The position numbers were made by a program, and so were the translations under genes. Below the pieces are notes generated by a model that was not told where the DNA came from, did no database searches, and worked only from the letters and a program-made list of their open reading frames with translations. This document shows, piece by piece, positions 1 through 61,732 of a stretch of DNA of 61,732 nt (the first letter of the stretch is position 1; each line of letters opens with the position of its first letter). The stretch spans positions 1 to 61,732 of the forward strand of contig JAAYVC010000006.1 in the NCBI GenBank assembly GCA_012517375.1. The letters run 5' to 3'. The stretch is from a bacterium. GTDB taxonomy: Bacteria > Hydrothermota > Tepidihabitantia > B3-TA06.

Positions 1-1
1 T

Positions 2-619
2 GCGGTTACAGGCATCAAGTGGGATAGCTATGGGTACACAGATATAACTTTAATCAAAACCAACCCTGTAGGTGATTCGTTGTGGGGACACAGTTGGGGC
101 GGGGCGGACGATGACGCAAGCACCTGTGTTCAGCAAACTACCGACGGGGGCTATATTATAAGCGCGGAGACGCGTTCTTTCGGGGAAGCAAGGGTTAATG
201 CCTGGCTTTTAAAGACGGATGTAAATGGCGATACCACCTGGGCACGTATATTAGGCGCTGGATGGGGGCATAGCGTACAGCAAACCACGGACGGTGGTTA
301 TATAATCTGTGGGGGCTTGACTCTCATCAAGACCGACTCGCTTGGATATGTAGGGGTTGAGGAACCTATAACAAAGCCTGCCCTGACAGACTGGCGGGTG
401 GTTTCGCCTGTCGGCTCAACCGTAACCTTGAAATATTCAAACCGGCCCCAGGGGTTCCACGCTTTTGTGTTTGACGCTTCTGGCCGCAAGGTTGACGAGA
501 TGCGATCCCAGGGAGAATCAGGTACAATCACCTGGGGTCAAGGGGTGAGTGCAGGTGTCTACTTTGTGAGGGTTGAGTCCTCTCACCCTGCCACGAAGAA
601 AATTATACTAATCAAATAA
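2..619 (+). CDS. Secreted beta-propeller-type protein with C-terminal sorting domain (3' part only)
   Basis: The reading frame is open to the left edge, so the true start and signal peptide lie outside the window; 205 residues are visible. Two copies of a QQTTDGGYII motif and KTD...GDT blocks are seen, the pattern of blade repeats also found in the propeller gene at 59832-61283. The last ~75 residues form a FlgD-like/type IX-style sorting domain: a FDASGRKVDE turn, then GVYFVRV and a basic KKIILIK end. Such domains target proteins for export and surface attachment in FCB bacteria. Function of the propeller itself is unknown. It is probably a paralogue of the protein at the right end of the window. 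Confidence 0.8.
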   Translation, partial: AVTGIKWDSYGYTDITLIKTNPVGDSLWGHSWGGADDDASTCVQQTTDGGYIISAETRSFGEARVNAWLLKTDVNGDTTWARILGAGWGHSVQQTTDGGYIICGGLTLIKTDSLGYVGVEEPITKPALTDWRVVSPVGSTVTLKYSNRPQGFHAFVFDASGRKVDEMRSQGESGTITWGQGVSAGVYFVRVESSHPATKKIILIK

Positions 620-643
620 TATTATCAGCAAGTTTTCTCTGAA

Positions 644-671
644 TTGACTTCCCTTATCTTTCCCATAAACT
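644..671 (+). promoter_or_regulatory. Promoter of addB, leaderless type
   Basis: TTGACT (644-649), 16-base spacer, TAAACT (666-671). The addB ATG lies 5 bases after the -10 box and no Shine-Dalgarno sequence precedes it, so transcription should begin at or next to the start codon. Confidence 0.75.
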
Positions 672-676
672 GAACC

Positions 677-3373
677 ATGTCCTCATCTAACCGCGAAACC
701 GGTAAACCTCTTAAATTGCTTGTCAAGCGCCCGCTCCGCTCGCCCTCGTTCGCGCGAAAGCTTCTTGCCGAACTTGAGATACCCAAGCGCTTCAGTCCCG
801 AAGATATACTCTACCTGACGCCTAACAAACGCAGGGCGCGCTCTGCAATGTTCGAGATACTCTCCCTTTATAACGGAAGCGCATTTAGAACGCCGGAATG
901 CTTTACGCTTCAGACCTATGCGGAGAGTCTCGTAAACATGGAATCCAGGAAAGGTCTTGTCGACGAGTTGGACCGCAGGTTTATCCTTCTAAAACTCCTG
1001 CGCGGTTCGAAGAGCAAATGGTTCAAAGAGGAGCATCTGGGGCTTTTATCTACACTTTATTCCGAACTATGCCGCCATCATCCCGAGGGATGGGAAAAGA
1101 TATCTTCCCTCGCTACTCAAGAGATATTCGACCTTGATACCGAGAAAAGACTTCAAGAAGCGGTAGGGCTTCTCGAAATCTACGAAAAGCATTTGAAAGA
1201 CGAAGCGCTGCTCGATCACGAAAGGGTTCTTTCAGAGGCTGAATCCTTAATAAAAAAGGACCGTCATAAACTGCTGATCACGGAGGGCTATTTCGAACCA
1301 TGGGAGTCCGAGAAAAAGTTCTTAAGAGAACTCGTGAAGAACATACCCGAGATACTCGTCATCATCCCAGATGATGCGATTGCAGCAGAAGCGGAAGTTT
1401 TTTATACTGCTCAAGGGTTGCTAGCGAGGGAAGGATACTCTGATTCAGCTCCACCCAAATCAAACTGGAACCGTTACCGGTCGCGTGAAGACGAGGTCGT
1501 TGCCATTGCAAGAAAAATATGTTCGCTTTCGCTCAAGGGGGTAAGACCGGAAGAAATAAATGTTGTTTTCCCGAACCTTGGCGCCTACCGCTCGCTCGTG
1601 GAAAGGGTCTTTCGAAGATACAATCTCAATCCGAGAATCTCCATGAAGCCGAAACTCGATTCATTTCCTTCGGCCAGGGTTGTGCTCGATATTCTCCTTA
1701 CAGTGGAGAACAAGTTCAGGAGACGGGATATCGTAGCGCTCCTGCTTTCGCCTTGCTTTACGAAAATTCCTTCGAGCGTCAAAATATGGCTGGATGAACT
1801 TTCAAAAGATGAAGGAGTTATTGCGGGCGAGAGTTCATGGATTCAATGGTTTCTGAAAGAACCTCCGCACAAACTCAAAAAACATCCCCAGGGCGCTCAA
1901 ATCATAAGCGATATCAAGAGATTCATCTCCGGTTTCATTAAAAGGTTAGAGGTTTTCAAAAGAGCCATGACCGCGGATGCTTTTTCTGCAAGGATTCTGG
2001 AAACACTCGAATGGCTTGGCTGGAACGCTCCCCATGAAATCAAACGCGGTCTTAAAGACGTTTTCCTGAAGCTTTCACGAATCGCGGAGCTTGCCCAGGA
2101 AAGGGAGTTGTCGCCACGATTCATTCGTGAATCCCTCGATACACTGATGCGCCGTGAACTGGATTCGGGTGATGAAGAAGAAAAGACGGACGCAATCAGG
2201 GTTATGCCGCTTGTCGAAAGCCGCTGGCTAGAAACCCGCTATCTGTTCGTTGGAGGCCTTGTGGAAGGCGAGTTTCCGCCTTATCCCAAGCGCGATATTC
2301 TGCTTCCGGAAAGACTTAAGAAGCCGCTTTCGATTCCCTCCTCCGAACACGCTTTCACTAACGCGGAGTTCGAGCTCAAAAGGCTTGAAAATATGGCTTC
2401 CGAAGCCTTCTTCCTGTCAGCGCCCGCTCTCGAAGCCGACAGACCCTTGCTTACATCATTTTTGCTCGTTGAACGGGATGAAACGCCTCATCTTGAGGAC
2501 CCGAATCTCTACTCCATACAAGAGGAGCTGCTCTTCAACCCACGGGGAAAATATGAAAAAAAGCAGGGTGTTATTTTTGAGGATGCGGATTCGTTGAATA
2601 TGCTTGAGGAGAGATTCGGCAAAAACTATCCATTCAGGGTTACGCTTCTTGAAACCTATCGTGCGTGCCCTTATAGGTATTATCTTTCATCCGTTCTGGG
2701 TTTCCAGGCTTCTCAAGAACCCAGCGAAGAACCTGAGGCCAGATTCCTGGGAACCGTTGTACACAGGGTGCTTGAGAAACTAATGCGTTTATTGCCAGCC
2801 TCGTCTGCAATGGAGGAGAAGTTTCTGGAACTCTTGACTGCTGAACTCGATAATCTCAACATCAACCCGTTTGTCAAATTATGGATAGAAGATTGGGTCC
2901 GTTCGCGCATGGACTGGTTCATATCCGAGGAGGAGGTTCGCATTGATAAAGGATGGATGCTTGATCCAGAGTGGCTCGAGAAGGATTTGACTCTCTATTT
3001 CGAGGACAAGGGATATACACTCAAGGGGAGGGTGGACAGGGTAGACTGGAGGGATAGTAGCGCAAGGGTAATAGACTACAAGACCGGCAAGGAGAAGGGT
3101 TTCAAAGGAAAGCTGGAAAGAGGAGAATCCCTTCAGTTACCGCTCTACTGCCAGATGATAAGACTCAGTGCGAAAGCAAACGTTTCTTCATTCGCTCTAT
3201 ACGATTTTAATGAATCAAGAGTCGAGGAGATAGCGGACCCCGAAGCATTCATCCGCAAAGCTATGCAAGTGGCCTCGGAATGCATCTCGGACATAAGACG
3301 GGGCCTATTCAGCGTACCGGAAAAAAAGCCGGAAGCTTGCTATTTCTGCGAGTACAGTGAGATGTGTTCATGA
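677..3373 (+). CDS. addB: AddB-like ATP-dependent nuclease subunit B (PD-(D/E)XK, Fe-S)
   Basis: Partner of the downstream AddA in processing double-strand DNA ends for recombination. The C-terminal third carries a PD-(D/E)XK nuclease: the VIDYKTG motif at about residues 798-804 follows a GRVDRVDW strand. Cysteines near 664 (RACPYRYY) and at 888, 891 and 897 match the four-Cys iron-sulfur staple of AddB/Cas4-like nucleases. At 898 residues it is shorter than Firmicute AddB (about 1150), and the N-terminus shows no GxxxxGK(S/T) Walker A motif, so the helicase-like half is probably inactive. First gene of an addB-addA-era operon; its stop overlaps the addA ATG. The ATG start fits the leaderless promoter just upstream. 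Confidence 0.85.
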   Translation: MSSSNRETGKPLKLLVKRPLRSPSFARKLLAELEIPKRFSPEDILYLTPNKRRARSAMFEILSLYNGSAFRTPECFTLQTYAESLVNMESRKGLVDELDRRFILLKLLRGSKSKWFKEEHLGLLSTLYSELCRHHPEGWEKISSLATQEIFDLDTEKRLQEAVGLLEIYEKHLKDEALLDHERVLSEAESLIKKDRHKLLITEGYFEPWESEKKFLRELVKNIPEILVIIPDDAIAAEAEVFYTAQGLLAREGYSDSAPPKSNWNRYRSREDEVVAIARKICSLSLKGVRPEEINVVFPNLGAYRSLVERVFRRYNLNPRISMKPKLDSFPSARVVLDILLTVENKFRRRDIVALLLSPCFTKIPSSVKIWLDELSKDEGVIAGESSWIQWFLKEPPHKLKKHPQGAQIISDIKRFISGFIKRLEVFKRAMTADAFSARILETLEWLGWNAPHEIKRGLKDVFLKLSRIAELAQERELSPRFIRESLDTLMRRELDSGDEEEKTDAIRVMPLVESRWLETRYLFVGGLVEGEFPPYPKRDILLPERLKKPLSIPSSEHAFTNAEFELKRLENMASEAFFLSAPALEADRPLLTSFLLVERDETPHLEDPNLYSIQEELLFNPRGKYEKKQGVIFEDADSLNMLEERFGKNYPFRVTLLETYRACPYRYYLSSVLGFQASQEPSEEPEARFLGTVVHRVLEKLMRLLPASSAMEEKFLELLTAELDNLNINPFVKLWIEDWVRSRMDWFISEEEVRIDKGWMLDPEWLEKDLTLYFEDKGYTLKGRVDRVDWRDSSARVIDYKTGKEKGFKGKLERGESLQLPLYCQMIRLSAKANVSSFALYDFNESRVEEIADPEAFIRKAMQVASECISDIRRGLFSVPEKKPEACYFCEYSEMCS

Positions 3374-6300
3374 AGAAACAGGGATATTCAAGCTCAATCC
3401 ACCCTTCCCACCTGGACGTTAAAAAAAGTCTTGTTGTATCATCACCCGCAGGTTCAGGAAAGACCCAAAAGCTTGCAGAGCGCTATGTGGCGCTTCTTGG
3501 GGAAGGAGTGCTGCCTGAGCGTATACTCGCCATTACATTTACTGAAAAAGCGGCAGCAGAGATGAAGGAGCGCATCCTTAAACTGCTCAGAGAGAGCGCT
3601 CCCGATTTGCATGAAGCCTTGAAAACCAAGTTCTCACGCTTCAGGATATCGACTGTTCATTCTTTTGCGCTTTCAGTTCTTGACCGTTTTGCCTTCGATT
3701 TGAATCTTTCACCAAGCCTTAAGATTCTTGACGCACCTGAAGCGGAACTGGTGAGAGATGAGGTTTTACGTGAGGGGCTTATCGAGTTAGGTGCAGGTGA
3801 AAAAGAGACCTCTTTACTGGTCAGACATTTGACTTTAATGGAGGGCTGGACGCGGCTTTGTTCACGAATACGCTCCCTTTTCCAGCAGATTCCGCAGAGT
3901 TATCTGGCATTTGAGGATGTTAAATCCCCAATTCCTCAAGCGTACGATTCTGCATGGGCGCAACTTAAACAAGAGTGGGGTGAAGGGTTCTGGCAGGCCT
4001 CAGGCTTTGAATCAATTCCTGCTCCGGAAGACGAGATAGGTCATATGCAAGGTTTGAGAAGAATAATGCCCGGCATAGCCGCAAACTTCCTTACGAAACA
4101 AGGTTTCTTGCGAAAAAGGATATCAAGAAACAATTCTCATGTAGCCGATAAGGCCGAATCTTTCGGTAGGTATTACGCGGTCTATCTCGTTTGGCGCTCC
4201 TTTTCCTTAACTAAAGGGATAATAACGCTCTTTCGCCACTTGTCTTTAAAATATGAAGAGCGGAAGAGAAAGGAGAAGGCGCTTGATTTTGGTGATCTTG
4301 AATACAAACTCTACTGGGTTCTCTATCACTCCCACAACTGGTCAAACATTCTGATGAGTTTTGATGAACAAACCGACCACATCCTTCTGGATGAGTTTCA
4401 GGATACCAACGGGCTTCAATGGGCAATAGCATCAAAGCTTGTCGAGGAGTGGCGCTCAGGATTGGGAGCAAAAAGGGAGATAGGCAAAACACCGACCTTG
4501 TTCCTTGTAGGTGACGTCAAACAATCCATATACCTTTTCAGGGGCGCCAACGTTGAGGTCTTCGAGCGAGCCAAGAGACAGATGAAGGAATGGATGCAGG
4601 AATCGTTTTCGATGGTTGTCATCCGCGAGAACTATCGGAGCCTGCCGTTGATAGTCGATTTCGTGAACGCTCTTTTTGCAAGGATAATGGACGGAAAAGG
4701 TGAAGACTGGCGCACTAAATACGAGGATTTTTCTTCGAGACGAACAGCCGATGATAAAGGGCATGTGGAGCTTCTACTTACTAATATGGAACCTGAAGCA
4801 CTGACAAAAGAGCAAAAAGAAGCTGAAGCGCGCAACATTGCCTTAAGGATCAACGAGATCAAAGGTAAGCTTAAGGTCTACGATAAAGAGGAAGGGGAAG
4901 AGAGAGAAAGGGTATGCCGGTACGAAGACATCACAATACTTCTAAGAAGCCGGACGCATCTTGAAAGATACGAGGAGGCGCTTCAAGCTTACGGCATTCC
5001 CTTCGTCGTGGTTGGAGGCACAGGTTTTTACTCTTCACTTGAGGTTATACTGCTGAGGCAGCTCGTTGCTTTTTTATCCAACCCCTGTGATTCTCTTCGC
5101 CTGTACGGTGTGCTCCGTTCGGAACTTTTCAGGCTCGATGAATCAAGGATAATGAATTTGGCATTCCATGAAGGCATGAATCTCTGGGAAAAGCTTTCCA
5201 TAAGCACAGCCCCGATAGAAAAGGAAGCCTTCGCGAGCCTCCTAAGATATTCAAAGAAGGTCGATTCGGAACCCTCGTCCATGCTGGTTGAAGAGATACT
5301 GAAGGAGAGGGGGTTTTGGTCTTGTCTCAATTCCGACCAACAGGCAGAGAACGTTCGTAAGTTTTTGAGAATACTTGAAGGTTTTGATGAGGAGGGGCTG
5401 TCGTTAATACGCATCTCGGAAAGACTTGAAAGAATGAGCACAAGGCAGGATGAACCTAAGGCTGCCGTGAATACCGAAGGCAGGGATGCCGTAAGGATAA
5501 TGACCATTCACGGCGCAAAGGGGCTTGACTCAAAGGTTGTATTTCTTGCAGGTCTTGAGGAACCTTTTTCCAAGAGAAAGGACTTTCTTACTCGAAGAGA
5601 GGAGGGTGAGCGGGTGGTTTTCATGTTTACGGATCCTTTGAATAAAGAGCATCCCGAAAAGCTTCTCTGGGAAGCAAAACTAGCCGAGGAGCAGAAAAGA
5701 CTCTTTTATGTCGCTTCAACAAGAGCAAGAGATGCGCTTTTCCTTTCAGGTGTCTGGACATCCAAGGCCACAGGATGGCTTTCCTACATGGTTGAAGGTC
5801 TCGGGCTTCGCGAGACTGAAAAAGGACTTCAACTCGTCGAAGCGCCGAAAGGCGTGATGGTGAACATTAAAAAGCCTCCGCCGGAGCACATTCCTGAGAA
5901 ACCTGAGGCTTCTGAAGTAACTGAACGCAAAGCTATTCTTGAACGTTTGTGGCAAAGTGGCGAAAAAACGTACACTCGCGTCAGTGACGAGTATGAGGAA
6001 AACTACCACGAGTCAGGGGGGCTATTGAGATTCGGAGAGATTATCCACGTTATACTTGACAGAATATCAAGGGGTACGATTGAGCCGACACAAGACGACA
6101 TCATGCGTGGTTTGCGGTCAATAATGCTTTCAATGGGTTTTGCTCCTTCAAGTATTCCAGCCTACCAGTGCCGTGTGATGGAACACGTGGAACTTCTCAG
6201 GGCGTCCGGTTTTCTTGAGCGGTTTATCACGCCTGGAGAAAACTCTGCTAGTGAAGTCCCATTTCTGCTCAGGGAAGGAAACAATATGATATCCGGACGG

Positions 6301-6504
6301 ATAGACAGGGTGTTGATAAAACCTGAAGGTCTTGTTATAATCGACTACAAATCGTTTCCGTCGAATTTCGAGGATTCAGATAAACTCACAGAACAGATAA
6401 GGTGCTATGCAAGGGCCGCACAAGAGATATGGAAGAAGCCTCTTCTGGCTTGTTATATTCTATTTACTGCAGATGCCTGTCTTAAGGAGGTTATAATTGA
6501 GTAA
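3370..6504 (+). CDS. addA: AddA-like UvrD-family helicase-nuclease
   Basis: Superfamily 1A 3'-5' helicase fused to a C-terminal nuclease; with AddB it unwinds and resects broken DNA. Walker A SPAGSGKT is at residues 25-32, the UvrD-type motif II LLDEFQDTN near 339-347, and VGDVKQSIYLFRGAN near 379-393. The nuclease motif VIIDYKSF is near 988-995, after GRIDRV. An in-frame GTG exists six bases earlier, but the ATG at 3370 forms an ATGA overlap with the addB stop and is preferred for translational coupling. 1044 residues, slightly shorter than B. subtilis AddA. The gene end overlaps era by eight bases. Confidence 0.88.
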   Translation: MKKQGYSSSIHPSHLDVKKSLVVSSPAGSGKTQKLAERYVALLGEGVLPERILAITFTEKAAAEMKERILKLLRESAPDLHEALKTKFSRFRISTVHSFALSVLDRFAFDLNLSPSLKILDAPEAELVRDEVLREGLIELGAGEKETSLLVRHLTLMEGWTRLCSRIRSLFQQIPQSYLAFEDVKSPIPQAYDSAWAQLKQEWGEGFWQASGFESIPAPEDEIGHMQGLRRIMPGIAANFLTKQGFLRKRISRNNSHVADKAESFGRYYAVYLVWRSFSLTKGIITLFRHLSLKYEERKRKEKALDFGDLEYKLYWVLYHSHNWSNILMSFDEQTDHILLDEFQDTNGLQWAIASKLVEEWRSGLGAKREIGKTPTLFLVGDVKQSIYLFRGANVEVFERAKRQMKEWMQESFSMVVIRENYRSLPLIVDFVNALFARIMDGKGEDWRTKYEDFSSRRTADDKGHVELLLTNMEPEALTKEQKEAEARNIALRINEIKGKLKVYDKEEGEERERVCRYEDITILLRSRTHLERYEEALQAYGIPFVVVGGTGFYSSLEVILLRQLVAFLSNPCDSLRLYGVLRSELFRLDESRIMNLAFHEGMNLWEKLSISTAPIEKEAFASLLRYSKKVDSEPSSMLVEEILKERGFWSCLNSDQQAENVRKFLRILEGFDEEGLSLIRISERLERMSTRQDEPKAAVNTEGRDAVRIMTIHGAKGLDSKVVFLAGLEEPFSKRKDFLTRREEGERVVFMFTDPLNKEHPEKLLWEAKLAEEQKRLFYVASTRARDALFLSGVWTSKATGWLSYMVEGLGLRETEKGLQLVEAPKGVMVNIKKPPPEHIPEKPEASEVTERKAILERLWQSGEKTYTRVSDEYEENYHESGGLLRFGEIIHVILDRISRGTIEPTQDDIMRGLRSIMLSMGFAPSSIPAYQCRVMEHVELLRASGFLERFITPGENSASEVPFLLREGNNMISGRIDRVLIKPEGLVIIDYKSFPSNFEDSDKLTEQIRCYARAAQEIWKKPLLACYILFTADACLKEVIIE

Positions 6505-7390
6505 AAGAGCATTTGTTGCGATTGTGGGACCGCCTAACGTCGGAAAATCTACGCTTCTCAACTCATACCTCGGAATGAAGCTTTCCGCCGTATCGCCGCG
6601 ACCGCAGACTACGGCTCAAAACATTCTCGGCATCATGACGACGAACGAAGGCCAGCTTGTTTTCCTTGATACCCCAGGGCTTGTTCAGCGTTCAGGAGCC
6701 ATTTACGAATTCATGAGAGGCCAGATAGACTTGGCTCTGGCTGATGCCGACATTGCGCTTGTCATGGTAGAGGCAGGGTATGAGCCTTCCGACGAATTCG
6801 CCATATTTGTGCGTTCGCTCAAAAAAATCGTCGTTCTGGCAATCAATAAAGTCGATCTTGTTAAAGATAAGCTTGAGCTTCTTCCTCTTATCGAACGCTA
6901 CAAAGAGCTGGGTCTCCTCGAGATTCATCCCGTATCGGCTCTTTCGAGCGACGGTTTAACCCCTCTCCTTAATACGCTTATGGTGCTTGCTCCTGAAGGA
7001 GAACCTTACTTCCCGGCCGAGGCGCCGACCACTTATCCCATGAGATTTTTTGCGGCTGAGGCGCTGAGGGAGTCGCTTTTTGAGCTTTACGGAGAGGAGA
7101 TTCCCTATTCGGTGTTCGTAGAAATTGACGAGTACAGGGAGCAGGAGGGCCGCAAGGATTATATTCGCGCGATTCTTTATGTCGAGCGTGAATCGCAGAG
7201 ACCCATCATTTTGGGTAAAGGTGGAGCGGCAATAAAAAGGCTTGGAACCAGGGCGAGGCAGAAGATAGAGGCTCTATCCACAAGGCCTTGCTATCTCGAG
7301 CTTCACATCAAGGTGGCGAAGGACTGGCGCAAAGACGATGGTTTTGTTCGGCGCGCTACAAAGCCGCCTGAGGCGTACTTGCCCGAGTAG
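6497..7390 (+). CDS. era: GTPase Era
   Basis: Ribosome-assembly GTPase that binds 16S rRNA through a C-terminal KH domain. G1 GPPNVGKST at residues 11-19, G3 DTPG at 58-61, G4 NKVD at 117-120; the KH region near 205-280 contains the GKGGAAIK loop. 297 residues is normal for Era. The start is TTG, set by a strong AAGGAGG seven bases upstream inside the end of addA. It shares the addBA transcript, so repair and ribosome assembly are co-expressed here. Confidence 0.95.
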   Translation: MSKRAFVAIVGPPNVGKSTLLNSYLGMKLSAVSPRPQTTAQNILGIMTTNEGQLVFLDTPGLVQRSGAIYEFMRGQIDLALADADIALVMVEAGYEPSDEFAIFVRSLKKIVVLAINKVDLVKDKLELLPLIERYKELGLLEIHPVSALSSDGLTPLLNTLMVLAPEGEPYFPAEAPTTYPMRFFAAEALRESLFELYGEEIPYSVFVEIDEYREQEGRKDYIRAILYVERESQRPIILGKGGAAIKRLGTRARQKIEALSTRPCYLELHIKVAKDWRKDDGFVRRATKPPEAYLPE

Positions 7391-7472
7391 TTTTTCCACC
7401 CAAAAAACGACTTCACTATCTTTGACGTAAAAAACATTTTTATTAGGAGTTGGCATCTCTAGTATATTTTTA

Positions 7473-8387
7473 CTACCACTTTTTGAGCTTCCATAAAAGA
7501 AATACTCCGGCTGCTGAAATAAGAGCCATACCCAGGATTATCCAGTATGTGTAAGGACCCGCCTTCAATGGCAGGGGCACGTTCATAGAGAAAGCGCTGA
7601 CCACGAAGGTCGGAAGCATTATTCCGAGAGTTATTATGGTCAACGTTTTCATGATTATATTCAGATTATTGCTTACTATTGATACCCGCGCATCCATAAG
7701 CCCTGCAAGAATGTTTGAGTATATCTCGGCCTGTTTAGAGCATTGATTACTGTCAATTAAGATATCTTCGATAAGCTCGAGTTCAAAGGCAGAGAAACCA
7801 ATTTTTGCGGAGTTGAGACGGAGCTTTTCTATAACCACACCGTTGGCGTTTATGGCGTTTAAGTAGTAGACAAGACTCTTTTCAAGCGTAAAAAGGTTTA
7901 TAAGGTATTTGTTGCCCATCGATGCGTTTATCTTGCCTTCAAGCTCCTCTGAAAGCATATTGATTATCTTCAGGTGTTCGTTGAAATGATAAATGGTTCT
8001 GTAAATTATCTTTAACACTACCTCCGCAAGCGAATTTATCTTCATGAAATGCTTGCCTTCAAATGAAGGCGCTTCGTCGTAGCACACAACAACCAGGCGG
8101 TTCTTAAATAAATAGATACCGGTTGATGTTACCTTGAAAAAGAATAAGTCCTTGGCCTGATAACTCTTCGGTCGTTTGAATATTAAAGCCACATGGTCCG
8201 GCTCGAACTCAAGACGCGGAAGCTCGTCCGGGTCTGCAACCGAGTTAAGCGTATGTTCGTCCAGCTTCAATTCATCAATTAAGTATCTTTTTTCCGTCTC
8301 ATCAGGATTCACGTAAATCAAGATGCGATCTTCTTCGTTTTTGTCCTCAACGATGCGTCCGTCGAGTAATTTGTAGCTCTTATGCAT
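7473..8387 (-). CDS. corA: CorA-family divalent cation transporter, SMN variant
   Basis: Inner-membrane magnesium/cobalt channel of the CorA family. A long soluble N-terminal domain is followed by two C-terminal membrane helices and a basic tail (WKLKKW). The selectivity-filter motif is normally YGMN; here it reads FSMNVPLP at about residues 266-273, so the first filter glycine is serine. That may change ion preference. Start ATG has an AAAGGAGC ribosome site. Monocistronic with its own promoter. 304 residues is typical. Confidence 0.85.
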   Translation of the reverse strand: MHKSYKLLDGRIVEDKNEEDRILIYVNPDETEKRYLIDELKLDEHTLNSVADPDELPRLEFEPDHVALIFKRPKSYQAKDLFFFKVTSTGIYLFKNRLVVVCYDEAPSFEGKHFMKINSLAEVVLKIIYRTIYHFNEHLKIINMLSEELEGKINASMGNKYLINLFTLEKSLVYYLNAINANGVVIEKLRLNSAKIGFSAFELELIEDILIDSNQCSKQAEIYSNILAGLMDARVSIVSNNLNIIMKTLTIITLGIMLPTFVVSAFSMNVPLPLKAGPYTYWIILGMALISAAGVFLLWKLKKW

Positions 8388-8441
8388 TGTAGTGCTCCTT
8401 TCTGGCCCGTAGTCGGCACGAATAGGTATCGCCCGTCGTGG

Positions 8442-8469
8442 AGTATAGGCCTGAGCCGTTAAGTGTCAA
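8442..8469 (-). promoter_or_regulatory. Promoter of corA
   Basis: On the minus strand, TTGACA (8469-8464), 16-base spacer, TATACT (8447-8442). A leader of about 50 bases with a Shine-Dalgarno site follows. Confidence 0.75.
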
Positions 8470-8516
8470 TATGTTTCAGCTGATTATTAATTGTGAAACA
8501 GGATAATCGAATGGAT

Positions 8517-9497
8517 TTAGTTTTGCGGCGTCGAGGTTTTTCCCAGGGATGTTTGTTTTCTTCTGAGCAAAAGGAAGATGCCGCCCGTGATGCCGAAGAA
8601 GACGTTCACGACGTCAAAAAGGACAGACGTGGCAAGGGCGGTTGATTTGGCTACTGCAAACGTTGCAAGCATCTGAACGAAGGTTTGTTCCCGCAGACCC
8701 CACCCGCCTACCGAAAACATGGCGAGAGTGTTAACGACCGGAATCGTAACCATGATGTGCAAGAAACTGGTTTTGCCGCCGAGCGAAAGGAAGAGAAGAT
8801 ACCATATTCCCGCGAGGCATACTTGAATGACAAGGGAGACGAGGACGGATAAAAATAACGACGTCTTGTGATCTTGAAATTCTGTTATTGATTTGAACGC
8901 GGAGGTTATTTTTTGGCCAACAGGGTACTTGAAAACCTTAACCTTCGGAAGCCAGGTCGATAACCAGTCGTTTATTTTTTTTGAAAGGAAAGCGGTCGTG
9001 ACTCCTACGGCAAACACAAAGGCGGCCCCGAATACTATTAGGAGTACGTAGCTTTTGCTTGCGAAGAAATAAAAAATGCTTGCAAGAAATGCGAAGGAGA
9101 AAACGCCAATAAAACCCATCATCCTGTCTGTCCAGACTATCGAAAAGGAGACCCCTTTACCTTCATGCCCGCCTGTGTCCATAATCCTGTAGACGTCGCC
9201 TCCTATGGTCGTGGGAAGGACGTTGTTGAAAAGGAAGTGTATTGCAAGACTTCTGTATAGATAGAAAAACCCATAAGGATGGTTTCGAGCTTTCGATAAT
9301 ATGAGCCAGCGCAAGGCAAGGAAACCTATGAACACGGCGTATAACAACACCGAAAGAGATATGTATATCGGATTGGTTCCCTTAAGTTCCTCCCAGGTTT
9401 TCTTAAGGTCTACAGTCAATACTATTATGGCGATAAAGACAAGGGCAATCGCTATTCTTGCCCAGAAAAAAAGATGTTGACGGAGCTTGGGGTTCAA
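8517..9497 (-). CDS. Flippase-like integral membrane protein (UPF0104 / LPG synthase TM family)
   Basis: Very hydrophobic, about eight predicted membrane helices, with the GGDVYRIMDT and GGWGLREQ motifs typical of the YbhN/AglD/MprF-transmembrane family (LPG_synthase_TM). Members are proposed lipid or lipid-linked sugar flippases. No MprF synthase domain is attached. The start is TTG and overlaps the TGA of the upstream glycosyltransferase (TTGA), so the two are translationally coupled and probably act in the same surface-glycan or glycolipid pathway. Confidence 0.75.
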   Translation of the reverse strand: MNPKLRQHLFFWARIAIALVFIAIIVLTVDLKKTWEELKGTNPIYISLSVLLYAVFIGFLALRWLILSKARNHPYGFFYLYRSLAIHFLFNNVLPTTIGGDVYRIMDTGGHEGKGVSFSIVWTDRMMGFIGVFSFAFLASIFYFFASKSYVLLIVFGAAFVFAVGVTTAFLSKKINDWLSTWLPKVKVFKYPVGQKITSAFKSITEFQDHKTSLFLSVLVSLVIQVCLAGIWYLLFLSLGGKTSFLHIMVTIPVVNTLAMFSVGGWGLREQTFVQMLATFAVAKSTALATSVLFDVVNVFFGITGGIFLLLRRKQTSLGKTSTPQN

Positions 9498-10606
9498 GAG
9501 CGTTCCTTCGCGATTGAAGCAAAAAGCAGTTTCTCAACCCTTCTTGCTACCTTGTCCCATGTCAAGCTTTTTGACCATTCAAGATTTTCGGCTCCCATCT
9601 TTTCTCTTAATGAGGCATCAAGCAAAAGCTTCTCAATATATCCAGCCATCTCTTTTATATTGCCGTGTTCGTATAGAAAACCTGTTTTTCCGTCTATTAC
9701 CGAATCGGTAAGCCCAGGAACCCTTGCCGCGACAACGGGTGTTGCGCATGCCCCTGCATCTGTAGCAAGGAAACCCCAGCCCTCCTTTGCCGAGGGTTGT
9801 ACTGCGACGCTCGCTCTTCTGTAGAGCTCAGCCACTTCATTCAGAGGTACCCACCCTAGAAAGCTTACTCTCTCGGAAAGCCCCAGACTCGTTGTCAGCT
9901 TTTCGAGCCTTTTTCGGTCAGGCCCGGCGCCGGCTATTTCGCAGCGTATATCCAGTCCCTTCTCCGCGAGCATTGAAACGGCGTATACGAGATGGTCAAT
10001 GCACTTATACTGCATCAGTCGAGTCACAGTTGCAATCAGGTTTTTTTCTTTTTTTCCGCCTGGTTTGAAGACAGGATTGACTCCTACTTGAAGCACTTCT
10101 ATTTTTTCTCTATCCATCCCCATACCTGCAAGTTCTTCTCTTCCTGATGCGCCAAGGCAGCTGAAAAGCCCTTTTTTGTACACTCTTGGAATAAGCGATT
10201 CCGTGAGATACACGTAGGAGCCTGGTAAAAAACCCGCTTCCTTGAATATCTCTCTTCGGAAGACATGCATTAGCATTCCTGCAACCGGGATCGAGCCTCT
10301 CCAGAGAGGCGTATAGAAAGGTATCTTGTTCAAGTCGTCTATGACTACATCGAAATCGTTAGCCCTAAGATAAGCGCGAATCGGCGAGCCGTACAAATGA
10401 AAGTTGAATGTATTGCGGCTTCCTGTTCTGACTATTCTTATTCCGTCAAGAATTTCATGATGGGCTGCACCCTTGTATCCGGAACACAAGAGCGTAACAT
10501 CGTGACCGAACCCGACAAGCCTTGTAAGAATCTCCTTCAGATAAAACTCGGCGCCTCCTTTTTGCGGAGCTTTCCAGTCCTGCCAGTTAATGGCAAGTAT
10601 CTTCAT
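9494..10606 (-). CDS. Glycosyltransferase family 4 (GT-B)
   Basis: Retaining GT-B glycosyltransferase. The N-terminus has the GGAEFYLKEIL motif of GT4 enzymes; the C-terminal donor-binding region contains PSAKEGWGFLATDAG, which resembles the EX7E motif with Asp for the second Glu, and VVAARVPGLTDSVIDGKTG. The donor is unknown; the gmd and rmd genes upstream in the same operon suggest a GDP-deoxyhexose. ATG start with GGAGGA eight bases upstream. Coupled to the downstream flippase-like gene by a four-base overlap. Confidence 0.82.
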   Translation of the reverse strand: MKILAINWQDWKAPQKGGAEFYLKEILTRLVGFGHDVTLLCSGYKGAAHHEILDGIRIVRTGSRNTFNFHLYGSPIRAYLRANDFDVVIDDLNKIPFYTPLWRGSIPVAGMLMHVFRREIFKEAGFLPGSYVYLTESLIPRVYKKGLFSCLGASGREELAGMGMDREKIEVLQVGVNPVFKPGGKKEKNLIATVTRLMQYKCIDHLVYAVSMLAEKGLDIRCEIAGAGPDRKRLEKLTTSLGLSERVSFLGWVPLNEVAELYRRASVAVQPSAKEGWGFLATDAGACATPVVAARVPGLTDSVIDGKTGFLYEHGNIKEMAGYIEKLLLDASLREKMGAENLEWSKSLTWDKVARRVEKLLFASIAKERS

Positions 10607-10628
10607 ACAGAAATTCCTCCCACAAACG

Positions 10629-11576
10629 CTAAATCTCCCAGGAATGACCTTCCCTTGCGAATTCCAAATCCGAAGGCAGTTTCGTTTTTTTATTTCTCAG
10701 ATACTCCTTTGCGCTTGTTTCCATTCCTTTTACTTTCTCGTCATCGTGGCCAGGGTCCATATGAGTTACAACAAGCTTCTTTGCATTGCACTCAATCGCT
10801 TGATCTATACAGAGTTCAGGAGTTCCATGTCCGTAAGTCTGCGTAGGGCCTTTAAGCTGTTCGGCTGAATACTGACCGTCGAGAACAAGGATGTCTGAGT
10901 CCTTGCAGATAGTGCTGATTTTGTTGTTGGGAAAAGCCAGGGGTTCGTTATCGGTACAGAAAGCTACCGATTTGTCCATATAATCGATGCGGTAGCCAAG
11001 GCACCCATTCGGGTGATGTAACGGTATCGTCGTTATCTTAAGCGTGTCCTTTGGATCCTTCCCCTTTTCGTCGAAAGCACCATCCTCGAAGTAATTGTAT
11101 GAGTTGTCCTTATGCGTGTAATAAAAAATCTCCGAAAACATCTTGTCGTGAGCGTAGTAGAATTTATGAGCGGGAAGCGATATGTGAGGGACTGGGAAGT
11201 AGGGACTCGATTGCTGTTCCTCCAGACACTGCAGGACTATGTTTCTTATGGGGTCAGAGCCCCTGCGTTCGTCAGGAGTAAATCCGTGTATGTGAAAGGT
11301 ATTGGTCTTAATATAGAGCGGTGTGCAAAACCCTATGCCCTGAGTGTGATCTGAATGGTAGTGAGTCAAAAGAAAGATGAAGGGTTTCCCGACATCTCCT
11401 TTCTTCATGAGATAATTTCCCAATGCTCTTGCACCGGAGCCCATGTCGAATATTATTCTGAATGAACCTGCCTCAAGATAGTAGCAGGTTGTATTTCCAC
11501 CGAAATCGGACGTGACAAAATCCTTCGATGCGGGGGAGGGCAGGCTCCCGCGTATCCCGAAAGCATGTAATTTCAT
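10629..11576 (-). CDS. MBL-fold metallo-hydrolase
   Basis: Metallo-beta-lactamase superfamily. The metal-binding HYHSDH motif is visible near residue 76, with a downstream HH at the VTTIPLHHPNG-type strand, a CTDNE segment, and a THMDPGHDD motif near the C-terminus that can supply a metal ligand. The N-terminus (GIRGSLPSP...FGGNTTCY) resembles phosphodiesterase-like MBL proteins. Substrate unknown. The ATG overlaps the stop of the upstream reductase gene (ATGA), so it belongs to the sugar-nucleotide operon, but its role there is not evident. Confidence 0.8.
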   Translation of the reverse strand: MKLHAFGIRGSLPSPASKDFVTSDFGGNTTCYYLEAGSFRIIFDMGSGARALGNYLMKKGDVGKPFIFLLTHYHSDHTQGIGFCTPLYIKTNTFHIHGFTPDERRGSDPIRNIVLQCLEEQQSSPYFPVPHISLPAHKFYYAHDKMFSEIFYYTHKDNSYNYFEDGAFDEKGKDPKDTLKITTIPLHHPNGCLGYRIDYMDKSVAFCTDNEPLAFPNNKISTICKDSDILVLDGQYSAEQLKGPTQTYGHGTPELCIDQAIECNAKKLVVTHMDPGHDDEKVKGMETSAKEYLRNKKTKLPSDLEFAREGHSWEI

Positions 11577-12592
11577 ATAACGCCTTCCTTTGTTCTCCAG
11601 TAGTGGAGAAGGTCTTTCATGGTCTCCTCAAGCGTCAACTCGGAACGCCATCCGAGATCGATGTTTGCAAGCGTTGCGTCTCCATGAAGTTCGGGTATGT
11701 CATACGAACGCATACGCGATTCTTCCTCTTGTATTTTAACGTTTAATTTCGAAATTTCAACAAGCATTCTTACGCCTTCCTCAATCGATATGCATCTAGA
11801 AGACGTCACGTTGTATATCGTTCCCGGTTGTCCCTTGTCCATGATAGCGCTATACGCTTTAACCACATCCCTTACGTCGAGAATATCCCTTCTTGTTTTC
11901 AGGTTTCCCATCTTAAGCAAGGGTTCCTCCAATCCCTTTTCGATTCTTGCAAGGGTTCTTGCGACGTAAGGAAAAACGAACCTGTCCTCCTGACCTGGGC
12001 CAGTATGATTGAAGCTTCTTGCAATCATTACCTCAAGGTTTTCTTTTGAATTATGAGCCTTGCCTGTCATTTTTGCGTCGTATGAATCTTTTTTGTTCTC
12101 CGGACCTTTCTTTGAATAAAAGAGGAATGCCATTTCGGCAAGGAGTTTGCTGAGGCCGTATATATTAATTGGTGCAGGAAGGCAGGTTTCCTTTACGGGC
12201 TGTTCCTTGGATTCCACTAATCCGTAAACCTCGCAGGACGAGCTGAAGACAACGCGTATTTGGCTACCGGTGCTTGCTAGAGAATCCAAAAGATTGAAGG
12301 CGCCCTTGATATTGACATCAAAGCAGGTGGATGGGTTCTCCTGACACATTCGTACCGATGACAGGGCTGCAAGATGATATACCCTGGCAGGGTTTACCTT
12401 CTTAACAAAAGCTCTCACTTCATCTCCATCTTTGATATCGATGCCGTATGATTCGAAATCCAGCTCAGGAGATTCTTTGGGGTCGTGCAGACCAACCACT
12501 TCGAACCCTCTTTTTGCCTCGTTTTCTGCAAGCTTTCTGCCTGCAAACCCCGAGGCGCCCGTTATCAGTGTTTTAAGACCTCTAGCATTCAA
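11573..12592 (-). CDS. rmd: Extended SDR, probable GDP-4-keto-6-deoxymannose reductase
   Basis: NAD(P)-dependent extended short-chain dehydrogenase. N-terminal GASGFAG nucleotide-binding loop, a SSCEVYG active-site strand, YGLSK (YxxxK) and the FNHTGPGQEDRFVFPY substrate loop seen in RMD enzymes. It directly follows gmd, so the pair would turn GDP-mannose into GDP-rhamnose or a related 6-deoxy sugar. Start is TTG with AAGGA about 11 bases upstream; this start is less certain than the function. 339 residues. Confidence 0.75.
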   Translation of the reverse strand: MNARGLKTLITGASGFAGRKLAENEAKRGFEVVGLHDPKESPELDFESYGIDIKDGDEVRAFVKKVNPARVYHLAALSSVRMCQENPSTCFDVNIKGAFNLLDSLASTGSQIRVVFSSSCEVYGLVESKEQPVKETCLPAPINIYGLSKLLAEMAFLFYSKKGPENKKDSYDAKMTGKAHNSKENLEVMIARSFNHTGPGQEDRFVFPYVARTLARIEKGLEEPLLKMGNLKTRRDILDVRDVVKAYSAIMDKGQPGTIYNVTSSRCISIEEGVRMLVEISKLNVKIQEEESRMRSYDIPELHGDATLANIDLGWRSELTLEETMKDLLHYWRTKEGVI

Positions 12593-12606
12593 GCCAGAGC
12601 TATCCT

Positions 12607-13560
12607 TTACACCTTTTCCCGCCAGTATGCAAGGAGATCGGCCATGGTCTTCTCGAAAGGAATCTGCGGCCGCCAGCCGGTTTTCTCCCTGAACTTCGAA
12701 GAGTCGCCTATAAGAAGTTCAACATCCGAAGGCCTCATGCGGGAAGGTTCCTGCTCAACTCGTATCTTAGCGTCGGAAAGAGACAGAAGGATGTCGAGCA
12801 TTTCTCGTATCTTGTATCCCTTGCCTGAACAGATGTTATATACCTCTCCAGATTCCCCATTTTCTAAAGATAGAGCGTATGCTTTTGCTACATCCCTTAC
12901 ATCGGTGAAATCCCTTACGGCTTCGATGTTTCCGGTTTTGATGACGGGATCCTGAAGTCCCTTTTCGATCAACGCTATCTGTTTTGCGAAGTTGGAAGTA
13001 ACGAAAACATCGCCTCGCCGGGGTCCTGTATGATTAAATGCGCGGGTTCTTACGATTTTCAATCCGTAGCTCTTGAAATACTGGTAGCCGAGCATGTCCT
13101 GCGCGACCTTGGATACTCCGTAGGGCGAGAGGGGACGCAGAGGGTTGCTCTCCTTTATGGGAAGTTCGTCAGGGTATACAAGACCATACTCCTCTGAGGA
13201 TCCTGCTATATGAATGATAGGCGCCAGCCCGGATTTTCGGCATGCCTCGAATATGTTGAGTTCGCCCATGATGTTGGTCGAAAGAGTCTCTTCAGGAGCC
13301 TTCCAGGACATCGGTACGTAGCTTTGTGCGGCAAGATGGAATATCCAATCGGGTTTAACCTGCTCGAGAACGCTCTCTACAGACACATAGTCGCGAATGT
13401 CGCCTTCAATTAGATTGATGCTCTTCCGGATTCCTTCTATGTTTTCTATCCTGGAACGCCAGCGATGTATACCGAAAACCTCTACCTTTGTTGTTAGAAG
13501 ATGTTCGGCAAGGTGGCTCCCGGCAAATCCGGTAATTCCAGTGATAAGAGCTCGGGGCAT
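12607..13560 (-). CDS. gmd: GDP-mannose 4,6-dehydratase
   Basis: Extended SDR that removes water from GDP-mannose to give GDP-4-keto-6-deoxymannose. Motifs: GITGFAGSHLAEH at the start, RWRSRIENI, SSEEYG (Ser and Glu active-site residues), YGVSK, and the C-terminal EPSRMRPSDV signature. 317 residues matches the compact GMDs of thermophiles. The ATG overlaps the upstream stop by one base (TAATG), coupling it to the SIMPL gene. Confidence 0.88.
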   Translation of the reverse strand: MPRALITGITGFAGSHLAEHLLTTKVEVFGIHRWRSRIENIEGIRKSINLIEGDIRDYVSVESVLEQVKPDWIFHLAAQSYVPMSWKAPEETLSTNIMGELNIFEACRKSGLAPIIHIAGSSEEYGLVYPDELPIKESNPLRPLSPYGVSKVAQDMLGYQYFKSYGLKIVRTRAFNHTGPRRGDVFVTSNFAKQIALIEKGLQDPVIKTGNIEAVRDFTDVRDVAKAYALSLENGESGEVYNICSGKGYKIREMLDILLSLSDAKIRVEQEPSRMRPSDVELLIGDSSKFREKTGWRPQIPFEKTMADLLAYWREKV

Positions 13561-14273
13561 TACTCTACTTCGTACGTGATATACACGGTATGAGTGACTT
13601 TGAATTCTCCGGCTTCTATCGAAGGTGCGGATTCGCCGCCGTCACGATACATCGAAGTCATAACGTTCGCCTGGGCATAATACTGGTAGTAATCGCCTGG
13701 TTCGTTCTCGGAAACAGACATCGGCTTGCCAAGCTTGAGTCCAGTAAGATTCGCCATCTGGGTTGCCTTGGTGAAGGCAGCCTTGATGGCCTGTTCTCTG
13801 AGCTCGACGTTGTATTTCTTGGGGTTCTCCACGGTGAAAGAAACGCCTCCGACTGTTGTAGCGCCTGCGTTAACGGCCGCATCAAGAATTTTCCCTACCT
13901 TCGATAAATCCCGTACTTTTACGTTGAGTGAATTGTATACCTTGTATCCGTCGAAAACGTTCTTGCCGGTTTTTTCTTCCCAGTAGTACTGGGGAGCTAT
14001 TGAGAAATAGCTGGTGTTTAAATCTTTCGCTTCAATTCCAAGAGCTTTGATTGCGGAGTTGACTTTGTTCATGATATCGTTGTTCTCGTTGTATGCCTTA
14101 ATGGCGCTCTTGTCGCTTGTTTCAACCGAAAAGCTCATATAACAAATATCCGGTGCTACACTTATCTCTGAAGTTCCCGTTACCGATATTGTCCGAGGCG
14201 TTTTTTCTTCGGCGGCATAGAGGGATGTCAGGCAAAAACCTAAGCCTAAGCCTACAGCCAGTAATTTTTTCAT
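13560..14273 (-). CDS. SIMPL (DUF541) domain protein 1, exported
   Basis: Predicted periplasmic or surface-exposed protein of 237 residues. The hydrophobic N-terminus (MKKLLAVGLGLGFC...) ending YAAEE looks like a signal peptide. The body carries the SIMPL pattern: TISVTGTSEI, SPDICYMSFSVET and a long alternating strand/helix region ending in a TYEVE strand. The start at 14273 has AAGGAGG five bases upstream; an adjacent ATG at 14276 is possible. First of three SIMPL paralogues within 3 kb. The exact function of the family is not settled; links to stress tolerance have been reported. Confidence 0.85.
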   Translation of the reverse strand: MKKLLAVGLGLGFCLTSLYAAEEKTPRTISVTGTSEISVAPDICYMSFSVETSDKSAIKAYNENNDIMNKVNSAIKALGIEAKDLNTSYFSIAPQYYWEEKTGKNVFDGYKVYNSLNVKVRDLSKVGKILDAAVNAGATTVGGVSFTVENPKKYNVELREQAIKAAFTKATQMANLTGLKLGKPMSVSENEPGDYYQYYAQANVMTSMYRDGGESAPSIEAGEFKVTHTVYITYEVE

Positions 14274-14327
14274 CATGACCTCCTTAGGGTCTTTTATTAA
14301 TGGCAAATCCCTCTCCCACGAGAACCC

Positions 14328-14516
14328 CTAGACGCGCGCTACCTTGCCTGCTTTGAGGCACTTAGCGCACACAAGAATCGTTTCTATCTTGTTGCCTTTA
14401 CGAACCTTAACGCTCTGCAGATTTACTTCATACCTGCGGCTTGAGATCTTATGGGAGTGAGATATCTGGTGTCCCCTAAGCGCTCCTTTGCCGCATACTT
14501 CGCAAACTCTCGACAT
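14328..14516 (-). CDS. rpmB: 50S ribosomal protein L28
   Basis: 62 residues, complete. CEVCG at the N-terminus and CAKCL near the C-terminus give the four-cysteine zinc-binding (C+) form of L28. The GHQISHSHKISSRRYEVNLQ core is characteristic. AAGGAGG lies nine bases before the ATG. It is the first gene of the minus-strand run that continues into the SIMPL/gmd operon, with a 51-base gap. Confidence 0.95.
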   Translation of the reverse strand: MSRVCEVCGKGALRGHQISHSHKISSRRYEVNLQSVKVRKGNKIETILVCAKCLKAGKVARV

Positions 14517-14553
14517 TATTAATCCTCCTTAAGGAAATTCTATTTAAGCGTTA

Positions 14554-14581
14554 AGTCTACTTGTTTAGACGTCAAAGTCAA
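14554..14581 (-). promoter_or_regulatory. Promoter of rpmB
   Basis: TTGACT (14581-14576), 16-base spacer, TAGACT (14559-14554) on the minus strand. The spacer contains GTCTA, six bases later TAGAC, an inverted repeat reaching into the -10 box. Leader of about 37 bases with AAGGAGG. Confidence 0.65.
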
Positions 14582-14892
14582 CAGTAAGGTGAAGATAATA
14601 TGGAACCGACAGGGTTAGGCCTCGAATCAATCATAACCACGACACAATCTCATTGTTCTTCGTGCATGTAGTCACGATTCAATGGTATTAGCCAGCAATC
14701 GAAGGATAATGGGGGCATGGGAGTAATCAGACTGGGAGATGTATTATTTATCGTCCTCATTATTTTTGTCCCTATCGGGTACTGGTTGTTTATCCGATAT
14801 GCACGCAGCAGGGGTTGGATAGAAATCAAAAAAAGGACTGGCGGGATACGGAGAACTTCGTACGCCGTTCCCGCCGACGTCAAGGAAGATAG
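14582..14892 (+). other. Intergenic stretch with no confident gene
   Basis: Between the rpmB promoter and the end of SIMPL 2 there is no TTGAC/N16/TANNNT promoter and no hairpin with a T-tract. The only coding candidate is a weak ORF from 14717, listed separately. Confidence 0.5.
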
Positions 14893-15022
14893 TTACAAAG
14901 GCAGAATCTCATATGTTACGTATACGGTTCTTGAAAGCTTTAACTGTCCTGCTTCTATTGAAGGTGCAGGAGCCATATCGGCTTCCTCTCTTGCCACCAT
15001 TCCGCTTAAGGATTTGTTATAG
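14717..15022 (+). CDS. Doubtful small membrane protein
   Basis: An ATG with AAGGA about ten bases upstream opens a frame whose first ~30 residues form one hydrophobic helix followed by a basic segment (RYARSRGW), plausible for a membrane protein. The last ~43 codons run antisense through the 3' end of SIMPL 2 and look like shadow sequence. No promoter is seen. It may be a decayed gene or chance. Confidence 0.22.
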   Translation: MGVIRLGDVLFIVLIIFVPIGYWLFIRYARSRGWIEIKKRTGGIRRTSYAVPADVKEDSYKGRISYVTYTVLESFNCPASIEGAGAISASSLATIPLKDLL

Positions 15023-15615
15023 TATTGGTCGTACCCATAGGGTTCAGATTCGCTGACGGTGATGGGTATGCCGAGCTTGAAGCCGAGTATCTGTGCAGAT
15101 TCCTCCGCTTTCTTCCGCGCATCTCTTAGGGCCTGTTTACGAACATCCTCGGTGTACCTCTTGGAATCCTCGACCGTGAACGTTATTCCACCCACATCAA
15201 GGGCTCCTGCTTCAATGGCAGCATCAAGAACATCAGGTACTTTTGAAAGATTACGTACCGCAATAAAAAGTGTATTGTACACCCTGTATCCCTGAAATAT
15301 CCTTCGCTTCTCCGTGTACTGGTATTGGGGCGAGATAGAAAAGTTGGTTGTCTGCATGTCTTTTGCTTCAACGCCCTGGGCTTTTATAGCCGCGTTGATG
15401 CGGTTCATGAGCTCCACATTTTCCATGTAAGCGTCTCCTGCTTTGCGGTTGTTCGTTTCGACCGCAAAGCTTATATAGCATATATCAGGAGAAACCGTTA
15501 TATCTGCAGTACCTGTTACTGCAAGGGTGCGTCGTTCGGGCTTCTGGGACTCCTCAGCGTACATGAGACCTGTTGTCAATAAAAGAACGCTGATGATTGC
15601 ATAAAGTCTTTTCAT
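14893..15615 (-). CDS. SIMPL (DUF541) domain protein 2, exported
   Basis: 240 residues with signal peptide (MKRLYAIISVLLLTTGLMYA). Same family layout as its neighbours: LAVTGTADITVSPDICYISF, then GVEAKDMQT, the VGGITFTVED strand and a closing TYEIL strand. GGAGG eight bases before the ATG. It lies 59 bases downstream of SIMPL 3 and is probably on the same transcript. Paralogous to the proteins at 13560-14273 and 15675-16370. Confidence 0.87.
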   Translation of the reverse strand: MKRLYAIISVLLLTTGLMYAEESQKPERRTLAVTGTADITVSPDICYISFAVETNNRKAGDAYMENVELMNRINAAIKAQGVEAKDMQTTNFSISPQYQYTEKRRIFQGYRVYNTLFIAVRNLSKVPDVLDAAIEAGALDVGGITFTVEDSKRYTEDVRKQALRDARKKAEESAQILGFKLGIPITVSESEPYGYDQYYNKSLSGMVAREEADMAPAPSIEAGQLKLSRTVYVTYEILPL

Positions 15616-15674
15616 CTTTCCTCCAAAGGATTTTGAATATTAACTTATTACAATCTGCAAAAGGATTTATTCCT

Positions 15675-16370
15675 CTACAGAGGTTCGATTTCGTAAACTA
15701 CGTGCATGGTAACTGAAAAACTCGTTTCTCCCGGCTCCACACTCGCCTGGCGCGCTTGAGGCTGAGCGGCAGCATACTCCCGCATTGCCCCTGGCTGAGT
15801 GGATTGTGCGTAGTAAGGGTAATTGGGATAAAACCCCGGTTCGTTTTCTGAAACTGAAACGGGTGTTCCTAGACGGAACCCGAGAATATCTGCGGCTTTT
15901 TCGGCTTTCTGTTTAGCCGCCTCCAATGCCCGAATTCTGGCATCTGCTGTATGCTTTTTAGGTTCTTCAACCGTAAAGTTGATGCTGTGAACGCCTGTTG
16001 CTCCGGCTTCGACCGCAAGATCGAGTATGTCGGATACCAGAGCAAGATCTCTGGCGGTAATCATTAGATAGTGGAAGATTCTGTAGCCGTCTATTACCTG
16101 TCTCGTGGTGTTGGAGATAATCTTGTAGTAAGGCATTATGGAAAAATAAAAGCTTTTGATATCCCTGGATTCAATGCCGAGCGTTTTAACCCTGGAGATT
16201 ATCTGATTTGCAAGCTTGTTGTTTTCTTTATAAGCTTTTGCCGCATTCTTGTGTTCTGATTCAACCGTAAAAGTCATATAGCACACGTCCGGTGATAGCG
16301 TAACTTTTGCCGTCCCCGAAACTTGAATGGTGCGGCGTGGAAGCGGTAGAATACCGGCTTGTTCGTTCAC
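15675..16370 (-). CDS. SIMPL (DUF541) domain protein 3, no signal peptide
   Basis: 231 residues; the N-terminus (MNEQAGILPLPRRTIQVSG) goes straight into the SIMPL core with no hydrophobic segment, so unlike its two paralogues it is predicted to stay in the cytoplasm or use another route. Core motifs SPDVCYMTFTVES and VHSINFTVEEP match. The start is GTG, fixed by GGAGG five bases upstream. A region before the last strand is rich in Gln, Ala and Pro. First gene of the two-gene SIMPL transcript, divergent from pepA. Confidence 0.83.
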   Translation of the reverse strand: MNEQAGILPLPRRTIQVSGTAKVTLSPDVCYMTFTVESEHKNAAKAYKENNKLANQIISRVKTLGIESRDIKSFYFSIMPYYKIISNTTRQVIDGYRIFHYLMITARDLALVSDILDLAVEAGATGVHSINFTVEEPKKHTADARIRALEAAKQKAEKAADILGFRLGTPVSVSENEPGFYPNYPYYAQSTQPGAMREYAAAQPQARQASVEPGETSFSVTMHVVYEIEPL

Positions 16371-16394
16371 TAAAACCTCCTTAGATATAAGAAC

Positions 16395-16422
16395 ACTTTA
16401 CGTATAGATATTTTAAAGTCAA
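16395..16422 (-). promoter_or_regulatory. Promoter of SIMPL 3/2 transcript
   Basis: TTGACT (16422-16417), 16-base spacer, TAAAGT (16400-16395) on the minus strand; 24-base leader with GGAGG. It is back to back with the pepA promoter, -35 boxes 15 bases apart. Confidence 0.6.
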
Positions 16423-16437
16423 TCATTTACGCTTCAA

Positions 16438-16465
16438 TTGACATCACCTTTCTTTCGCCTATACT
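16438..16465 (+). promoter_or_regulatory. Promoter of pepA
   Basis: TTGACA (16438-16443), 16-base spacer, TATACT (16460-16465). Leader of 35 bases before the pepA ATG. An in-frame TTG at 16438 belongs to the -35 box and is not the start. Confidence 0.78.
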
Positions 16466-16500
16466 GGAACGTCAAACAATTAAACCAGGAAGAAAAAGCC

Positions 16501-18003
16501 ATGAAGATAGAAGTGAAGAGGGGGGATGTTGCAAGCATCTCAACTCCTTTAATAATTGTCAATCTGTTTAAGGGTGTAAAGTCACCTGGCGGAGCAACAG
16601 GCGCGATAGACAAAGCCTTGGATGGAGTTGTGTCCAATGCCATCGGTGCTGGTGAAATCGAAGGAAAGCTTGGCGAGACGGTTCTATTTCATACTTACGG
16701 CAAGATTAAGCCGGAGCGTGTTCTTGTTGTTGGGCTGGGTGATGCCGAAAAGTTCGGGGCCGAAGAAGCGCGCAGGGCTGCGGCTTCAGCAGTATGGTCG
16801 GCTGAAAGATACTCCATTAAGGAAGCCTCTACCATTGTCCATGGGGCAGGGATAGGCGGGATGGAACTCGAAGCCGCGGCAGAAAGTGTTGTTGTAGGCT
16901 CCTTGCTTGCTGCCTATCGTTTCGACAAGTATAAACCCGAAGAAACAAAAAATAAACCGGCAATTGAAAGACTCACTTTGGTCGAGCAGGATGAGGAGAA
17001 ACTCGCGTTTTTCAAATCAGGTGCTTTGCGAGGAGAGATAATCAGCAATGCCCAAAATTTAGCGCGTGATTTTGTTAACGAACCGAGCAATGTAATGACA
17101 CCTTGCGCCTTTGCCGAAGCAGTATCCCTGAATCTTGAAGGTTCGAATGCATCTGTTGAAATCTTCGACGAAGAATGGATTCAAAAAAAACAGATGAACC
17201 TTCTCTGGGGAGTGGCGAAAGGCAGCGAAAACCCGCCAAGGCTGATTGTAATCAAGTACTCAGGAGGCAGAAAGGAAGACCCATGGTTAGGCATAATCGG
17301 CAAGGGAGTTATGTTCGATTCCGGCGGAATATCGCTGAAAGCGCCGCAGGGGATGGAAGGCATGAAAGGGGATATGGCGGGTGCGGCTGCCGTGGCCGGC
17401 GCATTGATTGCATCCGTCAAGCTGGGCGTTAAAAAGAATATTCTTGCCGTAATTCCGGCGGCAATGAACGAACCAGACGGAAGAGCGCAGAATCCAGGAG
17501 ACATTATCAAGAGTTTTGACGGTCCTTCGGTTGAAATAATATCTACCGATGCCGAAGGCAGGCTCATTATGGCAGACGCTCTAAGCTATGCGCGTGAACT
17601 CGGAGCATCATACCTCATTGATATAGCTACTCTTACAGGAGCGTCCGTCGTCTCGCTTGGACACAGGGTAGCGGGTCTTTTCTCAACGAGCGATATGATG
17701 AGAGACCTTTTTTTGAGAAATGTCAATTCAACCGGAGAAAAGCTCTGGCCTATGCCGATGTTTGACGAGTACAACGAGCTTTTAGAGAGTAATGCCGCCG
17801 AGATAAAGAACTCAGGCGGACAGCACGCCGGCGCGATTACGGCTGCCAAATTTCTGGAACGTTTTACCGATAAGAAACCGTGGGTCCATATCGACATGGC
17901 TGCGAAGGATGTAGTAGACAAGACATACGGCTGTTACAGAAAAGGAGCCACCGGATTCGGCGTCAGAACCCTTTTGCGCTTCATTGAAACCTGGGAAGGA
18001 TGA
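16501..18003 (+). CDS. pepA: Leucyl aminopeptidase (M17)
   Basis: Two-metal (Zn/Mn) cytosolic aminopeptidase of 500 residues. The signature STDAEGRLIMADAL carries the metal ligands Asp and Glu; GKGVMFDSGGISLK and MKGDMAGAA supply the other Lys and Asp residues, so the active site is complete. The ATG at 16501 is chosen because an AGGAAG site precedes it and the only earlier in-frame start lies in the promoter. Divergent from the SIMPL genes. Confidence 0.93.
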   Translation: MKIEVKRGDVASISTPLIIVNLFKGVKSPGGATGAIDKALDGVVSNAIGAGEIEGKLGETVLFHTYGKIKPERVLVVGLGDAEKFGAEEARRAAASAVWSAERYSIKEASTIVHGAGIGGMELEAAAESVVVGSLLAAYRFDKYKPEETKNKPAIERLTLVEQDEEKLAFFKSGALRGEIISNAQNLARDFVNEPSNVMTPCAFAEAVSLNLEGSNASVEIFDEEWIQKKQMNLLWGVAKGSENPPRLIVIKYSGGRKEDPWLGIIGKGVMFDSGGISLKAPQGMEGMKGDMAGAAAVAGALIASVKLGVKKNILAVIPAAMNEPDGRAQNPGDIIKSFDGPSVEIISTDAEGRLIMADALSYARELGASYLIDIATLTGASVVSLGHRVAGLFSTSDMMRDLFLRNVNSTGEKLWPMPMFDEYNELLESNAAEIKNSGGQHAGAITAAKFLERFTDKKPWVHIDMAAKDVVDKTYGCYRKGATGFGVRTLLRFIETWEG

Positions 18004-18080
18004 ATCAATCTCAGGAAGTCACTTCATGATTTGCTGGGAACCCTGACTATCTATGAATTTCGCAGGTTACGCCTGAAACA

Positions 18081-19190
18081 ATGAAAAGTGAACGCAAAGT
18101 ATTGATTGGTATGAGCGGAGGGGTGGACTCTTCAGTTGCTGCATATCTACTTAAAGAACAAGGATTCGAAGTCAACGGATTCACCTTGCGCATGTGGTCA
18201 GAAGAAGGAAAATGCTGTTCAAGAGACGCTATTGAGGCGGCTGTCGAAGTCTCGAGAAAACTGGGCATACCGCATTCCATAATCGACGTGCGCAAGCAGT
18301 TTGAGAACGAAGTTGTAGAATATTTTCTTGACGAATACAGGAACGGCAGGACCCCAAACCCTTGCGCGGTATGCAATGAACGCATCCGGTTCGGGCTGTT
18401 CTGGGACAATTTCGAACGTTTCGGTGCCGATTATCTCTCAACCGGTCACTATGCAAAAATAACATCCCAAATAAAATCTTCGATTTTGCCCGGCGTCCCC
18501 GAATCTTCTAAAAATCAGGAATATTCCCTCACAAAGGCAGCCGACCTCCGCAAATCGCAGGAGTATTTTCTGGCTCTCATTCCCAAATCGAGGCTTTCCA
18601 GACTCATCTTTCCATTGGGTGATCTGATGAAATCCGATGTTAAAAAAATCGCAACCGATGAGAAACTGCCCTGTATAAGCCGCGAAAGTCAGGATATTTG
18701 CTTCATACCTGACGGCGATACGCAGGGATTTCTCAAAAAACATCTTGGTGAAAAGGAAGGCGAGATCGTTGACCTTGAAGGCAACATCCTCGGCTCTCAC
18801 AAGGGAATCTGGTTTCACACCGTCGGCCAGCGCAAAGGGCTCGGTATAGCAGTGGGTGAACCCTTGTTCGTAGTGCGGCTCGACCCTGTAAGCAATCGCG
18901 TAATCGTAGGTCCGCGTTCGGCGCTCTGCGGCACTTGCTTCAAGATAACCCGCATTAACCGTTTTACCGATATGGACTTATCATCCATCCGCCTCTCCTG
19001 CAAGATACGCTACGCAACCCCCCAGGTTCCGTGCCGTCTGGAATCGGACAAGGTGCTGCTCGACCGTGAACTCGAAGCCATAACGCCGGGTCAGCTTGCC
19101 GTCATCTACCACGAGGAGAGGGTCGTGATGGCAGGCACCATCTCTTGCGATATGCAACAAAACGGTAATCCAAGCATTTCACCAATCTAA
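18081..19190 (+). CDS. mnmA: tRNA-specific 2-thiouridylase MnmA
   Basis: Puts sulfur on U34 of Lys, Glu and Gln tRNAs. PP-loop GMSGGVDSS at residues 10-18; catalytic cysteine in NPCAVCN (C98) and the second cysteine in DICFIPDGD (C207); GHYAK after the first cysteine. C-terminal beta-barrel domains are present. 369 residues, normal length. No clear Shine-Dalgarno site and no good promoter was seen upstream; the 77-base gap to pepA would also allow co-transcription. A T9 run follows the stop codon directly. Confidence 0.93.
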   Translation: MKSERKVLIGMSGGVDSSVAAYLLKEQGFEVNGFTLRMWSEEGKCCSRDAIEAAVEVSRKLGIPHSIIDVRKQFENEVVEYFLDEYRNGRTPNPCAVCNERIRFGLFWDNFERFGADYLSTGHYAKITSQIKSSILPGVPESSKNQEYSLTKAADLRKSQEYFLALIPKSRLSRLIFPLGDLMKSDVKKIATDEKLPCISRESQDICFIPDGDTQGFLKKHLGEKEGEIVDLEGNILGSHKGIWFHTVGQRKGLGIAVGEPLFVVRLDPVSNRVIVGPRSALCGTCFKITRINRFTDMDLSSIRLSCKIRYATPQVPCRLESDKVLLDRELEAITPGQLAVIYHEERVVMAGTISCDMQQNGNPSISPI

Positions 19191-19267
19191 GATTTTTTTT
19201 TCGAATACACAGATTAACAAGATATCTAGATAACAAACCTTTATCTTGAGATTTATCTTTACGACTC

Positions 19268-19295
19268 TTGACTAACCTTAAATTTCTGCTAAACT
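19268..19295 (+). promoter_or_regulatory. Promoter of pheT, leaderless type
   Basis: TTGACT (19268-19273), 16-base spacer, TAAACT (19290-19295). The pheT ATG begins 6 bases after the -10 box. An AGGG at 19297-19300 is too close to the ATG to be a normal ribosome site. Confidence 0.72.
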
Positions 19296-19301
19296 TAGGG
19301 T

Positions 19302-21659
19302 ATGAGATTACCTTTACGTTTACTCGAAGAATTGACTGGGACCGCGCATTCGGCGCATACGGTTGCCCACTATTTAAGCAAGGTCGGATTTCCCGTAGAA
19401 GAAATAATCGAGCTCCTTCCTTTTGACCCGCAGGTCAAAACTGCAATGGTTGAAGGCGTTGTTGAAAGACTCGATGATGGAATTATCGTTACTGTTGAAT
19501 GCGGGGAAGAGCGGTTTCATGCATATTCTCACACAGAAATCGCTTCAGAAGGCATTATCGCGATTGCCTTTGAAGGTAGCCCTATCGTAAAGGAAAATCT
19601 TGGAGGCAGGGATGGCGTATCAGCGGTGGTGGTTACAGAAAAGGACTTGGGGCTTGATGATGACTATCCGGTTATTTTGCCCGTGGGGACCCAGACGGGC
19701 TTACCGCTGGCCGAAGTCATTGAAAGTACTGTTCTTAATGTTGAAATTACACCCAACAGGGGCGACCTTTATTCGCTTTACGGGCTTGCGAGAGAATTAT
19801 CACCATTAATAGGCGAGAGTTTTAATGTTCCTTCGGCGCCTTTGCTGGACATAGTCAAGAAAGAACATAACTTCAAGCTGAGCATTGAAGCGGACGAAGA
19901 CATCAGACAGTATTACGGATTTCTTATCGAGGGTGTGAAGATACAGCCGTCTCCATTCTGGTTGAGATGGAGGCTTCATGCATTCGGAGCAAGACCGGTG
20001 AACAACATTGTAGATATTTCCAATTATGTGATGTTTATTACCGGTCAGCCCCTTCACGCCTTTGATGCATCCGTAATCAGGGGCGGACGTGTTCGAGTGA
20101 GAAGGGCAAAGGAGCTTGAAAAAATAACGGCAATCGACCATAAGACTTATGAACTATCACCGCATTGCCTGCTTATTGCTGATGAGGATCATCCTCTGGC
20201 GATTGCCGGCATCATGGGAGGAGAGGGTTCTGAAGTTAACGCGGGCACAAAGAGGATTTTCCTCGAATCCGCGGAGTTCGTTCCACAGCCCATAAGATTC
20301 GGGATTGGCGCTACAGGACTGCAGAGCGATTCGAGCAAGCGCTTTGCAGCCGGTATAGATGGCGCTATAACGCGTGATGCCGCCTTGGTATTCATCGATA
20401 TGCTTCAGGATATTCTGGCCGACGCTACCGTATCTGGAGAACTTGCCTGGGGCAGTTTTATAGAAAAAGATACTGTCACTCTCGCGGGCGAAAAGCTTGA
20501 TTCATATGCGAGTACCGGAATCGACCTCAAAAAGGAGTCGAGAAACCTTGAGCTTATAGGTTTCAAGGTCGAGATAACTGGAAAAACCCTCTTTGCAAAA
20601 GTTCCTTCACACCGAAACGATTTGCTTGAGGATGTGGATCTTATCGAAGAAATATTAAGACTCAGGGGTTACGATGATCTTCCATCAAGATTTATTATTA
20701 AGACCAATTCACCAGGCAAAACTCACGAACTATCACGTTTTTTGAACCATCTTCGCAGTTTTCTTTCCGGTCTCGGACTGAGTGAAACCTACTCCTTGAC
20801 TTTTTTATCAAAGAAGGAAATCGAGGACGAGTTTGCCGGTGAGACGATAGAACTCACGAACCCCCTTTCGGAAAGAATGAGTGTCATGAGGCCTTCCCTT
20901 GCATCCGGATTGCTAGCGATAGCATCCAACAATATCCGTTTCGGCGAAGAAAACCTTGCTTTGTATGAAATCGGCAACGTATTCAGCAAAAAGGATCCCG
21001 ATTCGCAGGAAATGCTTCGCCTTGGAATTCTTTTGTGCGGCAAAAGCGAACCATTGTCATGGGATAGAGCGCCTCGAAATGTGGATTTTTTTGATATCAA
21101 AGGCATTGTCGAGATGCTTTGCATTCATTTCGGACTGAACCCTGACGAAATGATGTTTGAAGCAACAACCAAGTCATTTTATACAAGCGAGGCATGTTCC
21201 CTAACAGTGAATGGCTGTTATCATGGAATTTTCGGCAAGGTTGCTCCACAATACCTTGAAAAGGCTGGAATCTCAGAAGATATTTTTTATGCTGAATTGG
21301 ACTTATCCGAGCTATATAAGCTTTTTTCTAAAAAGTACTTGTATAAACCATTGTCTAGATTCCATTCAACTGAGAGAGATTTAGCCTTGCTTCTCGATGC
21401 AAGTGTAGTTGCTCAGCAAGTTATGCAATTTGTGCAAAGAGAGGCAGGTGATATTTGCGCGGGAGTAGACATCTTTGATAATTATTCGGGCAAGCCTCTT
21501 GCTGAAGGCAAACGTAATCTTGGACTAAGGCTTTTATTCGTGCCTAAAAATCGAAATTTTTCTAAAGATGAACTGGACGGGATTATGTCAGATTTGTCCG
21601 AAAAGGTTGCCGTTAAGTTCAACGCGCAAATAAGAGGAAGAGAAGGAGATGGAAACTGA
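19302..21659 (+). CDS. pheT: Phenylalanine-tRNA ligase beta subunit
   Basis: Beta subunit of the (alpha-beta)2 phenylalanyl-tRNA synthetase, 785 residues, full length. An N-terminal tRNA-binding OB-like region, the B3/B4 editing region with QSDSSKRFAAGID, B5 and the core domain, and a C-terminal ferredoxin-fold anticodon-binding domain starting near SRFHSTERDLALL. pheS is not next to it, which is unusual because pheST is normally an operon. First gene of the cluster reaching lon. The stop overlaps the next small gene. Confidence 0.93.
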   Translation: MRLPLRLLEELTGTAHSAHTVAHYLSKVGFPVEEIIELLPFDPQVKTAMVEGVVERLDDGIIVTVECGEERFHAYSHTEIASEGIIAIAFEGSPIVKENLGGRDGVSAVVVTEKDLGLDDDYPVILPVGTQTGLPLAEVIESTVLNVEITPNRGDLYSLYGLARELSPLIGESFNVPSAPLLDIVKKEHNFKLSIEADEDIRQYYGFLIEGVKIQPSPFWLRWRLHAFGARPVNNIVDISNYVMFITGQPLHAFDASVIRGGRVRVRRAKELEKITAIDHKTYELSPHCLLIADEDHPLAIAGIMGGEGSEVNAGTKRIFLESAEFVPQPIRFGIGATGLQSDSSKRFAAGIDGAITRDAALVFIDMLQDILADATVSGELAWGSFIEKDTVTLAGEKLDSYASTGIDLKKESRNLELIGFKVEITGKTLFAKVPSHRNDLLEDVDLIEEILRLRGYDDLPSRFIIKTNSPGKTHELSRFLNHLRSFLSGLGLSETYSLTFLSKKEIEDEFAGETIELTNPLSERMSVMRPSLASGLLAIASNNIRFGEENLALYEIGNVFSKKDPDSQEMLRLGILLCGKSEPLSWDRAPRNVDFFDIKGIVEMLCIHFGLNPDEMMFEATTKSFYTSEACSLTVNGCYHGIFGKVAPQYLEKAGISEDIFYAELDLSELYKLFSKKYLYKPLSRFHSTERDLALLLDASVVAQQVMQFVQREAGDICAGVDIFDNYSGKPLAEGKRNLGLRLLFVPKNRNFSKDELDGIMSDLSEKVAVKFNAQIRGREGDGN

Positions 21660-21816
21660 ATTTACCCGGCTTGAAAATGCAGTAAGGGTATTAATTCAGC
21701 GTGTTCGGGAACTGGAAAAAGAGAAAGCGAGACTGGAAGCAGAAATTGGCGATTTGGAACGCCTGAGAAAGAAAGCTTCAGAACGTCTCGCATTAATACT
21801 GGAAAGACTGGAATAA
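21649..21816 (+). CDS. 55-residue coiled-coil protein, ZapB-like
   Basis: A short gene whose ATG lies inside the end of pheT (11-base overlap) behind AGAAGGAG. The product is one continuous Leu/Glu/Arg heptad helix (VRELEKEKARLEAEIGDLER and onward), with no other domain. Its place directly before zapA suggests a ZapB-like partner in cell division; that is inference from context because any short coiled coil would look similar. Confidence 0.7.
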   Translation: METEFTRLENAVRVLIQRVRELEKEKARLEAEIGDLERLRKKASERLALILERLE

Positions 21817-21837
21817 CCTAGATGGGATTTGAGCTTA

Positions 21838-22104
21838 ATGCCAATAGATAAGATAACCATATCCGGCCACGAAATACAGGTGCGCCACGATACTTCTGTA
21901 GAGAGGCTTGAGCGTCTTGCTTCGTGGATTGATAAGTTAATACGCGAGAAGAAAGAAAAGTTCGGCAACATTTCAATGATGCGATCGGTGCTTCTGGTGA
22001 CTCTGGATTTAGCCGAACAACTTGATTCTAAGCGTCTTACGGTTGAAAAAGAAATTGCCGAGAGGGCTCAACATCTCATCAAGGAAATAGAAGAGGTAAT
22101 TTAG
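21838..22104 (+). CDS. zapA: Cell division protein ZapA
   Basis: Small FtsZ-ring-associated protein. N-terminal beta hairpin (KITISGHEIQVR) and a long helix continuing to the end match ZapA; the ERLERLASWIDKLIRE stretch corresponds to the conserved dimer region. The ATG at 21838 gives 88 residues; a TTG nine bases upstream in frame is an alternative. It sits between a ZapB-like gene and 6S RNA, the same zapA-ssrS order as in Proteobacteria. Confidence 0.85.
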   Translation: MPIDKITISGHEIQVRHDTSVERLERLASWIDKLIREKKEKFGNISMMRSVLLVTLDLAEQLDSKRLTVEKEIAERAQHLIKEIEEVI

Positions 22105-22274
22105 CCCCCTGCCGTGTGCGTGATGGCGGCTTTTGTCTTGAGCCAACGCTCAAGGATTGGGGCGAGGACCCTACGAATTGAGAGCTCAGATATGAGCTTT
22201 CAGGAATGGGTATTCCGACCCCCTCCGTAATTCTTGGGTTCAAAGACACCCGTTTCCACGGCACGGCGGAGGGC
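22104..22274 (+). ncRNA. ssrS: 6S RNA
   Basis: The 171-base stretch between zapA and rny has no good reading frame and closes on itself: GCCCCCTGCCGTGT at the 5' side pairs with CACGGCGGAGGGC at the 3' side (22262-22274), about 13 pairs with one mismatch. This terminal stem is the usual 6S consensus. The middle can form a largely open helix flanked by short stems (such as GAGCTC...GAGCTT and GGAATGGGTATTCC). 6S RNA binds sigma-70 RNA polymerase. The zapA neighbour supports the call. No promoter of the local type is seen before it, so it may be processed from the long transcript. Confidence 0.85.
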
Positions 22275-22288
22275 ATACCGGAGGAGCG

Positions 22289-23848
22289 ATGACAACAATG
22301 ACGATTCTTATTATTTCGGGCACGGCTCTTGTAGCCTTCCTTTTAGGATTTTTTCTGTTTCAGGTGATGAGAATAAGAAGTATAGCAAACTCAAAGGTAA
22401 GGGCCGCTCAGATTATAAAGGATGCCGAAAAGGAGGTCGAAAATCTCCTTAAGGCTGCCGATGTAGAAGCCAAAGAGCGCTGGTTAAAAGCCAGGGAAAA
22501 GCTTGAAAAACAATTTTCTCTTGAAAGAAAGGAACTTGACAAACAATCGAAAAAGATAACCGAGAGGGAAGTGATACTCGAGAGACGAAGCCATTACCTT
22601 ACCGAACGAGAGAGCGCCCTTATCCGCAACGAGAAATATCTTGCGAATCTAGAGAAGATTCTTAAAACCAAGATGGAAAGATATGATCAGCTTATCGAAG
22701 AAGAAAACCGAAGGCTCGAAAGCATATCGCTCATCAGCAAGGAAAAAGCCAAAACCGAGCTACTTGCCAATTTGAGAAGACAGGCCGATCTTGAGGCCAT
22801 TCAGATGGTTAAGGATATTAAAGATCATGCACGCCAGGATGCTGAAAGAGCAGCCAAGGAAATAGTTTCCCAGGCTATTCAAAAGGTTTCTCTTTCTCAC
22901 TGGGCTGAGACGACAGTGTCTGTAGTCGAGCTGCCTTCTGAAGAACTCAAGGGTCGAATAATTGGACGTGAAGGTCGAAATATCAGGACGTTCGAGACTC
23001 TTACTGGCGTTGAGGTTCTTGTGGATGACACGCCAGGCGCCGTAATTATCTCGGCCTTCGATCCTTTGAGGCGTGAAAAAGCCAAAGTCACTCTGGAAAG
23101 ACTAATCGTTGACGGCAGAATACATCCCGCTCGAATTGAGGAAATCTATAATGAGGTCGACAAGGAACTGCTTGAACACATTAGGATCACAGGTGAAGAA
23201 ACCACGGCCGAGTTCGGCATCATAGGGCTTAACGAGGAGTTATATAACTACATAGGAAAAATGAAGTATCGCTACAGCTACGGACAGAATCTGCTTCAAC
23301 ATTCGAGAGAAGTTGCAAATCTTTGCATGCATATGGCAAGCGAACTGAAACTTGATACGCAACTGGCTGTAAGAGCCGGTCTCATGCATGATATAGGCAA
23401 GGTTGCGGACTCCAACATCGAAGGTCCCCATGCGGAGATAGGAGCGCGCATAGTGAGTCAGTACGGAGAAGACCCGTTGGTTATTAATGCGGTCGCTTCC
23501 CATCACGAGGAAGTATCTATGGATAGTGCGTATTCGTTCATTGTTGCCGCCGCTGACGCCATATCGGGTTCTCGTCCAGGGGCCCGCAGAGAAACCCTTG
23601 AGGCTTATCTTAAAAGACTTGAGAGGCTTGAAAATATTGCTACCAGTTTTGAAGGCGTAGAGAAAGCGTATGCCATACAAGCTGGCCGCGAGCTGCGCGT
23701 TCTTGTTCAGCCTGAGGTCGTTTCCGATCTCGAAGTAGAAGAGATGAGTCACAAGATTGCAAGACAGATCCAAACCGAACTTCAATATCCAGGTTATATT
23801 AAAGTCGTAGTGATCAGGGAGGTTCGGAACGTGGAATATGCTAAATAA
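22289..23848 (+). CDS. rny: Ribonuclease Y
   Basis: Membrane-anchored endoribonuclease that starts mRNA decay. Residues ~4-25 form one membrane helix; a long charged coiled coil follows (to ~200); a KH domain has the GRIIGREGRNIR loop; the HD domain contains MHDIGKVAD and a downstream HHEE. 519 residues is typical. GGAGGAG lies before the ATG, immediately after the 6S RNA. Its 3' end overlaps the next gene by 11 bases. Confidence 0.95.
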   Translation: MTTMTILIISGTALVAFLLGFFLFQVMRIRSIANSKVRAAQIIKDAEKEVENLLKAADVEAKERWLKAREKLEKQFSLERKELDKQSKKITEREVILERRSHYLTERESALIRNEKYLANLEKILKTKMERYDQLIEEENRRLESISLISKEKAKTELLANLRRQADLEAIQMVKDIKDHARQDAERAAKEIVSQAIQKVSLSHWAETTVSVVELPSEELKGRIIGREGRNIRTFETLTGVEVLVDDTPGAVIISAFDPLRREKAKVTLERLIVDGRIHPARIEEIYNEVDKELLEHIRITGEETTAEFGIIGLNEELYNYIGKMKYRYSYGQNLLQHSREVANLCMHMASELKLDTQLAVRAGLMHDIGKVADSNIEGPHAEIGARIVSQYGEDPLVINAVASHHEEVSMDSAYSFIVAAADAISGSRPGARRETLEAYLKRLERLENIATSFEGVEKAYAIQAGRELRVLVQPEVVSDLEVEEMSHKIARQIQTELQYPGYIKVVVIREVRNVEYAK

Positions 23849-24641
23849 TGATTTCTCAGGGATTGTAACTCTAACGACAGATTTCGGACAGGAGGACGGT
23901 TATGCGGGGACGATGAAAGGAGTCATTCTTAATCAAGCTCCGCAAACCTGTATCGTAGATATATCACACAACATTCCGGCCTTTAACCTGCGACAGGCAT
24001 TTATTGTTCTTAATGCAGCGTTCGTGTATTTTCCTAAGGGTACTATTCATGTCATGATTGTTGACCCCGGGGTCGGCTCCTCCCGCCGGCACATACTAGT
24101 TCATGCCGCAGGCCACTACTTTATAGGTCCGGATAACGGTGTTCTAGGCAGGATAGCGAAGCTTCATAATGGACAAACTTGGGCAATGGATTTCACAAGT
24201 ATTGGTATTACAAGCGCTTCAAGCACATTCCACGGAAGGGATGTTTACGCCGTCGCCGCAGGCAAGATTCTGAATCTAGGATATCGGCAGCTTGTGACCG
24301 GGTTTATCGATCCGGTTTTACTCGCCCTACCAGAACCTGTAAAAACAAAAACCGGTTTCGATGGAGAGATACTATATATTGATAATTTCGGGAACCTGGT
24401 GTCCAACCTTCGTAAGGAACACCTCACGAATAACTCAACACTGGTCATTAAGGATGCTATTGTTCCAATCGTGGAATATTACTCTCAGTTGGATTTCACC
24501 GCTCCAGGTGCATTGTTGAACAGCTGGGGCTACATTGAGATATGTGTTAAAGAGGCGCAAGCCTCATTAATGTTGGGCGTTACAATAGGAGAAAAGATTT
24601 CGATTGTAAACTCCAATATAACGGAGGAGAAAAAGAAATGA
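23838..24641 (+). CDS. SAM hydroxide adenosyltransferase family (DUF62)
   Basis: Belongs to the fluorinase/chlorinase-like DUF62 family; bacterial and archaeal members hydrolyse S-adenosylmethionine to adenosine and methionine. The N-terminal TLTTDFGQEDGYAGTMKG, VDPGVGSSRR and the GPDNGVLG and FHGRDVYA motifs are all present. Physiological role unclear. It overlaps rny by 11 bases and hsp20 by four (ATGA), so it is translated with both. Confidence 0.88.
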   Translation: MLNNDFSGIVTLTTDFGQEDGYAGTMKGVILNQAPQTCIVDISHNIPAFNLRQAFIVLNAAFVYFPKGTIHVMIVDPGVGSSRRHILVHAAGHYFIGPDNGVLGRIAKLHNGQTWAMDFTSIGITSASSTFHGRDVYAVAAGKILNLGYRQLVTGFIDPVLLALPEPVKTKTGFDGEILYIDNFGNLVSNLRKEHLTNNSTLVIKDAIVPIVEYYSQLDFTAPGALLNSWGYIEICVKEAQASLMLGVTIGEKISIVNSNITEEKKK

Positions 24642-25018
24642 GAAAGGGTCAAGTATACTTCTTTGTTAACGATTCCATGGTAAGGGGTGAGGATGAGAAC
24701 TTTCCAAGAGTAGATCTATTCCTGACTAAAGAAGAGGTTTATCTTATAGCGGAGGTCCCAGGTGTTTCGGACAAGGTGCTGGATGTTAAAATACTCAAAG
24801 AGCGGGTAGAGATTCGAGGCGTAAGACACGAGCCTGAATCATGCGCGTCTGCGACTCAGTTTTACAAACTGGAGTCCTTTTACGGCACATTTGAGCGCAA
24901 GATTGTCCTGCCTTGTGAAGTAGACCCTTCACAAGCGCAGGTAAAATTGAAAGACGGTATTCTTGAGATTAGGATTCCGAGGCATGTTCCGCGGATAGTA
25001 GAGATTCCGGTAGAATAA
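24638..25018 (+). CDS. Hsp20/alpha-crystallin small heat-shock protein
   Basis: ATP-independent holding chaperone, 126 residues. The alpha-crystallin domain runs from VDLFLTKEEVYLIAEVPGV to the end, with the LKDGILEIRIP (G-I-L) motif near residue 110; the N-terminal arm is short. ATGA overlap with the upstream gene, 11 bases before lon. Pairing a holding chaperone with a protease on one mRNA fits a protein-quality-control role. Confidence 0.9.
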   Translation: MRKGQVYFFVNDSMVRGEDENFPRVDLFLTKEEVYLIAEVPGVSDKVLDVKILKERVEIRGVRHEPESCASATQFYKLESFYGTFERKIVLPCEVDPSQAQVKLKDGILEIRIPRHVPRIVEIPVE

Positions 25019-25029
25019 CGAGGTGTATT

Positions 25030-27411
25030 GTGAAAAACGAAACTAGTATAAGCTTTAACGATTCGCTGACGATACCTGAGATATTGCCTATCCTGCCCAT
25101 AAAAGGCGGAGTTATATTTCCCAATCTGGCTACGGGTTTGGCGATTTCGAATCCTTCAATAACAAAGCTGATAGATGACACGCTCTCCTCGCATAAGATA
25201 GTATGCATTGTCACTCAAAGGAACCCTGAAATCGAGAACCCATCACCGGAGGATTTGTTTCAGGTAGGCGTCGTTTCTATGGTTCTGAAGATGAGAAGGT
25301 ATCCTGATGATACACTGCGGATTTTTGTTCAGGGTATGCAGAGGGGGCAGGTAGAAAAGTTCATTCAACGTGAGCCTTATCTTACCGCAAAAGTCAAGAT
25401 CGTAAGGGAGGTTGAAAGCCACGATACGGCCACAGAGGCTCTGATGCGCAACGTAATAGGTTCGTTCCAGAAACTTGTGGCAATGGTTCCATACCTTTCA
25501 GAGGATCTTATGTCCATAGTTCTCAATATCAGAGAACCCAATAAATTGGCCGACTTTGTTGCCTCATACGTAAACTTCGACGTTAGCGAAAAACAGAGCC
25601 TTTTAGAAACCTTTGCCGCCAAGGACAGGCTGAAGAGGCTTGATTCTCTTTTAGCAAAAGAAATAGGAATTCTCGAACTTGGAGTTAAAATAAGGGAACG
25701 CGTCAAGGGTGAAGTAGACAAATCCCAGAGGGAATACTTCTTGCGGGAGCAACTTAAAGCCATAAGAGAGGAGTTGGGTGAATCGGACGAAAGAACCGTT
25801 GAAGTAGAGGAACTCAGGGCTAAGATTGAAGCCAAGAATATGCCCAAGGAGGCCAAGGATACGGCTTTGAAAGAGCTGGACAGACTGCGAATAATGCCTC
25901 CGGCTGCGGCGGAGTATACAGTCGTTCGAACTTATCTGGACTGGCTGCTTGCCCTTCCCTGGGAGGAGTCCACTGAGGACAATCTTGATATCAAGCGCGC
26001 CAGAAAAATTCTTGATGAAGATCATTACGATCTTGAAAAAATCAAGGAACGTCTGCTTGAGTATCTTGCCGTAAGAAAACTCAAACCCGATTCCAAGGGG
26101 CCAATCTTGTGCTTTATTGGCCCTCCCGGCGTCGGTAAAACCTCGCTCGGACGCTCCATTGCGCGTGCGCTTGGCCGGAAGTTTGTTCGTCTTTCGCTCG
26201 GCGGAGTACACGATGAAGCAGAGATCCGCGGTCACCGCAGAACGTACGTAGGAGCGCTTCCTGGAAGGATTCTTCAGAGTATAAGGACTGCAGGTTCCAA
26301 TAATCCCGTTTTCATGCTTGATGAAATAGACAAGGTAGGCGCCGATTTCCGAGGTGATCCGTCTTCCGCTCTTCTGGAAGTTCTTGACCCTGAACAGAAT
26401 TTTTCTTTTTCCGACCACTATCTTGAAGTTCCCTACGATCTCTCAAAGGTCATGTTTATTGCTACGGGTAATGTGCTCCAAACCATAATCCCTGCTCTGC
26501 GCGATCGTATGGAGGTAATCGAGCTTCCAGGATACATAGACGTTGAAAAGCTTGAGATAGCCAAAAACTATCTGGTTCGGCGTCAGCTTGACCAGGTGGG
26601 CCTTAAACCTTCTGATGTCGAGTTTAATGATGAGGCAATACTCGAGATTATCAAAGGCTATACCCGAGAAGCGGGTGTCCGTAATCTCGAAAGGGAGATA
26701 GGTTCAGTTATCCGCAAGATTGCCAGGCGACATGCGGAAGGTAATAAAAGAAAAGTCAAGGTATCAGACTCAAGAAGTATTGCTTCTTTTCTCGGGCCCC
26801 GCAAGTTTTATGCAGAAATAGCTGCAAGAGAGGGGACTGTGGGCGTTTCTACCGGTCTTGCCTGGACGCCTGTAGGCGGCGAGATTCTTTTCATAGAAGC
26901 TACCTGCATGCCCGGTTCAAAAGGTCTTGTGTTGACCGGTTCTCTTGGTGACGTTATGAAGGAGTCGGCTCAAGCGGCATTATCGTTTCTTCGAAGTCAC
27001 TATGAGGAGATAGGACTCGATGAGCTTGACCTTTCTAAAAATGATCTTCATATTCATATACCTTCGGGCGCGATACCGAAAGATGGTCCATCCGCTGGTC
27101 TTGCCTTAACATCTGCGCTTTATTCCTTGTTTTCAGGTAAGGCCATTGATCCCCGTATCGCCATGACAGGAGAGATTACTTTGACCGGCCGCGTACTGCC
27201 CATAGGCGGAGTCAAGGAGAAAGTGCTTGGTGCAAAGAGGGCAGGTATTACAACTATCATTCTTCCTCAGGAGAACAAGAAGGATCTCGACGAGATTCCT
27301 GACCACGTGCGTAAAGGGCTTGATTTCCATTTCGTCAAGACAATAAAGGCGGCCTTAAAGCTCCTGTTCCCGGAAGGTCGTGACATTCCAATAAAAAAAA
27401 TCAAAAAATAG
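25030..27411 (+). CDS. lon: ATP-dependent protease Lon
   Basis: 793 residues, LonA type: N-terminal substrate domain, coiled coil, AAA+ module with Walker A GPPGVGKT at 364-371 and FMLDEIDK Walker B, and the C-terminal peptidase with catalytic Ser688 in KDGPSAG and Lys in GGVKEK (729/731). The start is GTG with GAGGTG five bases upstream. It lies 11 bases after hsp20. Degrades misfolded and regulatory proteins in the cytosol. Confidence 0.96.
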   Translation: MKNETSISFNDSLTIPEILPILPIKGGVIFPNLATGLAISNPSITKLIDDTLSSHKIVCIVTQRNPEIENPSPEDLFQVGVVSMVLKMRRYPDDTLRIFVQGMQRGQVEKFIQREPYLTAKVKIVREVESHDTATEALMRNVIGSFQKLVAMVPYLSEDLMSIVLNIREPNKLADFVASYVNFDVSEKQSLLETFAAKDRLKRLDSLLAKEIGILELGVKIRERVKGEVDKSQREYFLREQLKAIREELGESDERTVEVEELRAKIEAKNMPKEAKDTALKELDRLRIMPPAAAEYTVVRTYLDWLLALPWEESTEDNLDIKRARKILDEDHYDLEKIKERLLEYLAVRKLKPDSKGPILCFIGPPGVGKTSLGRSIARALGRKFVRLSLGGVHDEAEIRGHRRTYVGALPGRILQSIRTAGSNNPVFMLDEIDKVGADFRGDPSSALLEVLDPEQNFSFSDHYLEVPYDLSKVMFIATGNVLQTIIPALRDRMEVIELPGYIDVEKLEIAKNYLVRRQLDQVGLKPSDVEFNDEAILEIIKGYTREAGVRNLEREIGSVIRKIARRHAEGNKRKVKVSDSRSIASFLGPRKFYAEIAAREGTVGVSTGLAWTPVGGEILFIEATCMPGSKGLVLTGSLGDVMKESAQAALSFLRSHYEEIGLDELDLSKNDLHIHIPSGAIPKDGPSAGLALTSALYSLFSGKAIDPRIAMTGEITLTGRVLPIGGVKEKVLGAKRAGITTIILPQENKKDLDEIPDHVRKGLDFHFVKTIKAALKLLFPEGRDIPIKKIKK

Positions 27412-27424
27412 CAGGAGGAAAACC

Positions 27425-28273
27425 ATGAACTATGCAGCCATTAGATTTCTTTTTTGTCTGTTGTTCGTCGCCATCGAAGGTTTTGCCTACGATAATCAGG
27501 AACACTCGTCCGCAACCTTTTGGCATGATGGAACCTTTCACCAGGACAAGATTGACTGTTCGAAGATAAAAGAAGGTACTATTCGGGCAGAAGTTGACGG
27601 GAAATGGCAAGACTACAAAATACGTGATTTGCCTGAATCGTTTCAGAAGTGGAGTTTTGAGCGCAGATTGGAGACGCTTGAACGCTTCCGCAACCAGCAG
27701 CCTCCTGAGCTTTCCGGTCCGCACAACGGGATGGTTGCAACATACGGTGTAGCCCGCAACGACAGCAGATTCAATGTAAACAACGCCGTTAAGGGGATGG
27801 GTTGGCTTCCTCGTCAGGATAAGCTTGAAGAGATGATAAATCTACTTGAATCAACTGCCGGGGATGACTTCAATTCGAAACTCAACAGACTTGATTCCTT
27901 GTACAATCAAGGTAGTGAGATTTTTGATCCAGGATGTCAGGTTAGCCTCGAGCTTTACTCAACACCCGAATTCGAAACAGCTACATTCCTGAATCAGATG
28001 ACTAATCCTGCTTGTGCGGTCGTTTTCCTTGACATGCCTTCGTATGAATTCAAGGCAATTGCACATCTTATGCATCCGGAAGATCCACAACTCACTGAAA
28101 TAGAAAGGCTCCAAGTCGAATACGCTAACCTTGTTCATTCATATTTCCATGGTTCTTTCGCAACACAGTTTACTGCAGTTGTCTATTACGTTGTTGAGGT
28201 CTACGATAATTCTCCTGGTAAGCCTGAGGCAAAGGGAAGACGAATAGTTCCAGAGTTGCCTCTTATGCCTTAG
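27425..28273 (+). CDS. Secreted protein of unknown function
   Basis: I do not recognise this protein. The first ~22 residues (MNYAAIRFLFCLLFVAIEGF) look like a signal peptide; the mature part of about 260 residues is charged, with three cysteines and no repeat or sorting domain. GGAGG before the ATG and a 13-base gap to lon place it on the lon transcript, which would tie it to envelope stress, though this is only context. Confidence 0.65.
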   Translation: MNYAAIRFLFCLLFVAIEGFAYDNQEHSSATFWHDGTFHQDKIDCSKIKEGTIRAEVDGKWQDYKIRDLPESFQKWSFERRLETLERFRNQQPPELSGPHNGMVATYGVARNDSRFNVNNAVKGMGWLPRQDKLEEMINLLESTAGDDFNSKLNRLDSLYNQGSEIFDPGCQVSLELYSTPEFETATFLNQMTNPACAVVFLDMPSYEFKAIAHLMHPEDPQLTEIERLQVEYANLVHSYFHGSFATQFTAVVYYVVEVYDNSPGKPEAKGRRIVPELPLMP

Positions 28274-28318
28274 ACAGGCAAAAGTTAATCGACTGTACTA
28301 TTCAGGCTGTTAATCTGC

Positions 28319-28346
28319 TTGACAATCTTAAGCCTAGAGGTATACT
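28319..28346 (+). promoter_or_regulatory. Promoter of the methyltransferase pair
   Basis: TTGACA (28319-28324), 16-base spacer, TATACT (28341-28346). Leader of about 80 bases. Two similar stretches containing TTCAGGC (28301-28307 and 28349-28355) flank the promoter and could be a pair of regulator sites. Confidence 0.72.
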
Positions 28347-28425
28347 GTTCAGGCATTAACTCGGCTTTGAATCTTCTCTAGATAAGCCCTGTGAATTATA
28401 TACGAAAACTCAACAGGAGGAAGAA

Positions 28426-29190
28426 TTGGACTGGAATACAGAAAGGGTGGTGCCCAAGGAGATGGATGTAGTCGCAAGCGACATTCAGCGCATTTCACTA
28501 AAAAACCATCTTGAACGATACCATGTGTCCTCTCAATGGCTGAAAAAGAGATTCAACGGCCATAATGCCAGGATTCTGGATATAGGTTGCGGAACCGGGT
28601 TCGGATCCGAGATACTCGCAGAAGCAGGCGAGGTTCTGGGCGTCGACTTCGATTCCGAAGCCATCGAATATGCAAATCGTCATTATAAAACATCAAGGAC
28701 TTCCTTTATCGTGGGAGATGCCGAAGATAAAAAATTTCTTGAAAGCCTCGGCGCATTTGATGCAATAGTAAGTCTTGAGACAATCGAGCATCTTAAAGAC
28801 CACCGGGCATATCTAGGATGGGTTGCCGGTTCGCTCAGAGCAGGCGGCGCTTTTGTGGTATCGTTTCCTTCCACCCTTACCATGGATTGGGCTGCACCTC
28901 ATCACAAGCGTGATATTTCAAGAAGAGCGGCAAGACGTCTTTTTAAGAAGGGGAAGTTTTCGATCCTGGATAAACATAAGCAAGATTACAAGCTCGATAT
29001 GCGGGATGTTATCTTCGAGACAAAGCACAATAGGGCAATGCCTACTCCGCCTTTGAAGCAGTGGATTAAGATATACCTGACACATCCGCGTCTCTTTTTG
29101 ATGAGGCTCTATCAGATAAGTATTGGGGGAGGGGTGTTGATAGCTCATCAGCAGTATCTTTTGGAACCTAAAAAAAACCATCATGGTTGA
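28426..29190 (+). CDS. Class I SAM-dependent methyltransferase (paralogue 1)
   Basis: 254 residues, Rossmann-fold methyltransferase: motif I ILDIGCGTGFG near residue 47, GVDFDSEAIEYA (acidic ribose-binding loop), IVSLETIEHL (motif IV) and a FPSTLTMDWAAPHHKRD segment. Methyl acceptor unknown; the UbiG/COQ5-like layout and basic C-terminal tail could suit lipid, quinone or sugar substrates. The start is TTG behind AGGAGGA. It forms a pair with the next gene, to which it is clearly homologous. Confidence 0.82.
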   Translation: MDWNTERVVPKEMDVVASDIQRISLKNHLERYHVSSQWLKKRFNGHNARILDIGCGTGFGSEILAEAGEVLGVDFDSEAIEYANRHYKTSRTSFIVGDAEDKKFLESLGAFDAIVSLETIEHLKDHRAYLGWVAGSLRAGGAFVVSFPSTLTMDWAAPHHKRDISRRAARRLFKKGKFSILDKHKQDYKLDMRDVIFETKHNRAMPTPPLKQWIKIYLTHPRLFLMRLYQISIGGGVLIAHQQYLLEPKKNHHG

Positions 29191-29224
29191 AACATAAAAT
29201 CTTCTAAAGTAAGGAAATTATAGA

Positions 29225-30046
29225 ATGGCTGGAATAACCGAAAGAGTATATCCTAAAGAAATGGATGCCCATGCCATGGATAATATCCAGGGCATTATGT
29301 ATAAAGTATTTACGACCCGTTACAAAGTTGCCAGGGATTGGTTAAGGAGCCATTTTGGCTCACGCGAGATAAGGATTTTAGATATCGCCTGCGGCTCGGG
29401 CTACGGTTCAGAAATCCTTTCTGACCTTGGAGAAGTTACAGGTGTGGATATTGATAAAGAGACCGTTGAGTACGCGCGTAAAAACTATAGCAATGGTCGA
29501 ACTGCTTTTCTTGAAGGCAATGCGGATGATGCGTCTTTTCTTAGAACCCTTGGTCATTTTGATGCTGTAGTAAGTCTGGCAACTGTCGAGCACGTTGCAG
29601 AACCTTATTCATACATGAACTGGATAAGAAAGGCAATAGGCCCAAGAGGGGCAGCAGTCGTGTGTTTCCCTTCGGTCGTTACTATGGATTGGGCTGCGCC
29701 TCATCATAAGCGTGATATATCGAAACCGACGGCAAGAAAGTTGTTCTACAACACGGGATTTGAAATCAAGAAGAGCTTTTATCAAAATCACAAACTGGAT
29801 ATCAGAAATCTTATAAATGAAGTCTCCCACGATGATAATCAGATACCTGTGCCCAGGCTGAAAGAATGGGCAAAATATTTTCTGTTGAATCCTCATCATT
29901 TGTTGTTGAGAATCTACGAAATCACAATCGGCGGCGGGGTACATTTCGGAGACCAGGAGTATCTCCTGCTTCCGAAGCCCGAGGCTGAATTTGATGCGAT
30001 AAAAGTGCGCGGATCCCGTCCTGGTTTGGAAGAGTCCTACGGATAG
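29225..30046 (+). CDS. Class I SAM-dependent methyltransferase (paralogue 2)
   Basis: 273 residues, paralogous to the upstream gene: same N-terminus (ERVYPKEMDAHAMD), motif I ILDIACGSGYG, GVDIDKETVEYA, and the shared TMDWAAPHHKRDIS block. The pair probably arose by tandem duplication and may modify successive positions of one substrate. Substrate unknown. It lies 34 bases after paralogue 1 and is convergent with the GMP synthase genes. Confidence 0.82.
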   Translation: MAGITERVYPKEMDAHAMDNIQGIMYKVFTTRYKVARDWLRSHFGSREIRILDIACGSGYGSEILSDLGEVTGVDIDKETVEYARKNYSNGRTAFLEGNADDASFLRTLGHFDAVVSLATVEHVAEPYSYMNWIRKAIGPRGAAVVCFPSVVTMDWAAPHHKRDISKPTARKLFYNTGFEIKKSFYQNHKLDIRNLINEVSHDDNQIPVPRLKEWAKYFLLNPHHLLLRIYEITIGGGVHFGDQEYLLLPKPEAEFDAIKVRGSRPGLEESYG

Positions 30047-30090
30047 CGTCCGCTTTTATTTCAGAAATGCATTTTTCGAGGAGGTATCTG

Positions 30091-30678
30091 TTACTTTGAT
30101 TCTTTAAAGGATCTTACTATCTCTATGAAATTCTCGAATATCTCGTAGTGGAAATCGGTGTGTTCGACTTCCGGATGAAACTGCACTCCGTACAGGGGTC
30201 GTGAATCATGTTTCATAGCCTCAATTTCACAATCTTTAGAGCGAGCTAGAGAGGAGAACCCTTGCGGCAGTTCGTAAATCTCGTCATTATGCGATTCCCA
30301 AACAGTAAAGCGTTCAGGGAGTCCTTTGAAAAGATCATCAGGATTCGTGACAATTAATTCCGCTTTTCCATATTCAGGGACTTTAGCCGGGCCTGCTTTG
30401 CCGCCGTGGTGCAAGGCTATGAACTGGTGCCCCACGCATATCCCAAGTATGGGTATCGAAAGTTTGTCCAGATAATCGCCGGTCAAACCGAGTTTGAGGG
30501 TCTCGGAACCTATTCTTGGTGCGCCGCCTGAAAGAACAAGCGCGTCTGCTTTAATCTCTCTAGGCTGGGTTGTATTAGGAATTATGTTGGTTTCAATATC
30601 GAGGTCTCTCAGCATGCGCCATTCGCGGTGCGTCCACTGACCTCCGTTATCTACAACGTCAATCCTGACATTAGTCAT
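30091..30678 (-). CDS. guaAA: GMP synthase, glutamine amidotransferase subunit
   Basis: Class I amidotransferase that releases ammonia from glutamine for the partner PP-ATPase. The nucleophile elbow GICVGHQ and the HPEVE His/Glu pair near the C-terminus give a complete triad. 195 residues, a free-standing subunit as in archaea; most bacteria fuse it with the synthetase. It lies four bases after the ATPase subunit gene, with GGGAG seven bases before the ATG. Confidence 0.88.
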   Translation of the reverse strand: MTNVRIDVVDNGGQWTHREWRMLRDLDIETNIIPNTTQPREIKADALVLSGGAPRIGSETLKLGLTGDYLDKLSIPILGICVGHQFIALHHGGKAGPAKVPEYGKAELIVTNPDDLFKGLPERFTVWESHNDEIYELPQGFSSLARSKDCEIEAMKHDSRPLYGVQFHPEVEHTDFHYEIFENFIEIVRSFKESK

Positions 30679-30682
30679 TACA

Positions 30683-31627
30683 TCACTCCCATTCGATGGT
30701 TCCCGGCGGTTTATGGGAGATATCGTATGCTACCCTGACGACGTCTAAAAGAGAGTTTGTTATACGTACGCTTATACGCTCCAAAAGGGAGAATGGGAGC
30801 GGGGAGGCTGAAGCCGTCATCCCGTCTAAACTTTGAACCGCGCGAACAACAACGGTTTCTCCGTATGCCCTTACGTCGCCTCTGACGCCGACGCTCTTTA
30901 CCGGTAAGAGTACCGCAAAGTACTGCCACGGCAGTTCACATTCTCCTTGCGATGCAGCGTGCTCAATCTCTTCCTCAACAATAGCGCATGCCTCTCTCAG
31001 TATTGCTGTCCTCTCCTTCGTAGGGTCGCCGAGAACCCTTACAGCCAGTCCGGGACCTGGAAACGGCTGCTTTTCAGCTATTTCAAGACCCATGTGTCTT
31101 GCGACCTTGCGAACCTCATCCTTGTACAAGTCTCTAAGAGGCTCTGCCAGCTTCATCTTCATCTTTTCGGGCAGTCCGCCGACATTGTGATGGGATTTTA
31201 TTACGTCCCTTAACTGACCGCCTGACTCAATCCAGTCCGGAGCGATAGTTCCCTGGATCAATGTATCCGCCTTGACCTTCTCGGCCTCACGCTCGAATAC
31301 TTTGATGAACATGTTGCCGATGATCTTGCGTTTGCGTTCGGGTTCGGTAACGCCGCGCAGAGCCTTGTAGAACTCCTCGGAAGCGTCGACAAATCTAAGA
31401 TTCAACCCCATATCTTTAAGCAGATTCTGGACATGTCCTGCTTCATTCTTGCGCAGGTAACCAGTATCCACGAAGACTGTGACGAGCCTTTCGGCAATAG
31501 CACGATTGACTAGTACGGCTGCTGTTGTCGAATCAACGCCGCCCGAACAGGCAATGATGGCGGTTCCTTTTATCTCTGTTCGAAGCTTCTCAATCGATTC
31601 ATCCACAAATTTTTGGGGGTCTCTCAT
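30683..31627 (-). CDS. guaAB: GMP synthase, ATP pyrophosphatase subunit
   Basis: Adenylates XMP and aminates it to GMP. PP-loop ACSGGVDST near the N-terminus; the GPGLAVRVLG block and the C-terminal TSKPPGTIEWE-like end (here HKPPGTIEWE) are typical of GuaA. 314 residues from the ATG at 31627, matching archaeal GuaAB starts (DPQKF...). An upstream in-frame TTG is part of the -35 box and is rejected. No ribosome site precedes the ATG, in line with a leaderless mRNA. Confidence 0.9.
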   Translation of the reverse strand: MRDPQKFVDESIEKLRTEIKGTAIIACSGGVDSTTAAVLVNRAIAERLVTVFVDTGYLRKNEAGHVQNLLKDMGLNLRFVDASEEFYKALRGVTEPERKRKIIGNMFIKVFEREAEKVKADTLIQGTIAPDWIESGGQLRDVIKSHHNVGGLPEKMKMKLAEPLRDLYKDEVRKVARHMGLEIAEKQPFPGPGLAVRVLGDPTKERTAILREACAIVEEEIEHAASQGECELPWQYFAVLLPVKSVGVRGDVRAYGETVVVRAVQSLDGMTASASPLPFSLLERISVRITNSLLDVVRVAYDISHKPPGTIEWE

Positions 31628-31632
31628 TGCCG

Positions 31633-31660
31633 AGTATACGGAGGGAAAGGGGAAAGTCAA
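31633..31660 (-). promoter_or_regulatory. Promoter of guaAB-guaAA, leaderless type
   Basis: TTGACT (31660-31655), 16-base spacer, TATACT (31638-31633) on the minus strand; the ATG lies 5 bases further on. The -35 box is only six bases from that of the divergent hydrolase promoter. Confidence 0.75.
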
Positions 31661-31666
31661 GAATCA

Positions 31667-31694
31667 TTGACCGGTAGCGTAAATCATCTATAAT
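31667..31694 (+). promoter_or_regulatory. Promoter of the alpha/beta hydrolase, leaderless type
   Basis: TTGACC (31667-31672), 16-base spacer, TATAAT (31689-31694). The ATG lies 8 bases after the -10 box, with no ribosome site. Confidence 0.75.
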
Positions 31695-31702
31695 TCAAAC
31701 GT

Positions 31703-32617
31703 ATGCAAACCACTGCAATCCTTCTCTTATGCATAACCGGCATAGGTTCAAATGCAGGTTCGTCGTCGCTACCTGATACGAACTCAGGGTGTTTTACCAG
31801 CCAGGATGGGTTGACACTCTACTACTCGAGATATCTTCCTTATGCAATCCGTGGTGTAGTAGTATATGTTACGGGTATTACTGGACTCGATTCAGGTGTT
31901 CAGACAGAGTTTATTGACTCGCTGCTTGCCATCGGTATAGGTGTATACTTTCTTCATCCTCGTGGAACGGGATTCTCACAAGGCAGGAGGGGAGATGAGA
32001 ATATCGAACGTTTTTTATCCGATTACCAGGATTTTGCTGATACCCTCAGCGTTTGGCATCCCGAAGTGCCGCTGTTTCTCTTCGGACACAGCATGAGCGG
32101 CGCATTCGCGATAGAGATTGCAGCGCGAAATTCTAGTACCTATGCCGGTATCATCGCAGTGAACCCGGCTTACAAATACAAACAAAACAAGGGAACAGGG
32201 CCGCAATTCGGTGACTACGTCAAGTACGCTTTTTATTACATCTTCGCGCCTGGCGCCCTTGTCGTCGATATGGCAGGAGATTCTTCTCTAATAGAGCATC
32301 CTGAGGACGCAAAGGAGACAGCCTCAAGAATGAAAAACAACCTTGTAGTAAAGAAATTCAGCATGCGTTATATGGCGGCATCCAAGAGAATCATGAACAA
32401 GTGTATTATCGATGCAAGAACTCTTGATCTACCTCTACTCCTAATTTATGGTGAAAAAGACGAGATCATTGAGCAATCCGGCCATATCGAGCTTTATGAC
32501 AATTGGAAGTCGCGAGACAAAACCATTATTGAGGTTAAAGACGGAGGACACGGTTATCATGTTGTTGTTTGGAGTCTTGCAAAGATTACTGATTGGTTTC
32601 ACGCAAGACTTAACTAA
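31703..32617 (+). CDS. Exported alpha/beta hydrolase, monoacylglycerol-lipase-like
   Basis: 304 residues. A hydrophobic N-terminus (MQTTAILLLCITGIGS) suggests export. Serine nucleophile in GHSMSG near residue 132, Asp in YGEKDEI and His in DGGHGYH near the C-terminus complete the triad; HPRGTGFSQG resembles the lid-preceding HG loop of lysophospholipases and monoglyceride lipases. Substrate not determinable. Stands alone and divergent from the GMP synthase genes. Confidence 0.8.
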   Translation: MQTTAILLLCITGIGSNAGSSSLPDTNSGCFTSQDGLTLYYSRYLPYAIRGVVVYVTGITGLDSGVQTEFIDSLLAIGIGVYFLHPRGTGFSQGRRGDENIERFLSDYQDFADTLSVWHPEVPLFLFGHSMSGAFAIEIAARNSSTYAGIIAVNPAYKYKQNKGTGPQFGDYVKYAFYYIFAPGALVVDMAGDSSLIEHPEDAKETASRMKNNLVVKKFSMRYMAASKRIMNKCIIDARTLDLPLLLIYGEKDEIIEQSGHIELYDNWKSRDKTIIEVKDGGHGYHVVVWSLAKITDWFHARLN

Positions 32618-32655
32618 CTTCTCCACTTTGCCATCGCCCCCCGAAAAAAATCCTT

Positions 32656-32681
32656 TGTGCACCCGGAGTGTACCGTGCACA
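32656..32681. repeat. Short inverted repeat after the hydrolase gene
   Basis: TGTGCAC (32656-32662) and GTGCACA (32675-32681) are exact inverses separated by 12 bases. It could fold after the hydrolase stop or bind a dimeric protein; there is no T-tract, so it is not a classic terminator. Confidence 0.35.
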
Positions 32682-32777
32682 TAAGGTCTAATCGTTTCAA
32701 ATCAGCCAGTTTGCTTATACTTCAATTAAGATAGCAGCGAATGTGAGGATGCTGGCTAAAGCCATTGAATCAGCACT

Positions 32778-32972
32778 TTACCACAAAAGCCCTAATCTTC
32801 CTCCGAGGTATAACAGACCTGCGAAAAGGACGCCGCCTGCTGCAGCGATAATAAAATGAACCAGAGTCTTCTCGCCCCTGTTGCGACGATTCCATCCCCA
32901 GAAAAGGAAAACGAGTCCGGCAAGTCCGAACGCAATAGCCGTAATCGAGATAACGATTCCCCAGGTGCTCAT
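32778..32972 (-). CDS. Two-helix small membrane protein
   Basis: 64 residues with two hydrophobic helices separated by a short basic loop (WNRRNRGEKT). An in-frame start further upstream would place coding sequence over the promoter, so the ATG at 32972 is chosen: it lies 5 bases after a -10 box. No family recognised. Divergent from surE. Confidence 0.7.
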   Translation of the reverse strand: MSTWGIVISITAIAFGLAGLVFLFWGWNRRNRGEKTLVHFIIAAAGGVLFAGLLYLGGRLGLLW

Positions 32973-32977
32973 GCTTG

Positions 32978-33005
32978 AGCATATTCTTAATGGAATCATT
33001 GTCAA
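32978..33005 (-). promoter_or_regulatory. Promoter of the small membrane protein, leaderless type
   Basis: TTGACA (33005-33000), 16-base spacer, TATGCT (32983-32978) on the minus strand; 5 bases to the ATG and no ribosome site. Confidence 0.68.
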
Positions 33006-33055
33006 GCATCCTCCAGATCGGCGCCAACGATGCAAGCGGTTACATGTGCAGAAAG

Positions 33056-33083
33056 TTGACCGAGGATATATATTCCATAAAAT
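33056..33083 (+). promoter_or_regulatory. Promoter of surE, leaderless type
   Basis: TTGACC (33056-33061), 16-base spacer, TAAAAT (33078-33083); the ATG follows after 5 bases without a ribosome site. Confidence 0.72.
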
Positions 33084-33088
33084 AACTC

Positions 33089-33859
33089 ATGACACGGAAA
33101 AGAATCCTTTTAACCAACGATGATGGAATCGATGCCCAAGGAATAAAGACTCTTGAACAGGCACTTGCCGGACTTGGAGAGATATTCGTTATCGCTCCGC
33201 GTGAAGAACAATCAGGTTCCTCTCACAGCCTTACCATAGGAAGGCCTGTAAAAATAGAGGAAAGGGATACCCGCCACATCGCTATCTACGGCACACCGAC
33301 AGATTGCGTACTTCTTGCACACCACTCCTTAATGGAATCGAATATCGACTTGGTGGTTTCGGGCATAAACATGGGATACAATCTTGCCGATGATGTTCTT
33401 TATTCCGGAACTGTTGCGGCTGCCATGGAGGGTCGAATTCTTCGATATCCTTCGGTTGCCGTATCTGCAGCCAGGGATCACTCTACCATTTCCCGTCAAT
33501 CATTGGAATTCATTCAGGAGTTCTGTCGAATGGTACTCGAACGTGGTCAACCAAGATTCGTGAGCATCAATCTTCCTCAGGGCAATCCAAAGGGTGTCAA
33601 GGTAACGCGGCTTGGAAAACGTATCTACAAGGATATCGTGAGCAGAGCCAAGGATTCCAATGGTGAGTGGCACCTTATTCTTTCTGGGGAGATGGCCTCA
33701 GTATCAATGGAGGGTTCCGATACCGACGCAGTCGATACAGGCTATATTTCGGTTACCCCTCTTCATCTCGATCTTACAGGTTTTTCAGAGATGGATGAGC
33801 TTCAGGACGTTTTGAATACATTATCCATCTGCAATTCATTTAACTGCGGACAATCCTGA
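33089..33859 (+). CDS. surE: 5'/3'-nucleotidase SurE
   Basis: Metal-dependent nucleoside-monophosphate phosphatase. The N-terminal LTNDDGIDAQG motif with its two metal-binding Asp residues, the APREEQSGSSHSLT loop and SGINMGYNLADDVLYSGTVAAA are diagnostic. 256 residues, full length. Monocistronic and convergent with the downstream GTPase gene. Confidence 0.95.
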   Translation: MTRKRILLTNDDGIDAQGIKTLEQALAGLGEIFVIAPREEQSGSSHSLTIGRPVKIEERDTRHIAIYGTPTDCVLLAHHSLMESNIDLVVSGINMGYNLADDVLYSGTVAAAMEGRILRYPSVAVSAARDHSTISRQSLEFIQEFCRMVLERGQPRFVSINLPQGNPKGVKVTRLGKRIYKDIVSRAKDSNGEWHLILSGEMASVSMEGSDTDAVDTGYISVTPLHLDLTGFSEMDELQDVLNTLSICNSFNCGQS

Positions 33860-33889
33860 CACTGTAGGAGAGAGCTTGCCAAATATAGC

Positions 33890-34807
33890 TTATTTAGTGT
33901 GGAACTCGACGATATCACCATCCTCAAGAACGTGGTCGCGCGCAACGCGAATGCCTTCCATTGTTTTATTCCAGAGCCTTGCAAACGTAAGATTCTCGGC
34001 GAAATCCTTGTGCAGGTGAACGGCCGCATCTATCAGGATTGCACCTTTCTTGAGGATAACGGGATCATTGAAATCGGCTTCCTTACCTGGTTGTTTGGTG
34101 TACACACGCACAATCTCCAAATTCTCGAATATAGCTTGGTTGATTTCATCCAGACCTACTAGTTGTTCCGCCGAAACGTAAAGGGTTTTTGTTTCAAAAT
34201 GAGGGATTGGACCATCGGGAAGCAAATCAATCTTTGTAGCAATCCAAATGACCTTTGATATTCCGTATTTTTCCAACTCCTGCTTAAGGATGGGAATTTG
34301 TGAGTCTGAATCATTGGATTCGAAAAGAGCAAGTACGAGGTCGGCGTTGCGCAAGATACCCCACTCCCAAGGTTCTGTGTTTTCTAGAATCATCGGAGGC
34401 ATATCGATAAGCTGAAACTGTATGTTCTCGTAAGCAATCATTCCCACGACCGGCTGCTGGGTAGAGAAAGGCCATTCTGCAATAACCGAATCGGCTCCTG
34501 TAAGTGCAACGAATAGGGATGATTTGCCGCTGTTAGCCGAGCCCAGCATGGCTATCTGACCCGCGCCTTGTTTGGGTATGTTGAACATTCTTTCCCGCCG
34601 GGATGATGCCGTTTTAGGTTTGGATTTCATTTCTTTTTCGAGGACAGAAAGCTTCTTTTTCAAATCGGCAAACATCTTTTCGGTGCCTTTGTGTTTCGGC
34701 AAAAGGGCAATCATATCCTTGAGTGCGGCGTGCTTTTCTTCGTTCGTTATCGCTCTGCGGTATCTTTCATCCGCTTCCCTGTACTGGGGGGTAAGATTAG
34801 CCGGCAT
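33890..34807 (-). CDS. DRG/Obg-like GTPase with TGS domain
   Basis: 305 residues. A charged helical N-terminus, a G domain with G1 GSANSGKSS near residue 88 and G4 TKID, and a C-terminal TGS domain (VRVYTKQPGKEADFNDPV through the HLHKDFA motif). The layout matches DRG-type GTPases linked to translation. The G3 motif reads DMPP instead of DxPG, a deviation that may change hydrolysis. AAGGA six bases before the ATG. Confidence 0.82.
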   Translation of the reverse strand: MPANLTPQYREADERYRRAITNEEKHAALKDMIALLPKHKGTEKMFADLKKKLSVLEKEMKSKPKTASSRRERMFNIPKQGAGQIAMLGSANSGKSSLFVALTGADSVIAEWPFSTQQPVVGMIAYENIQFQLIDMPPMILENTEPWEWGILRNADLVLALFESNDSDSQIPILKQELEKYGISKVIWIATKIDLLPDGPIPHFETKTLYVSAEQLVGLDEINQAIFENLEIVRVYTKQPGKEADFNDPVILKKGAILIDAAVHLHKDFAENLTFARLWNKTMEGIRVARDHVLEDGDIVEFHTK

Positions 34808-34835
34808 GCGAGTCCTTAAGCTTAGTCATCATCGA

Positions 34836-34863
34836 AGTATATAGTCTTCAACACAATCGTCAA
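34836..34863 (-). promoter_or_regulatory. Promoter of the TGS GTPase
   Basis: TTGACG (34863-34858), 16-base spacer, TATACT (34841-34836) on the minus strand; 28-base leader with AAGGA. It starts just past the subtilase terminator. Confidence 0.72.
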
Positions 34864-34867
34864 GTAT

Positions 34868-34893
34868 AAAAAAGAGGGGCCAAAAGGCCCCTC
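34868..34893 (-). terminator. Intrinsic terminator of subtilase 1
   Basis: On the minus strand GAGGGGCC-TTTT-GGCCCCTC (8 pairs) is followed by six T residues. It ends the subtilase transcript just before the GTPase promoter. Confidence 0.9.
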
Positions 34894-34913
34894 GAGTTTA
34901 AAAATCTTCAAGG

Positions 34914-37900
34914 TTATTTCAAGATTACCGCTTTTCCTGCAACCGTTCCGGCTGGAGTGTTGAGAACTATAAAGTATACTCCACTTGCTATTTTTGAACC
35001 ACTGGCATCTTTTCCGTTCCAGTAGGTCTTGTGTTGTCCGGCAGCAAGGTCTTCATTTACGAGGGTATTAACGTAACGACCAGAGAGATCGTAAACTTCA
35101 AGTCTTACCCGCGAAGCGGCCGGTATGGAGAAGTAGATTGAACCTTGACCGGAGAGAAGGTCGTTGGAGAAAGCAAGGTCGAGAGGTTCAGGTCTAAGAG
35201 GATCCTCTGAAACCGCAAAGAAGTCGAGTCCATTCCAGACGGTCTGCGCATCGGTAGCATTAGCTTGAATATCGGCAAGGTTGTCGCCCGCAATGAATGC
35301 AAAAGCCACAGTATCCGTGCTGCCTGCAGCAAGGTTGAAAGGACCTGCCGATACGGCAACAGACCAGTCAGTGATGCCGGATGAGGTCGGGACGCTTATG
35401 TCGCCCTTGATGAACTTAAAGCAATTTGATTCATTCCAGACGTGATCTTGACCCTGATAGACGTAAACGGGGTTCTCAAGAGCGCTTACGTTCGCCTTTG
35501 TACCTTTGAGCAGCTTTACTCCGCAGTGGGGGTTGTCTGTGGATGCCTGTTTGACGTATGCAAGATTCAGCGTCTGATTCGTGCCTACCTTGTTTGAGTC
35601 CGAACGAAGACCCATGTCGAAATCGGCGATAATGCCTGCATACATGCCATTCAGCGCTGAAGAGCTTGTATTTTCGAGCACGTACTTCAGGAATACGTAT
35701 TCCTTGTCTTTCCATGCGTATCCGTACTGCGTTACCTTCAGGCCTTTTTTGGCAGGATTTCCGGAGTCATCGAATATCGCCTTGCTGTCCTGGTCGGAAT
35801 AGTCATGACGGCCTATGGTTACTTTTCCGTCAGGGTCAGTCGTCACCTTCCAGTCTTTTGCGTTGGTGTAGTTGTTATCATCGCCGTAAAATCTGTCATT
35901 GATATAAGAAGCCGATGTGCCTGCCGCAAAAGAAGCATGGTAAAGCCAGCTTGAAAGAGCGGTTTTGGGATAACGGAATCCGTCTCCCTTATCGTTCGGT
36001 TCGTCGCCCAGGAACCCCACGGCTCCTTGTTTAGCCACGGTAAGCTTTACGTTGCCGACATCATGGTTGACGTAGTCGTATCTGGGAGTTCCTATCATCA
36101 ATTCAAAGCTTCCCAGCTCGCCTGACAGTTCGGTTGATGTTATTGAAAGATTGAATTCAGCGAAGGAGCCAATGGTTGCCGATGAAGCTATGGAAACCTT
36201 GAAACCGTCGCCCTTTGCAATAGCGTCTGCATTTATCGTGCCGTATGCGGCGGTATTGTCCGTTACGGTTATCCCGGGAGAGGTGGAGGAGAGGGTGGCC
36301 TGGAGACCGGTCAGAGGTATCGAGCTCGCATTCTTAATGCTAACGTAAAGGACGACGTTCTCCCCGGGGTCCATGTTGCCGTCAGGATTGGCCTGACCGT
36401 CGTCGTTGACTTCAGTGCTTGTGATAGAAGCGGATGTAATTAGAGCATTCAAGACGCCTGATACCACAAGAGCGAAAGGCTGAGGTCCTTTGGGGACGTT
36501 ATTAGCCTTAACATTGATCTTCCAGTCGCCCGTTTCAGGGGAGTCGATGAATACGTTCTCGACCGGGTTCTTTGTGTCGAAACTTCCGCCTTCAGTCGAG
36601 ACGTTGCTTGCAAAAACGTTGCCCTTGTAAGTCTTACCCGAGGGTGAAACGACTTCAAGATTCAGATCGTTTACAAGGGCAGGGCTGGCGTATTCCACGC
36701 CCGGATAATCCGTCCAGTTGAGGGTTATCCTTAAAGGTTCGCCGGAATTGCTTACGTTGACCTTTCCGGTGAATTGATAACCGGTTTCAAGGCCTTCGTC
36801 GAAATCGACGACGGCAAGTTTACGGGTGTCGCCGGCAAAGTAGAGTACATTATCAAGCATAGGTCTGCCCCAGCCTATTTTTCCCGCCGGTACGGTAAAC
36901 GCCGCAAAATCAGTCTCCACAGAGTTTATCATCATTGCCTTGAGAAGGGCTGCAGACGGGGTGAATTTCTGGCCGTTCTGCGGGGCTCCCGAAGGATACC
37001 ATCCATCCGTGAAGTACTGCCGAATCAAGAGGGCATTACCCGCAGCTATGGGCGAAGACATGCTGGTTCCGTCGTAGGATTGCTCGGCATCGTCAGAGGT
37101 GTTTACCGAAGATGTGACTCCCTCGCCAGGCGCGACTACGTCCGGTCTTATGCGTCCGTCAGCGGTGGGTCCTGAAGAACCCACAGCGGATGCGTTATTG
37201 GCAATAACGCCGTTGCGGCATGCGCCTATGCAAAGCACGTCTTTTGCATTGCCAGGAGAACCCGTATAAGGTCCCTGGTCGGTGTTTCCAGCCGAAAAGC
37301 ATACCAGATAATCAGATCTGTTCCACATGGTCTGGTCGGCTTCCTTGCAGCTTGCATCATAGGCGCGCGTTGTTTGGTTTCCCCATGAGTTGGAGATTAC
37401 CCGAGCGCCGCCAGCGCTGTTGCCGTTGTAAGGAAGGCTGAGACTGTATTCAAGGCTTACGGCATGGATAATTCCGCCGCTTGAGCCGCCTCCGTCAAGG
37501 AAGAATATCTTAGCTTCCGGGGCCATGCCTATATTAGGGCTTGAGCCTCCTGCAGGAACGTCGTTGCCGAGCATTGACCCTGCCGTATGCGTGCCGTGTC
37601 CGTTTTCATCGCCAAAGGATATTACCGGGTTATCCGGGTCGTCTACGGCTGGTTTTTGGTAAGCTATAATCTTGCGATGAGTGGGAAAATCACCGAAATC
37701 GGTAATAGCCTTTGAGGGGTCTCTGAAGAAGTTGTGGCTTGTTCTTATACCTGAATCGAGGGTGGAGCCTATCTGGCCCTGCCCCTTGATGCCTTTATCC
37801 CAGATTTTGCGGTTGCCATCGTCCCATGTTTGCATGACCCATTGGGCCTGGCCATTGTGAAGGTACATTACCCTGAAAGGCTCTACCCATTTGACATCGG

Positions 37901-38501
37901 GAATCGTAACCAAACCAGGGATTTTTTCAGGCGCCAGATTGATATGCACGAGCGTAGACCATTCGCTGGACTGCCATTCGAGCATTGTTCCGCCGAGGGA
38001 TTCAACAGTGCTGCGGATAACTTCGGCGTCGGTACCGGCGTATAATACGACCACCAGTTTCTGCGGTGCCTTATCGCTAAGGTTGAAATCAGGACAGATT
38101 TTGTAGCCCGGCTGGTAGTCTCCGACCCAATCCACACCGGAAACTTGTTTAACATCATTAAGAGCGGACTTTTCCATTCTTACAATGTAAGTGTAATTGG
38201 GAAGATAGCCGTCTATGATTACGCCTTGTTGTTCCAGCGCTCTGCGTTCGTGGGTGTATATTGGACCGTCAAAATGTACAAGGTAGGTTCCGGTTCCTTG
38301 TTGTTCGCCTGCAATCATTAGATTTGAAGGCAAACTGGGTTTCGCATCGCGGGTATCTAGTTTTATTCCGCACGGTAGATTGATTACAGATGGATTCTCA
38401 TACAGATATGTTGACGTTGGGACCACATTACCATCTATAAGCGGTCCTCCTGCTGCCATGAGCAAGAACGGCAACATCAATAGCGCAAACATTTGCCTCA
38501 T
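34914..38501 (-). CDS. Secreted subtilase (S8) 1 with extra module and sorting domain
   Basis: About 1195 residues. Signal peptide (MRQMFALLMLPFLLMAAGG), a propeptide-like region, then the S8 catalytic domain: Asp in STLDSGI, His in GHGTHTAG, Ser in DGTSMSSP. Beta-sandwich domains follow, including a PDGNMDPGENV module shared with its two neighbours. Unlike them it has an extra ~300-residue block (from about YDYVNHDVGNV to the CTD). The last ~80 residues are a FlgD-like sorting domain (YDLSGRYVNTLV...GVYFIVL...KAVILK). The ATG at 38501 is chosen for AGGAGG upstream. Third of three tandem paralogues in transcription order. Confidence 0.88.
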   Translation of the reverse strand: MRQMFALLMLPFLLMAAGGPLIDGNVVPTSTYLYENPSVINLPCGIKLDTRDAKPSLPSNLMIAGEQQGTGTYLVHFDGPIYTHERRALEQQGVIIDGYLPNYTYIVRMEKSALNDVKQVSGVDWVGDYQPGYKICPDFNLSDKAPQKLVVVLYAGTDAEVIRSTVESLGGTMLEWQSSEWSTLVHINLAPEKIPGLVTIPDVKWVEPFRVMYLHNGQAQWVMQTWDDGNRKIWDKGIKGQGQIGSTLDSGIRTSHNFFRDPSKAITDFGDFPTHRKIIAYQKPAVDDPDNPVISFGDENGHGTHTAGSMLGNDVPAGGSSPNIGMAPEAKIFFLDGGGSSGGIIHAVSLEYSLSLPYNGNSAGGARVISNSWGNQTTRAYDASCKEADQTMWNRSDYLVCFSAGNTDQGPYTGSPGNAKDVLCIGACRNGVIANNASAVGSSGPTADGRIRPDVVAPGEGVTSSVNTSDDAEQSYDGTSMSSPIAAGNALLIRQYFTDGWYPSGAPQNGQKFTPSAALLKAMMINSVETDFAAFTVPAGKIGWGRPMLDNVLYFAGDTRKLAVVDFDEGLETGYQFTGKVNVSNSGEPLRITLNWTDYPGVEYASPALVNDLNLEVVSPSGKTYKGNVFASNVSTEGGSFDTKNPVENVFIDSPETGDWKINVKANNVPKGPQPFALVVSGVLNALITSASITSTEVNDDGQANPDGNMDPGENVVLYVSIKNASSIPLTGLQATLSSTSPGITVTDNTAAYGTINADAIAKGDGFKVSIASSATIGSFAEFNLSITSTELSGELGSFELMIGTPRYDYVNHDVGNVKLTVAKQGAVGFLGDEPNDKGDGFRYPKTALSSWLYHASFAAGTSASYINDRFYGDDNNYTNAKDWKVTTDPDGKVTIGRHDYSDQDSKAIFDDSGNPAKKGLKVTQYGYAWKDKEYVFLKYVLENTSSSALNGMYAGIIADFDMGLRSDSNKVGTNQTLNLAYVKQASTDNPHCGVKLLKGTKANVSALENPVYVYQGQDHVWNESNCFKFIKGDISVPTSSGITDWSVAVSAGPFNLAAGSTDTVAFAFIAGDNLADIQANATDAQTVWNGLDFFAVSEDPLRPEPLDLAFSNDLLSGQGSIYFSIPAASRVRLEVYDLSGRYVNTLVNEDLAAGQHKTYWNGKDASGSKIASGVYFIVLNTPAGTVAGKAVILK

Positions 38502-38535
38502 ATACTTCCTCCTAGGCTTCGCTTGCATTTTTCAA

Positions 38536-38551
38536 GACGGTTAACACCGTC
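38536..38551. repeat. Inverted repeat in the subtilase 1 leader
   Basis: GACGGT-TAAC-ACCGTC, 6-base arms with a 4-base loop, 35 bases upstream of the subtilase 1 ATG. Possible operator or leader hairpin; no T-tract follows. Confidence 0.4.
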
Positions 38552-38647
38552 ATCTTTTAGAATTCTCCTTTTGGAAAAATTCTTTTTTTACACAAATCAG
38601 GTTTTTGACCTGCATGGTTTTAAGTTTCTATTCCGAATTAACGATTA

Positions 38648-38676
38648 AGTATACGCAAATCAGAACAATAAGTCTA
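38648..38676 (-). promoter_or_regulatory. Possible promoter of subtilase 1
   Basis: TATACT (38653-38648) with TAGACT (38676-38671) as -35 at 17 bases on the minus strand. It departs from the 16-base rule; a TTGACA slightly upstream has no partner. Leader about 145 bases. Confidence 0.35.
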
Positions 38677-38753
38677 GCCCCTGTCAACCGTTTCTCTCAT
38701 CAATTCAGGTTGCAGCAAAAAGCGACTTGCGGAGTTCTAAATCCACGGTTAAA

Positions 38754-41402
38754 TCATTTTATCCTAACGAGTTTGCACACGAGCGAGTGGTTACCGGTCG
38801 TGAGGTGAAAGAAATAAACCCCGTTTGAAAGCGAGCGTCCTCTGGAATCGACCATCTTGAATTGAAAATCCCTTACTCCGGGCCCTGCGTATGATTCCGA
38901 GACAAGGGTGCGTACAAGTCTTCCGGACTGATCGAACATATCAAGATGCAGAGGTACGGACTCAGGAAGACTTAATCTAACGCTTAAAGCGTCCTTGTTG
39001 AAAGCATCCGCCGTCAATTCTACTGACATGAATGGGTCAGGAAGCTTTTCTGATACACCAACCGAGATCGTAACTGGATATTCCAGCACGCATACGTATC
39101 CGCCGTCGTTAGCAATTACGTCCAGCCTGAAAGGTACGACGGTGTTAGCCTGCATTTCGGAGGACGCGGTAACCGTGAACCCATCGCCGTATGAGGATTC
39201 TCCATAACCGAGATTTCCGTAAGACGCTTTATCGGACTCGATGGTAATTTTTTTCTCAGAAGTCGAAAGGGTAGCCTCGATACCGCTTGCCGTAAAATCG
39301 CCGATATTGGTTATTTCAGGCTGAAACAGGACCGTTTCACCGGGATCGAGCGCCCCATTTGGAGAAGGGCCGCTTGAATCGTCGATTTTTGTTCCGGTAG
39401 ACTTAAGATCAACGTTGTGGTTTTCAATATCACCTGTTATAAGCAAAGCGTAAGGTTGAGGTCCTTCGGGCGCCTCGGTAGCCTTTATTCTTACTGACCA
39501 CACCCCTGCCGCTGGTTTTTTTATCCTTACCATCTCTACTACGTTCTTTGAGTCGGGGTCGCCTTGCTGAACGGAGTAATTGTCGCTGAAATTATTACCT
39601 CTGTATATCTTTCCAGATGGGTCAATAACTTCAAGGTCCAGATCGTTGACGAGTTTCGCTTCTGCAGAAAGCTCAGGCGGAGCATCCGTCCAGACCAAGG
39701 CTACCCTTAAAGGCCAGCCGCTGGTCTTTACCGAAGTTTCGAAACTCACGTAATCACCGGTCGATAGGCCTTCGCTTTCATCAAATACAAAAAGCTTCTG
39801 GCTATCACCTGCAAAGTATAGAACAGAGTCAAGATCCGGACGGCCCCATCCTATTTTTGAGTTCGGTATGGGCATTTGAGAATAGTCAGTTTCGGTAGAG
39901 ACAATAAGTGCGGCCTTAAGAAGCGCTGCCGATGGTTCCAGCGAATCCGATGGATTCTTTACTCCGCCTGGGTACCAGCCTTCTCTGAAGTATTGGGTAA
40001 TTAAAGCCGCGGCACCTGCAATCACGGGGCAGGACATGCTGGTTCCATCCAGAGGTTTGTAGCTGTCTGCTGTGCCGCCGTTAGCCGATATGACGCCAAC
40101 GCCTGGAGCCATGACCTCAGGTTTTACGCGTCCGTCGGCCGTTGGTCCGATGCTTGAAAAATCAGCTGGCATGGTGGCTGCCTCGCCGTTGTGCGTTGCT
40201 CCAACGGTGACCATATTCTTGGCTGTTGCCGGAGAACCTATTGCTCCACCGCTGTTTCCGGCTGAAAACAAAAGAAGAAATTCCGGATGCTGCCACATGA
40301 ACTGGTCCGATTCCCAGGAATGGGACGTGTAACCTCCGCCCCTGTCACCCCAGCTGTTGGAACTGAACTTGGCTCTTCCTGCCTGGTTGCCCAGGTAAGG
40401 CTGATTGTACATGCTTCGATAATCAGCTGTAAAACCGTATTCGTATCCGTCAAAGTCCATGAAATAAAGCCGCGACTTCGGAGCCATGCCGTCATAAGGT
40501 GAAGATTGGCCCCAGTACGAATCGTCGCCTGCTACGGTGCATCCGGTGTGAGTTCCGTGAAAGCTGATTATTCCGCCCACATCTCCGAAGCTGACCGAAC
40601 CGGTTGTGGGCTTGTAAGCGATTATCTTTCGATGGTTCGGGTAGTCGCCCCATGTTGTTATCTGGATAGAAGAATCTTTGAACATCACATGATCGGTATT
40701 GATTCCAGAGTCGCACGTGGAACCGATTATTCCTTCGCCGTGCAATCCCTTATCCCATATACGCCTGTTGTCGTCCTTCCAGGTCTGAATGATCCATTGT
40801 GCCTGGTTGTTGTGAAGGACAGGCTCGTAAAAAGGTTCTATCCAGCGCACTCCATCGAGAGAAGCTGCTTTAAGGAAATCTAAAGGTTTAACGTATGCAA
40901 TTATCTTTCCGTTCCACTCGTTGTCTTCTGCCGAAATGATATTTACACCCATGGTCTCTAGTGCGTTCGTTACTTCCTCAAGTTCAACACCAGGGAAGAG
41001 CATTATCTCGACCTTGGTTTCTTCTGTTTTATCCAGTAATACAGGATCTAGCTTGTAATCGGGTTTGTAGCTTCCGAACCAGTTGATGATACCGTTCGCG
41101 AGCAGGTCGCGAGCTTTTTCGGGCAATCCTTTTACCAGAAACGCCGAGTTCGGCAGATAGCTTTCTACTTTGAGTCCATTTCTTTCAAGAACATCCCGGT
41201 CATCTTTGCTGAGTCTGTGGTTTAGATGAACAATGAAGCGACAAGGTGTTCTAAGATCATTGGTTTCTTCTGTGAAAAGCTTGGCTTTGCGAATATCAAT
41301 GGTTTCAGAGATAAGAGTGATTGAGTTAATCTCCGGATTTGGTAGCGGTACAAAAACGCCCTTTTGCGGTAGTCCTCCTAGAATCCAAAAAAACAGAACC
41401 AT
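38754..41402 (-). CDS. Secreted subtilase (S8) 2 with sorting domain
   Basis: About 882 residues. Short hydrophobic N-terminus, propeptide, then catalytic Asp (STCDSGINTDH), His (FHGTHTG) and Ser (DGTSMSCP). A beta-sandwich region with SPNGALDPGETV follows and the end is a FlgD-like domain (FDQSGRLVRTLV...GVYFFHLTTG...KLVRIK). The start at 41402 has AGGAG six bases upstream; ATG at 41408 and TTG at 41417 are alternatives. 110 bases separate it from subtilase 3. Probably a surface or secreted peptidase for scavenging protein. Confidence 0.88.
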   Translation of the reverse strand: MVLFFWILGGLPQKGVFVPLPNPEINSITLISETIDIRKAKLFTEETNDLRTPCRFIVHLNHRLSKDDRDVLERNGLKVESYLPNSAFLVKGLPEKARDLLANGIINWFGSYKPDYKLDPVLLDKTEETKVEIMLFPGVELEEVTNALETMGVNIISAEDNEWNGKIIAYVKPLDFLKAASLDGVRWIEPFYEPVLHNNQAQWIIQTWKDDNRRIWDKGLHGEGIIGSTCDSGINTDHVMFKDSSIQITTWGDYPNHRKIIAYKPTTGSVSFGDVGGIISFHGTHTGCTVAGDDSYWGQSSPYDGMAPKSRLYFMDFDGYEYGFTADYRSMYNQPYLGNQAGRAKFSSNSWGDRGGGYTSHSWESDQFMWQHPEFLLLFSAGNSGGAIGSPATAKNMVTVGATHNGEAATMPADFSSIGPTADGRVKPEVMAPGVGVISANGGTADSYKPLDGTSMSCPVIAGAAALITQYFREGWYPGGVKNPSDSLEPSAALLKAALIVSTETDYSQMPIPNSKIGWGRPDLDSVLYFAGDSQKLFVFDESEGLSTGDYVSFETSVKTSGWPLRVALVWTDAPPELSAEAKLVNDLDLEVIDPSGKIYRGNNFSDNYSVQQGDPDSKNVVEMVRIKKPAAGVWSVRIKATEAPEGPQPYALLITGDIENHNVDLKSTGTKIDDSSGPSPNGALDPGETVLFQPEITNIGDFTASGIEATLSTSEKKITIESDKASYGNLGYGESSYGDGFTVTASSEMQANTVVPFRLDVIANDGGYVCVLEYPVTISVGVSEKLPDPFMSVELTADAFNKDALSVRLSLPESVPLHLDMFDQSGRLVRTLVSESYAGPGVRDFQFKMVDSRGRSLSNGVYFFHLTTGNHSLVCKLVRIK

Positions 41403-41512
41403 GTACATCTCCTGCAAGTTCCTTTCTTTATTAATTCAAAAGCAATCCGATATACTCGAATTGAATTTCTTGGTTTAATCCTAGCTATCCTCTTTTAAAC
41501 CACTTAGAAAGT

Positions 41513-44167
41513 TTATCCGCCGATTACGACTACCTTGACCTTCCTGTGAATATCTGGCGTGTCGAGCTTTATAAAATAAACTCCGGCTTTGCATGAGGAG
41601 GGTATCGAAAACTGGTGGATACCGCTATCAAGTTTTCCATTATACAGAGTCTCAATCTTTCTTCCGGTGACGTCAAACAACTCAAGGACAACCTTCTCAT
41701 TTCCTGTAAGTTCTAGTGTAAATCCAGAACCTTCCATGGCTACAGCCGGGCATTGAATCGAAGTTACGGGACATTCGGTACCTGGTTGGTTTATTCCACT
41801 AAGACCTACTATAGTATGAAAAACAAGGGTGTCAATCTTTGAACCGCCGTTCTGGAATACGGTAAGATTAAAAGTCATTGCATCATCCTTCTTGGCGTAC
41901 GGCTCAAGAGTTACTGAGAATCCTTGACCTTCAGATGTAAGACCCGCAGATATGGAGCCGTAGTCGGCATCCGAATCCAAGATTGTTACAAAGGTATCCG
42001 GTGACGAAAGCAGGGCATTGGCATTCGATACATCCTCGTCACCTTCATTCATTATTCTTGGATAAAGAATCGCGGTTTCTCCGGGGTCAAGGGCGTTATT
42101 TGGTTGCGGGTTAGAAGAATCGTCGATCCTGATTCCCTCTGCGGAAATATGCGGCTCTTTATTTTCGATTACACCGTTGATTACGAGGGCATAAGGTTGA
42201 GGACCTTGCGGAATATTTGCAGCCAGTATGTGAATCTCCCACGTGCCTAGCTCAGGATTATTGATTCGAAGGCATTCCTCGACGTTAGTTTCGTCTTTGG
42301 CGCCTGAAGTGACTGAAAAGCCTGAGGAGAAGACATTTCCCAGGTATATCTTTCCGGATGGCGATACAGCCTTGATGTCAAGATCGTTAACGAGTTTTTT
42401 TGAGGAAACCATATCTCCAGGAAAATCGGACCAGACTAACGTTGCCCTCAATGGCCAGTTCTTTCCTGAAACTTCGACCTTGTATAAGGCGTCATCACCG
42501 GTTTCAAGACCAATGACATTATCACTTACGTACAGTTTCTTCGTGTTTCCTTCGAAATAAAGAACTGAATCGAGACACACTCTTCCCCAGCCCACCTTCA
42601 TATCCGGTATAGGATTCGAAGAGAAATCCGCAACGGCCGAGTTGATGAGCAGGGCTTTGAGAAGAGCCGCCGAAGGGTCAAAACCATCAGCTGCGTCCAA
42701 AGAGTTAGAGCCTGAAGGGTACCAGCCTTCTCTGAAGTACTGTGCGAGCAAAACAGTAATCCCAGCAACAGCAGGGGAGGACATGCTTGTTCCTTCCATG
42801 GATTTATAGCCCGACGTAGAGGCACCGTCTGCAGACATGAGATAACCGGGCGCCGTTATCGTCGGCTTTATTCGACCGTCAGCCGTAGGACCTTGACTTG
42901 AAAACCCGGCCGGAATCGTCGCCGATGTACCGTTCAACGTCGCCCCCACGGATACTACGTTCTTTGCAGTAGAAGGGGGGCTAATGCCTGAACCTGAGGA
43001 GTTTCCGGCTGAATAAAGAACGAGAAAATCGGGATGATTCCACATGAACTCATCCGTCTGCCTTGATGCGAGGTCGTAAGTGTTGTATGAACCACCGGAG
43101 CCCCAGCTGTTCGACATTAGTTTAGCACTGCCACCCTGATTTCCCTGCCAGGGAAGCTCGTACATGTCGTTATAATCAGCTGGATATGCTATTCCGCCTG
43201 AATTGGTGCCTACATCCACAAAATAAAGTTTTGCACCCTTGGCCATACCGTCGTATGGTGAATCGCCGTTCCAGTATGAATCGTCTCCGCAAACCGTGCA
43301 GCCGGTGTGGGTTCCGTGGTACTGGACGTAAGGTGTGCCGTCATCTCCGAAATTCGCGCCTGGAGCCGAAGGCTGATAGGCTATTATCTTTCTGTGGTTG
43401 GGGAAATTGCCCCAGGTCGCAATCTCGATTGTCGAATCCTTGAACGCAGTATGACTGGTTGTTATTCCGGCGTCACCGGTGCTTGCTACAACGCCTGAGC
43501 CGTCAAGACCTTTGCTCCACAAATCGCGCTTATCCTCTTTCCAGCTCTGCAGAACCCATTGAGCCTGGTCGTTAAAGAATTCGGGCGAATAAAACGGCTC
43601 AATCCATCTTATATCGTCAATGGCTGCAAGTTCGTATAGAAATTGATTATCCATGGAAATCTTCAAAAGCTTGTTCCGTCCATTATGGATGGAATATATC
43701 CTTGCTCCGAAGTCGCTTTCCAGCCTCAGTCGGAGCGTGTTGATATCAGCATCATCGAAAAGCCATAAGTGAAGAGTATCAGAAGCGGCTGAACGGTCGA
43801 TTAAGGATGGTGCGAGCTTCCAGCGGGGCTCGTATGCAGAACACCATGAGATGGCTCCCAGGTTCAGAAGAGCTGAGACATCGCTATAGCTTGAGGAAAC
43901 AAGAAATGCATAATGCGGAAGATAGCCTTCGATACGGATTCCCGTACGCTGGATGGCGGCAATATCGGTATTAGCAATAGGATGATCTAACTTAATAATG
44001 AATCTATGGCCGGATTCGTCAACCGACCCTGAGCGGGAGAGAGTGTTGATGGTCTCATCTTGAAGTAAAAGAAGGTTTGAATCCTTAAGAGGCTCGGATT
44101 TGTAAGAAGTCAGATAAGGCCCAAGAACTCCCACTCCTGAGAAAACGAGGAGTGTGAAAAGGTTCAT
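41513..44167 (-). CDS. Secreted subtilase (S8) 3 with sorting domain
   Basis: 884 residues. Signal peptide (MNLFTLLVFSGVGVLGPYL), propeptide, catalytic Asp in STGDAGITTSH (DAG in place of the common DSG), His in YHGTHTGCTVCGD, Ser in EGTSMSSP. Shares the PNNALDPGETA module and the FDVTGRKIETLYN/GVYFIKLDTP sorting domain with its neighbours. The ATG at 44167 overlaps the glmL stop (ATGA), so an exported protease is translated from the same mRNA as cytosolic enzymes, an unusual arrangement. Confidence 0.88.
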   Translation of the reverse strand: MNLFTLLVFSGVGVLGPYLTSYKSEPLKDSNLLLLQDETINTLSRSGSVDESGHRFIIKLDHPIANTDIAAIQRTGIRIEGYLPHYAFLVSSSYSDVSALLNLGAISWCSAYEPRWKLAPSLIDRSAASDTLHLWLFDDADINTLRLRLESDFGARIYSIHNGRNKLLKISMDNQFLYELAAIDDIRWIEPFYSPEFFNDQAQWVLQSWKEDKRDLWSKGLDGSGVVASTGDAGITTSHTAFKDSTIEIATWGNFPNHRKIIAYQPSAPGANFGDDGTPYVQYHGTHTGCTVCGDDSYWNGDSPYDGMAKGAKLYFVDVGTNSGGIAYPADYNDMYELPWQGNQGGSAKLMSNSWGSGGSYNTYDLASRQTDEFMWNHPDFLVLYSAGNSSGSGISPPSTAKNVVSVGATLNGTSATIPAGFSSQGPTADGRIKPTITAPGYLMSADGASTSGYKSMEGTSMSSPAVAGITVLLAQYFREGWYPSGSNSLDAADGFDPSAALLKALLINSAVADFSSNPIPDMKVGWGRVCLDSVLYFEGNTKKLYVSDNVIGLETGDDALYKVEVSGKNWPLRATLVWSDFPGDMVSSKKLVNDLDIKAVSPSGKIYLGNVFSSGFSVTSGAKDETNVEECLRINNPELGTWEIHILAANIPQGPQPYALVINGVIENKEPHISAEGIRIDDSSNPQPNNALDPGETAILYPRIMNEGDEDVSNANALLSSPDTFVTILDSDADYGSISAGLTSEGQGFSVTLEPYAKKDDAMTFNLTVFQNGGSKIDTLVFHTIVGLSGINQPGTECPVTSIQCPAVAMEGSGFTLELTGNEKVVLELFDVTGRKIETLYNGKLDSGIHQFSIPSSCKAGVYFIKLDTPDIHRKVKVVVIGG

Positions 44168-46014
44168 TCCGGGTACATCTCCAGTGCTTTTGCCCATTTA
44201 TTAAGGGACTGCATGCGTTTTTTGGGTTCCTGCGGAAGATTGAATGGTCTTCCTCGGCAATCTAAAATAAGCCCTACCTGGCCGCCTACCAGCTCGGTTT
44301 CGACGCTCTTGCCGGAGCCTGCCCCGACATCGAACCCTCTTTCGGGATAAATCTCAGCCTTTACTTTTTCGTCCACGCCAAGCTTGAGTTTGACCATCTC
44401 TCCGAAGTTGACTGAAACTTCCTCTTCATTTCCCTTGGCGGGTTTTAAGACGAGTCTCAGGCATTTAGCTCCTTCTTTCCCCTGTCCGACTGGCGCAATC
44501 GCGGTACCCAAGCGGATTAGACAGTCCTTCTGGAAGACCTCTTCCGCAGCAGCCTCGTTTACCTCGGTCAAAACTCCGAGATGGGGCATCATGAAGATTG
44601 AGTCCACTGCAAGCTGGGTTATGCCTTCTGGAAGGAACGCATCGAGCATGAGCATTGCCGCCTGTGAGCGTCTTGGTGAATGGGAAAGCGCTCCGCCCGA
44701 ACCTACAACGAGCGAAAGGGACATCATGTTGACAAGCGTAGCGCCCGAAGATGTCTGTGCGAAAGCGTCCGCAATCGAGCGTTCCTGCTGAACGCCCTTA
44801 AGTCCAACTGCCATTGTGCGGTGCTGGACTAAAGCGAGCCTCAACGCCTCGCGGGCGACGGCATGCTCCATCTTGAGGTCGGCAAGAGAGGCGGGAATGG
44901 TTGTCGGTCTTATCATCTTGTTGCGGATTCTGTTTCTCAAATCGGTTATATCCACGTCAAACGGTATCCAGCGGAGTATATTATCGTTTCCGGCCTCTAC
45001 GAGAACGTTCGATATGCTGTAGCTCATTCCCAGATTGGCGCTGACGGTTCTGTTGAATACACGCTCGATTTTGTCGGTTTCGGCCTGCTTTTCTCCAAAA
45101 ACGCTGAACACATCAGTTGTTGCTCCGCCTATATCGACTCCAAGCACGTCTATGCCTTCGCGCTTTCCCAGGCGTTCTATCAATAATCCCACCGCGCCGG
45201 GCGTGGGCATTATAGGTACGTCGGTCCATTCCATAAGCTTCTTGTATCCTGGTGCGTGAGCCATGACGTGCTCCATGAAGAGCTCGTGTATCTTGTCCCT
45301 TGCTGGCCGGAGATTTTCTCTTTCGAGCACTGGCCTTAGGTTTTCTACAACCACAAGTTCGGTCGAGTCCTTAAGCGTATCGAGGATTATCTTTCGCGCA
45401 TCCTTGTTGCCGGCGTATATCACCGGAAGGCTGTAGGTGGTTCCGAATCTCGGTCGCGGATCTGCCGCACGAATCAATTCGGCGAGTTCTGCAACGTGCG
45501 AGACCGTTCCGCCGTCAACTCCGCCTGAGAGAAGAATCATATCCGGCCGCAGATGACGTATGCGTTCAATCTTCTTGTGTGGAAGCCTGCCGTCGTTCGA
45601 GGCTATAACGTCCATCACTATGGCTCCTGCGCCCAGTGCCGCCCTCGCTGCGCTCTCTCCGGTCATTGATAATACCACGCCCGCGACCATCATCTGGAGT
45701 CCGCCGCCTGCAGAAGACGTAGAAATATAAACGTCAACACCCTCTTTCTTGTTTTTTGCCGGTTTGATTATCTTTTCACCGTCAAGTATCTTCTTTCCGG
45801 TAAGTTCTTCCACCTCCCGGATTGAATTAAGAACGCCTCTTGTAACGTCCTCAAAAGGCGCCTCGACCGTTGTCGGCGCTTCGCCGCGCACTACAAGACG
45901 GTATTCATCTCCCTGTTTTTCGATAAGAATCGCCTTCGTGGTCGTTGAACCGCAATCGGTTGCAAGTATCGTTTCGACCTTTCCCTTGTCGAATGTCTTA
46001 CTTTCTTTTGCCAC
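44164..46014 (-). CDS. glmL: GlmL/MutL-family ATPase (B12-mutase-associated)
   Basis: 616 residues of the MutL/GlmL family, an actin-like ATPase fold found with adenosylcobalamin-dependent glutamate mutase and aminomutases and thought to help their reactivation. ATDCGSTTTKAILIE at the N-terminus is the phosphate-1 loop; DVIASNDG, LSGGVDGGTVSH and GVDIGGATTDVFS are the other family motifs. No mutase subunit is in the window. The start is GTG (46014) with AAGGAGC; longer in-frame extensions overlap the upstream gene. Not the mismatch-repair MutL. Confidence 0.85.
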   Translation of the reverse strand: MAKESKTFDKGKVETILATDCGSTTTKAILIEKQGDEYRLVVRGEAPTTVEAPFEDVTRGVLNSIREVEELTGKKILDGEKIIKPAKNKKEGVDVYISTSSAGGGLQMMVAGVVLSMTGESAARAALGAGAIVMDVIASNDGRLPHKKIERIRHLRPDMILLSGGVDGGTVSHVAELAELIRAADPRPRFGTTYSLPVIYAGNKDARKIILDTLKDSTELVVVENLRPVLERENLRPARDKIHELFMEHVMAHAPGYKKLMEWTDVPIMPTPGAVGLLIERLGKREGIDVLGVDIGGATTDVFSVFGEKQAETDKIERVFNRTVSANLGMSYSISNVLVEAGNDNILRWIPFDVDITDLRNRIRNKMIRPTTIPASLADLKMEHAVAREALRLALVQHRTMAVGLKGVQQERSIADAFAQTSSGATLVNMMSLSLVVGSGGALSHSPRRSQAAMLMLDAFLPEGITQLAVDSIFMMPHLGVLTEVNEAAAEEVFQKDCLIRLGTAIAPVGQGKEGAKCLRLVLKPAKGNEEEVSVNFGEMVKLKLGVDEKVKAEIYPERGFDVGAGSGKSVETELVGGQVGLILDCRGRPFNLPQEPKKRMQSLNKWAKALEMYPE

Positions 46015-46333
46015 GCTTTTCGCTCCTTGCTTTCTTAATCTCCTTTTCCTTCTGGTTCCTCTCCGCCTCCTTAGCTTCAATAGTCTGGATAAGCATCTCG
46101 AGATTGGGCCGGTCTTCAAGAAACGCCGTCATCTCGTCGTACCCATTGCCTGTCGTGAAAGCCGTAATCATGGGTGCAAAGAAAACCATGAGCTGGCTTC
46201 CCAGGAAGCTTATGGGCTTTACCGATTCCAGGAGTATTATCGCTATTGGGCTCAGACGGAAATGGACGATACGCTCTGCAATCTTCGTGCAGATTTCGTT
46301 CTTTCGCTCTTCAGTCAGGTCTGAAGCAAACAT
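45998..46333 (-). CDS. Small conserved-looking protein, unknown
   Basis: 111 residues between gcvPB and glmL, overlapping both (23 and 17 bases). The middle is hydrophobic (SPIAIILLESVKPISFLGSQ and a further apolar stretch) and the last 30 residues are a highly charged Lys/Glu/Arg helix. ATG at 46333 follows AAGGA by five bases. I do not recognise a named family. Tight coupling suggests it works with GlmL. Confidence 0.75.
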   Translation of the reverse strand: MFASDLTEERKNEICTKIAERIVHFRLSPIAIILLESVKPISFLGSQLMVFFAPMITAFTTGNGYDEMTAFLEDRPNLEMLIQTIEAKEAERNQKEKEIKKARSEKRGKRK

Positions 46334-47753
46334 CAAGGTCCTTTGCCGCCTTGACTTCGTCGAGTCTCTTTACGGGCGTCGTATGCGGCGCTTTGCGAAG
46401 CATCTCAGGATTAATCCGGGCTTCTTCGAGAATCCGTCTCGACGCTTCGGCAAAGCTGTTGAGAGTATCAATGGATTCCGTTTCTGTCGGTTCGACCATA
46501 AACGCTTCCGACACGATGAGGGGGAAATAAATAGTCGGAGCATGAAAGCCGTAATCAAGAAGTCTTTTGGCGAAATCGGTCGTTTTGAGATTGTGCTGGC
46601 GCAGCGGTTTTCCTGAAGCCACAAATTCGTGCATACAAGCCCTGTTGAATGGAATTTCTAGTATGTTTTCGAAGAGCTTGCGAAGATAGTTTGCATTGAC
46701 AATTGCATTCTTCGATATCTCGGTCATTCCTTCCGCTCCGAGCATTCTTATGTAAGTATATGCCCTGACAAGGATTAAGAAATTTCCGTAATAACCGAGA
46801 AGCTTGCCAATGGACAGCGGTTTGTCGTAGTCGAGCCGGTATCCATCTGAGGTTTTCCCGACACGCGGAACAGGAAGAAACCGCTCGAGTTCTTTTGTAA
46901 CGCCGACAGGACCCGAACCCGGACCGCCTCCGCCGTGAGGGGTCGAGAAGGTTTTGTGCAGGTTGAAATGCATGAGGTCGAAGCCCATTTCACGAGGTTT
47001 GATGATTCCGACAAGCGCATTAAGGTTAGCGCCGTCCATGTAGGCAAGCGCTCCGGCGTTGTGAACTTTTTCAATAACCTTGCAGATATCTTTTTCAAAC
47101 AGCCCAAGTGTGTTGGGATTCGTGACCATTATCAGCGCTACATCCTGCGAGAGTTTTCGCTCAAGGTCTTCAATATCGATAAGTCCTTCTGAGGTCGAGG
47201 AAACGGTTACGGACTCAAAACCGGCAAGCGTAACGCTCGCCGGATTGGTTCCGTGCGCGGAATCGGGAATCAGGACTTTTGTCCGTCTCTCTCCCTTATT
47301 CTTGAAATAAGCCCTTGTGATAAGATTGGCACACAGCTCCCCCTGCGCGCCTGCCGCAGGCTGGAGTGTAACGGCATCAAATCCCGAGATTTCGGACAGT
47401 AGTCTTTCAAGATCATAGATAAGTTCCAGAGCGCCCTGTGCGAGTGATTCAGGAGCCATGGGATGTATTCCTGAAAATCCGGGCATTCTTGCAGCGCTTT
47501 CGTTAATCTTAGGGTTGTACTTCATCGTACACGATCCGAGCGGATAGAATCCTTTATCGACGTGATGATTGAGATAGGATAACGCTACAAAGTGTCTTGC
47601 CAATTCAGGTTCTGCAACCTCCGGAAGACCTGCTTCCTTTTTTCTGAGATAGCGTTCTGGGATGTAATCGGTTATCTGTCTTGTCGGAACATCCGGTTTA
47701 GGAAATTGATAACCCTTGCGATTTGGTTCGGAGAGTTCAAAAAGCAATTTCAT
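46311..47753 (-). CDS. gcvPB: Glycine dehydrogenase (decarboxylating) subunit 2
   Basis: C-terminal half of the P-protein of the glycine cleavage system, 480 residues, of the two-subunit type. The PLP-lysine lies in HFNLHKTFSTPHGGGGPGSGP; the AHGTNPAS and YMDGANLNA motifs are present. The partner gcvPA, gcvH and gcvT are not in the window. First gene of a unit that continues into glmL and subtilase 3. No ribosome site; leaderless promoter. Confidence 0.93.
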   Translation of the reverse strand: MKLLFELSEPNRKGYQFPKPDVPTRQITDYIPERYLRKKEAGLPEVAEPELARHFVALSYLNHHVDKGFYPLGSCTMKYNPKINESAARMPGFSGIHPMAPESLAQGALELIYDLERLLSEISGFDAVTLQPAAGAQGELCANLITRAYFKNKGERRTKVLIPDSAHGTNPASVTLAGFESVTVSSTSEGLIDIEDLERKLSQDVALIMVTNPNTLGLFEKDICKVIEKVHNAGALAYMDGANLNALVGIIKPREMGFDLMHFNLHKTFSTPHGGGGPGSGPVGVTKELERFLPVPRVGKTSDGYRLDYDKPLSIGKLLGYYGNFLILVRAYTYIRMLGAEGMTEISKNAIVNANYLRKLFENILEIPFNRACMHEFVASGKPLRQHNLKTTDFAKRLLDYGFHAPTIYFPLIVSEAFMVEPTETESIDTLNSFAEASRRILEEARINPEMLRKAPHTTPVKRLDEVKAAKDLDVCFRPD

Positions 47754-47759
47754 TCAACG

Positions 47760-47787
47760 ATACTATTCAGATTAGGCTTTTTGTCAA
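47760..47787 (-). promoter_or_regulatory. Promoter of gcvPB, leaderless type
   Basis: TTGACA (47787-47782), 16-base spacer, TAGTAT (47765-47760) on the minus strand; the ATG lies 6 bases further on, with no ribosome site. Confidence 0.7.
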
Positions 47788-47840
47788 CGGTTCTGGTCGA
47801 TACTATCAAATGATGCAAGTTTAAAATAATCGAGGGTTGT

Positions 47841-47874
47841 AAAAAGACAAAGAGGGTGCAAGCACCCTCTTTGT
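47841..47874 (-). terminator. Intrinsic terminator of the lipoprotein gene
   Basis: A 13-pair perfect stem (ACAAAGAGGGTGC with its inverse) and a two-base loop; on the minus strand it is followed by CTTTTT. It separates the lipoprotein gene from gcvPB. Confidence 0.92.
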
Positions 47875-47889
47875 GAAAAGATCTCGGCT

Positions 47890-48276
47890 CTATTTCTTTA
47901 TCGCCATGCCGCTCATCTCGACCACCGGAATCCAGATAATACCCGGAATCAATGCCATAGGCATCATTGCAGTGGTGATGTTTATTACGCCGTTAGCGCC
48001 CAGGGCTTTGGCTTCCTTTGCCAGCTGTTCGTACAATGCATCCTGGATCTGCGGGCCGAACATCGGGTAAAGCGGAGGTATCACTCCGATGCAGCTGAAG
48101 GCGAGATTTATCTTCATGGCGCGAACCATGCCTATCGGCGTATAGTCGCCGTCTTTCATGTCGCCTGTTGTGCAGAATACGTCAGATGGTGGCGGGACTT
48201 TTGATACAGCCTGCCAGGCGCATCCGCCAAGAGTCAGTATGGCTATGACGGGGATAAGAATGAGCAGTTTTTTCAT
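47890..48276 (-). CDS. Small lipoprotein, YbjQ-like pattern
   Basis: 128 residues. Lipoprotein signal (MKKLLILIPVIAILTLGGC) with cysteine at 19 preceded by LGG, a good lipobox. The LAKEAKALGANGVINI segment resembles the helix-strand motif of YbjQ/DUF74-like proteins, but the match is short. Own promoter, AAGGAGG before the ATG and a strong terminator make it a one-gene unit. Function unknown. Confidence 0.78.
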   Translation of the reverse strand: MKKLLILIPVIAILTLGGCAWQAVSKVPPPSDVFCTTGDMKDGDYTPIGMVRAMKINLAFSCIGVIPPLYPMFGPQIQDALYEQLAKEAKALGANGVINITTAMMPMALIPGIIWIPVVEMSGMAIKK

Positions 48277-48301
48277 GCATCCTCCTTAGTTTTGTTGTGT
48301 C

Positions 48302-48329
48302 AGTTTATTCAACTTCTTAATCTTGTCAA
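48302..48329 (-). promoter_or_regulatory. Promoter of the lipoprotein gene
   Basis: TTGACA (48329-48324), 16-base spacer, TAAACT (48307-48302) on the minus strand; 25-base leader with AAGGAGG. Confidence 0.76.
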
Positions 48330-48367
48330 GATGTTAGCACTTATATCGTTATGCGAATTCAGAGGAT

Positions 48368-48991
48368 TTATCTTTTAGATATCACTGGCAGTATATGGTT
48401 CGCCCATATAATCTTAGCCTGTTCAGTCAGCCTCTTAAGGTCAGCGTAGTTTTCTACAATCACTTTGCAGGTGTCCCGGAACTCTCTCTCAGAACGCTGA
48501 AGGGAAAGCATCCGGTTCGCTCTCGAAAAGTCGATTCCTTTCTTTTCGAGTCTTTCGAGGGATAAGTCGTTATGAGATAGAACCCCAATAAGGAGATCAC
48601 ACTTTGCGGCGAGAGTCCAGTCAAGCAGCAAGGCGGCATCGAGTATTACGATTTCTCGTTTCGAGGATGCAATCATTTTTGTAAGTTCTTTAACAAGGGG
48701 AGGTCGGATTATGGAATCGAGGAGATTTAAGGCTGCGGCGTCCTCGAATACTATATCACCCAGTTTTCTTCTGTCCAGTTTCTTGCGAGAAAAAATTCGA
48801 TTCCCGAAGGATTCAAGCATTTTTATTTTCAAGTCGGGTTTCTCGTACAATTTCCAGGCAACGGAGTCGGCATCTATCAGATCGCAGGCGTATCCTTCGG
48901 AGATTATCATCTGCTTAAGGATATGCGAAAATGTTGTTTTGCCTGAGCCTGCACGTCCGGTAACTCCAATAAAGAATTTCTTTTTTCCCAG
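48368..48991 (-). CDS. coaE: Dephospho-CoA kinase with non-standard start
   Basis: Last step of CoA synthesis. The first ATG in frame (48910) would remove the P-loop, but the frame stays open upstream and encodes FFIGVTGRAGSGKTTFSHIL, so the P-loop is intact. No ATG, GTG or TTG occurs before it; a CTG at 48991 gives MGKKKFFIGVTG and 207 residues, the usual CoaE length. A GGGAGG at 49013-49008 is closer to ATT (49006) or ACG (49003) in the same frame. DLIDADSVAW and the LxxRxxxR-like RLEKKGIDFSRANRM region fit CoaE. Last gene of the acpP-etf operon. Confidence 0.8.
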   Translation of the reverse strand: MGKKKFFIGVTGRAGSGKTTFSHILKQMIISEGYACDLIDADSVAWKLYEKPDLKIKMLESFGNRIFSRKKLDRRKLGDIVFEDAAALNLLDSIIRPPLVKELTKMIASSKREIVILDAALLLDWTLAAKCDLLIGVLSHNDLSLERLEKKGIDFSRANRMLSLQRSEREFRDTCKVIVENYADLKRLTEQAKIIWANHILPVISKR

Positions 48992-49047
48992 AGAATCAGG
49001 CGTAATTCCTCCCTGCCGGAAGGATTTGGCTAAAAAGAATGCCGAGG

Positions 49048-50232
49048 CTAGGCGCCCTTGCGGGCTTTAATCTCGGCAATAAGTTTGGGAACAATTTCGA
49101 ATACATCGCCGACTATGCCGAGGTCTGCGACCTTAAATATCGGCGCATTCGGGTCCTTGTTGACTGCGACGATGAAATCCGAAGACTGCATTCCTACAAG
49201 ATGCTGGATTGCACCAGATATCCCGAGCGCGATATACAGCTTGGGGCCCACCGTGCGTCCTGTTTGGCCGACCTGATGAGAATAATTAATCCAGCCTGCA
49301 TCGACTGCCGAGCGGGACGCTCCGACCGCTCCTCCCAGTATCTCGGCCAGTTCTTCCACAAGCGCGAAGTTCTTCGGGTCGCTAAGGCCCCTTCCTCCTG
49401 ATACTATTATATCGGCCGCTGCAATGTTTACGTGAGAACTCTGGTCAACTATAAAATCAAGAAATTTAACCCGGTTTTCTGGCAAATCAGCCGCAATCTC
49501 AGTTACGGTTCCCTTGGAATCGTAAGGTTCGGCAAGGGGCTTCATCACCTTGGGCCTTACCGTAGCCATCTGGGGACGGTGGTTGGGGCAGATGATTGTG
49601 GCCATTATGTTTCCGCCGAAAGCGGGCCGCGTCTGCAGAAGCAGGCGCTTGGACTTATCGATATCCAGACCGGTGCAGTCTGCCGTCAGACCGGCGTGGA
49701 CCTTAATTGCAATCCTCGGCAGAAGCGAGCGGCCAATGAATGTTGCGGCGCCGAGCATTATCTCGGGTCTTCTTTCCGAAATGAGACTTGCTATCACCGC
49801 CGCATAGGGTTCGAGTCCGAAATGGGCAAGCGTCGCGTTCTTAACGTACAGGACTTCGTCTGCTCCTGCCTTGAGGAGCGTTTCGGGCGACTTTACATCC
49901 GCTCCAAGCAGAACGGCTGTAACCTTCTCTCCTAAATCGGATGCCAGGCTTCGGGCGGCGCCCAAAAGTTCAAAGGTTGAAGGCTCGATCACGGAGTTCC
50001 TCTGTTCGGCAAAGACCCATACACCGTGCCAGTCTGCGGTATCAACCGTTCCAGAACGTCCTACTTCCTCCAGAGAGAGCGCTGAGACCGGACAAACCGG
50101 CACGCACGCTCCGCAAAGGGTGCATGTTTCTAAAACGTAAAGCCTGTCCTTTAGCTCCAACGCGGCGAATGGACATGCGGGAACACACGCTCCGCAAAGG
50201 GTGCATAAATCGTAATCAATCTTCAGAGCCAT
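49048..50232 (-). CDS. etfA: Electron transfer flavoprotein alpha subunit with N-terminal 2[4Fe-4S] domain
   Basis: 394 residues. Residues ~1-60 are a bacterial ferredoxin domain with two CTLCGACVPxCP motifs; after a linker comes the ETF alpha N-domain and the C-terminal FAD domain (VGQTGRTVGPKLYIALGISG...QHLVGM, and VGDVFEIVPKL). Ferredoxin-fused EtfA occurs in CarE-type and other bifurcating or ferredoxin-linked ETFs. The start touches the end of etfB (one-base overlap). Confidence 0.92.
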   Translation of the reverse strand: MALKIDYDLCTLCGACVPACPFAALELKDRLYVLETCTLCGACVPVCPVSALSLEEVGRSGTVDTADWHGVWVFAEQRNSVIEPSTFELLGAARSLASDLGEKVTAVLLGADVKSPETLLKAGADEVLYVKNATLAHFGLEPYAAVIASLISERRPEIMLGAATFIGRSLLPRIAIKVHAGLTADCTGLDIDKSKRLLLQTRPAFGGNIMATIICPNHRPQMATVRPKVMKPLAEPYDSKGTVTEIAADLPENRVKFLDFIVDQSSHVNIAAADIIVSGGRGLSDPKNFALVEELAEILGGAVGASRSAVDAGWINYSHQVGQTGRTVGPKLYIALGISGAIQHLVGMQSSDFIVAVNKDPNAPIFKVADLGIVGDVFEIVPKLIAEIKARKGA

Positions 50233-51026
50233 CAGAAGAACCCTTTCTCTTTGAGCTTATCGGCCACAATCCTTGCTGCATCAGGCGCTTCTTTGTCAGC
50301 ATAAAGCTCGCCCTTCGTTCTCGGCGGAGGGGGGAAGACCTTTACGACCTGCGTCGGCGATCCGGCAAGCCCTATTTCGTTCTCTTGGAGCCCGAGGTCT
50401 TCGAACTTCCATACAGGTATCTCGGCTTTCTTTGCCGCCATCTTGCCTCTAAGGCTCGGAAGCCTTGGCTCGTTTATCTCCTTGACTGTCGTGACAACGC
50501 AGGGGAGAGGGAGTTCGAGTTTTTCGGAACCCTCCTCCCACATGGATTCAACCGTTATCTTTCCCGATTGCAAATCAAGAGCGTCCACTTTCCGCACGAA
50601 GGTAGCCTGGGGAAGGTCGAGAAACTCCGCTATCCCAGGGCCTACCTGGGCGGTATCGCCGTCAGCGGCCTGCTTGCCTGTCAGTATCAGGTCGAAACCG
50701 CCTATCTTCTTGATTGCGGTGGCAAGAGTTAAGGATGTTGCCCAGGTATCCGCGCCCGCGAACTTGCGGTCGGATATGAGAATCGCGCTGTCTACACCCA
50801 TCGAGATGACTTCTCTCAGGGCTTCCTCCGCCTGGGGGGGCCCCATCGATATGGCTACAATCTCGCCTCCAACCTGTTCTTTTAGAAGCAGCGCCTCTTC
50901 GACCGCATAGAGGTCTAAGGGATTTACTACGGAAGGCACGCCCTCGCGCACGAGGGTATTAGTTTCCGGATTTACCCGAACTTCGGTAGTATCAGGCACC
51001 TGTTTAATGCATACGATGAATTTCAT
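50232..51026 (-). CDS. etfB: Electron transfer flavoprotein beta subunit
   Basis: 264 residues from MKFIVCIKQVPDTTEVRVN. Conserved NPLDLYAVEEALLLKE, the TGKQAADGDTAQVGPGIAEFL nucleotide loop, and the KKAEIPVW recognition-loop region are present. Partner of the ferredoxin-fused EtfA. The start at 51026 is fixed by homology; an upstream in-frame ATG would run into fabF. AGAGAG is a weak ribosome site. No acyl-CoA dehydrogenase lies nearby. Confidence 0.93.
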   Translation of the reverse strand: MKFIVCIKQVPDTTEVRVNPETNTLVREGVPSVVNPLDLYAVEEALLLKEQVGGEIVAISMGPPQAEEALREVISMGVDSAILISDRKFAGADTWATSLTLATAIKKIGGFDLILTGKQAADGDTAQVGPGIAEFLDLPQATFVRKVDALDLQSGKITVESMWEEGSEKLELPLPCVVTTVKEINEPRLPSLRGKMAAKKAEIPVWKFEDLGLQENEIGLAGSPTQVVKVFPPPPRTKGELYADKEAPDAARIVADKLKEKGFF

Positions 51027-51045
51027 GTTCAAATCTCTCTTGGAA

Positions 51046-52299
51046 TCAGTTTTCGAATCTCTTGAACAGGAGAGCGACGTTGTGCCCTCCAAAGCCGAAT
51101 GAGTTTGAGATGACGGATGTTATCTCCTTCTCTCTCGTTTCTCCGGGTACGTAGTCAAGGTCGCAGGCGGGGTCCGGTTTTTCAAGATTTCGCGTGGGAT
51201 GAACCTTGCCGTCCCGAATTGAAAGCACTGATATTACCGCTTCTACACCGCCGGCTCCGCCCAGCAGATGGCCTATCATCGATTTCGAGTAGGATATCCA
51301 GAGCTTGTCGGCATGCTCCTGGAAAGCATTCCTTATAGCCCTGGTCTCCATCGCATCGTTAAGGTCGGTTGAGGTTCCGTGAGCGTTGATGTATTCTACA
51401 TCTTCCTTATTAACGGCCGCTTCTTCCATTGCCATGCGCATGGCAAGAATCGGTCCCCTGCCCTCGGGATCCGGAGCGGTCATATGGAACGCATCTCCTG
51501 TAAGACCGTAACCTGCTACTTCGGCATATATTTTTGCCCCGCGGTTTCTTGCATGCTCCAGTTCCTCAAGAATCAGGATGCCGCTTCCTTCTCCTATGAC
51601 GAAACCGTCGCGTTCTGCGTCGAAGGGTCTTGAGGCATGCTCGGGATCGTGGTTGCGCTTCGACAATGCCATCATATTCGAAAACCCGGAAATCGAAAAA
51701 GGGGTGATTGCCGCCTCGGTTCCGCCCGTTATCATGATGTCGGCTTTGCCGAGCTTGATTATCTCGAAAGCATCGCCTACGGCATGTGCGCCAGAAGAAC
51801 AGGCGGAGACTGTGCAGTAGTTGGGTCCACGGACTCCGAATTCAATAGAAACAAGGCCCGAAGCCATGTCCGGTATCATCATCGGGATAAGAAGAGGGGA
51901 GACCCTTTTAGCGCCCGTTGCTGTACCTGCATTGACGAACTTCTCGTGTTCGCGTTCCCAGACTATTATTCCGCCCATCCCGGCACCGATAAGGACTCCC
52001 GTTCTTTCAGGATTTTCCTTACCGAAATCGAGACCGGAATCGGCGACCGCTTCCTTGGATGTCCAGACGGCAAACTGGGCGAAGCGGTCCATTCTTTTGG
52101 CCTGCTTGAAGTCCAGCCGCTTCGTGGGGTCGAAGTCACGGACCTCGCCCGCTATCTGAACTTCTATCTCGCTTGGGTCAAAATTCTCTATTCTGCGTAT
52201 GCCGTTTTCTGCGGCAAGAAGTTTTTCCCAGGTGGTGGGGGCGTCGTGGCCTAAAGACGTAATCATCCCGACGCCCGACACTACTACTCGGCGGTTCAT
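51046..52299 (-). CDS. fabF: Beta-ketoacyl-ACP synthase II
   Basis: Elongating condensing enzyme of fatty acid synthesis, 417 residues. Catalytic Cys in TVSACSSGAHAVGDA, His in INAHGTSTDLND and His in KSMIGHLLGGAG complete the triad. It lies 30 bases after acpP. Downstream etfBA and coaE on the same strand link lipid synthesis, CoA supply and flavin electron flow. Confidence 0.95.
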   Translation of the reverse strand: MNRRVVVSGVGMITSLGHDAPTTWEKLLAAENGIRRIENFDPSEIEVQIAGEVRDFDPTKRLDFKQAKRMDRFAQFAVWTSKEAVADSGLDFGKENPERTGVLIGAGMGGIIVWEREHEKFVNAGTATGAKRVSPLLIPMMIPDMASGLVSIEFGVRGPNYCTVSACSSGAHAVGDAFEIIKLGKADIMITGGTEAAITPFSISGFSNMMALSKRNHDPEHASRPFDAERDGFVIGEGSGILILEELEHARNRGAKIYAEVAGYGLTGDAFHMTAPDPEGRGPILAMRMAMEEAAVNKEDVEYINAHGTSTDLNDAMETRAIRNAFQEHADKLWISYSKSMIGHLLGGAGGVEAVISVLSIRDGKVHPTRNLEKPDPACDLDYVPGETREKEITSVISNSFGFGGHNVALLFKRFEN

Positions 52300-52329
52300 A
52301 GGAAAGATATCCTTTTGCCGGTATAGGTC

Positions 52330-52569
52330 TTACTTATTTTTAAGCTTGGACTCCAGATACTCCATTGCCTTTCCGACAGTTTCGAGCTTCTGGGCGTCTT
52401 CATCAGGGATTTCGATGGAGAACTTTTCTTCAAAAGCCATGATAAGCTCGACGGTGTCCAGTGAATCGGCGCCGAGGTCATCAATGAACTTTGCTTCGGT
52501 GGTAACTTTTTCAGGGGTCACGTGAAGCTGTTCTACTATTATGTTTTTCACGTCGTCAAATAGAGCCAT
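52330..52569 (-). CDS. acpP: Acyl carrier protein
   Basis: 79 residues; the phosphopantetheine serine is in [12 protein letters not shown], with the acidic helix II that follows. Full length. AAGGAGG before the ATG. First gene of the acpP-fabF-etfB-etfA-coaE operon. Confidence 0.97.
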
Positions 52570-52588
52570 TATTCTTCCTCCTTAAAGA

Positions 52589-52633
52589 GTTATGTTTGAT
52601 GCGAAGTCTACGTCAAAGAGGGCGGGTTGTCAA
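52589..52633 (-). promoter_or_regulatory. Promoter region of acpP (two overlapping options)
   Basis: Minus strand: TTGACG (52616-52611), 16 bases, CATAAC (52594-52589); or TTGACA (52633-52628), 17 bases, TAGACT (52610-52605). Either or both may be used. Confidence 0.5.
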
Positions 52634-52673
52634 GTGCATACCCGCAGGTAAACTTCGGTATACAATTGCCATG

Positions 52674-53840
52674 TTATGGCTTAAGTTTTACCGTAAGGAA
52701 GTCCGATACGGCATCGGCATTCAAGGTATTTCCAGTAGCGTAAATGCTGCCGTCATTGCCAAGACAGATATCATAACCGTAATCATTCCCTCCCGAGTCG
52801 AAAAGCGTATCCCAGACCAGGATTCCTTTTGAGTCGTACTTGGCTATCATGAAGTCGTAGTTATCCGTCGAAAGGTGCGTACCCAGGAGATAGACCGAGC
52901 CCGAACCATTAGTTGCTATACTTGCTGTCGGGTTAGTGTTGTCCGACGCGTTTGTCTTCGTCCAGAGCACATTGCCGTCGGAATCGTACTTCACTATCGC
53001 GTACTCGCCTGCCGGGGCCGCGACCATTGTATAGCCTGCCACGTATACGTCGCCCTGAAGGTCAACCGCTACGCCGTGACCGTATATGCCGTCATCCGAG
53101 CCCGAATCATAAGTTTTGTTCCACTGCAGGTTACCGTTTGTGTCGAACTTCAATGTGAGAAAATCTGAACTAGCGCCCGCTCCCTCAGGCTTGGTAAAAC
53201 CGGCAACGTATACGGAGCCTGCATCATCCACGGCCACGCCGTGCGCCTGCTCGTTGTTGCCTGAATCGTAGATTTTCGACCAGAGGATGTCGCCGTCGGC
53301 ATCCGTCTTGATAAGTGCGATATCCGCGCTCGTCGCATTGACCTTGCGGCCCGCGATGTACAGGTTGCCTGAAGCGTCTGAGGCAATGTCGTAGGCGTAG
53401 GCGTGTGACATAAGCTCCTTATTCAAGACCATGTTGCCCGAAGCGTCGTACTTTATGAGCCTGATGCAGTTGACGCTGGAATCCAGACATACCGAAGCTC
53501 CGGTAACATAAACGTCACCTGCGCTTGATACGACCAGACCTAACACCTCGTCGTTGTTCGAGCTGTCGTAGGCTTTGTCCCAGATGATGGTTCCTTCGGA
53601 GTCGTACTTGAGAGTTCGGAAATCGTAGTACGTTCCATTCTTCGAGCTTCCGCCAACGTAAACGTTGCCTGATGCGTCAGCCGCGATGGCATGAGCCGCA
53701 TCATTCGTACCCGAGTCGTAGGTCTTAAACCACAAAACCTCGGCTGGTGCTTCAGGGGTGCAGTTGAGCCCGACCGATGTCACAAGGACCGATATTGTCG
53801 TCAGGAAAAAAATAATTCGTCTGTTAGCTTTAGTTGTCAT
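52674..53840 (-). CDS. SBBP-repeat beta-propeller, exported
   Basis: 388 residues. Hydrophobic N-terminus (FFLTTISVLVTSVGLNC) with a cysteine at about 27 that could be a lipoprotein site, although Asn at -1 is atypical. The rest is about seven repeats of the SBBP type (ASGNVYVGG / YDSGxNDxA), one propeller. No sorting domain, in contrast with the propellers at the window ends, so if exported it may be lipid-anchored. AAAGGAG before the ATG, own promoter. Confidence 0.82.
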   Translation of the reverse strand: MTTKANRRIIFFLTTISVLVTSVGLNCTPEAPAEVLWFKTYDSGTNDAAHAIAADASGNVYVGGSSKNGTYYDFRTLKYDSEGTIIWDKAYDSSNNDEVLGLVVSSAGDVYVTGASVCLDSSVNCIRLIKYDASGNMVLNKELMSHAYAYDIASDASGNLYIAGRKVNATSADIALIKTDADGDILWSKIYDSGNNEQAHGVAVDDAGSVYVAGFTKPEGAGASSDFLTLKFDTNGNLQWNKTYDSGSDDGIYGHGVAVDLQGDVYVAGYTMVAAPAGEYAIVKYDSDGNVLWTKTNASDNTNPTASIATNGSGSVYLLGTHLSTDNYDFMIAKYDSKGILVWDTLFDSGGNDYGYDICLGNDGSIYATGNTLNADAVSDFLTVKLKP

Positions 53841-53895
53841 AACTGTCTCCTTTAATTGTTTAAAGATGGAGCGAATCGTATAACTCGATTACTCG

Positions 53896-53923
53896 AGAAT
53901 ACTTATTCAGACTGATTTGTCAA
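53896..53923 (-). promoter_or_regulatory. Promoter of the SBBP propeller
   Basis: TTGACA (53923-53918), 16-base spacer, TATTCT (53901-53896) on the minus strand; about 55-base leader. CTCGA-GTAA-TCGAG lies at the expected transcription start. Confidence 0.72.
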
Positions 53924-53940
53924 TCTTTTTTTCAGGTTAT

Positions 53941-53966
53941 AAAAAAGGCCCCTGCGGGCCTTTTTA
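53941..53966 (-). terminator. Intrinsic terminator after the V-ATPase genes
   Basis: A 10-pair stem (AAAAAGGCCC with its inverse) and CTGC loop, with A/T tracts on both sides. It ends the V-ATPase transcript right after subunit E. Confidence 0.88.
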
Positions 53967-53984
53967 AAATGCAGAAGACCAAAT

Positions 53985-54551
53985 TCAATCCATCTTTTCT
54001 CCAGCCGGTTTAACAGGATGTTCCTCGAAAAGGATCTTCGCTAGTTCCAGGGTTAGAGCCTCGCCTAGGGATTCGACTGCAGCATCGATGCTGAAGTTGG
54101 AATCCTTGGAGCCCTTTCGGATTATTACCCCGCCCGAAATATTTGCTTCATCGGCTTTTTTCGCCCAGGGATAGGGTAGAGTATCCTTATCCTTCGAAGA
54201 AAGCAGGATGACGGAATCCTTTCCGGATTCCGTGACTATCTTTTCCAGAAGGTCTTTATACTTCTTCGATTTAGTGAAGGTTTCACGGGATTCCTTAAGG
54301 CTTTCTCTAATCATTTCATGCTTTGCTTCAAGGATCATCCGTCTTGCCTGGAGTCTTGCTTCGGAAAGTATCTCCCTGCGGATTCGTTCCTTCTCTGCTT
54401 CTACAAGTCGTGCAGTTTCCTGGGCGTATTCCTTCTTCTTAGCGTCCAGTTCGGCCTGGAATCGCGACTTGACCTCGGCGAACTCCGCCGTTATCTCTGC
54501 TACCTGTTTTTCCGCGTCAGCCAGTATCTTTGAGCTTACCTTATCGGCCAT
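53985..54551 (-). CDS. ntpE: V/A-type ATPase subunit E
   Basis: Peripheral-stalk subunit. 188 residues: a long charged N-terminal helix (to ~110) and a globular C-terminal domain with the GGVIIRKGSKDSNFSIDAAVES segment that is conserved in E subunits. Pairs with the G/H subunit of the same operon. It is the last gene before the terminator. Confidence 0.85.
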   Translation of the reverse strand: MADKVSSKILADAEKQVAEITAEFAEVKSRFQAELDAKKKEYAQETARLVEAEKERIRREILSEARLQARRMILEAKHEMIRESLKESRETFTKSKKYKDLLEKIVTESGKDSVILLSSKDKDTLPYPWAKKADEANISGGVIIRKGSKDSNFSIDAAVESLGEALTLELAKILFEEHPVKPAGEKMD

Positions 54552-54554
54552 TGC

Positions 54555-55043
<489 letters not shown>

Positions 55044-57335
55044 CTAAGTCCTCCTTGTTACGTTGATGTAACGAGTTTTCAATTCAAAAGGTTCAAATCT
55101 CAAGCCGCCTCCGGAGAAGAAGCGGGGGAAAAATTCAACGTACTGCAATCTCAGGGAGTGAACGAACGCTCCCAGGGCGCTCATCACGAGATTGTAGCCG
55201 TGCCCGATGACGAGTACGGCGAGTATCAGTATAACGGAAACAACGGGTATACCGCCCAGCATCCAGGCTATAAGGTTGAATGCTGTCGCGATGCCGGCCG
55301 TCATCATCCCGAGCGCCATCAGACGCACGTAGGAAAGGACGATGCCGAGCACGCCCGTTGCATTTGAATAGATTCCGTAGGCTCCCCACGCTATTCTCGT
55401 TCCCCAGCCCTTGAGAACCATCATCGGGAAAAGAATATTGATGATAAACACGACAATAAGGAATCCGTTCGAACCAAGTAATCCCGTAACGTAAAGGACA
55501 GTGCAGGCGAGTCCGAGCGCGCCGATGATTATCCCTGCGGCTTTCAATGTTTTCTCTGACAGGCCTTTGAATACTGTGTAGAGCCACAGCGCTCCGAGTG
55601 AGCCGAGAAGGAGTCCCTTTAGGAGCCTTCCAGGGAAGGGCAGGCCGCCTGCCGCCTTGGCAAGCGCGACCAGCCCCATCGTCACGACCGCCCAGAAGAG
55701 AATGGCGCTGGTCACCGAAGTGGGTCCGGGCCTGTTCGAAAGAACAATGGATACGCCCGCGCTCACGAGTATGAGAATAAGTAACGGCACTGACAGGAAT
55801 CCGGGGATTATGGCCATTCCCGATGCTACAAGAAGGGGCACAGAGATGAAGATGAGGAGCCAGGGCAGAGCCTCGAAAAGGGCGGCGGCTAAGTTCTTGA
55901 GCCGCAAATTGTCGAAGAACTCAATCGCAACCCCGAAGACCATCTGAAGATAGCCTGCGGCAAGGGACAGGTAAAGGAAGGGCATGGGATCCTTTATAGG
56001 GTCGAACCATGTCAAGGCGTCGCGGAACTTGACGAGCCACGGCATGCCCAGCATGTCGGGCAGGTTTCCGAACCATGAGGATGTCAGCGCGCCGCCGATG
56101 ATGGTCGTGATGCCTCCATAGAAGAGTATCCATATGAGGTTTCCCCTTATCTTTTTTACCCATATGAGAAAAGCGGCGGTCAATGTGATTATCAAGCCGT
56201 AGCCGGCATCCGTCATGCAGAGCCCGAAGAATACGGCAAAGAAAGGGGTCATGAAGGGCGTGGGGTCTGCTTCCGAACCGTCCGGCGAGCCGTAGAGATT
56301 CATGAGCATCTCGAAAGGCTTGATAACAGGGGCGTTATCGAGCGCCACAGGATACTGCTCATCCTCAGCCGGTGTAAGAGGAACTACGTCTGAGGCGGAA
56401 AACTCATGTACAATCTTCTCGAGTTTTTTTCGGTCGCGGGAACGAACCCATCCTTCTATGAAGGCCGCCTTTTCGCTTCTTGCAAGCCTTCCCGATTCCT
56501 CCTTGCGGAGTCGTTCGTTGTCGTAAAAATCAAGAGCGGTCTCGAATCCTGAAAGCTCCGCGCTCATCTGGCGCGCCTCTGTGATCAGTCCTTCCCGTCT
56601 CTCCTTGATGTTTCCCATCCTTGAGCGGCGGTGTTCTATCTCCTCCCTGATTGGTTTCGCGAATCTTTCAAGCTGAAAAGTCTTGAGTCCTGCCGATTTG
56701 ATGGCGTCCTCGACCCTTTCTGTTTCTTGAGTATGGAAGAGAACGACGTGCATTCCCCTGGACTCGTCAACACTCTCCACATCCGCCGCGGTCGCTTCGA
56801 GCATTCTCATAAATGTTAAGAATTCATCCTTTGTGGTAGCGTGAACGAATCTTGCAGACGTTTTCTTGAGATTCGTATAATCTGCAGGAGCATTCTTGAG
56901 ACCGGTCCACGGTTCCAGGAGTTCGAGTTCTGTCCTTAGTGTGCGCTCCTCCTTCTCAAGAGCCGAAGACATCTCGGTAAGTTCTCCAACACGCCTTATC
57001 TTTCGGGGAATGTCAAGTTCTGTGACACGGATGTTGAACTCGTCGAGAGGCAGTTGCGGTTTTTGGGAAAACAATCCTCCGCCTTTACGCTTTCCCGCGT
57101 AATTCGTAAGAAAAGTTATTGCCTGGCTAAGCCTTGTAAGGGTGTCCTTGACCTCTTCGGATTGCTTATCCTCCGTAGTGCGCTCTAAGCCTTCCTTGCC
57201 CTCCTCGCCTTCCTCTGTTAAGCTCGATGTTTCCGAGATATGAAGTATGCCCTCTTCCTGGAGCGTTTTAAGAAGTGCTTCACGTTCCTCTATATGAGTC
57301 GCAATGAGGACTTTTTCTACCTTTGCTGTTCCCAC
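55044..57335 (-). CDS. ntpI: V/A-type ATPase subunit I (a subunit)
   Basis: 763 residues: a soluble N-terminal half with coiled-coil arms (to ~330) and a C-terminal membrane half with about seven to eight helices. It forms the stator half-channels next to ring K. The TPFMTPFFAVFFGLCMTDAGYG segment at the start of the membrane half is typical. GTG start inside the end of the G/H gene (19-base overlap). Confidence 0.93.
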   Translation of the reverse strand: MGTAKVEKVLIATHIEEREALLKTLQEEGILHISETSSLTEEGEEGKEGLERTTEDKQSEEVKDTLTRLSQAITFLTNYAGKRKGGGLFSQKPQLPLDEFNIRVTELDIPRKIRRVGELTEMSSALEKEERTLRTELELLEPWTGLKNAPADYTNLKKTSARFVHATTKDEFLTFMRMLEATAADVESVDESRGMHVVLFHTQETERVEDAIKSAGLKTFQLERFAKPIREEIEHRRSRMGNIKERREGLITEARQMSAELSGFETALDFYDNERLRKEESGRLARSEKAAFIEGWVRSRDRKKLEKIVHEFSASDVVPLTPAEDEQYPVALDNAPVIKPFEMLMNLYGSPDGSEADPTPFMTPFFAVFFGLCMTDAGYGLIITLTAAFLIWVKKIRGNLIWILFYGGITTIIGGALTSSWFGNLPDMLGMPWLVKFRDALTWFDPIKDPMPFLYLSLAAGYLQMVFGVAIEFFDNLRLKNLAAALFEALPWLLIFISVPLLVASGMAIIPGFLSVPLLILILVSAGVSIVLSNRPGPTSVTSAILFWAVVTMGLVALAKAAGGLPFPGRLLKGLLLGSLGALWLYTVFKGLSEKTLKAAGIIIGALGLACTVLYVTGLLGSNGFLIVVFIINILFPMMVLKGWGTRIAWGAYGIYSNATGVLGIVLSYVRLMALGMMTAGIATAFNLIAWMLGGIPVVSVILILAVLVIGHGYNLVMSALGAFVHSLRLQYVEFFPRFFSGGGLRFEPFELKTRYINVTRRT

Positions 57336-57646
57336 AACTCACAAACTTTTTCGGTAACGTACTCGGCGGCTTCCGAGAGATTTTTAGATGCACGTTTCTT
57401 GAGTTCCTCCGCTTCCTTTTCGGCGTCTTTTTTGATTCTCAGGGCTTCCTCTTTTGCCTCTTCCTCCGACCGCTTCCGCGCATCATCCAGAGCCTTGTCG
57501 CGCTCTTGAGAGAGTGACTGAAGTTCCCTCTCGGAGCGCTCGGCAAACTCCTTCATCTGGTTCTCGTTTTTTTCTTCGGCGGTCTTTATCATCTCCGCCG
57601 CTTGTCTTTCGGCCTCGCGTATTTCTTTCAAGAGATCGTTAGCCAA
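57317..57646 (-). CDS. ntpG: V/A-type ATPase subunit G/H
   Basis: 109-residue peripheral-stalk helix, almost entirely Glu/Lys/Arg/Ala coiled coil (EKNENQMKEFAERSEREL and onward). The start is TTG (57646) behind AAGGAG at eight bases; longer in-frame starts would run into the promoter. First gene of the G/H-I-K-E operon. Catalytic subunits A and B, and C, D and F, are not in the window. Confidence 0.8.
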   Translation of the reverse strand: MANDLLKEIREAERQAAEMIKTAEEKNENQMKEFAERSERELQSLSQERDKALDDARKRSEEEAKEEALRIKKDAEKEAEELKKRASKNLSEAAEYVTEKVCELWEQQR

Positions 57647-57680
57647 GGGGGCACTCCTTTTTATGCTCGAGTTGAATTGA

Positions 57681-57708
57681 ATTATACGAGGCTCCAATCA
57701 ACTGTCAA
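57681..57708 (-). promoter_or_regulatory. Promoter of the V-ATPase operon
   Basis: TTGACA (57708-57703), 16-base spacer, TATAAT (57686-57681) on the minus strand: both hexamers are full consensus. Leader about 34 bases. Confidence 0.85.
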
Positions 57709-57772
57709 CCTGAAGATTCAACTCAGAAAGAATTCATCTCCGGTGTCAATCTTAACCAGTCACGCAGCAGTC

Positions 57773-57800
57773 TTGACCTGGCATGTTTAATGAGTATCAT
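57773..57800 (+). promoter_or_regulatory. Promoter of the cyclophilin pair
   Basis: TTGACC (57773-57778), 16-base spacer, TATCAT (57795-57800); 32-base leader with GGAGG. Confidence 0.7.
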
Positions 57801-57832
57801 CACGGAGATTTCGCTAACAACGGAGGCAATCG

Positions 57833-58483
57833 ATGAAGAAAATAATGATGCTTTCAATAATCTGCTTTGCAGCCTTGAGCTTGCTTAACTGCGGAGATAA
57901 AACAACCAAGAACGAGCCTGGAAAAATGGAGAATGTAGAAATGAAAAAAGGAGAACCGGATGCTTTCGGAATCGGTCGCTACACCGGTCAGTCAACCGTT
58001 ACAGACAGGCAGAAGATAGCGGCTGAGGTCAAGGACGTTGAGATACCTCTTGCGGGCACCGAAAAAGCCACCATAGAAACCAACAAGGGAACTATCATCG
58101 CTGAGCTTTACTCGAAGGATGCGCCTAAAACGGTCGCAAATTTCATTCGTCTTTCAGAGTCCGGCTTTTATGACGGGCTTATATGGCACCGCTTCGAGCC
58201 CGGGTTCGTCATTCAGGGCGGCGACCCCAAAGGCAACGGCACAGGCGATGCGGGCTACAACATTGTCTTCGAGAAGAACAGCCGCAAGCACGAACTAGGC
58301 GCTCTGGGCGTTGCCCGCTCCGAGGACCCCAACTCCGGCTCATGTCAGTTCTATATCTGTCTTTCGCCTCAGCCCGGCCTCGACGGCTCCTACGTTGTTT
58401 TCGGCAAGGTGCTTGAAGGCATGGATGTCGCCCAGAAGATTCGCGTAGGCGACGAGATCACGAAGATTTCAATCAGCAAGTAA
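57833..58483 (+). CDS. Cyclophilin-type peptidyl-prolyl isomerase 1, probable lipoprotein
   Basis: 216 residues. N-terminal signal ending LSLLNC suggests a lipid-anchored protein, though Asn at -1 is unusual. The cyclophilin core from ~75: [62 protein letters not shown]; catalytic Arg in WHRFEPGF and Gln in QFYI are kept. A short compact PPIase that probably folds exported proteins. Stop overlaps the next start (TAATG). Confidence 0.9.
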
Positions 58484-59061
58484 TGCGTATCTTAAAGCTC
58501 GGTTTTCTTGTTGCCTCGGCGATTCTTTTAGCGCCGGCATGCAGAAAGGTAGTGAAACCTGCGACCTCGCTCACGCCTTCCGAGCGCGTACAGCTTGCCT
58601 TGCGTGTAAAGGATTCGCCTGTTACGCTTACAGGCAAAGAGGAAGCGCACGTCGAAACGAACAAGGGTGCGTTCACGTTCAAGCTTTACTCCGACGAGGC
58701 GCCCAACACGGTTCGCAACTTCGTGCGTCTTGCAGACGCCGGCTTCTACAACGGACTCATCTGGCACCGCTACGTTGGCAGCTTCGTTATTCAGGGCGGC
58801 GACCCGTTGGGCACAGGATACGGCAACTCAGGATATACGATAGACTACGAAGAGTCCGGAATGAAGCATGACAAGGGCGCCGTAGGCATGGCTCGCGGCC
58901 CGGACAAGAACTCGGCCTCCTGCCAGTTCTACATCTGCCTTGAAGCGGCTCCAAGTTTAAACGGCAGCTACTGCGTGTTTGGAATCGTAACCGACGGCAT
59001 GAAGGTCGTAAAAGAGCTAAGAGAGCAGGATACAATAAGGAGCATTACGATTACGAGATAA
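58483..59061 (+). CDS. Cyclophilin-type peptidyl-prolyl isomerase 2, probable lipoprotein
   Basis: 192 residues, paralogue of the upstream gene and translationally coupled to it. Signal with LLAPAC lipobox (Cys 20). Core [63 protein letters not shown]. Tandem lipoprotein cyclophilins suggest an important envelope-folding task, perhaps for the many exported beta-rich proteins coded nearby (inference). Confidence 0.9.
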   Translation: MRILKLGFLVASAILLAPACRKVVKPATSLTPSERVQLALRVKDSPVTLTGKEEAHVETNKGAFTFKLYSDEAPNTVRNFVRLADAGFYNGLIWHRYVGSFVIQGGDPLGTGYGNSGYTIDYEESGMKHDKGAVGMARGPDKNSASCQFYICLEAAPSLNGSYCVFGIVTDGMKVVKELREQDTIRSITITR

Positions 59062-59130
59062 CATCCGTCTCGCTTTGTTAGAAGATAGCTGTCGTCAGTG
59101 AGAATTTTACCTCACCTCTTACAGATATAA

Positions 59131-59166
59131 AGGGCGCGCTGCCCACAGGAAGGCGCGCCCTGCACT
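59131..59166 (+). terminator. Intrinsic terminator after the cyclophilins
   Basis: AGGGCGCGC (59131-59139) pairs with GCGCGCCCT (59153-59161), followed shortly by TTTTTT. Confidence 0.88.
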
Positions 59167-59238
59167 TTTTTGTCAACTAATGGCGGAACTTCATCTCATT
59201 AGAATCAACGTACGTTCCTTCATTCCTTTGCAGTAACC

Positions 59239-59266
59239 TTGACATATGCAGTTTTTTTTTTACAAT
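59239..59266 (+). promoter_or_regulatory. Promoter with a T10 tract in the spacer
   Basis: TTGACA (59239-59244), 16-base spacer, TACAAT (59261-59266). The spacer ends in nine T residues that run into the first T of the -10 box, so slipped replication would change the spacing. Confidence 0.72.
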
Positions 59267-59276
59267 CAAGGCATAG

Positions 59277-59300
59277 ACGAGAAGCGATGAAGCTTCTCGT
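59277..59300 (+). promoter_or_regulatory. Leader hairpin before the aromatic-rich gene
   Basis: ACGAGAAGC and its exact inverse (9 pairs, 6-base loop) sit just after the transcription start. The ribosome site GGAG lies 10 bases downstream and stays free. It may stabilise the mRNA. Confidence 0.55.
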
Positions 59301-59319
59301 TCTAACCTAGGAGAAAATC

Positions 59320-59745
59320 ATGAAACCCTTAAGTATTGGAGGAAGGGCTTTACTCGTATTGCTGGTCATTGGTGCAGGTTTCGCGGCTTTTGCCAATACC
59401 GACTGGGCAGGCTACGGAACGGGCGAATGCTACGGCTACTACCCCTTTTACGTCTGGCAAGGCACTCTACAGACTGACAACCCCCCTAATTATCATTTTT
59501 GGGGCTATTGGGGTGGACAAACTAGTAACACCATAAGCTCATATCCAAACTACAACTCCGGTACAGGTAGATACGAGGTAGGACTTTCGGCGGCGAATAA
59601 GGGAACCTGGTATCGGAATTACAATTTTGGAGGATACTATACAGGCTATTATAAACCATCTGCCGATACGGCTGACGGCTACTGGTGGTATGCTCCAGAC
59701 AGCAGCAATGCCAATGGAACCTGGTGGGGCACCCTTGCGGACTGA
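59320..59745 (+). CDS. Exported aromatic- and glycine-rich protein, unknown
   Basis: 141 residues. Signal peptide (RALLVLLVIGAGFAAFA) then a mature part very rich in Tyr, Trp, Gly and Asn (e.g. YNFGGYYTGYYKPS, WGYWGGQ), with one Cys and no sorting domain. Such composition fits a small beta-sheet surface protein. No family recognised. TAGGAG before the ATG. Promoter and leader suggest strong and possibly variable expression. Confidence 0.72.
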   Translation: MKPLSIGGRALLVLLVIGAGFAAFANTDWAGYGTGECYGYYPFYVWQGTLQTDNPPNYHFWGYWGGQTSNTISSYPNYNSGTGRYEVGLSAANKGTWYRNYNFGGYYTGYYKPSADTADGYWWYAPDSSNANGTWWGTLAD

Positions 59746-59758
59746 TAATCTGTTAACT

Positions 59759-59782
59759 GGGCGGCGGATTTCACCGCCGCCC
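59759..59782 (+). terminator. GC-rich hairpin after the aromatic-rich gene
   Basis: GGGCGGCGG with its exact inverse (9 pairs, 6-base loop) right after the stop; no T-tract follows, so it may be a weak or factor-assisted terminator or a 3' stabiliser. The next promoter begins four bases later. Confidence 0.55.
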
Positions 59783-59785
59783 GGC

Positions 59786-59813
59786 TTGACATAAGATGGA
59801 TCTAAGCTATTCT
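59786..59813 (+). promoter_or_regulatory. Promoter of the right-end propeller gene
   Basis: TTGACA (59786-59791), 16-base spacer, TATTCT (59808-59813); 18-base leader with AGGAGG. Confidence 0.72.
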
Positions 59814-59831
59814 CAAACTTAGGAGGAGACA

Positions 59832-61283
59832 ATGCCGAAACGTGCTCTCTTATTCCTCTTTTCAGGTTTCTTTATCTTCGTACATGCGGGATGGATAAAG
59901 ACTTACGGCGAACATGTCGCGGTTTATGGCTTGTGGGTAGAGCGTACCTCAGACTCAGGATATATAATCGCCGGTGCAGACAACGACACCACTCACAACT
60001 TATTTACATCTAAGCCTTTCGGTGCAAGCCTTATTCTTGTTAAAACGGATTCTCTTGGCGACACATTGTGGACCAAGCTTTACAAGGACTCCCAGAATTC
60101 GTTATTTGCTTGGGGTCGCTGCATTCAAAAGACGGCAGACGGAGAGTACATCGCCACGGGTTCAGGAGGTGGTCTGTGGCTTCTGAGGCTCGACGATCAA
60201 GGCGACACGTTATGGACTAAAATGGTTAAACAAGAATATCAATCAGCCGACGGTTACTGCGTTAGATGCCTTGAGGACGGTTATGTGGTTTCAGGGCAGA
60301 TGCAGTACGAAGAACTCACTTTCTACATAATAAGATTTGATACGACAGGCGACACGCTTTGGTCGCGTTCCTACGGCCGAGGCTTTGGTACGACCATCGG
60401 TTTTTCAATTCAGCCTGCAGCCGACGGTGGATTCATTGTAACGGGTTCAGGACCGGAAAAGGGTTTGTGGATACTCAGGACCGACTCGCTTGGCGATACG
60501 CTCTGGACTAAGCTTTACAAACTTGGCGATCCTTTAACGTACGACGAGGGGCACTCTATAGAACCGACATCTGATGGAGGGTGGATAATAACGGGCGCAG
60601 TCGATTACAGCCCCGCCGAATACGGAGCAATAGCGCTCATGAAGATAGACTCTCTAGGCGACACGTTATGGACGAAGTATTACGATTACAGTGCTGCGGA
60701 CGAGGACGGTCGGTCGGTCAAACAGACGCCGGACGGCGGATTCATAGTCGTTGCGACAAAAGACTATTCAATGCTAGGCAAAGGCTCTATATGGCTTCTT
60801 AAGACCGATTCGGCGGGCGATACTCTCTGGACGCGCACGTACGGCGGCAAGCTCCAGGATCGCGGGGACTGCATTCAGCTAACTCCTGACGGAGGTTTCA
60901 TCATCACAGGTTTCACTGAATCATTCAGCCCTGACGGTTCAAAACAAGTTTTGCTCATGAAGCTCGATTCGCTGGGCCTTTTAGGAATCGCAGAACCCGT
61001 AACACCCGTAGCACCCGTCCTCCCCCTCCTAGAGATAGATAAATCTCTCGGACGAGAAGTAACCTTGCGCTATTCCAACTTCCCTCACGGCTTCCATGCC
61101 TGCATATACGACGCATCAGGAAGAAGAGTTGATGAGCTGCACTCATCACAGACTCATGGCACAATCCAATGGGGAGGAGGGCGTGGGTGTTACGGGTGTT
61201 ACGGGTGTTACGGGCCTGGAGTGTACTTCATCGTCGCTGATAGAGGTTCGAGGCAGGTCGAAAAGGTAGTGCTCGTAAAGTAG
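59832..61283 (+). CDS. Secreted beta-propeller protein with C-terminal sorting domain
   Basis: 483 residues. Signal peptide (MPKRALLFLFSGFFIFVHAG), then about seven blades each marked by T-x-DGGxIxTG and a TDSLGDTLWTKxY turn, resembling the partial gene at the left edge. A Pro/Val linker (PVTPVAPV) leads to a FlgD-like sorting domain (YDASGRRVDEL...GVYFIVAD...KVVLVK). A CYGCYGCYG insertion from a 9-base repeat interrupts the sorting domain just before GVYF. Ligand unknown; likely surface-exposed. Confidence 0.85.
   Translation: MPKRALLFLFSGFFIFVHAGWIKTYGEHVAVYGLWVERTSDSGYIIAGADNDTTHNLFTSKPFGASLILVKTDSLGDTLWTKLYKDSQNSLFAWGRCIQKTADGEYIATGSGGGLWLLRLDDQGDTLWTKMVKQEYQSADGYCVRCLEDGYVVSGQMQYEELTFYIIRFDTTGDTLWSRSYGRGFGTTIGFSIQPAADGGFIVTGSGPEKGLWILRTDSLGDTLWTKLYKLGDPLTYDEGHSIEPTSDGGWIITGAVDYSPAEYGAIALMKIDSLGDTLWTKYYDYSAADEDGRSVKQTPDGGFIVVATKDYSMLGKGSIWLLKTDSAGDTLWTRTYGGKLQDRGDCIQLTPDGGFIITGFTESFSPDGSKQVLLMKLDSLGLLGIAEPVTPVAPVLPLLEIDKSLGREVTLRYSNFPHGFHACIYDASGRRVDELHSSQTHGTIQWGGGRGCYGCYGCYGPGVYFIVADRGSRQVEKVVLVK
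60996..61020 (+). repeat. Short tandem repeat CCCGTAACA-type in the linker
   Basis: CCCGTAACA, CCCGTAGCA, CCCGTCC in a row code for the PVTPVAPV linker. The unit is the reverse complement of the repeat at 61188-61214. Confidence 0.7.
61188..61214 (+). repeat. 9-base tandem repeat (TGTTACGGG x3)
   Basis: Three exact copies of TGTTACGGG code for CYGCYGCYG inside the sorting domain. Copy number changes would keep the frame. Confidence 0.85.
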
Positions 61284-61537
61284 GTAGCACCCTCACCCAA
61301 CACTCCAACGTCATTCTGAGTCCTGCACCTGCGGGACGAAAGTCCGAAGGGCGACGCTTACGGAGCAATCGCCTTATTGAGGCTCGATATAATGATTGAG
61401 AAATAGCTGTTGTTTGATGCGAAAGCTCTTCTCGTTCCCCCTCCTCTTATCCTCCCCACGAAGGGGGAGGAAGAAACGGGAGATGGAGACGCTCCTATGG
61501 AGCAAATCCCTCTCCCGAAGGGAGAAGGATACTAAGC
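61284..61537. other. Non-coding, hairpin-rich 3' region
   Basis: No credible gene. Small hairpins are seen: GTCCTGC/GCGGGAC just after a CGTCATTCTGAG string, CCTCCCC (61451-61457) with GGGGAGG (61464-61470), and TCTCCC-GAA-GGGAGA (61511-61525). The texture is that of interspersed non-coding repeats. Confidence 0.5.
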
Positions 61538-61676
61538 CGTCATTGCGAACCTTCGAAGAAGGTGCGGCAATCTCATAGCACAAAGTTAAAAACAAACGGC
61601 TCTGCGCCGTAAAATCAAGATACTGCTATGAGATTGCCGCGTCCTAACGCCTTCGGCGTTTCTCCTCGCAATGACG
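61538..61676. repeat. MITE/REP-like palindromic element
   Basis: 139 bases bounded by exact inverses CGTCATTGCGA (61538-61548) and TCGCAATGACG (61666-61676), with a second exact inverted pair of 17 bases inside (61564-61580 and 61624-61640; ends GCGGCAATC...). It has no coding capacity. The layout matches the GTCATTGCGA...GCAATCTC family of dispersed repeats known from many bacterial genomes. Confidence 0.75.
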
Positions 61677-61732
61677 TTGGAGTTCGTGACGCTTTTCATC
61701 AAACGGGACTCCATTTCTCGAATCCTGACTAA

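Follow-up and report, generated by a model that had tools for sequence, protein, structure and literature searches.

Spacing of the -35 and -10 boxes in probable RpoD promoters of a candidate division WOR-3 class

Promoter predictors, the design of synthetic promoters and models of how RNA polymerase is seated on DNA all assume a 17-base spacer between the -35 and -10 boxes. For E. coli sigma-70, the optimum was given as 17 ± 1 (PMC8695583) and the 17-nt spacer accounted for 27% of the annotated promoters (PMC9303308). The window studied here, i.e., the whole stretch of 61,732 nt that was analyzed, raises the question of whether this distance is the same in all lineages. An earlier note had listed 19 sites in it with exactly 16 bases between the two boxes, and had proposed a house-keeping sigma factor with unusually strict geometry. 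It is therefore asked here whether the spacing is real, which sigma factor is likely to be responsible and how far the preference extends among relatives.

The 16-base spacing in the window and in the genome

Both strands were scanned for the pattern TTGACN-Nx-TANNNT, with x running from 10 to 25. The window contained 20 matches at spacer 16, against 2 at 15, 2 at 17 and 1 at 18, and any non-16 value within 10-25 had 0-5 matches; in dinucleotide shuffles of the window (n = 200), spacer 16 was matched 1.43 times on average and 6 times at most. The 19 listed sites, 9 on the plus strand and 10 on the minus strand, all had correct coordinates and were exact TTGACN-N16-TANNNT sequences, and their 16-base spacing is confirmed as real. 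The 20th match, absent from the earlier list, lies within a subtilase ORF (41513-44197). The matches are as follows, distances being counted from the -10 box to the start codon.

644..671, plus strand: 16-spacer promoter of an AddB-like nuclease gene; ATG at 677, 5 bases past the -10 box, leaderless type
8442..8469, minus strand: 16-spacer promoter of a CorA-family transporter gene; ATG at 8387, 54 bases, Shine-Dalgarno motif
14554..14581, minus strand: 16-spacer promoter before a 62-codon ORF (putative acpP according to the earlier note); ATG at 14516, Shine-Dalgarno motif
16395..16422, minus strand: 16-spacer promoter of a SIMPL/DUF541 gene; GTG at 16370, Shine-Dalgarno motif
16438..16465, plus strand: 16-spacer promoter of an M17 aminopeptidase gene; ATG at 16501; divergent from 16395
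19268..19295, plus strand: 16-spacer promoter of pheT; ATG at 19302, 6 bases past the -10 box, leaderless type
28319..28346, plus strand: 16-spacer promoter before a methyltransferase gene (28426)
31633..31660, minus strand: 16-spacer promoter of a gene with a GMP-synthase C-terminal domain; ATG at 31627, 5 bases, leaderless type
31667..31694, plus strand: 16-spacer promoter of an alpha/beta hydrolase gene; ATG at 31703, 8 bases; divergent from 31633
32978..33005, minus strand: 16-spacer promoter of a 64-codon ORF; ATG at 32972, 5 bases, leaderless type
33056..33083, plus strand: 16-spacer promoter of surE; ATG at 33089, 5 bases, leaderless type; divergent from 32978
34836..34863, minus strand: 16-spacer promoter of a GTPase/TGS gene; ATG at 34807, Shine-Dalgarno motif
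41808..41835, minus strand: pattern match inside the subtilase ORF; no promoter role assumed
47760..47787, minus strand: 16-spacer promoter of a glycine dehydrogenase gene; ATG at 47753, 6 bases, leaderless type
48302..48329, minus strand: 16-spacer promoter of a 128-aa ORF; ATG at 48276, Shine-Dalgarno motif
53896..53923, minus strand: 16-spacer promoter of an SBBP/delta-60-repeat protein gene; ATG at 53840, Shine-Dalgarno motif
57681..57708, minus strand: 16-spacer promoter before a 109-codon ORF; TTG at 57646, Shine-Dalgarno motif; followed by a V-ATPase I-subunit-like gene as the next ORF
57773..57800, plus strand: 16-spacer promoter of a cyclophilin gene; ATG at 57833, Shine-Dalgarno motif; divergent from 57681
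59239..59266, plus strand: 16-spacer promoter of a 141-aa ORF; ATG at 59320, Shine-Dalgarno motif
59786..59813, plus strand: 16-spacer promoter of a 483-aa ORF; ATG at 59832, Shine-Dalgarno motif

All 19 listed sites had a start codon 5-79 bases 3' of the -10 box that opened an ORF of at least 62 codons. The start lay 5-8 bases past the -10 box in seven of them, without a Shine-Dalgarno motif (starts 677, 19302, 31627, 31703, 32972, 33089 and 47753), and 18-79 bases past it with such a motif in eleven; at site 16438 the nearest ATG was 35 bases away, without a Shine-Dalgarno motif of the kind searched for. Exceptions with 17 bases had been claimed for a subtilase gene and for one of two acpP options. 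Two 17-spaced TTGAC matches do exist in the window, starting at 10077 (plus strand) and 52633 (minus strand), but they could not be matched to the genes named.

The same preference was found throughout the 2.54-Mb assembly containing the window (G000), of which 677 kb were read directly and the remainder was counted by whole-genome pattern searches. Spacers of 15, 16, 17 and 18 bases were matched 52, 765, 230 and 140 times, and the reversed pattern, taken as background, about 53-66 times each; about 74% of the background-subtracted excess thus fell at 16 and about 17% at 17. The pattern picks near-consensus promoters, and weaker promoters could be distributed otherwise. In the 677 kb there were 208 sites at 16, against a mean near 21 at unrelated spacings. 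Although ORFs cover 89% of the DNA, 167 of these 208 sites (80%) were outside ORFs, compared with 116 of 274 (42%) at unrelated spacings; these figures are approximate because ORFs were called longest-first by a simple rule. The genome-wide preference proposed earlier, with enrichment before genes, was thus borne out: spacers of 15, 17 and 18 bases were not as common as 16, and enrichment over genes was present. Spacing 18 was rejected as a second optimum, since 15 of 36 sites at 18 were the same sites read two bases on.

It might be argued that the fixed spacing was merely selected by the search pattern, as the earlier reader had admitted to a pattern search and TANNNT is a loose box. However, all spacings from 10 to 25 were scanned with the same boxes, and both the reversed-pattern controls and the shuffles were flat. 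The same peak was also obtained from other anchors. Starting from TATAAT/TATACT and accepting TTGACA at 5/6 positions or better, there were 8 cases at 16 and 0-1 at other spacings in the window, and 53 at 16, 14 at 17 and 0-6 elsewhere in 615 kb outside it; starting from TTGACA, -10-like hexamers (at least 5/6) were found 84 times at 16, 25 times at 17 and 0-9 times elsewhere. When 150 ATG starts 5-7 bases past TANNNT were picked without regard to a -35 box, TTGACA (at least 5/6) stood at 16 in 36, at 17 in 6 and at other spacings in 0-3. Moreover, the same pattern gave 17 or 15 in relatives, which argues that the method has no bias to 16. A search artefact is accordingly given virtually no weight.

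Register of the boxes and sigma factor

Very probably, the sites are ordinary RpoD (sigma-70 group 1) promoters with an optimum of 16 bp instead of 17, and this optimum is a heritable property of the class to which the window belongs. The spacer of the 16-spaced sites falls within the sigma-70 range of 15-19, while the E. coli-type optimum of 17 was not found (765 sites at 16 vs. 230 at 17). The -35 logo was c-TTGACA-w, in which TTGAC was fixed by the pattern, the free sixth base was A in 68-72% and the preceding base was C in 57%. At the free positions of TANNNT, T was found in 59%, A in 63% and A or C in 53% and 34%, respectively, giving TATAAT/TATACT.

A difference of one base could also arise from the definition of the hexamers, with the true -10 or -35 box lying one base off the assumed one and a real spacing that is still 17. 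Against this, the 16-type genome and a 17-type relative had the same hexamers in their logos, cTTGACA at -35 and TATAAT/TATACT at -10, and the leaderless-type ATGs, which peaked 5-7 bases past the -10 box (45 of 206 sites at 16), correspond to the canonical register. Such a shift of register is thus very improbable. As the leaderless-type starts place +1 at its normal position relative to the -10 box, it is the -35 box that has moved.

The factor responsible would be RpoD. The RpoD of G000 (546 aa) contains the Pfam domains Sigma70_r1_1, r1_2, r2, r3 and r4 in order, and it is 72-73% identical to RpoD of Candidatus Stahlbacteria/candidate division WOR-3. Nine proteins of the genome have sigma region 2, one of them a second large sigma-70-like protein on contig 37, and an alternative sigma factor of this kind or an ECF sigma might be considered instead. 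However, 765 matches in the genome, together with the house-keeping genes that follow such sites in the window (pheT, surE and the genes for the aminopeptidase and the GTPase), fit a house-keeping factor, and the region 4.2 stretch of RpoD, VTRERIRQIEAKA, is identical in G000 and in 17-type relatives that use TTGACA. The conserved recognition helix of region 4.2 is in line with the unchanged TTGACA, and we regard an alternative sigma factor as quite unlikely.

If RpoD is the factor, its region 4.2 would read TTGACA and its region 2.4 would read TATAAT/TATACT, and in this class the complex would fit best with the boxes 16 base pairs apart and not 17. The -10 box would keep its normal distance to the transcription start and the -35 box would lie one base pair nearer. 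A change in the polymerase, for which RpoD region 3.0 and the beta flap are candidates, may have set the new optimum, and the promoters may then have followed.

Spacer optimum across WOR-3

In total, 147 genomes of this uncultured phylum (candidate division WOR-3) were counted with the same pattern and summed by family (f labels). The family of the window (f1) had 409, 5885, 1677 and 862 matches at 15, 16, 17 and 18, respectively, and in all ten sampled families of its class the pooled maximum was at 16. Families f2-f5 and f8-f10 were clearly 16-type and f7 mildly so, and f6 was near a tie (1621 vs. 1379 at 16 vs. 17); among the labelled genomes, two from f6 did not exceed parity. The proposal that a 16-base spacer might serve as an annotation rule, and that related genomes might share it, therefore holds for the class of the window.

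Outside this class the optimum varied. Families f12-f14, f16-f19, f24-f28, f35 (17-leaning) and f37 preferred 17; f29-f32 preferred 16 (f32 mildly), and f11, f15, f33 and f34 leaned weakly to 16, except for one f33 genome that leaned to 17. In f36, both genomes (G140 and G141) peaked at 15, with 138/81/40 and 185/100/64 matches at 15/16/17. In f20-f23 (G027-G043), TTGAC-TANNNT was scarcely enriched at 15-18, if at all, and f21 and f22 even fell below the reversed control; the primary promoters of these families may use a different -35 box. The genomes counted with the same pattern from outside WOR-3 (Bacillota and others) mostly preferred 17. A lean to 16 may also exist there, as in a Mcinerneyibacteriota genome (L062; 165/128 at 16/17) and a Bacillota MAG (SpSt-1200, L065; 175/154), for which the controls were 25-45.

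In the RpoD tree, the class of the window formed one clade (support 100). Its sister clade was made up of 17-type families and families without a signal, and peaked at 17 where a signal existed. Seven changes of spacer type were needed when only the 16- and 17-type rows were counted, in a tree that was quickly built on RpoD itself and has some long branches, with type labels set by a cut-off of our choosing.

The claim that the geometry is unusually strict did not survive these comparisons. About a sixth of the excess in G000 is already at 17, as given above, and 17-type relatives were equally strict or stricter: with the same pattern, f37 had 2163 matches at 17 vs. 552 at 16 and 380 at 18 (control 645), and f24 had 236 at 17 vs. 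15 and 16 at the neighbouring spacings. Families f12-f14, f16-f19, f24-f28 and f37 as a group differ from the class of the window in the optimum, while several of them are similarly strict or stricter. The distribution in E. coli looks broader, but the annotated set extends beyond near-consensus promoters and is not a like-for-like match to this pattern. The unusual feature is the shifted, evolving optimum and not its tightness.

The f36 genomes (L201, L240-L249 and L330-L339) are small and incomplete, with an optimum at 15-16 and a T-rich, TATTTT-like -10 box. A standard RpoD was not found in these two incomplete genomes; in G140, a sigma ORF of 192 codons without region 4 adjoins an HtrA-like gene.

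Candidate causes and known systems

Several properties that might account for the shift were compared between 16- and 17-type genomes. The linker between RpoD regions 2.4 and 4.2 was rejected, being 151-152 residues in 16-type and 150-151 in 17-type proteins, with 151 the commonest length in both. The length of the beta flap was rejected as well, the measured stretch being 153 residues in f1, f3, f5, f8 and f10 and also in the 17-type f13; short flaps were found in the mildly 16-type f32-f34, the 17-leaning f35 and the 15-type f36. The base of the flap read VEPG in most of the class of the window and VPPG or VPSG in most others.

RpoD region 3.0 touches the extended -10 element in E. coli. Its motif HMxE reads HIID in the RpoD of G000. 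M and E were kept in all 22 of the 17-type RpoD sequences (22/22), whereas among the 16-type sequences M was kept in 11% and E in 15%, and the motif was lost in the class of the window and again in f30/f31, so that most of the strongly 16-type sigmas lack it. On the other hand, f6 and f7 lack HMxE yet are only mildly 16-type, and weaker 16-type families keep it; the comparison of region 3.0 with the spacer comprises only four independent pairs, too few for significance. Judged from these alignments, region 3.0 may be the best lead, but it is no more than a lead and is not taken to have caused the shift. The extended -10 TG was present at 44% of the f37 (G143) sites and at background level (4-5%) in two genomes of the class of the window (f1 and f5). 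Loss of TG was rejected as a general correlate of 16, since TG was also missing in small samples of the 17-type f18 and f27.

The shorter spacer could also be an adaptation to less negatively supercoiled DNA, with the RNA polymerase unchanged. A thermodynamic model and E. coli data tie shorter spacers to relaxed DNA, but 16-nt spacers did not follow that model (PMC9303308). With few exceptions, the genomes had gyrase subunit A, whether their family was 16- or 17-type, and an absence of gyrase, which does not separate the two types, was rejected as the driver. We consider this explanation unlikely, with a small share of the probability left to it, and continue to prefer a changed optimum of the RpoD holoenzyme. 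In a synthetic E. coli library, promoters with spacer 16 were on average as strong as those with 17 (PMC8695583), and a 16-base spacer is therefore within reach of an ordinary holoenzyme.

The sites resemble E. coli sigma-70 promoters in having TTGACA and TATAAT boxes before genes and a start about 5-7 bases past the -10 box; they differ in their mode, 16 here against an optimum of 17 there. The Bacteroidetes, with primary-sigma promoters of the TAnnTTTG type, are a whole phylum with a changed primary promoter architecture. There the box sequences change too, whereas in the WOR-3 class the boxes stay and the distance alone changes. A literature search, with most subscription journals outside its scope, found no lineage with primary promoters peaking at 16, no paper on WOR-3 promoters and no spacer shift within a phylum.

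Spacer distance, which is usually treated as close to fixed, thus differs between lineages, and promoter annotation in WOR-3 should take the spacer of the lineage concerned. With a class at 16, a sister clade at 17 and a small family near 15, the phylum offers a natural experiment on how the distance is set, with a small set of candidate residues. The distance preferred by the primary RNA polymerase could possibly be an evolvable trait of lineages, a proposal that we put forward tentatively and hold to be somewhat short of probable. Optima of 15, 16 and 17 occur in one phylum, on branches where residues of the beta flap and RpoD region 3.0 change as well, while the sigma linker shows no consistent change in length; small substitutions might have reset the geometry, and promoters across the genome might have followed.

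Some further observations were made in G000. At its 16-spacer sites, G was enriched at -15 (36-39%), yet the extended -10 TG at -15/-14 was at background level. A leaderless-type class, with an ATG-opened ORF 5-7 bases past the -10 box, made up about 22% of the 16-spacer sites; this class was rare in the 17-type genome G143. Between its regions 1.2 and 2, the second large sigma-70-like protein (504 aa; L009:1039-2553, contig 37) has a PDZ-like segment that matched Pfam PDZ_2 (E 6e-6) slightly below the cut-off of this family, and its gene comes after a gene with two PDZ domains (HtrA-like). The segment resembles a fragment of a PDZ domain inserted into the sigma gene, although an assembly error may be involved.

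Follow-up and report, generated by a model that had tools for sequence, protein, structure and literature searches.

Does the run of ten T residues in the promoter of an exported aromatic-rich protein act as a switch? The window, by which we mean the whole 61,732-nucleotide stretch analyzed here, is contig C6 of G000, a 2.54-Mb draft genome in 125 contigs. The initial annotation singled out the promoter of a 141-residue protein in this window as a candidate phase-variable element and argued that, if the organism demands a 16-base spacer, gain or loss of a single T would turn the gene down. The sequence is exactly as that annotation described: the homopolymer lies between the -35 and -10 hexamers, and it fills the end of the spacer such that its final T is also base 1 of TACAAT (Table 1). 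The transcribed leader can form a hairpin (folding of 59268-59319 gave -19.7 kcal/mol, z -4.1), which is retained with other letters in the paralogous copies on contigs C109 and C16. The GC-rich inverted repeat that follows the coding region probably ends the transcript and so insulates the next gene; as that gene has its own tract-free promoter behind the repeat, the candidate switch is probably limited to the 141-residue protein. Upstream, positions 57833-59061 of the window hold two adjoining cyclophilin-type peptidyl-prolyl isomerase genes, the first of which has a lipoprotein-like signal.

Table 1 Features of the tract promoter and of the two-gene cassette in the window.
Feature	Position	Strand	Basis
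-35 hexamer TTGACA, 6/6	59239..59244	+	sequence
Spacer, 16 bases, the usual length in the genome (66/93 non-tract promoters)	59245..59260	+	
T10 tract, candidate slippage site; T9, T11 and T12 in paralogs	59252..59261	+	
-10 hexamer TACAAT, 5/6	59261..59266	+	sequence
5'UTR hairpin, directly before the ribosome-binding site	59274..59304	+	
Ribosome-binding site AGGAG	59309..59313	+	sequence
Exported aromatic-rich protein, 141 aa	59320..59745	+	
GC-rich inverted repeat GGGCGGCGG / CCGCCGCCC, probable transcript end	59759..59782	+	sequence
Separate, tract-free promoter of the next gene, TTGACA-16-TATTCT	59786..59813	+	
Exported repeat protein, 483 aa, second cassette gene	59832..61283	+	

The window promoter region matches three more places in the same genome, on contigs C73, C109 and C16, where the tracts are T9, T11 and T12, respectively, and it is mainly tract length that differs among these four promoters of aromatic-rich family A. 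Measured up to TACAAT, the spacers are 16 bases in the window copy, 14 in C73, 16 in C109 and 17 in C16 (for C73 we used the value of 14 set by TACAAT in place of the 20 returned by the greedy match of the script). The C109 and C16 promoters are identical over the 24 bases 5' and the 45 bases 3' of the tract, and over these 69 flanking bases the sole difference between them is one T within the tract. A gene of the 483-residue repeat type is also found 3' of both of these copies. The C73 copy (L128 4266-4457) is a mosaic in which a promoter and signal peptide of the window type are joined to a body 100% identical to that of C16 over 43 residues; as it lies at a contig end, recombination and mis-assembly are indistinguishable there. 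More generally, copies frequently end at contig edges within shared sequence and hence their gene bodies are possibly mis-joined. Each tract's contig has its own upstream flank, and as these flanks differ, the copies are separate loci.

The prediction of the initial annotation depends on the spacer length that this organism prefers. The pattern TTGACA-N13-19-TANAAT gave 217 sites in the genome and 4 in the reversed control, and the norm was taken from 100 listed of the 217 sites, 93 of which lack an A/T run of at least seven. The spacers of these 93 ordinary promoters are of 14 (2), 15 (3), 16 (66), 17 (16), 18 (2) or 19 (4) bases, whereas those of the 17 tract promoters found in the genome (defined below) are of 13 (2), 14 (4), 16 (2), 17 (5), 18 (2), 19 (1) or 20 (1) bases, all spacer lengths and export labels in our counts being those read from match listings. 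The 16-base class is thus depleted among the tract promoters (p 6e-6), also in the strict subset having tracts of at least 9 and only TANAAT as the -10 hexamer (2 of 11, p 0.001). Hence, the organism prefers 16 bases and the tracts carry promoters off this norm. The supposed demand for 16 bases therefore stands insofar as 16 is a real optimum, but it is too strict, as 17 is the second commonest length. Likewise, the claim that a change of one T turns the gene down fares better for loss than for gain. Judged by these spacer lengths, loss (giving 15 or 14) is likelier to be OFF, whereas gain may only lower expression: one added T makes a 17-base spacer of the kind used by ordinary promoters, which may be tolerated, and full OFF probably needs T loss or larger gains.

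The window tract is one of many. There are 44 distinct T-tracts of at least nine on either strand of the genome and 14 of them lie in TTGACA...TANNNT spacers, where 0.02 would be expected from base composition. The narrower pattern TTGACA-N1-8-T9-N0-5-TANNNT had 10 matches in the genome and none in the reversed control, and its A-tract version had 4 matches versus none in the control. Every one of the 8 tracts of at least 11 sits in a promoter spacer, whereas among tracts of 9-10 this holds for 6 of 36 (p 1.7e-5). A general habit of T-rich spacers was considered and rejected, as T is only mildly enriched at positions 11-15 of 16-base promoters (0.33-0.45) and only 7 of the 100 listed sites have an A/T run of at least seven. 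Our set of 17 tract promoters is composed of the 14 with T-tracts of at least nine plus three shorter or mixed relatives, all of family B: C32 (T7), C37 (T8) and C35 (G8T8). The T7 spacers of C14, C60, C82 and C97, which have exactly 16 bases, were treated as ordinary and excluded. As the 17 promoters belong to about nine gene families, they are not 17 independent cases.

Family B gives the same picture as family A in that near-identical promoters differ in tract length, and hence in spacer, a comparison which in both families is between paralogous loci only. The promoters C32, C37, C85, C111 and C35 have zero or one substitution in the 22 upstream bases and a tract of 8 to 15 nt, the tracts among these near-identical promoters being T7, T8, T11, T12 and G8T8. 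The last of these, upstream of 1832-2380 on the minus strand of C35, has G8 followed by T8 within a 20-base spacer, and this double homopolymer may reflect one tract replacing another.

Genes behind the tract promoters were scored by a crude export rule that takes a ribosome-binding site, the best-scoring frame and a hydrophobic stretch among the N-terminal 38 residues. The controls were 60 of the listed non-tract promoters, each taken with some 640 bases of following sequence; 17 of these were without a called gene, and 15 of the 43 genes called were export- or membrane-like. Behind the tract promoters all 16 genes called by the script were export-like. For C16 the script called none, its start being weak, and this copy was counted as exported by clear paralogy, which gives 17 of 17 versus the 15 of 43 controls (p 1.5e-6). 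When counted by gene family the ratio is 9 of 9 versus the same controls (p 0.0004). The families behind the tracts include the aromatic-rich family A, family B, a lipoprotein together with an outer-membrane-like protein (C54), a lipoprotein (C78) and others. The gene behind the T9 promoter of C94 (L121 1421-2051) stops after 104 residues and seems to be continued in another frame; it is perhaps a frameshifted copy.

The 141-residue window protein has an N-terminal hydrophobic signal-like segment and no family match in Pfam or NCBIfam. Its structural model (mean pLDDT 78, pTM 0.68, 6 sequences) is a small eight-stranded beta barrel that follows the signal segment. The model resembles the barrels of TbpB and fHbp (Z 9.6 and 9.5) over about 100 residues at 8-11% identity (rmsd 2.8 for the match of highest Z), designed barrels and Ail are close behind (Z 8.5-9.0), and Foldseek gave a best E-value of 0.011. 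The family B model (mean pLDDT 84) is likewise an eight-stranded barrel, the nearest structures being NspA, Ail and OmpX (Z 11.9-11.3). At the level of the models these likenesses to surface proteins are fold resemblance rather than family assignment, and families A and B fit exported barrel proteins, some of them perhaps in the outer membrane. By sequence, the product of the second cassette gene appears weakly similar to SBBP / delta-60 beta-propeller repeat proteins, with scores well below the cut-offs of NF047494 (23.4 bits, cut-off 400) and TIGR02608 (17.8, cut-off 76.5). Two genes of G002 that resemble it have poly-G promoter spacers (C5 and C42).

Family A has 47 matches in all, and a search of a wider genome contig collection with its profile gave 58 candidates, none of which was confirmed. 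Outside the four tract copies of G000, a spacer homopolymer was present in 2 of the 21 family A homologs examined, and no homopolymer of at least seven was found in 18 of these 21 upstream regions; the G9 of G003:C400 lies downstream of the promoter. In total, 6 of the 25 family A members with an upstream region seen (including the four in G000) carry a spacer homopolymer, and many of the members that lack one sit within tandem arrays. Two arrays of small family-A-like exported proteins are found in G000 itself (C115:4990-7841 and C79:3793-11888), and no homopolymer was present upstream of the two C115 array members checked. These arrays are expanded exported barrel-like families.

In family B the base of the tract is not constant. 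The family B profile matched 32 times, in 7 of 21 genomes, each of which belongs to the window's own family (f1), and in the wider contig collection it found six loci, all in MAGs of Candidatus Stahlbacteria/WOR-3. Fifteen of the 26 listed family B upstream regions have a homopolymer of at least seven between the hexamers, seven of which are of T, three of G, four of C and one of G8T8; the remaining regions either carry a C- or T-rich spacer with interruptions, such as the C-rich 16-base one of G006:C138, or lack one. Exchange of the tract base is also seen between homologs: an A13 tract (G000:C54) corresponds to a tract of nine C residues (G001:C79) before lipoproteins that are 41% identical over 218 residues, and a tract of seven C residues (G001:C65) corresponds to T10 (G003:C393) before proteins that are 64% identical over 132 residues. 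That the homopolymer is kept while its base changes is as expected if slippage itself is selected.

Poly-G and poly-C spacers were searched for in 41 genomes, with 17 and 12 matches, respectively, when overlapping ends are counted, versus 5 and 1 in the reversed control. Among the f1 relatives there are 24 tract promoters, 4 of which are at 16 bases as counted against the norm of G000, from which the relatives' own norms may differ. Three of the 24 are without a called gene and 18 of the other 21 are export-like, a count that keeps the script label of a 41-residue non-exported frame for G002:C1, where a family B gene is present. The A/T-tract spacers that other families of the class possess are at 16 bases in 14 of 20 instances, and 5 of the 14 genes called behind them are export-like. 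Off-norm spacing is therefore no general property of T-tract spacers. A second WOR-3 family, f6 (G027, G029, G033 and G039), has eight poly-G spacers (L164-L167, L171, L172, L174 and L175) of 13-18 bases, one of the eight being at 16, and their products are mostly exported. These f6 promoters suggest that the system predates any one family or else originated twice.

Could the tracts be explained without switching? A fixed T-tract might be rigid, bent or easily melted and thereby give a strong promoter for an abundant exported protein, with its length drifting neutrally. The 5'UTR hairpin would fit such a highly expressed gene, and the 16-base T-tract spacers that other families of the class have in front of ordinary genes are of the fixed kind that this explanation calls for. 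However, a role of T-tract DNA structure does not predict that T should give way to G, C or A at this position, and promoters that depart from the 16-base norm should be weakened rather than strengthened. We consider this explanation unlikely. Somewhat less credible still is that the dispersed near-identical copies form an antigenic-variation set that recombines, the tracts being passengers that slip without counter-selection. The C73 mosaic is what recombination would produce, the shared sequence of several copies runs into a contig edge and some of the off-norm copies are possibly silent donors, but the mosaic, being at a contig end, is possibly an assembly join, and tracts are also found on lipoproteins and other genes that have no near-identical copies (C78, C71b, C94 and C38).

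A draft MAG in many contigs, with many of the copies near contig ends, also raises the question of whether the tract lengths stem from errors made in sequencing or assembly, or from strain variants that were left unmerged. Such errors would neither place every one of the longest tracts in promoter spacers nor yield T7 versus T12, and G or C tracts are seen in homologs from other assemblies; we thus give this possibility very little weight. As for a chance homopolymer in an ordinary promoter, the single T7 spacers of exactly 16 bases look like just that, but for the tract-promoter set the genome-wide excess over base composition and the empty reversed control refute the chance, single-site view, to which we assign practically no probability.

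Promoter-spacer phase variation of the porA/vlp type is the probable explanation. The window T10 would then belong to a set of about 17 homopolymer spacers, hypermutable and located in sigma-70-type promoters. Slipped-strand replication would lengthen or shorten the tract by a base or a few, and this would bring the hexamers out of, or back into, the 16-17 base spacing preferred by RNA polymerase, such that each exported protein would be switched at random and reversibly between high and low or no transcription. From the spacer lengths the window copy (16) is predicted to be ON, and C73 (14), C32 and C37 (13) and C35 (20) are predicted to be OFF. The slippage switch proposed by the initial annotation is strongly backed by comparison, in the T9/T10/T11/T12 series of paralogs, the tract-only difference between C109 and C16, the exclusively exported products, the off-optimum spacers and the G, C or A tracts found instead of T in homologs. 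Beyond these comparisons we infer within-population variation of tract length, control of expression by that length and an outward-facing position of the products. Some observations count against promoter-spacer phase variation: the same T9 in nearly identical promoters is shared by two related species (G005:C126 and G006:C95), tracts are few in family A, and homopolymer spacers also precede some non-exported genes (G001:C56, a response regulator, and G007:C83).

Known systems provide parallels. In Neisseria meningitidis porA, poly-G lies between the -35 and -10 hexamers, with 11G giving high expression, 10G about 2-fold lower and 9G 13-fold lower expression (PMC3639595). Both systems have the homopolymer in the spacer, and the porA product is a surface protein, but porA is one gene whereas about 17 promoters are involved in one genome here and the base changes between homologs; moreover, graded expression has been demonstrated for porA and is a prediction here. 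The vlp genes of Mycoplasma hyorhinis have poly-A in every promoter and show ON/OFF switching (PMC10502178, citing Citti and Wise 1995). They are alike in being a multigene exported family in which each gene has its own promoter homopolymer, but they encode lipoproteins of a host-adapted pathogen and use base A only, whereas in this uncultured lineage the tracts stand before several exported families that are unrelated, and across the family every one of the four bases is used. Clones of one Helicobacter pylori strain carry 13-16 T in the slipping poly-T of the sabA promoter region (PMC2715451), and whether the surface adhesin encoded by Haemophilus influenzae hia is expressed at a high or a low level depends on a promoter T(n) (PMC11475388). 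Slipping or expression-setting T-tracts in adhesin promoter regions are the likeness, and the difference is that each is a single gene, sabA having a second repeat in its coding region.

The WOR-3 lineage is known almost only from metagenomes and has no known host. Among open-licence full texts no paper was found that joins WOR-3 or Stahlbacteria with phase variation, and a word search of two Stahlbacteria papers (PMC12542636 and PMC12285271) returned nothing on phase variation, homopolymers or promoters. Relative to the known systems, what is new is the lineage, how many promoters are involved and that the tract base is exchanged between homologs. Phase variation by simple repeats has been presented as a typical feature of bacterial pathogens with small genomes (PMC11475388). 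The broader reading, which we favor by a modest degree, is that this uncultured environmental lineage has a genome-wide stochastic surface repertoire in which unrelated exported barrel and lipoprotein families stand behind homopolymer spacers and slipperiness rather than sequence is selected. The features found here, an any-base spacer homopolymer, off-norm spacing and an exported product, provide a sequence rule to find such systems in MAGs. If the reading is true, random surface switching also serves bacteria without a known host, where it would perhaps be of benefit against phages or predators, or for attachment.
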